64,000 nt of DNA from Chloranthus sessilifolius (lineage: Eukaryota > Streptophyta > Magnoliopsida > Chloranthales > Chloranthaceae), in assembly GCA_021018995.1 (NCBI GenBank), contig CM037588.1:142783725-142847724 (forward strand). The letters are read 5' to 3'. How positions within the stretch are numbered: the stretch's first letter is position 1; every line of letters starts with the position of its first letter. Under the pieces are notes generated by a model, which was not told the DNA's origin, made no database searches, and saw only the letters and a list, made by a program, of their open reading frames with translations. Shown piece after piece: positions 1 to 64,000 of this stretch. Both the position numbers and the translations under genes were made by a program.

Positions 1-106
1 GGGTCATTACACTCCAAGTGGTGTCACCCAATATTTTGGGTGTCATGTGGAGCTCCTCATAATTTTGAAGTATCTATCATTCATACTCCATAAGTGTACA
101 CACCCT

Positions 107-110
<4 letters not shown>

Positions 111-196
<86 letters not shown>
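111..196. repeat. Compound microsatellite (AT)n(AG)n
   Basis: About 16 AT units run straight into about 27 AG units with no interruption. The short reading frames across it (alternating Ile-Tyr, Arg-Glu or Leu-Ser) are only translations of the repeat. Such tracts are length-polymorphic in plants. Confidence 0.97.
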
Positions 197-198
<2 letters not shown>

Positions 199-718
199 GG
201 TGATATACAATCGTGTAGCAAAAAACCCTATTATCAGGGTGCCAGATCCCATGCCACATTCCATGATCAACCACGGGACATGTATGAGTGTAAGCTGTTT
301 ACTTGGTTAGAACCATTTAATGCATTATATGGGATTATAGAGATCTTTTTTCGTCCTAATCTCCCACAAAGTATATCTTAGATCATGACCCACCTATTAG
401 ATGGCCAAATGCTGATTTCACGTTGCAAACATCCCCAAAAGTGTACCGAGAACCCTTCTCATGGTATGCTGCAATCACTGTAGCTATGGGGATGTGTCAA
501 CTGGAATCAAACCTGCCTGTCTAATAGGTTGGCCATGATCTCAATACTTATTGCGTGAAAGATTGGGATAAAAATGATCTTAATCATCTGATTTAAAGCA
601 ATTAATGATATTAATTGGGGAAAATCAGGCTACAGAGATAGAATCTTTGGCTACAAATATCAGTACCCAATTAGTAAGACCATTTGCTGACCTAAAATTG
701 ATGACATTTTTCCAAAGG
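197..718. other. Gene-free stretch with one dispersed-repeat copy
   Basis: No coding region is supported. Around 335-405 is a segment that recurs near 6,830-6,910: both read roughly 'gagatc...tttttcgtcc...ctcccaca/cttccata...gatcatgaccc/gatcataatg cacctat'. This marks two copies of an unidentified dispersed repeat. At 691-725 is a 35-base stretch that recurs at 4,081-4,115 on the far side of the hAT-like element, with about three mismatches. Confidence 0.6.
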
Positions 719-1170
719 GTAATGAATATGGGTGTATTTGGTTCGGTTTGGTTGGTTTTGGACCAAAACCATAAACCAAACCGGTTCTAATCGATTTTTA
801 GATTTTCAAACCAAACCTGTAACATCTCGAAATTTTTTTCGAAACTCCTCGGTCCTGATTAGGTGCATGTCTGTTAAGAAACACGTCACTATTTCGGATT
901 TTTCAAATGAGAACGTTTCGGGTCCGTTTGAGCTTGTGTAAGATTTTTGGACCAAGTTCATACATCGTGGTGGTATGTATTGGCTTAACACCGAATCCGA
1001 TTGATAAGTGGTTTGAGTGTGCAAGCCCCACACCGAACCGAAAGATTATTTGTATAATGGATAACCCCTCGCTTAGGTGTATTCGTTTCACATGGAATCT
1101 AGTTCTTTGGATAAGAACTTACACCCAAATGGGTGTATGTGTTTCATAGGGGAACCAACCCCTTTAAAAT

Positions 1171-1177
1171 TATAAAA
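1171..1177 (+). promoter_or_regulatory. TATA box of the solo LTR
   Basis: TATAAAA lies about 350 bases into the LTR. It is followed about 60 bases on by a GA-rich leader and an ATG. The position suits a U3 promoter. Confidence 0.6.
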
Positions 1178-1679
1178 GGCAAGGCTTCCCTTGGAAGTCA
1201 TTACCGGTTGCAAGCTTTGGGGGTTTTGGGTTTCTAGAGAGAGAGAGAAATGAAGAGGAAGCTTGAGGAAATTGCCGCCGCGAACCTTCCGAACGTCGAG
1301 CTCGGCATGATTACAATTCATGAGTAAGAGAGCTCCGTCTCGATGAAAATCTCGTGGTTGTTAGAAATCACTCTCGTGGAGAGTCCTATCGCGTGATCAT
1401 CATGGAATTGTCATGGATGGTTGAAGAATTTGATCTTCAAAATTGATGCCGTTGCGAGCGGAGAGAAGAGATCGGATCATCAGAGAAGCAAGAGGGTTTC
1501 ACATGTGGGTTTCACGTCAATCTCGCACGTAGACGTTGCACGCTCGTGGATCGAGGTAAGATCGTGATTTATTAGTTTGGATTTAGTTTAACTTTCATTT
1601 GTGTGTGATTTGGAACGAGTACGATGGATTTTAGGAAGTTGGATCGGAGGAGAAGAAACCCACATGAAACGAGTCATAG

Positions 1680-1857
1680 CAGACTCACCGCGGTGACCCT
1701 GTTCCTCACCACATCGAGGGTAGTTCTGAAGCACTCGCCGCGATGAGTGCTATATTGAAAAACAGGCAAAAACTACATTGCACAAACTCGCGGCGAGTGC
1801 CACATTGAAAAACAGGCAAAAACCACGCTGCCCGAACTCGCCGTGGCGAGCTACTAT
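1680..1857. repeat. Palindromic word array of the solo LTR (CACTCGCCGCGAGTG type)
   Basis: Four dyad-symmetric words stand at about 1,683 (CTCACCGCGGTGA), 1,731 (GCACTCGCCGCGATGAGTGC), 1,786 (ACTCGCGGCGAGTGC) and 1,835 (CTCGCCGTGGCGAG). Two are separated by a direct repeat built on CATTGAAAAACAGGCAAAAA. The array lies downstream of the TATA box, so it is probably in the transcribed leader. The word differs from those of the other LTR families in the window. Confidence 0.75.
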
Positions 1858-2812
1858 TCACAGTCAGTGCATGTGCTCGGTATTTTGGTTATAATTTTTT
1901 ATCCCGAACTCTGATTGACGCGATTCTTATGGAGTTGGAAAGAGGACGACGAGCCCTATAACTTTTATGAATTAATAAATTTATGAATAAAATATTTTAA
2001 AGGTCAAATTTAAGCAAAAAGTTAGGTAAAGTTTAAAGTTAACACAAATTTGCCCATTTCCGCCTCAGTGTTGAGAAAACACTTAAGAGCATCGAAGTTA
2101 GTAGTATTTGGAATCAATTCTTAATATATAGTATATTTGTGATGTAGATTGAAGGCAAGAAGCCAACGATAGGACCTTGCTTTGTTTTCAACGACTTCGA
2201 GGTTGAGGTAGGGGAAATTCAATGAAAAATTATATTTTGTGAATTTGGTTCATAGTTTCTTTGATGTATGCTTTGATCTGATGGTTTCGATTTGATGTTT
2301 GACCAGATGCTTTATTTTCGTTCTGATTTATTATATTTTCGTCCTGTTTCCGTATATGATCTGATTGTTCTATTTTTTTCGCTTTTGATCCGATTCGTTC
2401 CATTCAGTTATGCTTTGATCTGATTCGTTCTGATAACCTGTTCGTTCTGTTTAATCTGATTCGTTATGTTTTGCTTGTGATTCAATTGCTCTGTTTCCGT
2501 AGATGACATGATTAGTTGAACTTGCATACAAACTTTGAATTCGAAATTGAAACTATGAGAAGTAAAACTTTAATTATAGGTGATGTAATCTTACTGTATT
2601 TGAATCTTTGAAGACTTTGACTGTGAGTTTTGGAATTTGATTAGAAATTGAAAGGTGAATCATTAGTTATAGGATGATTGGACTTTGAACTTCAGAAACG
2701 AGATAAAATTAGTTTTGAGTCGTTAAGTATGAACCTTGAACTCTGTAGTTGAAAGTGGATGTGAACACTGAGAATGTATTTTGAACAATAAGACGATGAG
2801 TCATAAGAATAT

Positions 2813-2960
2813 GGACTGACACGGCGGTTATCCGTACACAGTGTACAGTGAATAGCATACATGTGTGGACCGGTACGACGGTTATCCGTACACATTGCAT
2901 AGCATGCATATGTGGACCGGTATGGCGGTTATCCGTACGCATTCATAGCATACATAAGTG
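2813..2960. repeat. Tandem repeat, three units of about 46-54 bp
   Basis: Units start at 2,813, 2,867 and 2,914. Each reads GGAC(C)GGTAYGRCGGTTATCC, then GTACAC and a CATAGCATRCAT tail. One related copy is seen in the Tekay-A LTR near 13,203-13,228, so the unit is older than this insertion. Confidence 0.85.
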
Positions 2961-3344
2961 AATACATAGTGAGTGAGTGATGTGAATGTGAATTCGTGAG
3001 TATAGTGAATATAGTGAACATTGTGGATTGTGGAATCATTGTGCAGTGAATGATGAAATCCGATCTCTAGTTGTTTCAACTTTTGGCATCTGACCTTGAA
3101 TTCCTGTATCATTTCTGTTTTGAACTCTGTCTTTGATTCTATGCAATCGCATGATAAGACGTAACTGTTATTTCTTCTACTGAGCTTAGATTGTTAGCTC
3201 ACCCCGACTATACATTACAGGTATAGCTTCAGATAGGAATCTGGAGTTGAGGAGAATCCAAATTACCTACTGGACGGAGAAACTCAATTAGATTTGGTAT
3301 AGTTACTTCTGAGATTTGAGTTTGGTATGTCATACCATTATTTA

Positions 3345-3364
3345 GGTGATGGTCGGCCATCACC
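3345..3364 (+). promoter_or_regulatory. Conserved LTR stem-loop (solo LTR copy)
   Basis: GGTGATGG-TCGG-CCATCACC forms an 8-bp perfect stem with a 4-base loop, followed by GGTGG. The same stem occurs in both other Tekay-type LTRs of the window. It sits near the 3' end of the LTR and could act in RNA 3'-end formation or packaging; the role is inferred only. Confidence 0.65.
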
Positions 3365-3857
3365 GGTGGTTTGTTTTTAGGCTTTATTCATATGCTCTAT
3401 GTAGAACTGAAATATTTAGTTCTGCCAAGTATGCTATAATTGCATTGATTTCTGTAATATATGTGAATGTATTAAGTATTATGTAATCAGATTGTGTTCT
3501 GCGATCTGACGGTCCAGGTTTTCCCATTTAGTTTAAAGTTGAACGAAAAAAAAAAATTATCTTAAAAAATCGTGTTGGGAAAATCCGAACTGTCACAAAA
3601 TCAAACCATCCAACTCTTAAACCAAACCAACCCGATTCAATTCTGTTCGGTTTGGTCCGGTCGATTTTCCTATAAGTTCTACTTGCATATCAAAATTTTC
3701 TCAACTTCTCAACCGATTTTCTTATAAGTTCTATACTTTATCGCTTTAGGATTTAGGAATAGGCTAAAGACAAGAGTAGGGCTTTATATAAAAATATGTA
3801 TTTTACTTAAATGCCCTTTAAAATTAATCAAAATCCCCGCCTATATATATATATATG

Positions 3858-3890
<33 letters not shown>

Positions 3891-4210
3891 CGTACAAACT
3901 ACATTCGGTTCGGCTCGGTTTGGTTTCGGCTTGGAACCGAAACTAAACCAAACTTTTCAGTTTTCATTTTTTTCCAAACCAAACCTAAACCGCTACCCGT
4001 CCAAACCGGACCAAACCTAGCGGTTTGGTTCGGTTCGGTCCAAAAAATGCACAACCCTAGTAATGAAAGGAAGTTGTGGACCTAAAATGGATGACAATTT
4101 TCCAAAGAGTAATGACAGGTAGTGGTGGGTATTTCCAGCCCTAAGAGCGCGCATAGGTGAATCTTTCTCGTTTACCAGTTAAAATGTCTACCATGACCTA
4201 AGTGTAGAAA

Positions 4211-4336
4211 TCAAGGATCCAAAATTTGGCTAAAATTTCGGTCGAAAATAAAAAATTTGACCAAAATTTTGATCCAAATTATTGTTTCGGTGGGGACCGA
4301 AATTTCAGTCATTTTGGCTGAAATTTTGATCCTTGA
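4211..4336. mobile_element. Small hairpin MITE
   Basis: A 126-base stretch begins TCAAGGATC and ends GATCCTTGA. The arms continue as imperfect inverted repeats (AAAATTT...TTTCGGTC against GACCGAAATTT...AAATTTT), so almost all of it can fold. It is flanked by a perfect 6-base direct repeat TAGAAA (4,205-4,210 and 4,337-4,342). Superfamily unknown. Confidence 0.75.
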
Positions 4337-4542
4337 TAGAAAATTGTGGTTCCTACTACAAATAGAAATTGTTTTCTATAATTGACATTTGAAATTTGCG
4401 TTGACGAATGATCAGACGCGAGACCATTAGTCTTCCAAGAATAATGGCACCTGACCAAAAGACAATGATGTTTTGGGACTCTAAACCTTAAATCGGATAT
4501 GAAATCTGAGTCCACAACATCAAAACAAAAATAAAGATTAAA

Positions 4543-4826
4543 TTTTAGGGCTTAATTAATTTTAAATAAAATAAGAATATAGATTCACAGTTTTAATAGA
4601 AAGATAAATTACTAACTACACAGATATACCAGATTTAAATAAAACAAGAATATAGATAATATTTTAGGGCTTAATTAATTTTAAATAAAATAAAAATATA
4701 GATTAGATTTTAAGGCTTAATTATTGTTAAATAAAACAAGAATATAAATTCACAATTTTAATAGAAGGATAAAGTACTATCTATACAGATATATCATATT
4801 TACAAATATTAGGATTTAATTAATTT
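4543..4826. repeat. AT-rich tandem repeat
   Basis: The phrase TTTTAGGGCTTAATTAATTT followed by TAAATAAAAYAAGAATATA recurs near 4,543, 4,662 and 4,708. A second phrase, CACARTTTTAATAGAA...CAGATATA, follows the first and third copies. Together they form an imperfect tandem array of about 284 bases. No coding content. Confidence 0.8.
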
Positions 4827-5500
4827 TAAGCCCATCAATGAGCGATTGAACGCACCATACACGATAAGATCTGAGAAGAATAAAGAGGATTAATGGTCTG
4901 GTGCGACGAGATCTGAGAAGAATAGATTGGATTAATGGGTACCTACTTGTTAAAGGTGAACGGTTGATCTTGCGACGATTAGAGTTGAAGAAATCGATGC
5001 CCAAATTTTGTTCTCCTTCCTTTTTCGATCTGGTCGGTGGTTGGACGGGAGACTTAAGGGAAGGCTAGAGAGTTTTGAGAGAGTATAATTTTGGTTGTAG
5101 AGAATTGTGAACCCTTAAGATTTTATTTATAATGGTAGCAAAGTTTTATGTTAACCCTAATTAATACTTTTCGTAAAAGATTCAATAAAGTTTGTTTTAG
5201 AAGGCATTAATCCGATAGGTTGTGAAAAGGTTTTGTTCCATAGTAGGCACCCAAGCAAATGGTGTTTATCTCTTGAAATTACGGTTATACCCCTTAACCT
5301 GTTTCATCTCTTAAAACAGATATAACTTTTTATATTCTTGTCGAAATTCGAAAAATTATAGATCGTTGAAATTATATTGACGAGCACTTCACTACAAGTC
5401 CAAAATTGACTAAGATATATGAATATAAGAAAATTGAGATTTTTTTTTATAAAAGGATGGGTTCTGGTGTGGAGCTATAACATTGTACATAGTGTCGTAC
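4827..5500 (-). other. Gene-free stretch, possibly an old minus-strand promoter and leader
   Basis: Read on the minus strand, a TTATAAATA-type box near 5,125-5,135 is followed by a pyrimidine-rich leader with many CTCTC runs. A short frame and a doubled phrase ATTAATCC...TATTCTTCTCAGATCT (about 4,865-4,945) come next. This resembles the start of a plant transcript or of an LTR, but no product is recognisable. Confidence 0.3.
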
Positions 5501-6039
5501 ATCATCTAACACTGTTAAAATAATCAAAATGAGTTGGTTGTTACATTTCTCCTCACAACTTTCCTTTTCTATTAGCTTAGGATGCTATTACAAACACACA
5601 TGCCAAGAATGCCCTTTGAATTATTGAATTACCAAAATCCCCCTTTCAACCACTTAAATGTCCCAAACACCCATCTATTTATTGAATTACCAAAGGACCC
5701 CTTAATATAATATGCAAAATCCTAAATGTATTAAATAAATAAATAATATCTGACCTGGTATCAAATCGAGTTCTTACACATAGTATGAAAGAAAGACTTA
5801 TTTTTGGTATGTGAAAACATCATTTAAGCTCTCTCATTGAAGGCCATGATCTAAAAGCTCATTGGTTTAAAAGATTGACACAAAACACAATTTTTATTAT
5901 ATGATTTAGCATGGCTATGATCTGAAGCTCTTTGGTGTTAATGATTGGTACAAAACATAATTTGTATCATTTGATTCAATGCAGTCAACTATTAAATAAG
6001 ATAATGACCTTTGACTGTATCAAGTTATGTTTCGTGCCA
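5501..6039. other. Gene-free AT-rich stretch
   Basis: AT-rich DNA with short phrases (around 5,835-5,960: gatctaaaagctcattggttt, gatctgaagctctttggtgtt) doubled at roughly 85-base spacing. These look like the worn edge of the tandem array that follows. No gene, RNA or bounded element was recognised. Confidence 0.5.
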
Positions 6040-6640
6040 ATCTTTTGCACCTATAGTTTTCTGATCATGCATTCAAATAAGAAAACTTACATGATGTTTT
6101 CACGTGTTATCCACATCCTTCTTTTAAACTATGACCAACGGCCAACTTCTTGTGTGCAAGTAATGACTCTCATTTAAAATTTATGTAAGAGATCAAATTT
6201 TGTGCACTTCATCTTTAGATCATGCTCTTCAAAACGCACTGACTTGGATGATATTTTCACATCTCACATCTTCCCAAAGTGTCGTCTTTTGATTAAATTT
6301 CTACTGGCCCAACTTTGATTGCATTGCATTACGTGAAAAAATCATGTTTTCTACCAATTTTTTGGGTATAAGACCTCAAGATTATAGCCTTCAGATCAAA
6401 TGACTTACATGGTGTTTTCAAATGATACTGATTGCCAAAATATTAAATCTTTCTTTTAACTATGAGCAAGGGCCAACTTTTTGTGTGCAAATAATGGCTC
6501 CCATTCAAAATTTATGATTTTCATCATCTTTTGTGCCCCTCTCCTGCAAATAATAGCCATTTAAATCAGATGGACTAGATGGTGTTTTCACATTAAACAT
6601 CTTCCCAAAGTACCATGCCTTTCTTTTAAATGATCTATTA
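6040..6640. repeat. Degenerate long-unit tandem repeat
   Basis: Four diverged copies about 150-165 bases apart share TCAGATnnACTTACATGGTGTTTTCACAT followed by ATCTTCCCAAAGT or CATCCTTC. They lie near 6,060, 6,225, 6,375 and 6,550. Each is followed by CTTTTAAaCTATGA..AACTTyTTGTGTGCAAaTAATGRCTC or a remnant. An ancient satellite-like or transposon-internal array. Confidence 0.6.
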
Positions 6641-6825
6641 TTAGATTCTTGGTGGTTAATCACATTATTTCTTTATTTTGTACTAAAAAACAGTTAATCA
6701 GCCCCCATTATTGCACTAGCAATTTATCTTTTCCCTTTTAGCTTTAAGGGAGGTGTTTTTCCACCAGTTTTCATTTGAAGAACGTAAGTATTCTCACCAT
6801 GAAAAATCGTTAATTGCCTTGAATC

Positions 6826-6912
6826 AGACAATGGAGATCGTTTTTCGTCCCACTCTTCCATACAACAGATCTTGAGATCATAATGCACCTATCAGACGGT
6901 TTGAGTCCATGT
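6826..6912. repeat. Second copy of the dispersed repeat seen at 335-405
   Basis: The stretch tracks the earlier copy over about 70 bases, with scattered changes: GAGATC, TTTTTCGTCC, CAnAGnATcTTGAGATCAT, CACCTATCAGACGG. It ends just where a CACTA-like terminus begins, so it may be the target sequence of that element. Confidence 0.5.
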
Positions 6913-6913
6913 G

Positions 6914-7010
6914 AACTACAAAAAAATAAGAGGCTACGACGACGGCTATAGCCTAGATTAACCTATGTCGACGGCTAGTACTGGACACCGTCGGCGTAGA
7001 CCCCCATATA
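6914..7010 (+). mobile_element. CACTA (EnSpm)-like left terminus
   Basis: AACTACAAAAAAAT closely matches the CACTACAAGAAAA terminus of plant CACTA transposons. Inside it are sub-terminal motifs typical of the group: CGACGGCTATAGCC at 6,940, GTCGACGGCTAGTAC at 6,966 and CACCGTCGGCGTAGACC at 6,986. No matching right end or transposase was found before 11.2 kb. Probably a truncated or very diverged copy. Confidence 0.55.
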
Positions 7011-9888
7011 TTTCTCACAACCATGTTTTTTATTTTCCCTCATATCTGTATTTTTATGTCTCTTGATTTCCCTCTCTATCTCTTCAAAATTCTAGCTGCG
7101 ATCTCCTCTTTTTTCTCCCTCTTCTCCCAATCTCCTAAAGCGAAATCGAAATCCCCTTCTCCCTCATTCTCCCAATCTGTATAATTTCCAAAAGCGAAAC
7201 TCTAATCGTTCTCTCTAATCTCTTTTCCCAATCTCCCGTTGTCTCTAATCTTTCATAAATCTACTCAAATCACAAGAGATTGAAGGCTCCATCAATATCC
7301 TTGTTCTTAAAACGAGCAAACCCCTAGAGCTGCAATAGATTGAAAGTTTAAAAAATTCATCATCACAACATGTCAGATCTCATGTTTCAATTTGTGAATC
7401 CCATATTCCGATTTATGATTTCCGATATTTAATAGTAACACTGTGAATCTGATGTTTCGATTTGTGATTTCAGAGTTCTTCTTATAAGAAATGACAGAGA
7501 GTGTAGGGATTGGCTCAACAGATTGAGAAACTTGAGCTCGGTTACTATGGATTGACATTCAAACTGTAAAATTTGAATTTTTCTAACTTTTGTGGGGGAT
7601 TTCTAGCTATATATTTCGGATCCTTTAATTTTAGAATAGAAAAGGAGAGTTTTGTGTTTTAAAGGTAAGTTTTTGGATTTTTTTGATTATTTATGGAGAG
7701 CACACTTATTCAAAAGATTTTTTAAGATTTTATTGTTCCTATTTGAGCTCAATCGAGAGAAAGTTAGGTTTTAGTTGATATTCTGGAGGTCTGATTATCT
7801 GAAGAATTGTAGGGATTACTTAGATTGCCATATCTTTGATTAAAATCAAGATATTATAAAGAATTTCAGAGGATTTTGGGTGCCAACTCACTAAAAATGA
7901 GCCGGATTCGGCATTTTGTACTTCTCTGGTAAGGTAGCTTAAATTTATTCTAAAAAGCAGGTTTTTTAAAGTTGTTTATATGAAATTCAGTTTTATTGGG
8001 TAAAAGCTGTGATTTTTATTTGAGGTTTTAATATTAAAACATATTTTAAAGCAAAGAAAAGAACTTGGATTTTGTTCGTGTTTTGGAGCTTCAATTAGCG
8101 GTGGAACTTGGAGAGTCCGCTCCTCTTCTCTAGATTCGTCAACCTGATCAGGAATTTAAGGTACTCATCTTATAAATCTCTTGTTATTAAAAATCAGAAA
8201 TCAGTGATTTTGAAGCTTTGTGTCGAAACAGTAGTTCATTGATTTTGTGTTTGTACTGTTTTATGGAGATTTAGAAGTTGCAAAGAAGCATTTTTCTTTT
8301 AATAATGTGGATTCTTTCACTTGACTTGGAAAAATCTGTTGGGGCTTTTATGCGAATAATAATCTGAACAATTACAAGACTATTAGTAGTTCAAAGTTGT
8401 AAATGAATCCTATATTTGTGGATCTTTTAGAGTTGAAAAGTTGCCAACAAGTTATTTCTTCTTATGCATATATGCAATTGCTGAAATCTATGACTGAAAT
8501 GACAACAAATCTGCTTGAATATGGCCGGTTTTGTCATGCTGCCTAAGATTTGGGTACCTTGCATTTTCAAGCCTAATAGAACCAACTATTGTCACTAATT
8601 TTATATGCATCTATTCTTTAAGAAACATTTTAGACAGGCGCGCACACACACACATGCGTGCACAAGGTTATTCAATTTAGGAAATCATTTGTTACGTGGA
8701 GTTTATAATTACAGTTGTAACATGCACACATTGGGAAAACCTTAAATTCCATTGTTGCCACACTTATCCCTAAGGAGCGGGCGGGAACTACTTGGACATT
8801 ACCGATTGATAGCACAATGGAAGCTTGAAAATATTGCAAAGGTGATGTCGCAGATCATTGTCTCTCACTCTAATGGTTGTGCCGAATATCATCCCATGGC
8901 ATATACTGATATGAAGATTTAGTTCTACACCTTCTAAGATGGGTGTTTGTATTCATACTTTAGCTCCTCTTTACTGGGATAATAAATCTAGTCTTTTATG
9001 AGAAAACAAAACATATCAAGAACTGGAGTCACTTTTTCTACCACCACTACCTGGTCAGGGATTTCTCCATTCCTTAGATATCATTTGAGCTTCAACATGC
9101 ACACTTCTTCACTAAGTTTCTCATTACTGCTCACCGAACTCTTGATGATACCACTTGATACATTGTGCATTTAAGAAGGGGTATTAAATAATGGTTTCAT
9201 ATATTTGTACATGTAAGGGTATTTTGATAAGTAAGGATGTAACTGTACATACTTGAGTTGCTAGGGTTATTTTTATCATTGCCATTTTATCAGTATGAAT
9301 CTCCTAAGTGCTTGAATAATGTGAACTGATTCTCCAAATTGTTCTACAAGCTTGCAGTGGTGAATAACAAACAATTTATTTATAATTTTAAATGGACGCA
9401 TCACCCTCCCATCCTTAATAAAAAACTCATCATTCAAAATTTCCAAGTATTTAATGATTATGGTTCCAAAATTGATTATTTATTTATCTGGTTTCTTGAT
9501 AGAAACTTCACTCACATTCCAAAAGTACTCACATCTGTAACAAAATATCATCAAGGAACAAATCTTCATACAATGCTCATGAGCCAAAATCATGGCTTAG
9601 GAAACAAACCAGGGTTTACTAAAAGGCCCATCAACCAAAAGTTGAAGAATTTATAATCATGAGGTAAAAACAGATGTTGGGCATCTGGTCTTTTCTTATA
9701 ATTGAAGCTTATTGATATTTAAACTCGCTGTAGACATCTCTTCTTTTGTTCTTAAAGATGCTGAGGTTGAGGTTGAGGCTTCTTTCTTCGGTGTCATTGC
9801 ACCATGTGTCGCTGGAGGAGGCCTAATGGGATGTGCAACACAAACTGGTATGACCGATTGTAGGGGGTCTAGAAGGCCTAATTTTGAT
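7011..9888. other. Gene-free stretch; CT-rich leader-like DNA then AT-rich DNA
   Basis: 7,020-7,260 is pyrimidine-rich with repeated TCTCCCAATCTC phrases, like a plant 5' leader. Downstream, several AAG|GTAAGT-like sites (for example near 7,664) would suit introns, but no exon with a recognisable product follows. A short CA repeat stands at 8,640-8,655. Frames of up to about 100 codons at 9,339-9,656 have AT-driven composition and no recognised motif. Confidence 0.45.
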
Positions 9889-10531
9889 CTAGCTCAGTAA
9901 CTTCTCATCAAGCAAAGTTGTTTTGATATTTGAAGTGTTGGGCATAAAATTTGACATTGGATAAATAGTTTTGGGCATGAAAACAGAACTTAGTAATGAA
10001 GTCTTGGGGTACTTTTTAGTGATCTTTTCTGCAGCATTTGATTCACCATAAAGCCATTCTTCTTCATCCTTTTGATGTTCTTTCAATGGAGGTTTTATCT
10101 CTTGTAAACAGACCTCAGATTTACTTCTAACTTGCATTGGGATTCGCCTGTGTGGTGAATAAAGAGATGGGTGGCTGTTGTTTATTGAGGAGGAGGATTT
10201 TTGAGGAGAAACTTCAGAATGTTTCAACATGGAGAGTGGTGGTAAGATCTTAGAGTAGTTCTGATGCTGATATTTTACTGAAGAAAAGTCTGATAAGAGA
10301 TCGAAGCGCCTGTATTTATGAGAAGAAAACAAAGACAAAGTAGAGCTACTCATGTTTCTAAATTCCACCATCACTTTTCTTCATATTTGAGATTGTTGAT
10401 CCCTACGTCTTACTAGTTTTCTTTCATCCTTGGGCCTGAAATTTGAAAGAGGCATGGCTATAACTACACTCTCTTGTTCTTCATTGCTCACTATCTCTTT
10501 GGTTGTCTGAGACAACGAAGCCAACTTTGGC
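9889..10531 (-). pseudogene. Unidentified minus-strand exon or gene relic
   Basis: A minus-strand frame of 160 codons (ATG at 10,371) ends at 9,889-9,891. It is Ser-, Lys- and Pro-rich, mostly hydrophilic, with no membrane span and a central Ser stretch (KSSSSINNSH). The same frame is open upstream to a possible splice acceptor (TGTGCAG at about 10,531) except for one TGA about nine bases before the ATG. So it may be the last exon of a host gene with one premature stop, or a short gene starting at that ATG. I do not recognise the family. A disordered regulatory or scaffold protein is the most that composition suggests. Confidence 0.35.
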
Positions 10532-11276
10532 ACTGCACATATTTAACTATTAAAAAGGTCAAATCTGGACCCTAAACACTAACTACTTTGTTTCTAAAAA
10601 AACCCATGTGACTAAACTTGAATTGAAATCAAAATTTACACTGTTTTAAGGCAGGCCAAGCAACATTGGAAATGCCGACCAATAATATTGTTATGTTTGA
10701 GCTCCAGAACTTGTTGGAAATGCCCACCAATAATTGGTATAGAGTTTGAGTTGTATATGATTTTTTGGTAGGGCCCAACAAGCTGGAGGATGCTTTGTGT
10801 ATATGTGACACACCTCTTTGTAGCACCTGCAAAGTGCTTTTTTAAAAGGGTTGCCAAACAGGGCCTTCCTAGTTATGATCAAGCTTTTTCATTTGACTGG
10901 ATCTGAGAAGGTCCTCGATCAATATCAACTTGAATCTTGATTAGTTGTGAGTCAAGTCTCTTGAGTAGAAAAAGCTAATGAAATAAACTGACCTTTAGAA
11001 TTTAGATTATCAATTGAGCTTTTGAGTACTAGATCCAGTTTTCAGGCATTGATCAAGTTTTTCAAGTTCTCAAATATTTTTTTAATGAGAAAAGTGAATT
11101 ACTCCCTAAAGTAACCCCCATCTCAATTAGTTTTGCATTAATTTACCAGTTTTTTGAAGTGCTCTCAATTGACTCTACAAAAACTGCTTTGTATAGAATA
11201 TGGCTTAACAAGGCACCTACACAGAAAAAATCTTCATTAAGTTTTGTTATGTTCAGCCTGAAATTTTTGCTTACAG
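10532..11276. other. Gene-free stretch with a possible hAT-type right end
   Basis: GTTGCCAAACAGGGCC at 10,850-10,865, preceded by AAAGTGCTTTTTTAAAAG, is the terminal and sub-terminal pattern of many plant hAT or PIF-like MITEs (reverse complement GGCCCTGTTTGGCAAC). A matching left end is not clear. A direct repeat, TTGGAAATGCCNACCAATAAT, occurs at about 10,667 and 10,714. The remainder to 11,276 would be intron or intergenic DNA of the GT64 relic. Confidence 0.4.
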
Positions 11277-11612
11277 AAAGGCAATATGGAGTTTTCCAAT
11301 TATGAAGGATGGTGGTCAGTTTGGTGGATGGGAACATAAAGTATGGTGCTTTCCAAAGTGGCCTGTTTCCACAAAAAGTATCTTGATTTGCACACGAACT
11401 AGATGCCTGAATCCATACGAGATTATGTAACAAAGAACAGGTTCCATTTCCACTACCTTTGTTTTCTTTCTTTATTGAGACGATTCGTAGTTATCTTTCT
11501 ACTTCTTCACACAATATCTGTTTATATTTGATATTATTCCAGGAAGTGTGAAGATATCGAAATGACTTTCCTTGCTGCAAATACAACTGGTGCTCCCCCT
11601 ATATGGGTGAAA
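11277..11612 (+). pseudogene. GT64 glycosyltransferase relic (EPC1-like), two exons
   Basis: GT64 enzymes are exostosin-family glycosyltransferases of the Golgi/ER. Plant members (Arabidopsis EPC1) are linked to cell adhesion and membrane glycolipid synthesis. Exon 1 (11,277-11,440) encodes YEGWWSVWWMGT, then SMVLSKVACFHKKYLDLHTN, then MPESIRDYVTKNR. Exon 2 (11,543-11,612) encodes KCEDIEMTFLAANTTGAPP and IWVK. These match the family's YSGWWSVWWTGTYSMVLSKAA, SIREYTTKNRNCEDIAMSFL and APPIWVK segments as I recall them. The exons are joined in phase through an Arg codon by a 102-base GT-AG intron. TAA at 11,337-11,339 and TAG at 11,400-11,402 interrupt exon 1, replacing the usual Tyr and Ser. A GT donor follows exon 2, and a Tekay LTR starts 12 bases into that intron. 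Exons upstream (DxD catalytic region) and downstream were not found. Confidence 0.85.
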
Positions 11613-12590
11613 GTAATTAGCTGATGTAACATCCCCAAACTTTTCCGAACCATGGTACTCCAACTAGGTGTACGTGTCTAGTACGGTACACTGTACACAC
11701 TTGAAAATTTGGAAATATTTTGTTTTGGAAAATAGTATTAAGAGTTATGTGGCTAACTATGTGTGTTGCTACATGAGCACTGTGAGAGCAACCGTGGTTA
11801 AGAACTTGTCCCATAGACAAGAGGTCTAGGGATTTAAAACTTGTTGAGAACATCTTGGGCTTCATTTAAAACCTTTTGGATATAAGCTAATACCCAATTT
11901 AAGTGCTCTAATTTCACACCGAACAAAACACTTTTGGAAAAGAACTAACACACCGTTACGGTGTGATAGCTTAACACCGCACCGAACCCATGTGTATAAG
12001 TGAAGCTTCTCACATAAGCTTCATTTGCCTTGCATTGCATGAAATTTTGAGAGAGAAAGAGAGAGAGAGCGTGAAGGAAGAGAAGCTCAGCCCCCTTTGC
12101 CATTGCTGTTGATCTCCCTCTAAACTTTCTTCTTTTTTAATTATTTACCGTTAGAAAGCGTCGATCCTTGACGCGGTTGTGATTCGCAAGCATGAGAGAA
12201 CTCTGTCTTTCCCAAATCCTCTTTTCTTTTTTAAAAGCCCCAACTCTGCTGGTTTCTCAAGATCCTCTTTTCGCGAGGAAACCTTTAGTTATTGTGTACA
12301 ATCCGGAGGATTTGATCTTCGAATCTGTTTCGTTTCAATCGCGAGAAAGAGTGGGTTTCAGAACCATCGGACGTACTAGAGGCATGTGCCGATATTTTCT
12401 GTGGCACTCATCGTACGCGTCGCTTACGTGAGTTTGAAAGGTAAGATATCATAGCTCATTCATGGTTTAGATTAAAGTTTTGGTTGCCTTGAATTCATAC
12501 AAAGAATCAAGGTTTTAGAAAAGAGAAAGGTGCAAAAGATTGGAATCTGAAATAGAGAAAGGTGTGCAGAAACAAGGGAAAAATCCCAGA

Positions 12591-12722
12591 GAAAATTCGC
12601 TCGAGCAAAATGTGCATGAAATTTAGGCCAAAAAGTTTTGGAATTTCTCGCTCGCACGAATCCGTGTGTGCCCTATGTATTCGATCGCGCGATTTTGGAA
12701 ATTGCCCGAGCGAATTTCCCAG
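12591..12722. repeat. Palindromic word array of the Tekay-A LTR (AATTCGCTCGAGCGAATT type)
   Basis: Words or half-words occur at 12,591 (AAAATTCGCTCGAGC), 12,642 (TTTCTCGCTCGCACGAAT), 12,679 (TTCGATCGCGCGATTTT) and 12,704 (GCCCGAGCGAATTTCCCAG). The array lies downstream of the TATA-like site. The last word, in reverse complement, matches the first part of the internal array at 54,770 almost base for base. Confidence 0.7.
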
Positions 12723-13911
12723 AATGGTTGTTTTGATTTTTTTTCTTTGGAAGGCTTGCGGAACATTGCCATATGGGATTCCTTAGTCATTAATAAGTAG
12801 TTTTTGAATATATTGAATATAGATAAAGGATTAGAGTCGTCTGTAAGGATCTTTGCATCATTTCGCGTGACTTCGAAACCAAGGTAGGGGAAATTCAATG
12901 CCATTTTCAGTTTAACTAGTTTTTCATGGATGTCATGATGTGATTGAGCGAAATGTGAGTAGTCTAACTGTATTTGTCCCCTTTGAGATTTAAACTTCGA
13001 ATCTTTGAATTTGAAATAATGAATCTGAATATGAATAAGAACTTTGAATCTGAAGTTGTATTTGGACTCTATATCCGAATCTTTTAACTTCTAAACTATG
13101 AGATTAGTTATAAGTTAGTTATTCACATTTTGTTGAGATAAATTATGTTAGAAATTACATATTGATTTAAGGTTCATCAAAATGAATCCCCTGCTCTTTG
13201 AATCGGTACAACGGTTTATCCGTACACTTTGGACCGTTTTGACGATAAATTGAACTGCACAAGCATCCCTCACAACACAGGGGCTTGGGCACTTATGAAA
13301 AGTGCTCATTGAACGACGATGGTTAGGTAGGGATTCCCATCGGAAATCTTTGGCTTCCAAAGCTATATTAGATTGGGAGATCAGTTAAGTTAATGATTTA
13401 AGTCATGTATTAAGATAAGAAATCTCACGTAAAAGTTGAAAATGAATAAGAAAGTAAAACTCATCTGAAACTTTGAATGTTTGATTCTGATTTAAAAGTC
13501 ATTGAAATTTTGTTTTGAACATTAAAAATGCCTCCGAATTTTGTCATTGAGATTCTGTTGTGAATATGAGAAATGCCTTCAAACTTTCGTGGATTCTATG
13601 CATTGATATGATAAGATGTGAATTTTTATTGATCTTCTCTCTACTGAGCTTAGACTATTAGCTCACCCCGACTATACGTCACAAGTATAGGTCTTGATCA
13701 GGACTCAGAGTTGGAGACAGAACCGGATTACATCCCGGAGGAAGAATCGGATCTTTCGCCCGACAAGTTCTACCCACAGACTTGGAAGTTTGGGACTTGG
13801 TATAGCTTTGATTTTAGATTTTGGGCTGGATACGTCCACTGATTTTGTAGATTGATAAAATCAGTACTTTTGGTTCATGCATTTTGTATACTACTGTTTA
13901 AGTGATGGTCG

Positions 13912-13929
13912 GCCATCACCGGTGGTTTA
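13912..13929 (+). promoter_or_regulatory. Conserved LTR stem-loop (Tekay-A copy)
   Basis: GTGATGG-TCGG-CCATCAC followed by CGGTGG. Stem and loop are the same as in the solo LTR; the flanks differ. Confidence 0.65.
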
Positions 13930-14254
13930 TTTTGGTCACTTTAGGCTTTGCTCATATGTTCACTTTAGACTTTGTTCATATGTTCAGTATAAAAGTAGGA
14001 TCTTTATTCTGCCATTTGTGATATCTGCCTTGATAAGTGACATCCTCTTTGATTGTCGTATCTATATTCTGCCATCTGTGAGATCTTTATGCACTGAGTT
14101 AATGATGAACTAGCCTTCCCAAAATTCCGTGAACAAGAAAGTCTGGGCGTCATAGTTTCTATCAGAGAATTATGGTTGTAGATTCCTTATAACCTTGGGT
14201 TAGATTTCACGATCCTCATTGATTGAACCTTTAGTTTAATCTTGATAGGTCAGT

Positions 14255-15175
14255 ATGCCTCCACGAGGTAGGCCCAAAACGGTTCGTACTCGAGGTGCCT
14301 TTAGTGGGGAAGGAATCGCCACAGGTCAAAATAGCATTCCTGTGGGAGGACAGAATGGCAGTGAAAGTGATAGACAGTTGTTAGAAACCAGGGCCAATGC
14401 AATGACACAATAAACAGAGATACTTGCGACTAGACATTAGCCTTCCAAATTTCTGGAATTCAGAAGAATGCGTCCTTCGAACTTTTTGGGCCAAGTTGAT
14501 TCACTTAAGGTCGAGAAATGGTTGAATGAGATGGAAAAGATCTTTGGCATACTTCCTTGTACTAAGGATGAAAAAATTAGATGGGCAACCTTCAAGTTGG
14601 ATGGAGAAGCTGATCCGTGGTGGAAAGAACCATGGAATAGGAGATTCCCAATACTCCTTGGACTTGGGCTGAATTTATTAAGACGCTCAACGAAGAAATC
14701 TTCCTTGAAGCAATGAGAGATCAGTGGGAAGTTCAGTTTATTTCATTGGAGAAGGGCCGGATGTCCGTACACCAGTACATAATCGAATTCACTAGGCTTG
14801 CGAGGTTTGCACCTCAACATGTAGCCATAGAAGTGATGAAGGCCAAGAAATTCCAAAGAGGCTTGAGACCTAACGTTCAAGAAAGAATCTCCGTAAGCAA
14901 GCCAAGGACCTATGCAGAAGTCATAGACTTGGCATTGATTGCCGAACAAGACTTCGAGAAGATGTACAAGAGGAGAGATCAACAGAATAAGAATAAGACT
15001 AGTCAAGTGCAATCAAATGCCTATGAATAGACAAGTAAGAAATCGAGGTTTTCGACACCATCACCACATCATCCTGTTCAGATTGAATATTCGAGATTGA
15101 CCACCTATTCGAGACCGCCTGTGTTCAGGTCTACAAGACCTTTCCTTCCTTTAGGCCCTACTGTAATTGGGGCAT
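14255..15175 (+). pseudogene. Tekay-A gag, N-terminal and central part (fossil)
   Basis: From ATG 14,255 (MPPRGRPKT...) through a Retrotrans_gag-type core: MRPSNFLGQVDSLKVEKWL, then WATFKLDGEADPWWK, then VHQYIIEFTRLARFAPQHV. Gag forms the capsid of the virus-like particle. The sequence is about as expected for Tekay gag and pairs closely with Tekay-B gag at 59,210-59,930. It is cut at 15,175 by the Athila insertion and resumes at 51,385 just before the zinc knuckle. Confidence 0.85.
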
Positions 15176-15549
15176 TGTTAAGCAGTGAAAAATATCATTT
15201 TTCACCTCCTAACCTGATCTCTGTTGGACCCTTGAGCTGACTAATAAAGTGTTTTAAGTATGTTTTGTAGATAAACAATAAAATTCAGCCTTAGTGTAGA
15301 TATCCACCTAAAAAGGCCAAAGAAGCAATCTCCTCCTCATCATGTGTTCACAATAGCCCAAAGGCCTGTCAGTCACTCAATCAGAGCTTTATAAATTCAT
15401 GAGAAGGTCATGGGATCAACAAGGCATGCTTGAGACCAAGCATAGTTGCAAAGAAGACAGATTGAACCCACCAAGAGGTTGCTGAGTGCTAACGGATGGA
15501 AGATAGCACACCAAAGATAGGTGCTAGCTGAGGAAACTCAAGGCAGAAG

Positions 15550-15990
15550 TTGTCGACAAGTTCTAAAGCTCAAATGCCGATCTGCCGAGAGGATCCATTA
15601 AGCTAGCACAAGGTTCCAGTTGCTTGTCGATAGGTTGTGCTTGCAGTAAAAGAATCTTGTCGACACCTTACCTAACGGTGCAAGGGAAGTCGCGAGGTTC
15701 AACTAAACCTATCGAGCAGATCAAGAGAAGCTTTCAACAGGACCTTCTAGAACATGTCGAGATGATCCCCAACCTGTCAAACACTTCACCAAGTCGACAT
15801 ATTGATTGTAACCTGTCGACAGGATGAATAAAGAACTGAACAGAAGGTATCGAGAGCCACTTCAATCCTGTCGAGATATGCCAATCCTATCGATGTGTGT
15901 ACTTCAACTCAGCGAGAGTTTTTCCAAACCTATCGAAATACAGAGCAAGCAGACTGAGAAGCCATCGAGAAGTTCCCTGAATCTATCAAC
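15550..15990. repeat. Palindromic word array, Athila 5' LTR (AACCTGTCGACAGGTT type)
   Basis: About fourteen words or half-words with a TCGA core: GTTGTCGACAAG, CTTGTCGATAGGTTG, TTGTCGACACC, AACCTATCGAGC, AACCTGTCGACAGGATG, TCCTGTCGAGAT, AATCCTATCGATGTG and others, about 25-40 bases apart. The 3' LTR has the same array at 49,660-50,105, and an internal copy stands at 46,470-46,795. Confidence 0.85.
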
Positions 15991-16244
15991 ATTCATTTTG
16001 GGAACTTCTCATGGGCCTTCTTCAGCAGCTAGAATTTTGCGCACACGATCTAAGGCGCGACAGCGACCCTTGGGGGGTATTTTTGGTATTCAACTGAGTA
16101 TAAGCGAGAACTCTAACTACCCCATATGTACTTGTCAGTTGTGAACCAATAGGAGAAAAGCTTCTAGAAGAGGTATCAACCACATCAGCATAACTGCATT
16201 ATTCTTTTGAGTTCTGATTGGCTAAAACAGATTTGAGAAAAAGG

Positions 16245-16252
16245 TATAAATA
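16245..16252 (+). promoter_or_regulatory. TATA box, Athila 5' LTR
   Basis: TATAAATA followed by GAGGAGC. It is matched at 50,366-50,373 in the 3' LTR. Confidence 0.75.
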
Positions 16253-17266
16253 GAGGAGCAATCACATTGAAAATCATCCAAAAATTGAGAGAGCGAGAGC
16301 CATGTTCGAATTCATTTTCCTTCTAATTTTTCCCTCTCTTTCCCCTCTTCTTCTTCCTCGCTTTTAGCCAATTATGGTTGGCTAAAACTTCTCCAATAGC
16401 TAGGGTGAGGTTACGAGCTATAATTAAGAGTTTCAGAGGCTTTGTAAGGGACAAAGGGATTGGATGCTGCATAGATTGTAGATCTAAGCACAACATTGTA
16501 AGTAGTGACATTGCAATGGAATTGTGGGATTTAGAGTTAATTCTGAGCTGTATTTCATTTATTCGTATTTGATTTCCCTAGTTTGGATACTCCTGTGGGC
16601 CAGCCAAAAATGGGGAGCTTGTAGCCTGACATTCACAGCATCTACAATGGTTAACCTATTCTAATCAAGACCATTGACTGGCGACAATCTCTAGGATGAT
16701 CTTGGATCATTCAAGTGGACAGGTCATAGCCTTAGGATTGCTCTGATTCTTTGGTTAAGATTAGATTCTTATACCATGCATCTGGTGGGGTCAAACCTGG
16801 AGAGCTTGTAGCCAGATGAAGGATTATTGCAGATCTGATCTAAGCATTGCTTTTGATTCATTTAGTTTTCAGTGAAAGACCAAATCCCTAGCTGCTGCTC
16901 TCCATCCTTCGATTTTTAATCCATTTTCCTTCACTCTGTGCTTTCTTAAAATCTGGATCAACTGCATATGATTTCTGTCATTCGTAGTGACAAAAACCCA
17001 AAACCTCTCCTCTTTTCTGTTTTAGTGTAGCTTAACTTAGGATAGAGTGCCAGATCTATTGCAGATCTGTAGATTTATCATAGTTTATTCATATTTCCCT
17101 GTGGACATACCCTTACTTACCTATCCAAACTTGTTATAACAGCCCTGTATCTTGGAGGTCTAGGAGATTGTAGTTGTGCTGAATCCACCCCTTGTTTTAA
17201 TTTGATTTTATTTTTCTTTTACCATTACACAATAAATCAGCACATTCGATTTCCCCAACAAGTTTT

Positions 17267-17284
17267 TGGCTCCGCTGCCGGGGA
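17267..17284 (+). other. Primer-binding site of the Athila element
   Basis: TGGCTCCGCTGCCGGGGA begins six bases after the LTR. It is close to the TGGCGCCGTTGCCGGGGA site, complementary to tRNA-Asp, that is typical of Athila. Confidence 0.85.
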
Positions 17285-17592
17285 TCTGTGATCTAAACTT
17301 GGTAGATCTATGTTGTTTCTAATTTTTAGATTTATAATTTTGATTACCTGTTAAGTGCTTGACTAATTGCTCTTGTAGTATTTTATAACTTAAATTTCTT
17401 TTCAGATCTGGATCTGTGGTGCTCCGAGGAGCATTGTGCTAGAGGTCGTGCTAAAGTCTGTATCCCTCTACTCCTTTTGTTTTTCCTGATCTATGATTGG
17501 TAGCTTTATTTGCTGTCTGTGCTTGTTCTTGTTTGTTGTATTAAACTTGAGCTGTAATTTGTATAAGTGTGCATTGAGATTGTGAGTGGTGC
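17285..17592. other. Athila 5' untranslated leader
   Basis: Non-coding DNA between the primer site and gag. Nothing else recognised. Confidence 0.6.
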
Positions 17593-19017
17593 ATGTTTAG
17601 AAGAACTCTCAACCCTCAGATTGTGCCATTTAATCCAGAGGTTGAAAGGATTCTTAGACTCACACAAACCCCACCTACATCTACTGCAACTGAATCTGTT
17701 GAAATGGGTGAGCAACCAAGGTTGTTGTTGAAGGATTACTATGCACCTACTGCATATAATTCTCCTTTTTGCATATAGTTTCCTGTTGTAGAAACTAATT
17801 ATGAAATCAAGTCTTCAATCATTCAGATGTTGCCTTCTTTCCATGGTTTGAGTAAAGAGGACTCATACAAGCATGTTGATGAATTCCTTGCCTTGTGTAC
17901 TACCTTTAACATTACAGGTCTAGGGTCAGAAGCCACCAAGCTTAGGCTATTTCCTTTTTCATTAAAGGACAAAGCCAGGGCCTGGTTATCCTTGCTGCCC
18001 CCTAACAGTATCAACTCTTGGGATGACATGCAAAGCCAATTCCTAGCTAAATTCTTCCTCACGTCTAGAACCGGTCAGTTGAGGAAGAGTATCCTCTCAT
18101 TTTCTCAACTCCCAACTGAAGGGTTCCATGAGGCATGAGAAAGATTGAAGGAGCTGTTGAGGCAGTGCCCCCACCATCAAATTCCTGAATGGAAACTTAT
18201 CCAAAGTTTCTATCAAGGAATTGACTCCAAGAGTAGAAATATGGTGGATGCTTCTTGTGGAGGCACATACCTTCATAAAATAGCTGAGGAAGCATGGGAA
18301 TTGTTTGATGTCATTGGTGAAAACTCATTATAGCAAGAGTCTCTTGCTAAGGATGTGGACACCTCGGGAGGAATGTTGAAGGAGAATACAACAAGAGGTA
18401 AAATATATGAGATTGGTGGGTATAATGATTTGGAAATAAAGGTAGCTAGCTTAACTTAAAAGTTGGAGAAAATGATGGAAGAAAGGTAGTCTTCAATGGT
18501 TGCTAATGTGGGAGAGGCATGTCCCATCTGTCAATCTCCCACTCATCCCATTCAGGATTGCTCCTTTGCCGAGCAATTTCCAAAACTGGTGATGGAACAT
18601 GTGAATGCTGCCCAGTCTTTTGGTCAACAGTCAACTGCTGGTTATTCTTGGAGAAACCACCCTAACCTGAGGTGGAAGCAAGACAATGGTCAAGTTCAAA
18701 ACTAGCAGTAGCAGTTCCAACCTCAGTTCTATTAGAAATCACAACAAATGTCTTTTAAACCTGCTCCCTAGTCCTATCAACAGAATTTTGTTCCAAGGAC
18801 CCAATACCAGCAACCTATGGCTCAGCCTATGGTTCAGCCTGTGCAACAAAATGCCCCAACTCCAGCTTCTAGAACACCCTCTTCTGAAGAACAAGTTCTG
18901 GCCTCATTACAGAACTTGGGCTCATTGTCCTAAATAGTCCACTCTCATAGTCAAAACATTAAAAAGATAGAAGACCATCTTGTTCAACTATCTAATACAT
19001 TGATAAAGAGGGAGGAA
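17593..19017 (+). pseudogene. Athila gag (fossil), with zinc-knuckle region
   Basis: It opens MFRRTLNPQIVPFNPEVERI. A Retrotrans_gag core follows at 17,827-18,330 (LPSFHGLSKEDSYKHVDEFL, then ATKLRLFPFSLKDKARAWL, then SWDDMQSQFLAKFF), and a cysteine motif CPICQSPTHPIQDC at about 18,526. The tail to 19,017 is Gln- and Pro-rich, as in Athila. It encodes the capsid/nucleocapsid polyprotein. Broken by several interruptions. Confidence 0.88.
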
Positions 19018-19408
19018 GGTAGTGTAGACACCCCAATTCGGCCCAAGGCCCGATCAGTCTGTACTCCAGGAGAGATGCACCCCTGTGCTTTCGATGGCAC
19101 CTTGAACCCTTGGAAATCTATCCAGACCTTTAGGAATCACCTAAAACCCATTAGAACCATTCCCCCAACCCTTAGAGATTACCCCTAAACCCTAGGATCC
19201 CTTCCCAGACCCAACTTAAACCCTTCGGAGCATTTGATGAGAGGAGAACTATAGATTTTTATATAGACCACTTCTGAGTATGACTTATATACCATTAGAA
19301 AGAGGACTTCTCCAGTTTTCCAACAAGCTAAAGATCACCCAATTTGGAGTTGTGGTTCAAAAGTTATGGCCGTTTGAAGGATCACATAAAATCATGACTT
19401 TTTGCTCA

Positions 19409-19607
19409 GGCGTATGTATTACATACTCCCGGCAAATTTATTTGCCCCGATTTGGTCGGTATGTATTATATCGCTTTGGCATTTTAAACCAAATTTGGCT
19501 ACGAATATAATATCGCCCACATGATGACCCTGTGAGGCACCCATCTTCTATTCCCCACAGTTTCTTGAATTTCATTGTGCATAAGCTGAGTATGTAATAT
19601 ATCGCCC
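19409..19607. repeat. Palindromic word array, Ogre 5' LTR (GCGTATATAATATATACGC type)
   Basis: Four worn words begin at about 19,409, 19,458, 19,501 and 19,586. They are separated by spacers rich in CCAAATTTGG-like phrases. The 3' LTR copies at 40,870-41,086 are cleaner. The array is in U3, about 280-480 bases upstream of the TATA box. Confidence 0.8.
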
Positions 19608-19884
19608 TTGACTTAACATCTACATCATTAAATGCTTGAATTTCCTCCATCTGGTTTGACCCTTTGACCATCCCCTTGGTTAAGGTGGGTGTCTTAAGGT
19701 TGGTTGCACCCCCTTTGAGCTTATTGGCAACCCTTAAGTCACCCATGGTCTCACTCCATCATCCGCCATTGAAACCAATTTCCCAAACCTCTAGGACCCT
19801 AAAAACCTAGAAAACTTTAGATGGAGGATTACCTAATTGCTAAATCAATTAGCTCTTAAGTAACCCTCTAACCCACCTCTTCTC

Positions 19885-19892
19885 TATAAATA
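19885..19892 (+). promoter_or_regulatory. TATA box, Ogre 5' LTR
   Basis: CTCTATAAATAGAGG, itself a small palindrome, is matched at 41,366-41,373 in the 3' LTR. Confidence 0.8.
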
Positions 19893-20633
19893 GAGGCCCC
19901 CCCCTCTCTTCCCAAAGGGTTGAAAAAATCAAGGTTGAAAAGATTAGGATGAAAGCTTGAGTTAGGAGAGAGAGAGAGCCCTAGTGAGAGAAAGTTATTT
20001 TCTAATTTTTTTCAACCAGAATTCCAGCATGCATAGATCATTACTTTCAACCATTTTCAACCCTTAGATTACCTCTTTTAGTTAAAGCTTAGTCCCTAGC
20101 TTCATCCCCACACTTCCCATTTACCGAATCCTACCATTAGAGCCTATTCCTCTACCGTTTAAGCCACCTAAAGCCATCGGGAGCACGTCGAAGCGAAGGC
20201 CTTCCACGATGCAACAAGGGCCCGTGAGCTCCGGCTCACCCCTCTCTTCCTCTACCTTCTTGGTGTTTCCTTCGTCCAAGGATTCAAGCCGTTATGCCGC
20301 CGAAATTTCGGTTTGGCTCAAAGCTTGATAGGACTATATTGCCTTCGGGCAAGGGGAAGCTCCGCCCATTTATTTTTATTTTTAGCCATAGATAGAGACC
20401 GCTACGTGCGGGTTGATCAGGTGTCTAAACCCTTCCCGATCGATAACCGAAGCCCCTACCCTAGAGCCTTTGGCAAAGACCGGTAAATCAGAGTCATATT
20501 TAGCACTTCGGTGCTCAAAATATCGATTTAAAGGTTTCTCGGGTCACCAAAAGCTCCAGGTGGCGACTCTACATTTTATTCCATTGTGAGTGCATCACCG
20601 CGACGGGTTCGAGAGGATCCATGCTCGCATAGA

Positions 20634-20651
20634 TGGCAACTCTGCTGGGGA
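20634..20651 (+). other. Primer-binding site of the Ogre element
   Basis: TGGCAACTCTGCTGGGGA starts two bases after the LTR and resembles the Arg-tRNA-type site TGGCGACTCTRCTGGGGA used by Ogre/Tat elements. Confidence 0.8.
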
Positions 20652-20810
20652 TGTCACCCTAGTGCTTCCCCTCTTGTTGGCCTTTCTCTTTATTTTTTTT
20701 CTTACTAACCATGGCTGTTTTTTGTTCTAATTTTTTACTATTTTTCTTTATTTTTTTATTGTTTTTACTAATATACTCACCCTTACGATTCAGTCCTTTA
20801 AGTGTCTTAG

Positions 20811-20975
20811 CCGATTGGCGGGCCTACTTGCGCCTTTAAATTTCAGTTTTTTACGATTTTATCATTTAAGCCGCCTTAGCCGTTTGGCGGGCTTGCTCGC
20901 ATCTACTTTCTATGTCATTTAAATTTCAGTCATTTACGAGCCTTAGCCGTTTGGCGAACCTCGTCGCTCTTTATT
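20811..20975. repeat. Leader repeat, three units with CCTTAGCCGTTTGGCGGGC
   Basis: Three copies about 60-68 bases apart (20,813, 20,873, 20,941). Each holds a small dyad (GCCGTTTGGCGG) and a TTGCTCGC tail. It lies in the 5' leader, where packaging or dimer signals usually sit. Confidence 0.75.
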
Positions 20976-21470
20976 TTGATCATCATATCTCACCATTGAG
21001 CGCCTTGACTCGTTAAATGGCATGGGTCATCTCCAACCCAATTTTGGACTTAAATTCACTCCCCTTTAAAAATCTGTAATTAAAAGTGAACCAACAGTGT
21101 GGGGACATAATCAAATCTGTTTTTGCATATTTTGGGTAGTTTTTTGGGGGGTTTAGGCGCAGATATAATTTACCTGGTTCCCAGTAAGGCGGCAGCCCTA
21201 GTGGTGATGATCCTGAAAAGAACCACCCCTTCCCATACTTGAGAAAGGCGCTTATTTGGAGGTATATCAGTTGGGTTGCCAATTCCAATCAAGCCGTAAA
21301 ACCCACAATGGTGAGCGTGAACAACCCGAATTGATTGTATCCCTAGGAAGGCGGAAAGGAGGACGATAACATACCACGATGCGTCCGGGAGCATCCTCCA
21401 GAAACAAGTCAAAAGACCCATCTCGAACTTCTTTTCTTTATCAAAAATGGTGACGAAATTGTCTCTTGCA
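20976..21470. other. Ogre 5' leader, no recognised content
   Basis: Non-coding leader DNA. Minus-strand frames here lack any family signature. Confidence 0.5.
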
Positions 21471-21621
21471 GGCGTATATAATATATCATCGGCCTAAAAT
21501 CCCCATAAATACTCATATATAATATATATGCCCGGCCAAAATCTGATTTAAGCGGTATATAATATATACGCCAAGCCAAAATTTGCTAAGTTTTGGTCAG
21601 GCATATATAATACATATGCCC
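21471..21621. repeat. Internal palindromic word array, upstream of the Ogre 5' ORF
   Basis: Four words start at 21,471, 21,511, 21,552 and 21,600 (for example GCGGTATATAATATATACGC). The GGCCAAAAT/TTTTGGTC spacers are the same as in the LTR. The array lies outside the LTR, about 450 bases before the first long plus-strand ORF. Confidence 0.85.
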
Positions 21622-22554
21622 AGTATATACTGGGTTCAGGCAGCCCGATCTGAGGCCCAATCCACCACCCAAGTTCTCCGATTAGCGGTATTAGTGCCCA
21701 CAGTAGCCTCCCGCATTACATAACATCAATATGCCCCGCCGGTCAAAAAGCGAATTTTTCATTGATTTGCTCAGGGGGATCGGTCGTTTAAGATTCCCTC
21801 ACCTTCAATAGAAGCGAAGGGTTCCCTTTCGCTTCTTAAAGTGTCGGATCCAGTGGGACCTACTAAAGTGCATATATCACCCAAAGGCAGGAACTTTCTA
21901 GAATACGAGATCATCATTCATTTAAATAGGGGAGATAATTTTCATTTGAAAAATCTAAAAAAAATAAATATATAGAAAATAAAAATCCTTTATATCTCGC
22001 ACTTCGCAAGGTGCGGCCGTCACTACGGCGACCTCAAACCCAACCCATAGAGGAAGAACTAGGAAAGTGTTCGGCCCTTACCCAAGGCATCGATACAACA
22101 CTCGTCAGCGGATCATGTCGAGCGCCGATACATCCCCGCCATCATCCCCATCCCATTCCCGTATAGGAGAAGATCCGATCCCCAACACCTTCAACCGGTT
22201 CGATTTCACGGGTCCATTTGGGGCACCCGTGTTCGCATCCACCCCATCCCTCGCCCTTACATTTTCCCAACATACCCCCATCTCATCCTCTACTAAAACA
22301 CCTCATTTCCCGTCCGACCTATACATCCCCACCTCCCATCCATACACCCTTACTGCACCCCCCTACTCCCAAAGACCCCATCGGGAGCCCCATCCCCCGC
22401 CTACCTCCCACATCCCGTCCACCTCGTCATCCATGCCTCCTACATCCTATATCCCATTCACCTCATCTCACCTGCCTTCCACATCACATGGCCCATCCAC
22501 ACCCAACATACCTCCCTATTTACCCAGGTCATGCCCAACTTTTCCAAGAGTGTG

Positions 22555-22628
22555 ACCAGTAACCCACCATCTTCCATAGCCATACATCCACACCAGTAAC
22601 CCACCATCTTCCATAGCCATACATCCAC
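22555..22628. repeat. Exact 37-bp tandem duplication
   Basis: Two identical head-to-tail copies beginning ACCAGTAACCCACCATC. Since 37 is not a multiple of three, it changes frame. Perfect identity suggests recent slippage compared with the 7% LTR divergence. Confidence 0.9.
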
Positions 22629-22904
22629 ACCCTCCAAGCACAATCATTCATACCCCCCATACCCGGGTCATGCCCAATTTCACCCAACCCCCTCCATCCT
22701 TGAATGGGCCATCACCCTCCAATCTCACACCTGAATCCATGCCTTTAATGGAGGACATGAGAATGATGTATGCCCTGTGGGCTACTTCTCGGAGCCCTAC
22801 ATTCCAAACCCCACATCTAAGTCTCCAAAACCTCCATACCCCATTCCCCCATGACCATGCCCATCCACCCATCATTCATACCATCCAAGATCCCCCACCT
22901 CAAT

Positions 22905-23465
22905 TCCAGGCCTAGGCCCAAGCCCAACAGACCCAAGCCCACTCATCTCAAGACCAAATCCACACGAATCCATGGGCCAAGCCCAAATGTCTTTAGAACC
23001 ATGGGCCCAAGCCCAAACCCAGGCCCAAGCCCACCAGACCCAGGCCCAAGCCTAAACCCATCAGACCCAAACCAGGCCCAAAATCAAGGCCCATGGGCCC
23101 AAGCTCAAACCCATCAGACTCAGGGCCCGACCCAAAATCCTCAAGGCCCATGGGCCCAAACCTAAACCCATCAGACCCAAACCCAGGCCCAAAACCCTCA
23201 AGGCCCATGGCCCATACCCACCAGATTCAGGCCCACGCCCAAGCCCATCAGATCCAGGCCTAGTTCCAAGCCCCCCAGGGCCCTTGAACCCAAACCTATC
23301 AAACCCAAGCCCAAGGCCCATCACCCCGCACCCAATACCAATAGGGCCCATTAGCCCAAAATCATACCAACCCCCACACCCAGGCCTAAGGCCCATCAAC
23401 CCAAGCTTTCCAAAACCATCAAGCCCAAACCTAAGGCCCATCCACCCACGCTCATCAAGGCCCGT
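22905..23465. repeat. GGCCCA/CCCAAG-rich degenerate repeat
   Basis: Dozens of irregular copies of CCCAAGCCCA, GGCCCATGGGCCCAA and AACCCATCAGACCCA run for about 560 bases. The sense frame gives Pro-Lys/Pro-Gly runs, the other strand Gly-Leu runs. GGGCCCA is also a plant promoter word, but here it is a low-complexity expansion. Confidence 0.85.
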
Positions 23466-23765
23466 GCATAAACCTCGTACCCCTCCACCAATACCCTTCA
23501 TTCACCTACACCCCTTATGCCCCCATCCCGCCTCCAACGGAAAATCCGATCCACCCTATGCCTCAAAACCACGCCTACAGTATCCCGCCACATCAACCAC
23601 ACCTCCATCACCCTCAAAATATACACCCAGCTCAGCACATCATTCACCCGCAAACCACTCATCCATTCACTCCCTCCCATCCCCTACAAGCCTTGTGGCC
23701 CCACCAGGTCGTCCAACCCATCATCCCCCAAGTCCAAATAGTAGACCTCGCCCCTCACCAGTAAA

Positions 23766-25090
23766 ATGACCAACAGTACGAGGAGGACGAGATCCGCAAT
23801 AGTGGAGGAGCTGCCAGCTTCGGCCCCCCAGGCCCGTCATCGTCACACCCAGGGCCGAGCCAAACCAGGGGGAGGCAGTCCCAACTACAAAAGAATCAGA
23901 GCAGCTGAAAGAGCAGATAGACATAATACAAAAGCAGCTGACGAAGATGGGAGGGTTAGAACTACATTCGACAGACTTTTTAGACTTATGTCTGTTCTCG
24001 AATGTCCCTCTACCACCAAAATTTAAGATGCCGTTATTCGATAAATATAATGACACTGACAACCCCATCGCCCACTTAAAATCTTACTGTGGGGATATGT
24101 GTCAGTACGACGGAGATGAACGACTCCTCATCAAAGTGTTCCAAAAGAGTCTAACAGGCCCAGCGCTGAGATGGTTCACGTCCCTGAAACCATCCATGAT
24201 AAAAACTTGGAAAGATCTGACACACTTATTCCAAGAACAGTATGTCTATAATATGGACATAGAGCCAAGGAAGTCGGATCTGTCCCGTTTGAAGCAAAGA
24301 CATGATGAAACTTTCAGTGCCTACTTAGGAAGGTGGAGGGCATTGGCCGCCAAGGTGACCCACCGGATTTCAGATGATGTGCAGATTGAATTGATAACCA
24401 AGGGAGCTCTCCCAGTCATCGCAGAATTCTTGGTATATCAGCAGCAGTCCAGTTTTACTGATTTGGTCCGAAATGCCAACCGGTGCGAAGACGTCGTTAG
24501 AGAGGGCATGTTGGGAAAGAGCATGGCCAACGGGACAGTTGGGGTTCGAAAAGCTGCCGAACTAAGGATTGAAAGAAGGCCAGGGGCAGAGGTGCAGAAC
24601 ATCGTTTATCCCCAGGCCAATACCACCCCGATACAACTCCAGGCCGCACACCCACCCCCAGCCCATTTCGAATAAGCGCCAAGGCCGAATAATGGACTGA
24701 GGGCCCCGTTCACTCAGGAACAAATGAAAGCACGATTCGAACGGGTCTTCACGCTGTTAGGGCAATCCCTAAGTGTCTTATTGCCAGTATTGCTATAAAA
24801 GGGTCTGGTCAATTTACTCCAGCCTCACCCACCACCCAATCCGATACCAAGAAACTATGACCCGAACCTGCATTGTAACTTTCACCAGCGACCAGGTCAC
24901 CCTACGGATCAGTGCTTCCCATTAAAGCACGAAATCCAAGATTTAATAGAGGCGGGAAAAATTGTTCCCCCGTTGCTTCCTCAAGGGTAGAACTAGAATA
25001 TCCATCAGGCCCCTCTGCCACCGCATTCAGGAGGCCCCACGCCTAACATCCACTGTGTGGAAGACGAAGAGGAAGAGTTTGACCCCTCGG
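23766..25090 (+). pseudogene. Ogre/Tat gag (fossil) with zinc-knuckle-like motif
   Basis: The core at about 24,000-24,560 has PLFDKYNDTDNPIAHLKSY, LTGPALRWFTSLKPSMIKTW, then DLTHLFQEQYVYNMDI and ETFSAYLGRWRALAAKV, the Retrotrans_gag pattern of Tat/Ogre. A motif CNFHQRPGHPTDQCFPLK with H and C spacing like that after Tat gag stands at about 24,870-24,925. Encodes the capsid polyprotein. Broken. Confidence 0.88.
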
Positions 25091-26060
25091 ATTAGATCAG
25101 TAATCAAGAAGAGTTTTCATTTACCAGGCTAAACGAGGAGGGACCAATTGTAGGGATAATCAAATCGCTGTATTTAGCCGATTACTTCCCCACCCCAGCA
25201 TACCAAGAAGAGCCCCTAGATTTAGGACAGTATTTTTCCACTTCCGCTCCTGCCTACCAAATCCAAACGGGCACAGTCCCCCCGCAATCATACGCATATT
25301 CGCCCCACTCCTAGTTTATCCCACAGTACGCACCACCTCCCAGTCACCCCACCCCATACACCATCCCACCGTCAGCCACCCCATATACCTTTCCGTCGCA
25401 CCAAAATCACCCCACGCCAAACATAAATCCACCACCCCCATACTACCCCACCTCATACACACCCCCAAATCCCACTGCCCAGCATACTACCCCGCCATCC
25501 CCAAATCACCTCGCCCAATACACAACTCCACCATCCCTAAATCACCCCGCCCCATGCACAACTCCGTCATTCCCGTTTTACCCCATTTCATCCACAAAAC
25601 CATCATCGCCCCACCATGCCAACCCGATTACAAACCCTTCACACCAGTACCCCCCTATTCCGTCTACTACCCCGTCATACCCCTATCACCCCGCTCCACC
25701 TGCACCTCCGACATTTCCTAGTCACCCTATCCCAGTCACCCCCCCACCATCCCTGTGTTATTTTGCCCCCAATCTAGCTCCACCCCCATCCAAACAAACA
25801 ACCCCTCACTCGCCCCCCTTGTCACCCGCTCCCAACCACCACTGGTCTTACCATGCCCCGATAACGCCTACATAAACCCCATTCGCACTCTCAAACCCAA
25901 CTTCGCCAATTCCCGCCAATAACATTACACCCCCTATTGGAGTCAACCTGGTTGGGCCCAAGAATCCAACATACCCAGCCCAATCCGCCCCAGGATCACC
26001 AAGCACTCCCTTCCTCATCCCAAAACCCGCCTATGACCCGCATCAAGTGCCGTTAAGTTA
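25091..26060 (+). other. Proline-rich linker between Ogre gag and protease
   Basis: Low-complexity Pro/Ser/Thr/His-coding DNA (YAPPPSHPTPYTIPPSA and similar). No domain. It probably forms a disordered linker in the polyprotein. Confidence 0.65.
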
Positions 26061-26214
26061 CGAATAGACGAACATAAATGTTGGTCGCGACCGGGAAGAG
26101 ACTGTCGAATTTATCACCTGGTTAGGCAGGATTTCTACACAGCAAGAAGCATCCGGGGCCGGTAGAGGAGAAGAGAAGAAGAAAGAGTAGGCCACAGGGA
26201 ACCCCTTTGAAAAA

Positions 26215-27222
26215 ATGGCCAGAGAACATGTGTTGGAGACACAGCTCAAGAGGACACTTGCACATATTTCTGTCTGGGATTTGTTGATCACGTCCCCGCT
26301 CCACTTTCAAGCCTTAATGGGAGCACTCAAAGACGCGCATGTTTCCGCCCACGTAACCCCGGACGAGGTGGTAGAAATAATTGGGCAAGTATTGGCCCCA
26401 AATGCCATCTCCTTCACTGATGCAGATCTGTCGCTCGAAGGGAACAACCACTCCAAGCCCCTGAATATAACAGTGGAAGTAGGGAACCTGGTGGTGCCGT
26501 TGGTCTTGATAGACAACGGGTCATCATTGAACATATGCCCTCTAAGGACGGCAATGAAAATCGGTGCGAACGCCAACACCTTCCTACCATCCATAACAAG
26601 TGCCAGGGGATTCAACAACACTCAGAGAGAAATCATAGGAGAGGTAGACCTCAACCTGATCATTGGGCCACAAACCTTCACTGTCCCCTTCCAGGTAATG
26701 GACATCAAGTCTATGTTTAATCTATTATTGGGCCGATCGTGGCTACATGAGATCAGGGCAATACCATCAACTCTACACCAAAAGCTCCGATTCATCTCAG
26801 GCAGAAGAATCGTCACCATCGTAGGTGAGAGCAGAGAAGATAGGGAGCAGAGCGCTCTGCACATTGAAAATTCGAAAGTGCTTGACATGCTGCACACAAC
26901 AGATGACACCGATTTCCATCGATTTGAGTACGACTTTTCAGCCATCACCCTTGAGTCGCCTAAGAAAACTCTTACCAAAACTAGGGTAGGAATGGATGCA
27001 GCAGTGTTCATGCTTCATAAATGGGGCCACCAAAAAGGGAAAGGTTTGGGCCCGCGCCTTCAAGGAAGAAGAGACCCCGTCAGGGCTAAGGGGCAGCAAA
27101 CTAGATTTGGCCTAGGCTACAAGCCCGATGAAGAAGAAGTCAGAGAGGCCAAAGAAAAGATGAGAGCCGCAGCAGCTGCCAGGGCCAGAGGAATCAACCT
27201 GGAAGAAGAAACTCCCGCCTGA
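26215..27222 (+). pseudogene. Ogre protease with G-patch-like tail (fossil)
   Basis: Open for 335 codons. A retroviral-type aspartic protease region begins near 26,450, with active-site motif VLIDNGSSLNICPL (about 26,496-26,540; the DNGS form is usual in Tat/Ogre) and a flap-to-end segment MFNLLLGRSWLHEIRA near 26,715-26,760. At 27,010-27,125 comes HKWGHQKGKGLGPRLQGRR and FGLGYKP, which looks like a G-patch, an RNA-binding glycine motif also found after some retroviral proteases. The protease cuts the polyprotein; the tail may bind RNA. Confidence 0.85.
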
Positions 27223-27547
27223 CCCCACATCCGCCTTTGTAAGCGTCGGGGTGGTAAAAATTGATCTGAATGGGGAGACGAGGATAACCCCACATGAACT
27301 TGCTTCCACCCACCCCACTAACCCTTACATCACCCCCCTGGATATCGAGGTGGACTTTGCAGCCCTCTCCTTATTTGAGGAGGAAATCCTCGGGCCCGCC
27401 CATCACTCTAGCATTAGCCACTCTGGGCCCACCCTAACCTTCAAAGACAGGGTCCCAGAGGATCCCTCCATAAACATGCTGAGGGGGGAACTACAAGAGC
27501 CTACTGATGCTGTTTCTAACCGAAAGGGTAAAGGCCACGCCTCGCAG

Positions 27548-27837
27548 GTAAGTAATTGGGCATCTTTGCCCCAACTCCTGGGAGCCGCCAAATGCTGTGA
27601 ATACGGCACCGGCTCTCCAAAAAAAACAACCTATAAGAAGTGAGGTTAGCCTCTGGGACACTTTGCCCTGTATATATAGAGATCCACCGCGCTAGGGGTT
27701 ACCCTCCGAAAAATTGCAAAAAACTATAAAAATAGAAAAAATACCAATTCTAAAAATATTGTCCTTTAAAATTCCTAATAAAATTGAAAATGATGTCGTG
27801 ATACCCATCCCACGTGAAGCCGACCCCTTCCCTGTAG
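27548..27837 (+). other. Candidate intron between Ogre protease and RT
   Basis: The donor CAG|GTAAGTAATT at 27,547/27,548 is a near-perfect plant consensus. An acceptor CCCCTTCCCTGTAG|AA ends at 27,837. The interval is AT-rich, non-coding and 290 bases long. Ogre elements are known to remove an intron between the gag-protease and RT-integrase regions, so position and family agree. Other acceptors in the interval are possible. Confidence 0.6.
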
Positions 27838-29340
27838 AAATACGAGAAGAGGTAGGAGTCACTAATCTGGACGAGGAAGGTCAAGTCGATGAGCTCCCCA
27901 ATGAGCTCCTCAAGCAATTTACCGATTTTGAGCGTGGCCCTACCCCGATCATCGAAGAGACAAAGGACGTTAATTTGGGCACCGAAGAGGTCCCTAGAAT
28001 CACCAAAATCAGAACATCGCCGTCTCCTGCAGAGAAAAAGGGTATGATAGACTTCCTCAGGTCATACCAAGACGTCTTTGCATGGTCGTATGAAGACATG
28101 CCTGGCCTGGATACCGATCTAGTTGAACATGAGTTGCCACTCTACCCCGACTGCAAACCGGTTAAACAGAAGCTGAGACGTCTCCGACCTGAATGGATGT
28201 TGAAAGTCAAGGACGAGGTCATTAAGCAATATGACGCGGGTTTCTTCATGGTATCCAAGTACCCACAGTGGCTGGCCAATATCGTCCCCGTACCAAAGAA
28301 AGATGGGAAGGTTTGAATGTGCATTGATTTTTGAAATCTCAATAAGGCGAGCCCTAAGGATGACTTTCCATTACCCCACATCGATATCTTGGTCGATAGC
28401 ACTGCTAAGCACGGGATGCTTTCTTTCATTGATGGGTTCTCGGGCTACAATCATATTAAGATGGCAGAGGCCGACCGAGAGAAGACCGCGTTCATCACTC
28501 CCTGGGGAACCTTCTGCTACAAGGTGATGCCATTCGGGCTCAAGAACGCTGGGGCAACCTACCAGAGAGCAATGACGACCCTATTCCACGACATGATGCA
28601 CTGAGAGATCGAAGTGTATGTTGATGATATGATCGCCAAATCACCAGAAAGGGACGACCACTTGGTAAACCTCCAGATGCTGTTCGAGAGGTTAAGAAAG
28701 TATAGGTTGCGATTGAATCCCCAGAAGTGCGCATTCGGCGCTATGTCAGGAAAGCTATTAGGTTTTATCATCAGTAGGAGAGGCATCGAGGTCGATCCGA
28801 CCAAGATCAAGGCCATCACTGAAATGCCACCGCCGTCTATAGAGAAAGAGGTCAGAGGCTTTTTAGGCAGAATCTAGTACATCAGTCGGTTCATTGCACA
28901 GTTAACTCTGATATGTGCACCAATCTTCAAACTACTGAGAAAGGACTCACCGGTTGAGTGGAATGACGACTGCCAAACTGCATTTGACAAGATCAAGGGT
29001 TACCTCCTAAATCCTCTAGTATTGGTACCACATGTACAGTAGACCCCGATAATGTACACATCCACGGCGAGAGTTTTCCATGAAATTTGTGTGAGACGAT
29101 GAGACAGGAAGAAGAGAGCAGGCCATCTATTACCTGAGCTAGAAGTTCACTGATTATGAGAAGCGCTACTCTCATCTGGAGAAAGCATGCCTAGCGCTCG
29201 TGTGGGCTACTCAAAGACTTCGACACTACCTGTTATCCCAAGCCGTCCTACTTTTAGTGCGGATGGATCCCTTGAAGTACCAGTTCGAGAAACCTGCTCT
29301 CACTGGCCGAACTACGTGATGGCAACTATTGTTATCTGAA
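27838..29340 (+). pseudogene. Ogre reverse transcriptase and RNase H (fossil)
   Basis: RT motifs occur in order: RSYQDVFAWSYEDMPGLDTD, PVKQKLRRLRPEW, WLANIVPVPKKDGKV, FSGYNHIKMAEADREKTAF, VMPFGLKNAGATYQRAMT, then the catalytic YVDDMIAKS near 28,617-28,645, and LLGFIISRRGIEVDPTKIKA. This is a Tat/Ogre-specific pattern. The following RNase H (28,900-29,340) is heavily worn, as is common in Tat elements that also carry a second RNase H. Copies the RNA genome into DNA. Broken. Confidence 0.9.
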
Positions 29341-29484
29341 TTTGATATCACATACGTCACTCAGAAATCGATCAAGGGGCAGGCACTCGTAGATCATCTT
29401 GCTGAGAACCCTCTACCTGATTATGAACCTCTAAGGACTGAGTTCCTAGATGAAGATATCTTGTTCATGATAGAAGATGATACA

Positions 29485-29960
29485 GAAAAAGTAGAGGAAT
29501 CATGGGTAATGCACTTTCACGGGGCATCGCATGTCGAAGGCCAAGGAGTTGGCGCCATCCTAATTTCACCCAAAGGATCCCATGTACCGATCTCTATCAA
29601 GCTCAACTTCCCCTGCACTAACAATATGGCTGAATATGAAGCTTACGCCGCTGGTCTGCAAGCAGCCCTCGATTTGAATATAACTCACCTTTGAGTTTTT
29701 GGCGATTCACAGTTAATCATATGTCAGACGAATGGTGACTGGAAGACGAAAGATGAGAAGCTGATCCCCTATCATGAACACCTCGAGGATCTAATAGCTT
29801 GCTTCCAAGATGTGACTTTCTCATACGTCCCCCGGATAAGGAATCACTTTGCCGACACATTAGCAACTTTGGCGTCAATGATTGAAATCCCCTATGGTGC
29901 TGAGATGAAGCCGATCATGATCGAGCAGAGGAATGAGCCGGCCTTCCGCCTCTAGATTGA
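29485..29960 (+). pseudogene. Second, archaeal-type RNase H (fossil)
   Basis: Segments GQGVGAILISPKGSHVPISI, NMAEYEAYAAGLQAALDLN and GDSQLIICQTNGDWKTKDEK correspond to the archaeal-type RNase H (aRNH) that Tat/Ogre elements gained beside the original one. It lies between RNase H and integrase as expected. Degrades RNA in RNA-DNA hybrids. Broken. Confidence 0.8.
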
Positions 29961-30089
29961 GGAACCTACAAAGCCTGATGAGGAGCCACCTTGGTTCTCA
30001 GATATCAAGAATTTCCTCGAGACCCTAACTTTCCCAGAGGGTACATCCAAAACAGACCGACGAACCATTTAACGTTTAGCGGCAGGTTA

Positions 30090-31238
30090 CGTCATTTGCG
30101 GGGAATGCCTCTACAAACGATCATACAATAAATCTTACTCAGGTGCCTTACTGAAACTGAAGCAGTCAATATTATGAAGGAAGTCCATGAAGGAGTATGC
30201 GGAGCCCACGTCAGCGGTCACATGCTCGCTAAGAAAATCTTGCGGCAAGGATACTTTTGGACCACTATGGAATCAGATTGTTGCAAACATGTTCAAAAAT
30301 TGCTACAAGTGTCAAGAACAATCCAGCCTGATATATGCTCTTGCCATTGATCTTCACTGCATGACCACTCCTTGGCCATTTGCTACTTGGGGCCTTGACG
30401 TTGTCGGAATGATTAATCCGAAAGCATCGAACGGGCATTGGTTCATCCTCGTCGCCATTGAGTACTTCACCAAGTGGGTGGATGCGGCGTCATATGCCAA
30501 CATCATGGCCAGTCACGCTGAGAAGTTTCTCAAGAACAATATTGTGTGCTGATTCGAAGTACCCAAAGATATCATAACAGACAACGACACAAACTTTGCG
30601 AATAAGCGCATCTGAGACTTCTGCGAGCAATACAAGATCAAGCACCACCGCTTGTCCCCTTATCGGCTTCAAACTAATGGAGCCATAGAGGCGGCCAACA
30701 AAACTCTGATCCGTATTCTTGAGAAGATGGTAGTCACCTACAGAGATTGGAGTGAGCAGTTACCACTCGCACATTGGGCTTACAGAACATCGATCCATAC
30801 CGCTACAAGGGCAACACCATTCTCCCTTGTGTATGGAACTGAGGCCGTCCTCTCGGTAGAGGTTGAAGTACCAGCGCTCAGAATCCTCATAGAATCAGGC
30901 TTACCCGAAGCAGAAAGAGAAAGATCACGCTTTGATCAGCTGAACTTACTGGATGAAAAGAGACTCCTAGCCTTATGCCACACTCAAGTTTACCAGGGGA
31001 GAATCGCACGCGCTAAATGTGTCCGCGGCCGAGATCTAAAGGTAGGAGATGCTGTGCTGAAGAAGATCTTCCCATCCCTCCATGCCGATCCGAGAGGAAA
31101 GTTCAAGCCAAACTGGGAAGGACCGTATGTCATTCGAGAAGTGCTGTCGGGATACGCCATCCGCCTCACCACCATGGATGGAGATCATCTTCCTGAGCCC
31201 ATCAACGCTGGATACGTCCGACGGTTTTACTCGTAGTC
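30090..31238 (+). pseudogene. Ogre integrase (fossil)
   Basis: An N-terminal His/Cys zinc region is at about 30,180-30,320. The core shows WPFATWGLDVVGMINP, then FTKWVDAASYANI, then RLQTNGAIEAANKTLIRILE (near the third acidic residue). A C-terminal beta-rich end has FKPNWEGPYVIREVLSGYAI. No chromodomain, as expected for Tat. Inserts the DNA copy into the host genome. Broken. Confidence 0.88.
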
Positions 31239-31931
31239 CATCATGATAAGGTAAGTATTGATGAAACAGATACGTGACTGCTTAAGAATCATCCAAAAGA
31301 GGCCATCATTCCAAGCATAGTAGCCCAAAAGCATCCCTAAAAATGATGATATCCTTTGCTACCCCTTTTGAGCCTGAGCCTTTCTTTCAACAAACCCATC
31401 CCCCAAAAAAAAATAAAATATATATCTACGTGTACGTATACCAAAAAAAAGAGAGAGAGAAAAGATGCATGTGTATAAAGTTACTATCAAATCCAAAAAA
31501 CTGAAAAAGAAAAACCTGAAAAAGAGATTGCCTAAAATGGAGGAAAAAGAACAAAAAAAAAGAGAGAAAGATAAACAAAAAAATGTGTATAGAGGAATCA
31601 CGAGGTATATACAGTAAAAACCCCCAAGGAGGAAAGTATGTTGAGATAACTGAAGCCGTATCAAGGAAACCCTTTTAACCCAACATACCTTCAAATCCTA
31701 ACCTAACCCATGGCCAAGCTACACCCTGAAGAAAGCCCTCTTGGTAGGTCCGCAAGCAGTCATAATATCTGTTAAATCAATATGAGCCGAGTCGTGAGAC
31801 GACACCAGAACCCCATCCAGCCGGTTATGACGGAATCTTTGTCTATGTCGTGGCTTTTTGGTTCTAAAAAAAAAAAAAAAAAAACAAAAGAGAAGAGAAA
31901 AAAGAAGAAAGGAAATTAATTTGAGTTCAAA
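31239..31931. other. Non-coding stretch after Ogre integrase
   Basis: A-rich tracts (31,400-31,600 and 31,866-31,885) and no recognised gene. On the minus strand it could be the 3' untranslated region of the antisense unit. Confidence 0.5.
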
Positions 31932-32132
31932 GCAAGATGGACGTGGCAAAAACCCGCAAGGGCACTGCGGGTAAAAACAGCGAACTCACGCGGACCAGGT
32001 GAAAATCTGAAAAGGCACTTGGGGTAAGAGAGCGAACCCATGGACGTAGTGAAAACCCGAAAGGGCGCTACGGGTAAAAATAGGGATGACAGGCACGACA
32101 AAAACCCATCTTGGGCGTTGTGAGCAAGAATG
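31932..32132. repeat. Tandem repeat, four units of about 51 bp with CCCGAAAGGG cores
   Basis: Units at about 31,937, 31,990, 32,040 and 32,090. Each has AAAACCCGMAAGGGCRCTRCGG followed by GTAAAAA. The CCCG...CGGG halves can pair, so each unit is a potential stem-loop. It lies in the 3' non-coding part of the element. Confidence 0.75.
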
Positions 32133-32948
32133 TCAAAAAAAAGAGAGATTAGGAGAGGATCTGTTCTGGCTCACCTATTTTAGTCTGGACTCCTTGAGCC
32201 CCTTCCCCTTTTTTTGTTGGGCCGCTCATGTTAAAATTAGATCGGATCCTAATCAAGCATGTCGTCTCTACCGCGTCGTCCGACGCATGACTAAAGGTAA
32301 GGCCAGAAGACCGACCAATCTCGGGGAAGCTGACCTATCCATGTTTAAAAAGAAATGCCGGAGACTCCTAAACGGGGTTCGACCATGCTCAAAAAGAGGA
32401 CCCGCCGGTTGGCCTTGAAAATACCGACATCACAAAAAGGAGAAAATTTTAAAAAAGATAATATATTTTCCTTTCTCATAAGAAGCCTCACCCTGTGTAG
32501 GAGAAAAATTTAAAAAAAAGATAATAGATTTTCCTTTTCCATAAGAAAAACCTTACATTGCGAGGCGTATGAAAGAAAATTCGAACACCAAAAAATATGT
32601 ATATATGTATATATCAGATTTCATTTCTTTTCTTACAAGCATCACATATGAAGTGTCACATCCCAAAAAGATAACAACATGACACACTTTCTACTTTTTG
32701 CCTTTTGTACAAGTATAAAACAAACAAAAAGAAACAACCCAAAAAAAAGGAAGGAGATCTCTGTTAAGGGGCATCAGCCCCCCCCTTTGTGTATATGATC
32801 TATGGTATGTGCAGGAACAGGTCAGGGGCAGGAACCACGCATTAAAGCACTGATCTCTGCAAGAAGAGAGTCCTCACGGGCATTTCGATCGGTCAACCAC
32901 GTACCATGAAGACTCTTCGCCTCCCAAGCATCACCGACCTTGAGACTC
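32133..32948. other. Ogre 3' non-coding stretch with one long duplication
   Basis: A segment beginning GGAGAAAATTTTAAAAAAGA near 32,438 is repeated near 32,502 (about 64-base period, two copies). No coding region supported on the plus strand. On the minus strand it would be the end of the DUF7745-like gene. Confidence 0.5.
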
Positions 32949-34531
32949 TCAAAGCCTAGTCAACCGAAGAACCTCTCTCTCGATCGTAGCAGCTCTCACC
33001 TCTGCCACCTCGGCTCTGGCCATCTCCTTCCCCAAAGCCTCAGTCAAAGCCAGCTTCTTTGTAAAAAGAGACTCAATTCTAGTTCGGAGCATCGTTTCCT
33101 TGTATGGCCAGGGTCCTGTCTCTATCGCATCTACCGAAACTGGGTTAGGAGCAGGTAAGCTCTCAGATGCCAGCCAAACCTCGTAATCAGAAGAGGGGAC
33201 GCCCCCTTGAACCAAGCTACACATATGCGCTGATTGGCGGGTCTCCCAGAGTGCTGCTATGTGATCTAGGTCACTGAGAGAACCCCGAGAGAATATCAGG
33301 GAACACAAGGGCGGCCTCACAGTGCATGGCACATGTTGGGTATATTCGAATTGACGAAGCACCCGAGATGGGAGATAGTAGGTACTACCAGTCAACCCCA
33401 AAAGCGTGATACCCTCACAATCCTGAGAGCGGACAATCAGAAAGGTGCCGTCCAACCAGGGAAATTGCCAGATCAGCTCCGCATGAGATAGCCACAGGCT
33501 CAGTTCTTCGACGCTCCCATGGGGTAGCCTCGAGCAACATGTCAGAAAGCCCCAGGCCACATCCCCTCTTACCAAGCATAATCTCGGTACCGGCCCCATG
33601 ATAGCCAAATGCTCTCCTAGCCAAATCTGAATGAGGAGTGGACTCCCGTGAAGAATCCCAACCCGGCCCGAGGCCGAGGCATCCAGGCCCCGATACATCT
33701 CAGCCAAGACTAGGTGCACCAGTGAGCGGCTCCCTCCAATTCGGTTAAAACATCGCATAACCCGAGGGAAAATGTCTCGCCCCCGGTAAAGAAGAGGACT
33801 TCCGATAGCAAATAAAGGGCAAAGGCCTTCACATTGAAAGGATCCCGGACCGACAACTTTCAGAGACTCGAGTCGCCAAAAAGTTCTCTAAGGAATTTCA
33901 CTGAGCACCTAGTAGGCCCGCCGGCGAAGCCCTTCTCATACCCACCCTTTTTCAAACCAAGAACCGCGTAGACTGCCTTTGCATACCCCAGTTTAGGCAC
34001 CACTTTGGCAAGCCCCCGATGCATCCTCAAGCCGGTGATAGAGGCTAGCTCCTCCAAGGTTGGGGTGAGCTCCCTGGACCCAAATCTAAAGACATGAGCC
34101 CTATGGTCCCATGACGCTAAAGCCGCCTTTAGGAGGTCGGGCAACAAAGGGACAACAAGGAGAGAGGAAAGGCGGGATAACCCAAGGTGATCCAGAGTAG
34201 CGAGCTCGCCCTCAGCCAAGCTAGCACACCACTTTTGTAAAAAACTGGGCCCCGAGTCCAAACAGGGAAGTACACTAACCCCATCCCCCGTATGAGAATT
34301 TGGGCCGGGAAGCGGGTCCATAGACGTACAAAGATGTCCTATATAAAGCTCAGTCAATGTAGGGCGATGGACCCGCTTATCAAAGAAAAAAGGGAAGAGA
34401 GAGAAAAGAAAGAAAAAGGAGGGGTAAAAAGGCAAAGCCTGAGTGAATAGTGAGACAAAGGGGGTTGGGCGCGGGTTATGAGGAACCCGTCGGGCATCAG
34501 TTATAGAAGGCGTATATAATATATATGCCAA
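32949..34531 (-). pseudogene. Antisense gene 1 of the Ogre element, DUF7745/PMD-like (fossil)
   Basis: Two minus-strand frames, 34,531-33,860 and 33,758-32,949. The first has SRLSSLLVVPLLPDLLKAAL, ASWDHRAHVFRFGSRELTP, then TLEELASITGLRMHRGL; the second HGSPLLIQIWLGEHLAIMG and IWQFPWLDGTFLIV. The pattern 'W D ... F .F G..eLTPTlEE.. ..tGL' is that of DUF7745 and the related plant mobile domain / aminotransferase-like families, which are common as antisense ORFs of Tat-type elements. A coiled, Ala/Glu/Arg-rich end follows. A palindromic word array overlaps its 5' end. Function unknown. Broken in a few places. Confidence 0.65.
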
Positions 34532-34651
34532 GGCAAAAATTCAAAATTTTTAGCCGGTATATATATATATCGCCAATATTATACTTTTAGCGTATATATA
34601 TATATCGCCGTGCAAATTTCAAAATTTTTTGGCGTATATAATATATCGCCC
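34509..34651. repeat. Internal palindromic word array at the head of Ogre antisense gene 1
   Basis: Four words start at 34,509 (GCGTATATAATATATATGC core), 34,554, 34,589 and 34,631. Spacers GGCAAAAATTCAAAATTTTT and GCAAATTTCAAAATTTTTTG resemble those of the LTR arrays. Read on the minus strand it stands directly upstream of and overlapping the start of the DUF7745-like gene. Confidence 0.85.
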
Positions 34652-35439
34652 ACTTGAAAAAGCAGTGGCTTCCCCTCACATGCTTTTTATTTTTCCTTCC
34701 CCAAGGGAGGGACGACCTATCTTTTCTCCCGGCAGCCACAGTGGGCATGCCCCGCACCCATGGGAAATCCTCGGATCCTATGAGTGGGTCATATCCGTTA
34801 GTCTGCGCGACCTCCCCATCATTGGAGGGGTCTCGCCCGTGCCAAAAAAAAAAAAAAACATCATAAAAAAAAACCATAAAAGTTGTGAGACCATCCAAAA
34901 AAAAATCAAAAGAAAATTATTACATATTCCCCAATTTTCTAAAATCTAAACTTTTTCATTGTTTCAAATTTTCAGAAAAGGAACTAATCCTGGGCAGCCC
35001 CCTTTGACTTCTTCCGGCGTCGGGTCACGCTTTGAAAGGTACGGGTCTCCCCCACCCGAGTCCACGCCTGAGAGATGCAGCCAAGCAGAGAGTGCAACTC
35101 CTTTTCACGAGCACGCTACATAAGCACATGAAGGGCCATCAGTTGGGGAAACAAGCAGAAAGTAAATATGAGTTAGGGAAACAAGCAGAAAGTAAATATG
35201 AGGATGACTAGACACGGTCAACATTCACTCACCACCTCAACCTCCCTAAGATCGGCAATGTTATGGTAATATTCGGCTTGGTTTACGGCCGACTCATAAT
35301 CCTGCAGCAAAAAGATAAAGAGAGAGGTATCAGTCAACAGGCCATCAGGCATAATCCAAGAAAACAGAAGAGCAAGGTAACAAGGGAGAGATTACCCTGT
35401 GGATCACTGAGGTAATCCGGATAGTCATAGCAGATATGC
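34652..35439. other. Spacer between the two Ogre antisense genes
   Basis: A-rich tracts at 34,844-34,920, a short direct repeat (ATGAGTTAGGGAAACAAGCAGAAAGTAA, two copies near 35,145-35,200, period about 32), and no plus-strand gene. The part from about 35,000 may hold 3' exons or untranslated sequence of the PMD gene. Confidence 0.45.
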
Positions 35440-38428
35440 GTGCCTTCTCACCACATCGGCACACATACGCGATGTAAAGGCATCATCTCAACCTCGCCAG
35501 GAACGCCAAGCACCTCACCGGAAGGATCAAGGTCTGCATCAAGAGCCTCACCAGAACAAATGCCTCACCCCCCTCATCTGAATCGTCATCCTGTCCAAAC
35601 TATAGAGAGAAACAGTCTTTGCTCAAAAAGCAGGGCTATTAAGGTAATCATATGAAAGACTGCTAATAGACTCATACCACATACCACATACCACATACCA
35701 GCAAAAGCCAAAAAGTTGGCGCCAGGCACGAATCGGGGCAGCAGGGAACGATAGGGCAGAGACTCATACCACATCTGATATCCCCCAGGAAAGAGAAGGT
35801 CATTAATGGGGACCCCGTGGTGGAGAAAGCGAGCAGTAAGCATTTCGATAGAACCCTTGGGAGCCAATACATCATCTGGAGGAGCTTGGGGCACGAAAAA
35901 AAGAGGTCGATACTGATGAACCACCCTCTCTCCTAAGTAATAGGCCCTAGCTCAGGACCCATAGAAGAAAATAATGCGTCGATCTAACAAAAGCCGAGAG
36001 GGGCCCACTGCAGTCAGGTTCCAAAAGGGGGATCCAACGTAGGGATCAAGGATGACCTGCTCAACAAAAAGAGGAGGGATTTATACATTTGGTCAGAACC
36101 CACAACATAAAAGAGCTATCAAATTTGCGAAGAGAGAAATTGTTATACCTGCTCTGGGATCAACAGATCAAACTGAGAGCGCAACCCTAACTCCAAGTGC
36201 TTCATACCTACATCCCGGCGGCAGTTTGCATGCCAATTGCTCATAAGGGGGAATGTGGGAACTTTGGAGAGAAGCAGAGGGCGACCGGGTTGGAAATGCA
36301 GATACCCCCACACCTGAGGAAGCAAGCAGATAAAAACAAATATGCAAAAAAAAAGAGGGGGGAACGAATTGAGACCAAAGGATAAATTACCTCAAGAGCG
36401 GGCCAGAAGCCCACAACGGAACTGGAGTCCCCAAGAACGGCTCGCACCAAGCTAGACATGAGCACTGCGTAGCCAACACCTCCCCAATTGAATCGATGTA
36501 CGGTGTCCCAGTTCACCATAAGACTGAGTAGGGACAACGAGACCCGCCCTCCACTGGTATTTGAAAGGAGAGTCTTGCCCAGGAGGAACAGCAGAGAAAT
36601 GCGGGCCAACATCAGTGCACGCTCTGGATCGAGGTAAATGACCGCATCAGGTTGGCCCAGGTCCACTAACTCGTGAGGCTCGAACAAACCCACCAGCCAG
36701 GATAGCTTAACCTCGGAACCACGAACGTTCCCAGAGGACGGGTAGGCCCCTATCAGTCGAAGCACCTCCTCCCTATCAGGCGTACGGGTAGGTATCACTG
36801 GCACCCCTCCAACACGAACCCCGGTAATCATGGACCAATCTGTGGGCGTGAGGGTCATCTCAGCCATGGCCATGTGAAATGTCATGGTCTCGGGGTGGAA
36901 GCACTCTATCAGGGCCTTCAGATAGGCCGTGTCAGCCCTCACAGTGGGGCATGAAATGAAGTCCCCAAAACCAGCTTGGGCGAGCAGGTCCTTCACCACC
37001 TGGGGGAGATAAAGTACGAGGCACTGGAGGTCAAACCAACCACCCCGGAACATAATGTGTGCTAGGGGCTGCAAACAAAAGGCATCAATCAAATAGGAGC
37101 AAGGTGGTATAATGAAGGCATCAAAGGAAAACAAAAGAAAAAGGGGCTCGTCTATTTACCTGGCCAGCGATCCCAAAGTTGGACATATGGGTATGCTTAC
37201 AATGAAGGAGGCCAGTACAAGCGGCTTCACCTTGCATTTCGTACCAAGGTTGGGATGAGCGCTGTGAGACAATGAACTGTTCCCCGTGAGGACCATAGGC
37301 CATCTCGGGCCCCTTCTGTGGACCTTGCCCTTCATTACCGGACAGTTGAAAATATGGAACACATCAGTATAAGAAAGGGCTGCTAAAAAAAAAAAAGAAG
37401 CGAAAGAGGAAGAATAACAAAAAAAATGCACTAATCCATAAAAAAAAAGAGAAAAAAAAATGATGAATAAAGAATGAATGGTGATTAATAATGAGGAAAA
37501 TAAAAAAAAAGGAGAGGGGAGCATAGAAATAAAGAACCACATATACCTAAAAAAAAATGGAGAAAAATGCACCACAAAAAGGAAGAACATCAAGCATTTC
37601 AAACCAAAAAAAAAATAATAACATATGTGCACTAATCCATCATAAAAAAAAAAAAAACAAACAACGAAAAAAGGGCATCACATATATAATAATAATAAAA
37701 AAAAATAAACAACAAAAAAAAAAGAGAAGAAGAAGAAGCATCACATAATAGAAAACAAAAAAGCATCACATATATAAAAGAAAAAAACAAAAAAAAAAGG
37801 CATCACAAAAAAAAAAAGAGAAGCATCACATAATAGAAAACAAAAAAAAAAAAGAAAAAAAAAGCATCACATAATAGAAAACAAAAAAATGAAGCATCAC
37901 ATAATAGAAAACAACAAGAAAAGAAGAAGCATCACATGATAGAAAGAAAAAATAATAACAAAAAAGGAAGCACCACATAATAGGAAGAAGAAAAAAGAAA
38001 AAAAAAACAACAAGAAAGAAGCATCACATATAATAAAAAGAAGAAAAAAAAAAACAAAAAAAGAGCATGAGCGCAAAGAAGCACATATACTTAAAAAAAA
38101 AAAAACAAGAAAAAAAGAAGAGAGGACATCAAGAAATATGCAAGTAGAAGGAACATCAAGTATGATCAAAATTCAAAAAGGAAATGAAAGAGGGGTTGAA
38201 GATTACCTTCAATGGGGAGAGAAATAGATCCAAAAATCGGCGGCGAATGAACGTCTTTTGATCCGCACACGCAACCCCCGGTAATAGAACTCAAGAAAAA
38301 TCAAATGCCAAAACCCTAAGGGGCTGTCCCGGACTTGAGAAAGAAGGAGGGAAGAAGGTAGAGTTTGAAAGAGGGGGTCCCTTTTGTGCTCGGGCTCGGA
38401 CAGTTTTAAAAACTGCCAATTTTGGTCA
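35440..38428 (-). pseudogene. Antisense gene 2 of the Ogre element, plant mobile domain protein with introns (fossil)
   Basis: Minus-strand exons read EQFIVSQRSSQPWYEMQGEA and CTGLLHCKHTHMSNFGIAG (near 37,280-37,170), then LLAQAGFGDFISCPTVRADT, LIECFHPETMTFHMAMAEMT and TLTPTDWSMITGVRVGGVPV (36,970-36,790), the signature of the plant mobile domain (PMD; relatives MAIN/MAIL1 act in silencing). Candidate GT-AG introns of plant size lie at 37,159-37,069, 36,390-36,314 and 36,148-36,057. A longer one runs from a donor at about 38,213 to an acceptor at about 37,386. A palindromic array lies just upstream (38,429-38,497). Likely a host-derived passenger; function here unknown. Broken. Confidence 0.7.
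37386..38213 (-). repeat. Long A/T-rich candidate intron of antisense gene 2, with minisatellite
   Basis: Plus strand is almost all A with G/C words; minus strand is therefore T-rich, ending in a TTTTTTTTAG|CAG acceptor, and begins with CATTGAAG|GTAATC. At 37,672-38,095 a 25-40 base unit, AGCATCACATAATAGAAAAC plus an A run, recurs about nine times. Confidence 0.6.
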
Positions 38429-38497
38429 GGCGTATATAATATATACACCCGACCATTTTTTCCTGCATTTTGGTCAAGTGTATATATTATATACGCC
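38429..38497. repeat. Internal palindromic words at the head of Ogre antisense gene 2
   Basis: Two words, 38,429-38,450 and 38,478-38,497, in opposite orientation. The inverted repeat extends beyond the words on both sides (GTTTTAAAAACTGCCA...TTTGGTCAGG against CCTGACCAGAAATGGTAGTT), so about 120 bases form one large inverted repeat. Confidence 0.85.
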
Positions 38498-38520
38498 TGA
38501 CCAGAAATGGTAGTTTTAAA

Positions 38521-40482
38521 ACTTCCCAGCTTTTTGGCCCGATGGGCCCCCCCTGTATACTATGGACCACGGCCTGGTCCCTCTTAAAAGCCCACGCACC
38601 ATCAAGCAGTCGTGCACGCATCCCCAAGCAGCCCTTCAAGCTCTCTTCGATTGGCCCAAAGGGACCGTGCCACAGTAAACGGGTCTAGGTCGGTGAGCAC
38701 CCACTGAGTGCTCCATAAAATCATAAAATCAAGAGAAAAAAATAAAAAAAAAATCCTGAAACACCACACTAGTTCTCAAAAGAGCGTCGCAATGACTATT
38801 TACGCCACTCCGAGAACCGTGTTAAATCAATTCAGAATGATCAGGTTCACCATAAATCTCTCGAACCCTACTTTACACGAGGATACCCCATACCTGATCC
38901 GGCAGGCAAATAATTTTACCCATCTCCGGTCACTGTTCCCTAAAAACGTTCCCCAGGAGTCAGAGCTTGACCCGGCAGGCAAATGAACTCATCCATCACC
39001 GGTCGCTCCTGAGAACGTACACCTAGCCCAAGATCTTCCCCCTCAGAGGTCGAGACTTGATCCGGCAGGCAACCCTAGGACCTATCACCGGAATGCACAC
39101 GTCCTTAAGGATTAACAACACGACAAGTCGATCTACCTAAGGATACTTGCAAAAATAAAAATAGTTTGAGCATGCTCAAAGTCTCGAACTGACATGAAAA
39201 AAAGAAAAGGAAAAAGAAGGAGAAGGTTCAGAGCAACAACCTTTTGTTATGAAGTAAAAATCCTGAGTAGGTTGACCCCACCTTCCAAGCGTTAGCTCTG
39301 ATCATCCACCTTCGGATCTATGTTGACCAAGAGTATACCTGACTTTAGACCATTCGAAAAGTCTATTGTCAGTCGAAACTGACCCGTCAAAAATAAAATT
39401 ACAACCAACCAAACTATGTGCAAACATACAAACCGAAGGGCTCATTCCCTTTTATTTTCTTTTACACAAGCTTAAAACCTGTATAGGCACGGTGTCCTTG
39501 TTGAATGTACGAACTTGCGTCTGGGTATCCGCAGGATGGTCGTTTGTCCTCGTAAATTGTACCTTAGGGTCGAGGCTTTCGTTCGCGCCTATTTGCTGCT
39601 TATCGCCCTTGATGGGTGTCTGTCTGTGCATAGTTAGTAAGATGTGATTTCATTTGGGATGGAGGCTAGAATTAATCATCTCTTTCGATGAATGTTTGGT
39701 CCTAGCCTGATCTTTTTTAGCTTTGTCCTCGAGTTAAGGCACTCCAGTTCATGTGAATCAGGAGCACCTCGCCACCGGAATGTACACATCCCCAAGGTGT
39801 ACCTATCCCCGGTAGAGTGCACGGTTAAAGCGTATCAACTGACATTTGATCCACTTAAAGAGTTGTGTAAGAATAAAATTGTCAGAGGTCCTCGAGCTTT
39901 GCTTAGAGGCCTCGAAATGAAAGAAAATTCAGAAGAAAAGAAAATATAAAAAAAAAATCACTTTGAAAATGGGCATGCATTCCCAAGAGGTGTTGCGACA
40001 TCAATATTCACTCCACTCGGGTAAATCATGCTAGGTAAGGGCACCCGTGGCCAATCCAATGGAGCTGGAAATACCCCATAGGATTGGACACATTGTTTAG
40101 GCCTTCGCTTTGTGTACTTCGCGTCAATCCCGAAGCATAGATCGATCATCCCGTTTTATGGAGCTGTCTGGTTCAGATTAATACTCAACATCACAAATCT
40201 ATAATTTTCCTAAGGAAGTGGATGATATCCCGGCTAGCGGACTTACACTTTCTGTGATCATCGCAGTTACACCCAGTAATGTCGCAATGCAATTGGGGAC
40301 TGTTAGCTTTGAGGTATGGACGATATCCCGAAATGAGAGGGCTTACGTACACTCACCATCCCCATGAATATTTGAGAATTGAGTTGAACCAGGCGGACCC
40401 ATCAAACGTGCCTTGGACCTCCTCGGATGTCTCTTGTCTTTGGCATCCGATCATTAGTGATCGAATACCAAAGAGGGGCATC
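38521..40482. other. Ogre 3' non-coding region ending in the polypurine tract
   Basis: Contains a three-copy repeat at about 38,892-39,110 (GATCCGGCAGGCAA ... CATCACCGG, 75-90 base period) and a related piece at 39,760-39,790. The last bases AAAGAGGGGCATC before the 3' LTR (40,470-40,482) are the polypurine tract used to prime second-strand DNA. No gene recognised. Confidence 0.75.
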
Positions 40483-42110
40483 TGTAGACACCCCAATTCG
40501 GCCCAAGGCCCGATCAGTCTGTACTCCAGGAGAGATGCACCCCTGTGCTTCTGATGGCACCCCTGAACCCTTGGAAATCTATCTAGACCTTTCAGAATTA
40601 CCTAAAACCCATTAGAACCATTCCCCCAACCCTTAGAGATCACCCCCAAACCCTAGGATCCCTTCCCAGACCCAACTTAAACCCTTCCGATCATTTGATG
40701 GGAGGAGAGCTACAGATTTTTATATAGACCACTGCTGAATATGAGTCACATACCATTGGAAAGAGGACTTCTCCATCTTTCCAACGAGCCAAAGATCGCC
40801 CAATTTAGAGTTGTGGTTCAAAAGTTATGGCCGTTTGAAGGATCACATAAAATCATGACTTTTTGCTCAGGCGTATGTATTGCATACGCTCGGCAAATTT
40901 GGCTCTAGTTTGGTCAGGTGTATGTATTATATACGCCTGGCATTTTTGAGCCAAATTTGGCCGGGCATATATAATACATACGCCCAGCATAGGTGGCCAC
41001 CAATGCGGGCACCCATCTTCTCAGATTCCCCCTGGTTTTCTTGAATTTCACTATACATAAACTGGGCGTATGTAATATATACACCCAACTTAGTCACAAC
41101 ATCTGTCATTAAATGTTCGAATTTCCTCCATCTGGTTTGACCCTTTGACCATCCCCTTGGTTAAGGTGGGTGTCTTAAGGTTGGTTGCACCCCCTTTGAG
41201 CTTATTGGCAACCCTTAAGTCACCCATGGTCTCACCCCATCATCCGCCATTGAAATCAATTTCCCAAATCTCTAGGACACTAAAAACCTAGAAAACCTTA
41301 GATAGAGGATTACCTAATTTCTAAACCAATTAGCTCTTAAGTAATCCTCTAACCCACCTCTTCTCTATAAATAGAGCCCCCCCCCCCTCTTCCCAAAGGG
41401 TTGAAAAAATCAAGGTTGAAAAGATTAGGGTGAAAGCTTGAGTTAGGAGAGAGAGAGCCCTAGTGAGAGAAAGTTATTTTCTTATTTTTTTCAACCAGAA
41501 TTTCAGCATGCATAGATCATCACTTTCAACCCTTTTCAACCCTTAGATTACCTCTTTTAGTTAAAGCTTAGTCCCTCGCTTCATCCCCACACTTCCTATT
41601 TACCGAATCCTAGCATTAGAGCCTATTCCTCTACCGTTTAAGCCACCTAAAGCCATCGGGAGCACGTCGAAGCGAAGGTCTTCCATGATGCAACAAGGGC
41701 CCGTGAGCTCCGGCTCACCCCTCTCTTCCTCTACCTTCTTGGTGTTTCCTCCGTCCAAGGATTCAAGCCGTTACACTGTCGAAATTTCAGTTTGGCTCAA
41801 AGCTTGATAGGACCGTATTGCCTTCGGGCAAGGGGAAGCTCTGCCCATTTATTTTCATTTTTGGCCATAGATAGAGATCGCTACGTGCGGGTTGATCGGG
41901 TGTCTAAACCCTTCCCGATCGATAACCGAAGCCCCTACCCTAGAGCCTTTGGCAAAGACCGGTAAATCAGAGTCATATTTAGCACTTCAGTGCTCAAAAT
42001 AACGATTTAAAGGTTTCCCGAGTCACCAAAAGCTCCGGGTGGCGACTCTACATTTTATTTCATCACGAGTGCATCACTGCGACGGGTTCGAGAGGATCCA
42101 TGCTCGCACA
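40483..42110 (+). repeat. 3' LTR of the Ogre element
   Basis: TGTAGACACC...GCTCGCACA. It carries four palindromic words at 40,870-40,890, 40,917-40,937, 40,963-40,984 and 41,064-41,086, better kept than in the 5' LTR, and a TATA box at 41,366. It is followed at once by the GGTAG duplication. Confidence 0.92.
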
Positions 42111-43138
42111 GGTAGGCTGCCTTGTCAGCCCATGAATAATTCAAAGAGACAATATGTAATAGGTGAAGTCACTTCTTCCCATGAGGAAGCCAAATCTGTC
42201 ACCACATTAAGAAGTGAAAGGTTGGTGGACAATCAAATAGGCTGGGCCTTTGAAAAATTCAGAGAAAGAAAATAAAGCAGTTCCAAAGAATGTACAGTAG
42301 GAGCAGCCTAGTTTGAATAAGGGAGATGTTAATGCTCCCCAACAGAAAATTGAAAAAAATAAAAAAATTGAAAATAAAAATAAAGAAAAAATTGATGAAT
42401 TGGCTAAGGCTGCAAATGGGAGGTCAGCTCTCCATTTGCCATTTCCAATGCTTTAAAAGCAGCTTTCCCTAATGATAAAGGGAATACTAAAATAGTGGAA
42501 ATGATGGAAACCTTTAAGCAAGTAAAGGTCAACTTGCCTTTACTTGATGCAATCAAGTAAGTGTCGACCTATGCCAAGTTTTTAAAAGACCTTTGCACCC
42601 ACAAAGACAATCGAGGATACATCTATCCAAGAAAGTCTTTTCAACAAAAAAAGTGAACCAAGTCTTGACTATAGCAACTCCAATAAAGCTCCAAGACCAT
42701 GGAGTCCCCATTATCTCCTGCATCATTAGGGATCATACCATTGAAAAAGCCTTATTAGATTTGGGAGCTAGTGTGAATTTTCTTCCATACTCAGTTTATG
42801 AGAAGCTGAGCTTAGGTGAGTTGAAACCCACAGATGTGGTCTTACAACTAGCTGACAGATCTGAGAGGAAGCCTGTGGGAATCATAGAAGATGTCTTGGT
42901 TGAGGTTGATAAATTCTTTTATCCTGCTGATTTTCTGGTGCTTGATATGGAGCCAAGCAAGTGTGCTACTTCCATCCTTGTGATTTTGGGCAGGCCATTT
43001 TTTGCCACTGCTAATGCATGCAGACAATGTAGATCAGGGGTCATGGAAGTAACTTTTGGTAATATGAAAGTCAAATTGAATGTGTACAATACAGCTCAAC
43101 AGCCCCATTTAGATAATGAGGACTGTTTTTTTCATTGA
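42111..43138 (+). pseudogene. Athila protease region (fossil)
   Basis: After the Ogre duplication the Athila coding DNA resumes (RLPCQPMNNSKRQYVIGEV ... TTLRSERLV). The protease at about 42,690-43,020 shows ALLDLGASVNFLPYSVYEK, then LADRSERKPVGIIEDVLVEV, then SILVILGRPFFATANA. The DLGAS active-site form is typical of Athila. Processes the polyprotein. Broken upstream and downstream. Confidence 0.88.
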
Positions 43139-43229
43139 GCTGCTGGATGGGTTGGTGGAAGAAACTCTGCCCCAACTGCTGCATAGTAATGATTTGTTTG
43201 ATGTTTTTGATGAAGTTTGAAATGAAACA

Positions 43230-44950
43230 GTGGAAGAGAAAGCCTCCACATATGAGCTTGAGCAAGTGCAAACTGTAAATTCTGAAGTGGGGCTAGCAAA
43301 GCATCACCCAGGGAAACCAACTTTGTTATCTCTTCCACCACCTTCTAAGGCACCCCTATTGCCTTCACTTATTAGTCCCCCAGATGTGGAGCTGAAGCAG
43401 CTCCTAAAATCTTTAAAGTATGCCTTCCTAGCAGCTAATAAGAAATTGCCAGTCATAATTTCTTGTTCCCTCACTCTTGAGTAAGAGGAAGAGCTGTTTT
43501 GTGTGCTAAGCATAAGAGAGCAATAGGGTAGACTATTGCAGATCTTTGAGGCATAAATCTTGCTGTGTGCATGCATAAGATTTATCTTGAAGAGGGCTCC
43601 AAACCTTCTAGAGAGATGCAAAAGAAATTGAACCCACACATGCAGGAGGTTGTCATGAAAGAAGTTGTCAAGCTGTTAGATGCTGAGGTCATATACCCCA
43701 TCTCGGATTCTTAATGGATGGCACCTACCCAGGTAGTGCCTAAGAAATCCGGGATCACTATAGTCCAAGCAGACTTAGGAAAGCTGATCCCAACCAGACA
43801 AATCACTGGTTGGAGGGTGTGTATATATTACAGGAAGCTCAATGAGAAAACCAGCAAAGACCATTTCCCATTGCCCTTCATTGATCAAATCTTAGATAAG
43901 CTGGCATGCAAGACATTTTACTATTTTCTTAATGATTATTCAGGGTACAATCAGATCCCTGTATACCCATAAGATCAAGAGAAAACTACCTTTACATGCT
44001 CCTTTGGAACCTTTGCATACTGAAGGATGCCATTTGGACTATGTAATGCACCTGCCACCTTTCAAAGATGTATATATGCTATTTTCTTTGACATGATTGA
44101 TCAGTTCTTGGAGATTTTTATGGATGATTTTTCCATATATGGGGATGATTTTAGCCAATGCTTGCAGCATCATATCATGGTGTTGCAAAGATGTGAAGAA
44201 ACCAACGTAGTCTTGAGTTAGGAGAAGAGTCACTTCATGGTGACTCAAGGCATTGTCTTAGGACATGTTGTCTCCCACAAAGGGATAGAGGTTGATCAAG
44301 CCAAAATCAATTTCATTGCACATCTATCCCCACCCAAAACTGTCAAGCAAGTCAGGTCATTCTTGGGACATGCTGGTTTCTATTGAAGGTTCATCAAAGA
44401 TTTCAGCAAAATCTCCAAACCTCTTTGCCACCTGTTGTTCCAAGAAGTTCCATTTGAATTCAATGATGAATGCCTGACTGCCTTTGAATTGCTGAAAACA
44501 TGTTTGACTACTGCTCGCATTTTATAGGCTCCTGATTTCTCCTTGCCATTCGAGCTGATGTGTGATGCATCAGACTTTGTTATTGGTGCAGTCTTGGGAC
44601 AAAGAAAAGACAAAGCACCAAGTGTAATGACTTATACAAGCAAATCAATGGCTGATGCCCAGCTGAATTACACAACAACTGAAAAGGAACTGTTGGCCAT
44701 TGTATTTCTTTGGAGAAATTTAGATCATATGTGCTGGGATCTAAGATCATTGTGTTTACTGACCACTCAGCCCTAAAATATCTCTTGTCCAAAAATGATG
44801 CTAAAGCTAGATTGATAAGATGAGTTTTGCTTTTATAGGAATTTGATTTAGAGATCAAGGACAAGAAGGGGGTTGAGAATGTGGTAACAGACCACCTATC
44901 TAAGATCCCAGCTGCTGAACAAGAGAGCTTGCCCATCAATGATTCCTTCC
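43230..44950 (+). pseudogene. Athila reverse transcriptase and RNase H (fossil)
   Basis: RT runs from about 43,600 to 44,420: NPHMQEVVMKEVVKLLDAEV, RVCIYYRKLNEKTSKDHFPL, MPFGLCNAPATFQRC, then IFMDDFSIYGDDF at the catalytic site and HVVSHKGIEVDQAKI. RNase H (about 44,530-44,900) shows LPFELMCDASDFVIGAVLGQ, MTYTSKSMADAQLNYTTTEK and ELLAIVF. Broken by several interruptions. Confidence 0.9.
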
Positions 44951-45089
44951 TAGATGAGCAGATTTTTGCTATAGAAATGAGTGTGCCTTGGTTTGCCAAC
45001 ATAGTAAACAATTTAGCTGCAGGTACAATCCCCCCACATTGGAATAAGGATGATAGGAATCTATTTTTCTCACAGATATGATATTATAT

Positions 45090-46235
45090 TTGGGAGGACC
45101 CTTACCTTTTTAAGTATTGTGCAAACCAGGTGGTAAGAAGATGTGTGCCTGAAACTGAATTTAAAAATATTCTGACCATGTGCCATGAACAGGCTTGCGG
45201 AGGCCATTTTAGTGGCAACAAAACTGCTGCAAAGGTGCTTCTATTGGCCCACTCTTTTCAAGGATGCCTTTCAGCATTGCAAAGCCTGTACTAGATGCCA
45301 ACAAATGGGGAGTATTTCCACACGAAACTCCATGCCGCTGCAGCCCATTCTTGTGGTTGAGCTTTTTGATATTTGAGGGATAGATTTTATGGGCCCTTTC
45401 CCTCCTTCCCATGGTTATAATTATATTCTTGTGGTTGTAACTATGTGTCCAAATGGGTTGAGGCCATAGCCATAAGAACTAATGATCACAATGTTGTCCT
45501 CAAATTTTTGAAGGACAATATTGTTTTGGCACCCCTAGAGCCATTATCAGTGATGGGGGGAGCCATTTCTGCAACAAACTGTTTGAGAACCTCCTTAGAA
45601 AGAACTCTGTGACACACAGAGTTGCCACCTCATACCACCCACAAACCAGTGGGCAGGTGGAGATTTCTAATAAAGAGATCAAACATATTTTGGAGAAAAC
45701 AGTGAGAGTGGATCGAAAGGATTGGTTTCTGAAGCTACCTGATGCCCTGTGGGCTTATAGAGCAGCCTATAAGACTCCCATTGGGATGTCTCCGTTCAGG
45801 CTGGTATATGGCAAGGCATGCCATTTACCAGTGGAGCTTGAGCACAGGGCATATTGGGCTATTAAAGCATTAAATACTGACTTAACTTCTGCTGGCAGTC
45901 AGAGAAAACTTCAGCTGTTTGAGCTGGAAGAGTTGAGGTTGGATGCTTATTCCAATGTGAGAATCTACAAGGAGAAAACCAAGGCTTTCTTCTACAAGTA
46001 GTTGATAAGAAAAGAGTTCATTGTTGGCAGCAAGGTATGGCTTTTCAACTATAAGCTAAATTTTTCTCAGGAAAATTAAGATCCAGATGGGAGGGACTCT
46101 ACATAGTTAAGCATGTACCCCATCTGGAATAGTTGAAATTAAGGATCCTAACGATGGCAGGATTATGAAAGTAAATGGTTAGAGGCTCAAAACTGTTGTT
46201 GAAACTATGGAGCCCATGATGACCACTTCCCTTTA
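45090..46235 (+). pseudogene. Athila integrase (fossil)
   Basis: A His/Cys zinc region (CHEQACGGHFSGNKTAAKV-like, then HCKACTRCQQMG at 45,275-45,310), a core with [20 protein letters not shown] and [18 protein letters not shown], and a C-terminal part. Inserts the DNA copy. Broken. Confidence 0.88.
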
Positions 46236-46469
46236 AGAACCTCCATTACTTGTATAGTATCTACCATAGTTGCTGTTTTGGTATTTTTATTACTGTTTAG
46301 CAGAGTCATTAGGGTTTAATATGTGCATGTACATATCATGTGTCCTTCATAGGCTGACTTGAGGCAGGACCTGTTTAATTTGACTGACAATTTGCCAAAT
46401 GGATGTGTAGCATGGTAGTGGGGAAGGATATAAGCCTATTTGAACTGAATTATACAGGTTATACTGGTG

Positions 46470-46795
46470 TATAATTGTCAGTCGATAGGATCGCTGAACT
46501 TGTCGATAGCTTCTAAGGGGTCTTTGGTTGTAATTCTCGATAGGTTCAGAGTACTTGTCGAGAGGTTTTTTGAACCTCTCGAAAAGATTTTTGCTGGCAC
46601 ATATAACCTGTCAAGGGGATGAATGGTGAATTCAAGGAACCTGGTGAAGGATGGGTGAACTTCTTGAAATGACACAGTTGGAAACCTAGACCCATCAACA
46701 GGATTGTGTGAACCTCTCGAGAGGTTCAATAGTGTTTCACTCCTCGACAGGTTGTACCAACCTGTCGACGCACTGCCCCCCAATCCCGTCGAAGC
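46470..46795. repeat. Internal palindromic word array of the Athila element
   Basis: Includes a perfect 16-base palindrome AACCTCTCGAGAGGTT near 46,713-46,728, plus CTCGATAGGTTC, TTGTCGAGAGGTT, AACCTCTCGAAA, CCTCGACAGGTTG and AACCTGTCGACG. This is the same word family as the Athila LTR array, but located between integrase and the 3' accessory ORF, about 2.5 kb from the LTR. Confidence 0.85.
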
Positions 46796-46841
46796 TCTTT
46801 TCCTCCGTGTATGAACATTAATTCCTCTTATCTCCCATTAC

Positions 46842-46849
46842 TATAAATA
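46842..46849 (+). promoter_or_regulatory. Internal TATA box before the Athila 3' accessory ORF
   Basis: ACTATAAATAAACC sits about 50 bases after the palindromic array and about 230 bases before an ATG at 47,083. This copies the order seen in the Athila LTR (array, then TATA) and suggests an internal promoter. Confidence 0.6.
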
Positions 46850-47082
46850 AACCACCATGCACTCCGCGGTACCAGTGCCCATATTATCGCACGACGTTCC
46901 ATACTTTCTGCAATCGACTCGCCACTTACCACCAATACCATTTTAGCAATTATGACTTGGGAAGATGAGAAAATTTGATATGACGATACGCATCCCACCT
47001 CCCACATTTTAAATACAAGCCTGGTTCACCTCCTTCGTAGTTGTTCACATTTAACCTCCTCAGTTCATCCCTATCCACAACC

Positions 47083-47530
47083 ATGGCGGATGACAAACCC
47101 ATTGAACTTCCAATAAAATTTGACCCAGTTTGGGGGACTCCACCGCCACATCCAGAACCTGACCCCTTACAGTTCCTGTGGGACGAGTATGAGGAAGTCC
47201 AAAGGATTTTGGCCAAGGAGGAGAAGAAAAAGAATAAAAGAAAGAAAAAGAAAAGGAAGATAGAACCATTTGCACCCTCCTCCCTCCCACCACCACCTGC
47301 TCAAATTCTGTCCCCCTAAGCCCTCTCATCCCCACTCCTGGCTTACAGTTCCTCTTCCAGCGGCAGCAGGTTGAGGATATCCTGAGCCAGGGGCACATTT
47401 TCTTTGGACGGGATGTTTTGTTCGAGGCCGTGGAAGTTGCTATCAGAGTCATATCTAAGTTAGATATGTCTAAGTTTTCTCCATTGTACATATTCTTTGG
47501 GTTTAAATACAATTTCTTTTTGTTCTGATT
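47083..47530 (+). pseudogene. Athila 3' accessory ORF (fossil)
   Basis: It begins MADDKPIELPIKFDPVWGT, continues with an acidic segment (LWDEYEEVQRILAKEE) and then a strongly basic run of Lys/Arg that looks like a nuclear-localisation signal. It ends in a second hydrophobic stretch in the following DNA. Athila elements often carry an env-like ORF here, but this one is short and has no clear signal peptide. It could instead be a nuclear, DNA- or RNA-binding protein. Not a recognised family. Confidence 0.45.
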
Positions 47531-49288
47531 CGTTTAGTTGATATGAATGTATAGTATTTATTTTCTTTCTTTTGTGTATCTCTATTTTTACCCTGCTGCA
47601 CACCCACATTTATCTTTGAATCAGTGAGGACATTGCTCCTTATAGGTTTGAGGGTGTGGCAAGGTATGCCAATGGATAGTTAATAGTAGTGCAGCAAGGT
47701 TCAATTGAAATTGAGAAAATAAAGTAAATTTCCACCTGAATTTTTTTTTTAGGAAAATAAAAACCTTTTAATATTGGAATATACAGCAGTTCTAACACTA
47801 TAATGAAGAAAATGTCTTATTCAAAAATTAGCACTTAGTGAACTTGAAAGGAGAGAAGATCTGTGAGGATACTCCCCAGAAAATTTGATGGAAGACCATA
47901 CCCAGTGAGAGCTAGGCCTGAGAAATTTTTTTCTTGAAGAGTGTCTTGGCAAATTTTTTCTGCTCTAAGGACTGATTGGATCTAGCTTTGATCACTAGAA
48001 GTTAGACAAATCCAAGTTAAAACAACTTGATAGCATTCTTGACATTGAGGACATGAAGTAAGGTCATTCCTTGGACATTTTCAGCTTAAAACACCCTTAT
48101 CCTTTGAACTGCCCTTGAAGCACATCATTTGAGCCTTGAAATCCAAGCTTTTCTTTGATAAAAACCAAAAAATTTGAACCTAAAACTTCAATGACCTGAT
48201 GTAGCCTGACCTTCACTCTGAGATTTCAGAAGGTAAAGGAAAAGGAATTGAAGAGGTTAGAGGAGCAAGGTTTGACAATTTGGTAAAAGAAGAAGAAAAC
48301 ACATGTGAAGGCAAGAGTGATGAATAATTGTGGCATGCCAGCTCATAAAAAAAAAAAAAAAAAAGAAAAAAAGAAAAAAAGAAAATCAAAACAAAAAGAA
48401 TAAGAAAGAGAAGTCATTTCATTGAAAGATTGAAATGAGGATTAGAAACTGATAACTTCAAATCTGAAAATTCAAGAAGTAGATGGAAAATGTACTGAAA
48501 TGAAGAAGGTGTTGTCTAGACCACCTCCTTACCTTACTGATTTCTCAATTTGCATCCTTTTTACCTCTTTATTCTATATAACTTCACCCTTAAGCCACAT
48601 TACAACCCAATAAAAAGACCATACTGATCTGAAATGGATTGAGTTGTCATGTGGAGACAAGGATTTGTCTGATCTATGGTGAAAAGAGTTAGAAAATTTT
48701 AGAAATTAGAGCAATGCCTATGCTCATGCTTGCAGTCCTATTTTAGGGTTGTAATTGCTCTTGAGCTGTGTGAACTGATGCACCCTTCTAGTTTCATTCT
48801 TAGTGACAACCTTGGTAAGCTTTGGGTCTGAAATTAAGTTTGTTGGGGGTTGTATCATAACAAAAATTCTCAATTTAATAGTTAGCTATGTATTAACTTT
48901 TGGATAAAATGCCTTGACATGAGCTGATTGATTGTGAAGGAATTGTAGTAAAATTTTAGTTTTTTTTTTTTTTAAATGTTGTGTTTTTTATAAGAATCTT
49001 CTGAACTTAAAGGAACAAGGTGTGGAATGAATTTTATTTTTGCTTAAATTTTGTTCTCAACATGCTGCATTAACATTAACTGAACCATTGGGGAAGTTTG
49101 TGGGTAACTTCACTGAAAACCCTCAGGAGACTTCACTCCTCCACTAGGGATCACCTAGGGGTTTAAAAGGCTTGATGCATATGCTGAATGCATCTGTGTT
49201 TCCTACAAAAGTGGCATTTTTTTATTTTCAATAATTGCTTCTACTTTCTCCTTTGCTCAAGGACTAGCAAAGCTTAGGTTTGGGGGTG
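47531..49288. other. Athila 3' non-coding region ending in the polypurine tract
   Basis: AT-rich DNA with an A tract at 48,346-48,400 and T tracts at 47,738 and 48,961. No gene recognised. AAGCTTAGGTTTGGGGGTG (49,270-49,288) immediately before the LTR is the polypurine tract. Confidence 0.7.
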
Positions 49289-51379
49289 TGTTAAGTAGTG
49301 AAAAATACCATTTTTCACCTCCTAACCTGACTTCTGTTGAACTCTTGAGCTGACTAATAAGGTATTTTAAGTATGTTTTGTAGATAAGCAATATAATCCA
49401 TCCTTAGTGTAGATATCCACCTAAAAAGGCCAAAGAAGCAATCTGCTCCTCATCATGTGTTCACAACAACCCAATGGCCTGTCAGTCACGCAATCAGAGC
49501 TTTATAAATTCATGAGAAGGTCATGGGATCAACAACGCATGCTTGAGACCAAGAACAGTTGCAAAAAAGACAGATTGAATCCACCAAGAGGTTGCTGAGT
49601 GTTAACGGATGGAAGATAGCACACCAAAGATAGGTGCCAGCTGAGGAAACTTAAGGCAGAAGCTGTCGAGAAGTTTTGAAGCTCAAATGCCAATCTGCCG
49701 AGAGGATCCATTAAACTATCGTAAGGTTTCAATTGCTTGTCGATTGGTTGTGCTTGTAGTAAAAGAATCCTGTCGACACCTTACCTAAAGGTGCAAGGGA
49801 AGTCGCGAGGTTCAACTGAACCTATCGAGCAGATCGAAAGAAGCTTTCGACAGGACCTTCCAGAACCTGTCGAGATGATCCCCAACCTGTCAAACACTTC
49901 ACCAAGTCGACAGGTTGATTGCAACCTATCGACAGGATTAACGAAGAACTGAACAGAAGGTATCGAGATCCACTTCCATCCTATTGAGATATGCCAATCC
50001 TATCGACGTGTGTACTTCAACTCAACGAGAGTTTTTCCAAACCTATCAAAATACAGAGCAAGAAGACTAAGAACCCGTCGAGAAGTTCCCTGAACCTCTC
50101 AACATTCGTTTTGGGAACTTCTCATGGCCCTTCATCAGCAGCTACAACTTTCAGATTTCGCGCACACGATCCAAGGCATGACAGCGACCCCTGAGAGGTA
50201 TTTTTGGTATTCAACTGAGCACGAGCGGGAACTCTAACTACCTCATATGTACTTGTCAATTGTGAACCAATAGGAAAAAAGCTTCTAGAAGAGGTATCAA
50301 CCACATCAGCATAACTTCATTATTCTTTTGAGTTTTGATTGGCTGAAATAGATCTGAGAAAAAGATATAAATAGAGGAGCAATCACATTGAAAATCATCT
50401 AGAAATTGAGAGAGCGAGAGCCAAGTTTGAATTTATTTTCCCTCCAATTTGTCCCTCTTTCCCCTCTTCTTCTTCCTTGCTTTTAGCCAATTATGGTTGG
50501 CTAAAACTTCTCCAGTAGCTAGGGTGAGGTTACGAGCTGTAATTAAGAGTTTCAGAGGCTTTGTAAGGGACAAAGGGAATGGATGCTGCACAGATTATAG
50601 ATATGAGCACAACATTATAAGTAGTGACATTACAATGGAATTGTGGGATTTAGAGTTAATTCTAAGCTATACTTCATTTATTCGTATTTGATTTCCCTAG
50701 TTTGGATACTCCTGTGGGCTAGCCAAAAATGGGGAGCTTGTAGCCTGGCATTCACAGCATCTACAATGGTTAACCTATTCTAATCAAGACCATTGACTGG
50801 AGACAATCTCTAGGATGATCTATGACCATTCAAGTGGACAGGTCATAGCCTTAGGATTGCTCTGATTCTCTGGTTAAGATTAGATCCTTATATCATGCAT
50901 CTGCAGGGGTCAAACTTGGGGAGCTTGTAGCCAGATGAAGGATTGTTGCAGATCTGATCTAAGCATTACCTTTGATTCATTTAGTTTTCAGTGAAATACT
51001 AAATCCCTAGCTGCTGCTCTCCATCCTTTGATTTTTAATCCATTTTCCTTCACTCTGTGCTTTCTTAAAATCTAGATTAACTGCATTTGATTTCTGTAGT
51101 TCGTAGTGACAAAAACCCAAAACCTCTCCTCTTTCTTGTTTTAGTGTAGGTTAAATTAAGATAGAGTGCCAGATCTATTATAGATATGATGATTTATCAT
51201 AATTTATTCACATTTCCCTGTGGACATACCCTTACTTACCTATCAAAACTTGTTACAACAGCCCTGTATCTTGCAGGTATAGGAGATTGTAGTTGTGCTG
51301 AATTCACCCCTTATTTTAATTTGATTTTATTTTGCTTTTACCATTACACAATAAATCAGCACACTCGATTTCCCCAACA
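49289..51379 (+). repeat. 3' LTR of the Athila element
   Basis: TGTTAAG...CCCCAACA, 2,091 bp, about 7% from the 5' LTR over the part counted. Palindromic array at 49,660-50,105; TATA box at 50,366. Followed by AGCAT, the partner of GGCAT at the left end. Confidence 0.92.
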
Positions 51380-51384
51380 AGCAT

Positions 51385-54247
51385 CAATAGCGCAAGGATC
51401 TTCACATGTTGCATCATCCACTCCAGTTGAGTCATGAGCACGGTGTGGCAAAGCACACAAAGTGGAAGAATGAAGGCAGACCTCAAGCGCTTGCTTCAAA
51501 TGTGGCAAGATTAGACATCTGATAAGAGATTGTCCTGAAGCAAAGAGAGAAAGGACGACATCCGCATCTACTCAAAAGCCCTTTCGACCTATCGTTTAGG
51601 GTTGAGCCTATGCTGTTTCAGCACAAGATGATCAAACATCAAACGACGTTATCCAAGGTATAATTATTCATTGAATGTCAATTCTAACTTTAGTTTCAAT
51701 TGACGAATTTCCATACGAATTGTCGTTAATTATTAGGCTTCATGAACACCACCACACTACTTTATGTACACTTGACTGAATAGCATGCATGAAACTTAGG
51801 TACCTTATATATATGCCAACAGAGTGACATATGCTACCACAAAGCACATGTTTTGATAGATCCAGGATCTATATACTCCTTCGTGACTTCGCAATTCGTA
51901 GACAAATTGAGTATCACTCCTGAGCCCTTTGATTTCATCTTAGCGGTGTTAGTCCCTATGGGAAATTTGGTGAGCACGAAAACAATTTGCCAATCGGTTA
52001 TCATCTTGATTGAATACCGCAAAATGATGGCTGATTTAATTCTGTTAGATATGTAAGGATTCGACGTGATCCTTGGAATGGATTGGTTGCCCACTTATCA
52101 TGCAAGCATAGATTGTTGTCAGAAGGTTGTGATTTTCTGCCCTCTAAAAGGAAAATCCTTTTGATTTTATGGCTTTAAGTCTAGTGTCACACCACTCATC
52201 TCCGCAATTCAAACGTCTGATGAGGAAGGGATGTAGTGGATACCTTACATTCTTACTAGAGCAACGGGAAGAGAATAACAATATTACTGACATTCCCATT
52301 ATATGCGAGTTTCCGAATGTGTTTCTTGAAGAGTTACTAGGATTACCGCCCAATTGGGAAGTCGAGTTTGCAATAGATTTAGCTCCAGACACAGAACTGA
52401 TATTGAAGGCACCATACCGCATGGCTCCGACTGAACTGAAGGAGTTGAAGGAACAACTGCAAGAACTCTTGGGTAAAGGATTCATAAGACCAAGTGTTTT
52501 TTCTTGGGGAGCACCGGTTCTATTCGTCAAGAAGAAAGACAGATTGATGAGACTGTGTATCGACTATCGTCAGTTGAACAAGCTAACGATCAAGAACCGA
52601 TATCCACTCCCACGAATTGATGATCTTTTCGACCAGCTACAAGGAGCAAAGTTCTTTTTGAAGATAGACTTGAGATTCGGTTATCACTAGTTGAGGGTTA
52701 AAGCCAAAGACGTTTAGAAAACTGCATTCCGCATCAGATATGGACACTACGAGTTTTTAGTGATGCCCCTCGGCTTAATTAATGCACTGACATCATTCAT
52801 GAATCTCATGAACAGGGTGTTTCAACCACTCCTCGATAAATGTGTGGTCATCTTCGTAGATGATATTCTCGTCTACTCGAAGTCAAGGGAAGAGCATGAG
52901 CAACACTTACGGACCGCTTTTTAGATACACCGCGGCCATCAACTCTACGCGAAACTGAGCAAATGCAAGTTTTGGCTGGAACGAGTCAGTTTCTTAGGAC
53001 ATGTTATATCAGAAGCAGGCATCACAGTAGATCCAGCAAAGATCGAATCCAATGTGAAATGGGAACAATTGAAGATCGTGACAGAAATTCGTAGTTTTCT
53101 CGGTCTGGCTGGATATTATAGGAGATTTGTGGAGGGCTTCTTCAAGATTTCAAGACCGCTCACGTAACTCACAAGGAAAAATGTAAAGTTTAAATGGACT
53201 GAATTGTGTGAGAAAAGTTTTAAGAGCTCAAGAGTAGGCTAACCTCCGCACCAATACTTACTATACCTTCAGGCAGTGGAGGATTTGCGGTATTGAGCGC
53301 TGCGTCACACAGTGGCATACAATGAGCAAGCTTGCAGAAATGTACCTCAAAGAGATCGTCAGATTACATGGTATCCCTGTGAACATTGTTTCAGATAGAG
53401 ACCCGTTGTTCACATCAAAGTTTTGGCAACGCTTTCAAGAATGAATGGGCTCGAGGTTAGATTTTAGCTCCGCATTTCACTCGGAGACAGATGGACAAAT
53501 CTAAAGGGTAAATCAAATCATTGAAGATATGCTTCAGACTTGTATACTAGATTTTTAAGGGTCATGGGATAAACATCTACTCCTGATCGAGTTTGCTTAT
53601 AATAACCGTTATCAGGTGAGCATCGGAATGGCTCCATACGAGGCATTGTACGGGCGAAGATGCAAGTCTCCACTTAACTGGGAAGAAATCAAAGAGAAGT
53701 TAATATTGGGTCCAAAAATCATTGAGAGCACGACTAAGTAATACGTATGATTCATGAAAGATTAAATGTCATACAAAGCCGACAAAAGAGCTATGCCGAC
53801 CTGAAAAGAACGAGCGTCGAGTTTTAGATCGGAGATAATGTATTCATCAAGATTTCACCTACGAATGGCGTAATGCATTTTGGAAAGTGCGGAAGACTAA
53901 ACCCGCGCTACGTAGGACCGTTTGGGATATTGGGTCGGGTAGGTGAAGTTGCATACAGCATTGCTCTACCACCACAACTTTTGAGCATGCACAATATGTT
54001 TCATGTATCCATGTTGATAAAGTACGTGAAGCACACAACTCATGTCTTGGACTATCAACCGATTAAACTTTAAGAGGATTTGACCGTCAGGGAAGAGCCA
54101 GTACAAATCTTCGACTAGAAAGAGCAAGTGCTACGTATCAAGCGGATTTCGCTAGTACTCATCAGGTGGTGGAACCTTTCGCCAAAGGAAGCCACCTAGG
54201 AACGTGAGTTGGATATAAGCGATGCATATCTGCAACTTTTTGAATGA
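51385..54247 (+). pseudogene. Tekay-A gag end, protease, RT, integrase and chromodomain (fossil)
   Basis: A CCHC knuckle (CFKCGKIRHLIRDC) is near 51,490. The protease is near 51,850-52,160 (VLIDPGSIYSFVTSQFV, ILGMDWL). RT occupies 52,290-53,160 ([57 protein letters not shown]). Integrase covers 53,320-53,760 ([40 protein letters not shown]), a GPF/Tekay end 53,850-54,070, and a chromodomain-like tail runs to 54,247. Much broken and internally incomplete. Confidence 0.85.
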
Positions 54248-54734
54248 CGCATGAAGCTTTTATGGAAGAAAACTAGTTGCTCTAGCGGTTTACAATGATA
54301 GGAAGTTTTGAATATTGTAATATTGAATGTAGAGAACATAGAAGCAAAATATCTAGTTCGTTATCCAAAGCTGTTATAGCATTTACAATCGAGGATTTTA
54401 GCCATGAACTGGTACTCGAAGTTAGATTTGTAAATGTTTAGGGCTTTAATCACATAAGTAGTGTGATTAATTTTAGGCAAGTTATGGATCCTTGATGTCC
54501 TAGTTTGGTTGGTGAGCTTTCCATGTAAATTCTGTCGTGAACTAGCACCATGCATGAGAAATTCGCATGCATAAAAAATTCTTACATATCGTCTTAATTT
54601 GACGATTGAAAATTATAATTTTTGATTCAATACAATGTGAACGAGTGCATGAATGGTGATATTAGGTTTGAAAGCAAGTGATGGTGGAAAAGTTAAAAAA
54701 GGTAGAGCAGTCCTAAAAGTTTTATGAAGAAACC
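54248..54734. other. Non-coding stretch after Tekay-A pol
   Basis: AT-rich, no gene or LTR recognised. It leads into the palindromic array. Confidence 0.5.
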
Positions 54735-54875
54735 GCTTGCGCGATTTCTTCAGAAACCCAGCACAAAGAGTTCTGGGAAAATTCGCCCGCGCTACTTATT
54801 GCTCGCGTGATTTTTTCTTGCGACCATTTGTAATTTACAATTCGCCCACGCGAATTTTCTTATCACTCTCGCAAA
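54735..54875. repeat. Internal palindromic word array of Tekay-A
   Basis: GCTTGCGCGATTTCTTC, AAAATTCGCCCGCGC, TGCTCGCGTGATTTT, ATTCGCCCACGCGAATTT and TCTCGCAAATTTC at about 20-35 base spacing. TTCTGGGAAAATTCGC at 54,770 is the reverse complement, bar one base, of GCGAATTTCCCAGAA in the Tekay-A LTR (12,711-12,725). Confidence 0.75.
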
Positions 54876-54883
54876 TTTCTAAA

Positions 54884-54890
54884 TATAAAT
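54884..54890 (+). promoter_or_regulatory. Internal TATA box before the Tekay-A 3' ORF
   Basis: CTAAATATAAATGGGC lies directly after the array, with a pyrimidine-rich leader following and an ATG at 55,095. Confidence 0.55.
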
Positions 54891-55094
54891 GGGCTCCACA
54901 CCCATTTCTTTCATTTTCCTGAGAAGTCTAAGCGATAAATAGGGTTTTCTTCTTCTCCGTGAGAACTTGTCATTCTTCCTCGGATTCGGGCACGTCCTTC
55001 ATCGGTGAGGTATTCTTTTCAATTCTTCATCACGCCAAAAGCAAGTTTTACTTTTGAGTTTAAACTTTCCTTTAAGTATTTGAAATCTTAGCAA

Positions 55095-56280
55095 ATGGGT
55101 CCTAAAAAGAAGCTCGCTTTGAAGAACCCAACTTCGAAAGCTAAGGTTTCTATGAAACCGAAAGTAGACCCTCCTCCCCCTATACGGAAACAACCTTTCG
55201 AGTTGTGGGAAGCTAAGGTATTTGAAACAGAATGGTTGTTCCATGTCGACCTACTCCGAGATGAACAAACCACTCGATGGATGATCGACTATCTTATCGC
55301 AGCCGAGATGAAAGCCCTACTTGCACCTTTCCATGAATACTACTGCCAAGGTTGGTAAAGCTGTTTTACCAGAACCTATATTTGGGTGAGGAAGATGGAA
55401 AAATGTACACCAAGATTGACAGTCGAACCTTCAGATTCGACCTTTAACATCTCGACTACTATGGGATGTTCATCGATATTTATCAATAATAGAGGTCTGT
55501 CACCCCCAAACCGTCGTGAGGTATCATATCATCAGATCATTGTAAACATGACCCAAGGGAAGCATGGATCTAGACAGTCAGTAAGAAGATCACAGTTTTA
55601 GGCCTAAATGTGGCCATTAGGCATAGTTTTCTGAAAGAACCTCTACCCATTAAGAACAGGAGAGGGTCGACATCTTTCTCCAAGCCTTTTTTTCAGCTTT
55701 TGAAGAAAAATGGTTTAATGCACCGGCAGTGGTTTGGGACGGGATAATTTATGCTTGTAATCAAGCAGTAGACTCCAGGAAGTAGCCTTTGATGGTAATA
55801 CCTTATTCCCGGTTGATATATAACTCGAATGATCAAAGAGTATGAAGATCATTAAGAAGATGAAGAATATGAGATTTGACCAGATGAATAAAAATTTACT
55901 GATAATACCAAGAGATACAAGTTGGAAGATTGGAATCTAATTCTCACAAGTTTGAGGGCCAATGTGAAAAGCTGGTAGTTGTAGGATATCGTGAGGCGTG
56001 CACAACAAGAACCCCACTAGAATAAGAACCATAACAACCTGAATAGGCAGCCCAACATCAGATGCCCCCACTGGGACAAGTTCCAGCTCAGCCACCTATC
56101 GCACCACATAGAAACGTGCCCCTCAGAAAGGAATTCGAGAGGAGAATGGACAGAAATGAACAAATGCTCAGACAAGTATCACAACGGTGCAGAGAAATGC
56201 AGTAGCAACTGAACTTCCATGAGGCCTTGCAAACAGACATGATGTGTTACATGTACCTGACTACCTATTCTTAGTGCATC
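55095..56280 (+). pseudogene. 3' accessory ORF region, probably of Tekay-A (fossil)
   Basis: It starts MGPKKKLALKNPTSKAKVS, a basic, possibly nuclear-targeted end. Next come KQPFELWEAKVFETEWLF and TTRWMIDYLIAAEMKALL, and much later an acidic stretch (EYEDH...EDEEYE) and a polar end (KEFERRMDRNEQMLRQVSQ). The layout resembles 'putative plant transposon protein' ORFs, a family found in many plant retroelements; this is a resemblance of style and segments, not a firm match. Badly broken. Confidence 0.4.
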
Positions 56281-57087
56281 GCAATAGCAATGCACTTACA
56301 ATCGAATTAACCCTAAAATTCAATGTAATCGTTTCGATAAGCGCCTGCGCTTCAACTACCTATTGAAGACAAACTGCTTCGATAAGCGTGCCCGACACGA
56401 AAATCAAGAAAAATTAAAAATAATTAAATTAATATTATTGAATATAATATTAATCCATAATTAGGCAAAGTCATATGTGACTTCTTACGAAAATCCAAGT
56501 TGCGTCTGATGTGTGATGAGGCGTGGTACGCCAGAGAAGTCGTGTGTGTGCTCCACACCGGAGCTTAAGTTAAGGTAAAACAGAAATATCAAAGATATTT
56601 CTGTTTCTTAGCTTATAAGAGAAGGAAGAAGGTTGGGATACATGTCTTGCATCCCCTTCTTCTTTTCCCTGAAAAAAATCGGTAGTTAGGTAATGGTTTG
56701 GGTGGTTGCTTTGAGAAACCACAGTTAGAAGAAATATTTGGTCGAGATTACGTGATTCGAAAGCATGGGACCAATGTCGGTACATCGTATTTATTCTGCA
56801 AGGTGGTGTGCTGTCGCTACGTGTTGAAGTGGAGCCACAGATTTGCTATTCTAAGTTGTGAGGACTACAAATCCTCTATACCGGATCTGAAACCCTCTTC
56901 GGATCGCTTTGTCGAATCTCGCAAGGGACTTTAAATAGGTAACTTTGAGATTAAAAAAAGGGGTGGAGGTTAAGCCTCATAAATGTGTAAAATAGATGTG
57001 TGTGAATGGTTGTTAGAAACCATTAAAGATCAATGGTGAAAATAGGTCAAAACAAGTGACCGCCATTAATGACAGAAAACTGTCATT

Positions 57088-57773
57088 ATTGATCGATCAA
57101 GGCAGTGAATTGATCGATCAATCTTGAGATTGATCGATCAAGGTTAAGAATTGATCGATCAATTTGTATAAGGAGTTAATAGGGACAGTGGAGCATGTTT
57201 CTAGAAGTTCAATGCCCGATGGGCATTGATCGATCAAATTGGTGTTTGATCGATCAATTTTGAAGATTGATCGATCAAATATAGTATTGATCGATCAATA
57301 TGAGAAATTGATCGATCACAGTGAGGTGATTGATCAAAGACAAGAGTGATCGATCAATAAGGACATTGATTGATCAATGAGGAATATTGATCAATCAATT
57401 TGGACATTGATCGATCAAATTATATAAGAAAAGTGTGGGAACAGGGAGTAGAAAATTTAAGTTTTTTTGTAGGATTGATCGACCAAATGAAAGATTGATC
57501 GATCAAAGTTGTGAATTGATTGATCAAACAGGGATGTTGATCGATCAATTTTCCTCTGTCACATGGGAAGTAAATGAAGGCATTGATCGATCAAATGAAA
57601 GATTGATCGATCAAAGTTGTGGATTGATCGATCAAACAAGGGTGTTGATCGATCAAATCCCCTTAAACACTTGTAAGTTAATTGAACGATTGATTGATCA
57701 ATGAGGTCATTGGTCAATCAAGGTGATGGATTAATCGATCAAGCAAGGACATTGATCGATCAATCACCCCTAT
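57088..57773. repeat. Palindromic word array of the Tekay-B LTR (ATTGATCGATCAAT type)
   Basis: I count about 18 exact TGATCGATCA words and about 8 one-base variants (TGATTGATCA, TGATCGACCA, TGATCAATCA) in about 690 bases, spaced 15-40 bases. Parts translate as repeated LIDQ, but this is a by-product of the repeat. It lies downstream of the TATA-like site, so probably in transcribed leader. Confidence 0.95.
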
Positions 57774-58847
57774 TTTTCAGCTATTTTAGTTTTGTGGACA
57801 AAATACTATTGGGCATTGTGCCAGTTAGTATCCTGACATGTCTGACACTTAGTGTACTATGTCTGTGGTTTAGGATCAGACCATGATGCTTTGAAAAGCT
57901 TTGGATTTGCTTGGAAAGAGGTCTGATCTAAGGTAAAGAAAATCCAACCTAAAAATGTATTTGAACATGATTTCATGATTCCTTGACATCTGTATCCTGA
58001 TTTTCTATTTTAAAAGCATGTTTGCATATCAATCAATCTCTGTCATCTTTGATTCCTGCATTCTGATTTTTATATTTTGAAACCTATTTTTGATTTCTGA
58101 TATCTGATTCTTGAGGTCATATGTGTGTATGTGATTTTAAATATTTAATCCAGATGATCCCCACGGAATTGGCGATATATCCATGCCCTGGCACAATCGT
58201 GCATCTACTTTGATAATCCCTCGACACAATTGCACTCCATAGATGAGGCATTGTTACACTCTGAAAATTGTTCATATAAACGATGATTGGTTGGGGTTTC
58301 CTATCGGCATACACCTGATTACCACGTGCTATATAGTCACGAGAGTTTCTTAAGTTAGAAATATGCATGATTTAAGTCACAAATTATATACTAATAGTAT
58401 CTGTTCTGTTCTTTGAAAACTCAGTACATGTCATCTGATTTATCTTGTCTGCATATTCTGATTTGATTATTTGTTTGAGATTCTACCTGCAAATCATGTC
58501 TTACATTTTCAATACAATTTTAGCTGTGATTCTTCTACTAAGCTTAGATGTAGCTCACCCTATTTTCCATAACATTAATAGGTTCTGAGGCTAGAGTTCT
58601 CGGTACAGAGAGCGATCCTGACTACCAGCCTGATCCGGAGGTTGAGGCTGAGGAGGAGGATACTGATACCCCAGATGACAAGTTCTATTAGCTGTCTGGG
58701 TATTAGTTTATACTTTTTAGTTTTTATACTGAATTCTGGATTATTTGTGTGCTTGGTGGCAACCGTCTGTACTTATTATTATAGATGTTGTATTACTTGT
58801 ATTATTATACATTCTGTAGGAACCACTATTAGGAACCATTATTTTGA

Positions 58848-58865
58848 GTGATGGATGTCCATCAC
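58848..58865 (+). promoter_or_regulatory. Conserved LTR stem-loop (Tekay-B copy)
   Basis: GTGATGG-ATGT-CCATCAC followed by CAGTGG. The stem is identical to the other two LTRs while all but one base of the loop differs, which favours selection on the stem. Confidence 0.65.
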
Positions 58866-59102
58866 CAGTGGTTCTTCTTTGTTCCTTTTTGAGGATGTAT
58901 ATTCTTTTATTTTTATAGATATACATTATTGATTTTTCTTTCTTTTAAAGCCATATATGATGACTCGATCTGCCACTACTGGACAGTGTCTGCTCTAATT
59001 TCCGCTAGACGAGCAGACACTCTGTGATTTGTCCTGGGGATCATCTAGAGCATGATCCTGATGGCATGGATTTTCGAGTGCGAAAATTTGGGCTGTCATA
59101 GT

Positions 59103-59119
59103 TGGTATCAGAGTCTAGG
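59103..59119 (+). other. Primer-binding site of Tekay-B
   Basis: TGGTATCAGAGTCTAGG matches the site complementary to initiator tRNA-Met used by many plant Ty3/gypsy elements. The decayed partner in Tekay-A is at about 14,157-14,170. Confidence 0.9.
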
Positions 59120-59209
59120 CTTTAGGTTAAATTGCGGGTTCATGTCAAATTGTTTTTACAATCTATGTACTGATCAATGTTATTATTTTCACAATGACAG
59201 ACCGATACT

Positions 59210-60514
59210 ATGGGCCCTAAGTTCAGAGGTGGACACAGTGGAGGCAGAGAGGGACATAGAGAGGTGCCCTTGAGAGAGATACCCGATATCACTGGTACAT
59301 CCAAGGGATTAGAGTTCCTATCGGATACAAATGCAATTTCGGTAGGACCGAGAGGAGGAAGAAGAAGCAACAAAGATAGAATAGAGCAGGTGTTGGAAGC
59401 TTTGGCTACCAATGTCGCTCAGCAACTTGCTACTTTGAATCAATAAGCAGCTAGAGCACCTCACCAACCCAACGGTTTTGTCGAGTTTAGGAGAATGAGA
59501 CCTCCTAACTTCTCTGGTCAGACTTATCCCATTGAAGCTGAGGGATGGATAGAGGAAATGGAGAAGTTATTTGAAGTTCTCCAGTGTACAGATGTGGTGA
59601 AAGTGCGTTGGGCCACTTTCAAGCTAGATGGTGATGTCGGACCGTGGTGGAAGTCGGTATTACGGAACCAAGAGAGAGAGTTCCCCAATGCTCCTTGGAC
59701 TTGGGAAGAATTTACTGAAGTCTTTTATAACAAGTACTTTGCAAAGATAGTGACGCATCAGTGGGAGGTAAAATTTATTGAGTTAAAGCAGGGGGCTATG
59801 TCAGTAAGAGAGTATGGTGCTGAGTTTGATCAATTAGCTAGATTTGCACCACAGCACGTAGCCACTGAGCTGATGAGAGCTCATAAATTCCAGCTTGGCT
59901 TGACACAGAACCTATAAAAGGATGTAACCATGTGGGAGATGGAAACGTACGAGAGTGTGATGTCTAAAGATCTCATCGTGGAAGAAGAAAACCAGAAGCA
60001 GTTTACTTGGAGAGACAAGCAATGCAGAGAGAGATCATTTCAGGGGCAATCTCACGACCCTGAATAAAACAAGAGGGCTAGATTCTCCAAACCTCCAAGA
60101 TACCCTACACACTCCAGACCGGAGATATCTACAGGGCCTAGTTCATATCAGATGCCAGCAGTACCTGCATCTTTCAGACCATTCCGACCGTCTGGTTCTT
60201 CTGACAGCGGGGCTTCTGTAGCGCAGGGATCTTCGAGGGTATCATCATTCACACCACCCCTGTCATGTATTAAGTGTAGGAAACCACACAAGACAGAGGA
60301 CTATAGGAGAGAGAATGGGGCATGCTTCAGGTGTGGCAAGATGGGTCACATGGTCAGGAATTGCCCAGAGGAGAGTAAGGAGAGCAAGGAGCAGTCTGGA
60401 TCAGTGTTTACTCAGAGATCCTCTCGACCTGTGGTTCAAGGTCGAGCATATGCTATTATCATGACTGATGCTCTGACATCGAATGATGTCATACAAGGTA
60501 TGATTAAATTTTGA
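59210..60514 (+). pseudogene. Tekay-B gag (fossil)
   Basis: MGPKFRGGHSGGREGHREV at the start. The core at 59,495-59,917 has MRPPNFSGQTYPIEAEGWI, RWATFKLDGDVGPWWKSVL, REYGAEFDQLARFAPQHVA. Zinc knuckle CFRCGKMGHMVRNCPEE is near 60,320-60,370, preceded by a second Cys-rich piece (CIKCRKPHKTEDY). Encodes the capsid/nucleocapsid. Broken. Confidence 0.9.
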
Positions 60515-60660
60515 AGTGAGATTATTTCTTTAGTAGAATGGACTGGAAATTTGTAATGTAGAATTATTGTGATTATATGTTAACGACAATGATGCATATT
60601 GCACATACACATTGTAAGCATTTGATTGAATTGTGTGGCTAAATTATAAGTGTGTTGAAG
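60498..60660 (+). other. Non-coding interval between Tekay-B gag and protease, also in Tekay-A
   Basis: After ATACAAG the sequence reads GTATGATT and is AT-rich and non-coding until the protease lead-in near 60,660. Tekay-A has an interval of similar size at the same place (51,657-51,820), beginning ATCCAAG|GTATAATT. The shared position suggests either a short intron or one ancestral insertion. Confidence 0.45.
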
Positions 60661-62010
60661 GTGTATCAGCGTTGTGATATTTGCTTTCATAGAGCACGAG
60701 TTTTGGTAGACCCAGGTTCTACACACTTGTTTATCAAGCCTCAATTTATGAAAGAATTGAGCATCACTCCTGAACACTTAGACTTCATATTGACAGTGTC
60801 TATTCCTACGGGGAGTTTAGTAAGTGCAGGAACAGTGTGTAAATCGGTGATTGTGTTGGTAGAAGATCACAAGACGATGGCAGGTTTGATTCTGTTAGAC
60901 ATGTAAGGGTTTGGCATTATTCTTGGAATGGACTGGCTATCCACTTACCATGTGAGCGTCAATTGCCTTCGAAAAGTTGTAGTTTTTGGTCCTCCAAAGG
61001 GAAGGTCATTCAGACTCTTTGGGGTGAAGTCTAAGGTAGCCCCGTTGATATCAGCTATTCGGGCTGAGAAGATGATGAAGAATAAATGCAGCGGCTATAT
61101 GGCATTTCTGTAAGAGAAAAGAGAAGAGAAAAATATGACATTCGATATTCATGTTGCTTGTGAGTACCCCGACGTATTTTCAGAGGATTTACCAGGACTA
61201 CCACCTGCTCGGGAGATTGAATTTGCGATAAATCTAGTTCTGGGTACTGAGCCAGTGTCTAAAGCTATGTATCGGATGACTCTCACAGAATTGCAAGAAT
61301 TAAAGGAGCAATTGCAAGAACTGCTTGACAAAGGGTTCATTCGACCAAGTGTGTCCCCTTGGGGAGCACCAGTACTATTTGTCAGGAAGAAGGATGGTTC
61401 GATGCGTCTGTGCATCAATTATCGCCAGTTGAATAAGTTGACGATTAAGAATTGTTACCCACTTTTGAGAATAGATGATCTCTTTGATCAGTTACAAGGA
61501 GCGAGGTTCTTTTCGAAGATTGACTTGTGATCTGGTTATCACCACTTAAGAGTCAAAGCAGAGGATATTGAGAAGACAGCGTTTCGAACTAGATATGGGC
61601 ATTAGGAGTTTTTAGTTATGCTATTTGGATTGACGAATGCACCTGCGTCTTTTATGGACCTAATGAACCGAGTGTTTAAACCACACTTGGATAAGTCTGT
61701 GGTTGTCTTTGTAGATGACATTCTTGTCTATTCTAAGACAAAGGAGGAACATGAAGGACATTTGCACGTGGCTTTACAGACCCTCAGAGATCACAAACTA
61801 TATGCAAAGCTCAGTAAGTGTGAGTTTTGGCTTAACCAAGTCAAGTTCTTGGGTCATATCCTCTCTGCTAAGGGTATAACAGTTGATCTAACAAAAATTG
61901 AAGCAGTAGTGAATTGGGAACAACCGAGAACGGTAACTGAGGTCTGTAGTTTCCTTGGCTTGGCAAGATACTACAGACGATTTATAGAAGGGTTCTCCAA
62001 ACTATAAAGT
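60661..62010 (+). pseudogene. Tekay-B protease and reverse transcriptase (fossil)
   Basis: Protease: VLVDPGSTHLFIKPQFM near 60,703, then [71 protein letters not shown], then the catalytic [15 protein letters not shown] near 61,710 and [20 protein letters not shown] typical chromovirus RT of normal length. Broken in a few places. Confidence 0.92.
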
Positions 62011-62490
62011 CCACTTACTCAGCTCACAAAGAAAATTGCTAAGTTTGATTGGACTGATCAGTGTGAGAAGAGTTTCCAAGAACTCAAGACGCGTCTGACT
62101 ACAGCACCAGTGCTAGCTATACCTTCTGGCAGAGGAGGTTTTGCTATATACAGTGACGCTTCTTACAGTGGTTTGGGTTGTGTTCTCAACCAGCACAAGA
62201 AGGTTATCGCATACGGCTCTAGGTAGCTCAAGGAAAATAAGAAGAATTATCCAACTCACGATCTAGAGTTAGCAGCGGTGATCTTTGCTTTGAAGGTTTG
62301 GAGGCACTACTTATACGGTGAAACATTCGACATCTTCACTGACCACAAGAGTCTCAAGTATCTTTTCACCTAGAAGGATTTAAATATGCGATAGCGCAGA
62401 TGGATGGAGTTTTTAAAAGATTATGACTGTTCCATCCAATATCATCCTGGGAAAGCCAATGTTGTGGCGGATACATTGAGCAGAAGGTCT
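62011..62490 (+). pseudogene. Tekay-B RNase H (fossil)
   Basis: AIPSGRGGFAIYSDASYSG near 62,120, [19 protein letters not shown] and [18 protein letters not shown], with the Asp and Glu metal-binding positions visible. Followed by the WMEFLKDYDCSIQYHPGKAN connection to integrase. Broken. Confidence 0.9.
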
Positions 62491-63669
62491 TCGGCTCAGT
62501 TGGCACATCTTATGACCAGAGTACAGAGGTGGCATCTACTTGAGGACCTGTCCTTGTGTGATACACTGATAGACGTCAAAGGTTTAGGAGCATTGATGGC
62601 TACCATTGTGATACGGCCCACATTATTTGATAATGTGCGTAAGCTCCAGATGATTGATGATGAGCTGATGGCCATTAGAAAGGATGTGACCAACGGGATC
62701 AGACCTGATTTCTTCATCAAGGATGATGGTACTTTGCTATTCAGAGATCGGATGTGCATACCTATTAATAAAGATCTGAAGGATATTATTTTGGAGGAAG
62801 CGCATAAATCAGCGTATGTTATACATCCTGGGAGTACTAAGATGTACCAAGATCTCAAGCGAAGCTTTTGGTGGAGAGGACTGAAGAAAGATATTGCGGA
62901 TTATGTTTCTCGATGTTTGGTGTGCCAACAGGTGAAAGTAGGCCATCGGAACCCAGTAGGGTTGTTGCAACCTTTACCAGTGCCAGAGTGAAAATGGGAG
63001 GCCATTTCTATGGATTTTATATTGAGAATGCCGAGTACATTGAGGAAAAACAATACCATCTGGGTCATTATTGATAGACTGACAAAGTCTGCACACTTTC
63101 TGTCGTACCATACTACGTATACAGCCAACAAGCTCGTAGAGCTTTACATGAAAGAAATAGTTCGATTACATGGCATACCAGTCAGTATTGTGTGCGATCG
63201 AGATTCGCTGTATACGTCACAATTCTGGCAGCGATTTCAAGAAGGCATGGGTTATAAACTAGAGTTTAGCTCAGTGTTTTATCCTCAGAAAGATGGGCAG
63301 ATTGAGAGAGTGAACCAGATCATAGAGGATATGTTGCGTGCATGCATGTTGGACTTTCATGATTCATGGGATCAGCATTTGCCTCTGATTGAGTTAGCTT
63401 ACAACAACAGCTATCAGTCCAGTATTGGGATGGCGCCGTATGAAGCATTGTATGGACGACGATGTAGATCTCCTTTGAACTGGGAAGAAGTTGATGAAAA
63501 GCTTATTTTGGGACCGGATATCGTGGACAGTGCAACCGAGACAGTTTGGTTGATCCGTGAAAGATTGAGGGTTACTCAAAGTCACCAAAAGAGCTATGCC
63601 GATCTTCATCGGACGCACGTTGAGTTTCAGGTATACTTAGAAGCGTTCAAGAGACTTACGATTCCCTAG
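62491..63669 (+). pseudogene. Tekay-B integrase (fossil)
   Basis: His/Cys zinc domain at 62,800-62,935 (HKSAYVIHPGSTKMYQDL ... CLVCQQVK). Core at 62,995-63,470 with FILRMPSTLRKNNTIWVII, RLTKSAHFLSYHT, IVCDRDSLYTSQFW, then NQIIEDMLRACMLD and GMAPYEALYGRRCRSPLNWE. Joins the DNA copy to host chromatin. Broken. Confidence 0.9.
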
Positions 63670-63685
63670 ATTAAATCAATTAGCT

Positions 63686-64000
63686 ATGGAATTAACATTT
63701 GTTTTCAGGTGGGCGACAGTCTTTGTGAAAATCTCACCAACAAAGGGCGTGCTGCGCTTAGGAAAATGGGGAAAGCTAAGTCCTCGATATATTGGACCCT
63801 TTGAGGTTCTCGAACAGGTTGGCAAAGTCACATATAGGATTGCCTTGCCACCACAGTTGGCAGCATGCATAATGTCTTCCATGTTTCCATGCTACGGCAA
63901 TACGTGCGAGACCCGACTCATGTGTTGGATTTCCAACCGATTGAGTTACAAGAGGATCTGACCGTTATTGAGGAACCGGTTGAGATTTTGGATCGTAAGG
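63686..64000 (+). pseudogene. Tekay-B integrase C-terminus and start of chromodomain (fossil, window edge)
   Basis: TVFVKISPTKGVLRLGKWGK and LSPRYIGPFEVLEQVGKVTY are the GPF-type Tekay motif. Further on VLDFQPIELQEDLTVIEE and PVEILDRK lead into the chromodomain, which reads histone marks to target insertion. The element continues beyond 64,000. Confidence 0.88.

Follow-up and report, generated by a model that had tools for sequence, protein, structure and literature searches.

Element-specific palindromic word arrays in the LTRs and interiors of Ty3/gypsy-type elements of Chloranthus sessilifolius: candidate sites of a regulator that the elements may encode

The window, i.e. the whole 64-kb stretch of DNA that was analysed, holds an Ogre-like element nested inside an Athila-like one, together with Tekay-A, Tekay-B and plentiful tandem arrays (Table 1). 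The names Athila and Tekay were given in an earlier note on this DNA, and the matches are to gag, RT, integrase and protease; domain search found gypsy-type gag, Ty3 capsid and integrase zinc-finger matches in these elements. The Ogre-like element is 23.1 kb long, which fits a very long Ogre (Tat) element, has the TSD GGTAG, an LTR pair 91% identical and matches to gag, protease and G-patch. It also carries the PMD extra ORF, an Ogre (Tat) trait reported in 57% of Ogre elements (PMC6317226). Within PMD-A, positions 32952-33887 match PF10536 (E 4e-8) at 33.3 bits, slightly under the cut-off of 34.9. The PMD-B protein is under constraint, as its ORF has a median dN/dS of 0.26, i.e. purifying selection. 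The Athila-like LTRs are 92% identical, no TSD was found, and the protease and integrase matches are both under the Pfam cut-off. The LTR status of Tekay-B is shown by positions 56373-57358, which match locus L079 at 90.5%; the LTR placement of the Tekay-A array at 12594-12720 follows the earlier note. With 3 and 2 sites, the two arrays of Tekay-A are sparse.

Table 1. Elements, accessory genes and palindromic word arrays in the window.
Feature	Position	Strand	Remarks
CACTCGC-GCGAGTG type words	1683..1850	.	2 sites at <=4 mismatches; detector array of 3
Tekay-A array (AATTCGC..GCGAATT), 5' of gag	12594..12720	.	3 sites (0.03 in shuffles)
Athila-like element	15167..51381	+	LTRs 15167-17262 and 49280-51381
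Athila 5' LTR array, TGTCGACA type	15547..16100	.	5 sites (0.03 in shuffles)
Ogre-like element	19023..42110	+	LTRs 19023-20632 and 40483-42111; TSD, TG/CA ends
Ogre 5' LTR array	19410..19510	.	decayed
Ogre leader array, between 5' LTR and gag	21472..21621	.	4 sites
PMD-A, antisense	32949..34540	-	two frames (33860-34540 and 32949-33887)
Array heading antisense PMD-A	34510..34652	-	same place in sister family locus L061
PMD-B ORF, antisense	36241..37155	-	304 aa; PF10536 E 2.6e-19, 70 bits
Word pair upstream of antisense PMD-B	38430..38498	-	
Ogre 3' LTR array	40871..41086	.	4 sites
Internal Athila array, after pol	46450..46800	.	7 sites (0.04 in shuffles)
Athila 3' LTR array, TGTCGACA type	49660..50220	.	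9 sites (0.02 in shuffles)
Tekay-A array between pol and accessory ORF	54720..54870	.	2 sites (0.03 in shuffles)
Tekay-A accessory ORF, two pieces	55092..55601	+	homologous to Tekay-B accessory ORF
Tekay-B 5' LTR array, ATTGATCGATCAAT	57088..57764	.	26 sites

The palindromic arrays are real and lie where the earlier note put them. A de novo detector with no preset words, which requires at least 3 sites of a palindromic 14/15-mer with <=3 mismatches within 400 bp, returned 11 merged rows, whereas dinucleotide shuffles gave no row in 4/6 cases and one row in 2/6. Eight of the 11 rows are arrays that the earlier note had placed at these positions (one counted twice). Below its thresholds, and therefore missed, were the array of the Athila 3' LTR, the three internal Ogre arrays and the internal Tekay-A array; these were seen by word matching. 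The three other rows lie at 3851 (AT-rich), 4260 (MITE-like) and 23087 (GGCCCA repeats).

Each of the five words, tabulated against 12 array regions, matches regions of its own element only, confirming that words are alike within an element and different between elements. Matches in the remaining 60 kb number 0 for the Ogre and Tekay-A words, 1 for Athila, 3 for Tekay-B and 4 for the word near 1.7 kb. Since this last word has 2 sites in its own region and 4 elsewhere in the window, the claim of privacy is limited to four elements. Thus, of the five families that the earlier note had credited with a word each, four stand, and for the 1683-1850 word neither privacy nor LTR placement does; extending the pattern to "every LTR family" went too far, as five elements only are concerned. 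As for the quoted words, ATTGATCGATCAAT occurs literally at 4 sites and the others are idealised, their best matches having 1 or 2 mismatches. Two quoted words are of odd length and are therefore symmetric about a central base.

The words also recur inside the elements as had been described, at three places in Ogre and one each in Athila and Tekay-A. That internal arrays lie ahead of extra ORFs holds for Ogre and Tekay-A; in Athila the candidate is a 92-aa frame (47041-47319) downstream of the array, with no Pfam match. A 190-aa sense ORF (21983-22555), likewise without a Pfam match, follows the Ogre leader array. The array upstream of PMD-B lies about 1.4 kb from the ORF, and the word is found upstream of PMD-B in 24 of 30 copies, the window copy counted, with none seen in the other six. 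Elsewhere in the genome, distances between Ogre-1 arrays match the window layout. For Athila, the perfect word occurs at 152 genome places, against 0 for the control; within the 50 listed places there are three pairs less than 15 kb apart (0.5, 4.4 and 5.4 kb), none with the window spacings of 3.2 or 7.9 kb, so this layout is unsupported.

Tekay-B continues beyond the window end, and an internal copy of its word ahead of the accessory ORF was predicted there. The prediction was correct: 12 sites of its LTR word lie after pol and upstream of the accessory ORF. The Tekay-A and Tekay-B words are unrelated. Identity between the two elements is 72% for integrase, 68% for RT, 50-59% for gag and 31-37% for the accessory pieces.

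A sister Ogre family (Ogre-2), with an LTR 61% identical to that of the window, has the majority word GGCGCAACTAATAGTTGCGCC where the window family has GGCGTATATAATATATACGCC. The two words differ at three pairs, with both sides changed in each. Of 20 loci, 13 have the sister word in the LTR, 4 in the leader, 1 at the head of the antisense PMD gene and 2 near the position of the second PMD promoter; L066 and L069, two sister loci, stop short of the PMD-B gene, and no single copy with both LTR and internal arrays was seen among the 20. The two words cross-match at 24 and 20 sites with <=4 mismatches because the searched forms differ at 4/21 positions; with <=3 mismatches there are zero cross-matches, which means that intermediates are absent and nothing more. 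Covariation of half-sites within families is not significant (p 0.08 for Ogre-1 without anchors, and 0.45); an initially strong signal in Ogre-2 was gone once 20 pattern-selected anchor sites were left out. A separate PMD-2 family has palindromic arrays upstream in 4 of 8 loci. These were dropped as support, since the array of L045 proved to be a MITE-like unit, that of L047 falls outside the homologous blocks, and no array at a homologous place was seen in the eight.

Three findings speak for a family-specific code: the table of words by regions, the Tekay-B prediction and the sister-Ogre word. The words are most likely candidate sites of a dimeric regulator, probably encoded by the element and common to the LTR and the accessory promoters. 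Each family would hold a private operator, namely its palindromic word array, bound by a symmetric DNA-binding regulator. One set of operator sites would lie in the LTR, the source of genomic RNA, and another at accessory-gene promoters: in Ogre those of the antisense genes PMD-A and PMD-B, in Tekay, and perhaps in Athila, that of the sense ORF downstream of pol. One regulator could therefore switch both. If the specificity of the regulator drifts, sites at all positions would have to follow; sister families would therefore carry different words at matching positions. Such an element-private operator with a symmetric regulator is the best explanation overall, and we lean modestly towards it; within it we infer binding, dimerisation, the identity of the reader, and activation or anti-silencing.

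Host transcription factors could instead bind the words, with a different factor for each family and one enhancer serving LTR and internal promoters. Palindromes in LTRs are classic binding sites of transcription factors, Sirevirus motifs matched mainly sites of stress factors (Bousios 2010, PMC2829016), and Arabidopsis studies of PMD link a promoter motif with host regulation, direct binding being unproven (PMC9899485). However, privacy among co-resident families and differences between sisters at matching positions count against a shared host factor, which needs neither, and one search of the genome for word variants with C or G at the inner positions 7 and 15 gave only 5 sites. We regard host factors as an unlikely explanation.

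Rather less likely still is neutral spread, in which a chance palindromic repeat unit was copied between positions within an element without any binding protein. The Ogre repeat units of 47/48 bp, the many tandem arrays of the window, the 74-79% likeness of Ogre-2 arrays at different positions (spacers counted) and the 68% likeness of the internal and LTR arrays of Tekay-B would fit such copying. On the other side, a control with non-palindromic 14-mers, which weighs simple tandem repeats as an explanation, places 37 of 111 palindromic 14-mers in arrays versus 2682 of 46918 with 0-2 pairs, i.e. about six times oftener. Words are also better conserved than spacers in Tekay-B (93% versus 84%, seven relatives); a further comparison, 0.94 versus 0.90, comes from copies that had been picked for carrying the word. 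Array places kept between families about 60% identical, and the symmetric differences between the two Ogre words, likewise speak against neutral copying.

The most improbable alternative is that the palindromes act as RNA or DNA hairpins, small-RNA or methylation targets, or integration or recombination features: palindrome-rich LTR regions in maize Copia families are described as rapidly evolving small-RNA hot spots (PMC5311732, citing Bousios 2016) and the CG inside the words decays by changes to CA or TG, but a hairpin needs pairing and requires neither that one word recur at different places nor that it be specific to a family, the PMD promoters are antisense relative to the LTR transcript, and the Tekay-B spacing of 20-21 bp in 20/25 cases, two helical turns, fits protein binding.

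Within the operator reading, accessory products as readers of the code, as the earlier note had proposed, are plausible but indirect. The indirect evidence consists of purifying selection on the PMD ORF, the DUF1985 matches given below and, between the two Tekays, an accessory protein that has diverged further than pol alongside unrelated words. The regulator would most likely be an accessory protein, giving a self-specific circuit of positive feedback or anti-silencing. Tentatively, and short of an even chance, such circuits may exist in plant Ty3/gypsy elements, with an accessory protein that binds its family's word both in the LTR and in the promoter of its own gene while word and reader co-diverge. 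The Ogre reader would then be of PMD type, perhaps distantly related to the DUF1985 of VANC; that of Tekay might be an unnamed, fast-diverging protein, a suggestion we hold with similar reserve. DUF1985 matches 13 of 17 PMD sequences below threshold (E <=0.1, best 1.4e-4), values that unrelated or spurious families also reach, and in the one row shown the match is under the curated cut-off. Among eight accessory-protein pieces scanned for heptads, Tekay-B p4 and p1 have a pattern matched in 0/300 and 1/300 shuffles, respectively; the others, PMD included, were not significant or had no proline-free window. Protein searches found no relatives of the Tekay-A accessory ORF or PMD-B, and the AF2 model of PMD-B was unusable (mean pLDDT 37.8).

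No transposable elements are more abundant in plants than LTR retrotransposons, and what their extra ORFs (PMD, TRP28, env-like) do is the question at issue. If LTR and accessory promoters have a common private operator, accessory genes probably regulate their own element, and every family provides the bait DNA with which binding could be tested in one step. Such an operator would extend to LTR retrotransposons the sequence-specific counter-silencing of DNA transposons and would provide natural orthogonal activator/operator pairs. Lock-and-key divergence of word and reader would shield co-resident families from each other and from silencing.

Tas, an activator that foamy viruses encode, acts on their LTR and also on an internal promoter for accessory genes; Tas is unrelated to the accessory proteins here, the foamy-virus accessory genes are sense, and palindromic arrays are not known from that system. 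Retand and Grande have antisense ORFs between pol and the 3' LTR, predicted to bind DNA and suggested to be regulatory, and Vicient 2025 (PMC11963269) cites a Grande gene that has a promoter of its own. PMD in Ogre is similarly antisense, but the Retand/Grande ORFs have a TRP28 domain; tandem repeats are noted, and the passages concerned report no word common with the LTR (PMC11963269). In Arabidopsis, VANC proteins, in which a figure legend places DUF1985, bind and demethylate VANDAL elements, whose non-coding parts hold arrays of short motifs specific to each family (PMC5735166). Private non-coding arrays and a fast-evolving accessory protein are shared with the present elements, and PMD matches DUF1985 weakly, below threshold. 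Unlike the words here, VANC21 and VANC6 motifs are non-palindromic and of single orientation (PMC5735166), and VANDALs are DNA transposons of MULE type, whereas the elements here have LTR pairs and gag/pol.

The closest precedent, which the earlier note does not bring up, is the repeated motifs of Sireviruses, Ty1/copia elements whose palindromic LTR motifs were reported as specific to them (Bousios 2010, PMC2829016). There, 77 of 79 linker copies lie upstream of the env-like gene, and most motifs share a CGG-CCG core, which Tnd-1 lacks (PMC2829016). Palindromic LTR arrays in Ogre, Athila and Tekay-B, additional copies ahead of an accessory gene and CpG in the words are features in common; the differences are that no word listed here contains CGG..CCG and that gag, capsid and integrase matches are of Ty3/gypsy type, not the Ty1/copia pol of Sireviruses. 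New relative to that account are the Ty3/gypsy carriers, private words that also lie at promoters of antisense accessory genes (PMD), and sister families with different words at matching positions.

The window comes from a genome of 2.17 Gb in 32 contigs and holds nested LTR elements (see table), for which the labels Athila and Tekay, first given in the earlier note, are kept provisionally. The gag and pol of Tekay-A are similar to those of a second element, Tekay-B, at 57-64 kb. An array detector with no preset words, run on the window and six shuffles, returned 11 merged rows in the window, none in four shuffles and one in the other two. Eight of the 11 rows (one doubled) match palindromic arrays claimed in the earlier note, and five thinner arrays were missed by the detector; one quoted word occurs literally in the sequence and the remaining four are idealised forms. 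Arrays contain 37 of 111 palindromic 14-mers versus 2682 of 46918 non-palindromic ones. When five words were set against 12 regions, matches were confined to the owner element's regions, and the remaining 60 kb held 0 (Ogre), 0 (Tekay-A), 1 (Athila), 3 (Tekay-B) and 4 (word at 1683-1850) matches. The proposal that each family has a private word therefore stands for four words but lacks support for the fifth, that at 1683-1850, which has just 2 sites in its own region versus 4 elsewhere.

Features in the window and in loci fetched outside it
Feature	Position	Description
Ogre-like element	19023-42110	5-bp TSD GGTAG; nested inside Athila-like element
Athila-like element	LTRs 15167-17262 and 49280-51381	interrupts Tekay-A
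Tekay-A	gag from 14450, pol 51388-53827	split by Athila-like element
PMD-A ORF (plant mobile domain, PF10536)	32949-33887	antisense; PMD match E 4e-8, just below cut-off
PMD-B ORF	36241-37155	antisense; PMD match E 2.6e-19
Tekay-B accessory ORF (L079)	window-equivalent 64853-66533	single reading frame with three stops, 3' of 12-site array
Tekay-B 3' LTR (L079)	3' of accessory ORF	90.5% to 56373-57358; array present again
Ogre-2 locus L061	head of antisense PMD-A homologue	four word sites 47 bp apart; homologue 53-56% identity, with stops
Ogre-2 loci L066 and L069	near PMD-B promoter position	placed by collinearity with window 39357-40152; loci end before PMD-B gene
MITE-like unit	4207-4345	ends ATCAAGGATC..GATCCTTGAT; CGAAATTTCG-type palindromes; L045 and L049 hold relatives
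ATCGATTAATCGAT-type palindromic array	L047 876-1282 (C9:125895076-125895482)	16 sites, mostly 20-21 bp apart

The word of the window's Ogre family (word 1, 21 bp; family Ogre-1) has 13115+13035 genomic matches at ≤1 mismatch, most sites being counted on both strands because the word is nearly palindromic; the reversed control has 0. The first 100 perfect sites listed lie on contig C1 and group into 64 arrays; of the 36 spacings inside arrays, 25 measure 47 or 48 bp. Among these arrays, 27 between-array distances are below 8 kb. They were compared with the LTR-leader, PMD-B-LTR, PMD-A-PMD-B and PMD-A-LTR distances of the window: 27 agree with one of these to within 12%, 26 to within 10% and 25 to within 8%, where chance coverage is 44%, 37% and 31% and the distances are not independent. 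PMD-B has 130 scored genomic places, including the window's own, among 13685 candidates. Thirty copies were fetched, the window copy among them; in 24 the word occurs in the 1.5 kb upstream of the ORF, with two or more sites in 18 copies, most often spaced by 47-48 bp, and none was seen within that distance in the other six. In the 24 copies, which were selected for the word, word columns are somewhat more conserved than the rest (0.94 vs 0.90, p 0.008). A median dN/dS of 0.26 (NG86, 30 copies, 435 non-independent pairs) indicates that the PMD-B protein was under constraint while the family spread.

Tekay-B provides a second case. Its array has 26 sites, 20 of 25 spacings being 20-21 bp, and in the seven best relatives fetched identity is 93% in word columns, 84% in spacers and 79% in flanks; the commonest word variant is a central CG-to-CA change (12/182). 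The element continues beyond the window end, where the rule seen in the other elements predicts a further array after pol and in front of an accessory ORF. In the 3.6 kb that follow (L079) there are 12 word sites (window-equivalent 64309-64623; a shuffled locus averages 0.38), followed by the ORF, bearing out the claim of internal recurrence ahead of an accessory ORF. Pieces of the Tekay-A and Tekay-B accessory ORFs are 31% (107 columns) and 37% (43 columns) identical, against 68% for RT, 72% for integrase and 50-59% for gag, so the accessory gene diverges faster; a Pfam search gave no significant match for either ORF. The two Tekays therefore have a common layout and a homologous accessory gene, yet unrelated words.

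A sister family, Ogre-2, came from L050, a locus fetched for another reason. Its LTR is 61% identical to the window's Ogre LTR and has four sites of a different word at the matching place. The form read from these sites, GGCGTAACTAATAGTTACGCC, has 1017+1026 genomic matches at ≤1 mismatch (control 0). Of 20 perfect GGCGTAACTAATAGTTACGCC loci, selected by the word itself, 13 are LTRs, four hold leader arrays in collinearity with window 20089-23063, and the other three are L061, L066 and L069 (table); an LTR array and an internal array were not seen together in one copy among the fetched loci. At ≤3 mismatches, 30 Ogre-1 loci hold 42 word-1 and 0 word-2 sites, and 21 Ogre-2 loci hold 0 and 53; at ≤4 the words cross-match, as there are 4 differences between the two forms used in the search. 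When the 20 anchor sites are left out, the majority word of Ogre-2 is GGCGCAACTAATAGTTGCGCC, which differs from word 1 at three pairs (5/17, 7/15, 8/14), on both sides each time. A search for the word with C or G as its letters 7 and 15 gave 5 places in the genome, and half-site covariation within the Ogre families was not significant (p 0.08 and 0.45). Similarity between Ogre-2 arrays from different parts of the element is 74-79%, and array units are thus probably copied within the element; the two families together suggest a "concerted replacement" of the word.

Other repeats and PMD genes were also seen. An A-rich imperfect repeat with GCATCAC units lies upstream of PMD-B (37650-38118), and GGCCCA/CCCAAACCC repeats with GGCCCATGGGCC palindromes lie between Ogre leader and gag (22995-23450). 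The ATCGATTAATCGAT-type word of L047 was not seen in the window. L050 and L052 have ORFs of a second PMD transposon family (PMD-2), with long tandem repeats downstream containing AGTGGG..CCCACT and GTGAGGAT-CTCAC palindromes. A PF10536 search of the genome gave three full-length stop-free PMD frames, on C2 and C6, that resemble host MAIN/MAIL-type genes; at 322-331 bits they score far above the other 125 rows.

The length of the palindromes, their phased spacing, their presence both in LTRs and at accessory promoters, and the different words at matching places of sister families suggest that the words are predicted sites for a symmetric regulator, a different one in each family. If one host factor served all families, the words would not need to be private. 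The obvious candidate for a family-specific regulator is the accessory protein, which is constrained in the case of PMD-B and, in Tekay-B, fast-diverging and marked by a heptad pattern.

Palindromic LTR motifs have been described in 13 Sireviruses, where they were termed Sirevirus-specific; with one exception they share a CGG-CCG core, and of the 79 copies in the linker 77 lie 5' of the env-like gene (Bousios 2010, PMC2829016); the array layout is therefore already known in Copia. Searches of a library of mainly open-access papers brought up no report of palindromic words that are private to Ty3/gypsy families or stand at antisense PMD genes. PMD is reported from 57% of Ogre elements (PMC6317226), and a regulatory role has been proposed for the antisense DNA-binding accessory proteins of Retand (PMC11963269). 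VANC proteins are described as carrying DUF1985 (PMC5735166), and 13 of 17 PMD sequences here match it weakly (best E 1.4e-4, below cut-off); the PMD-DUF1985 tie is a lead, not proof, since unrelated families appear at similar E-values in the same scan.
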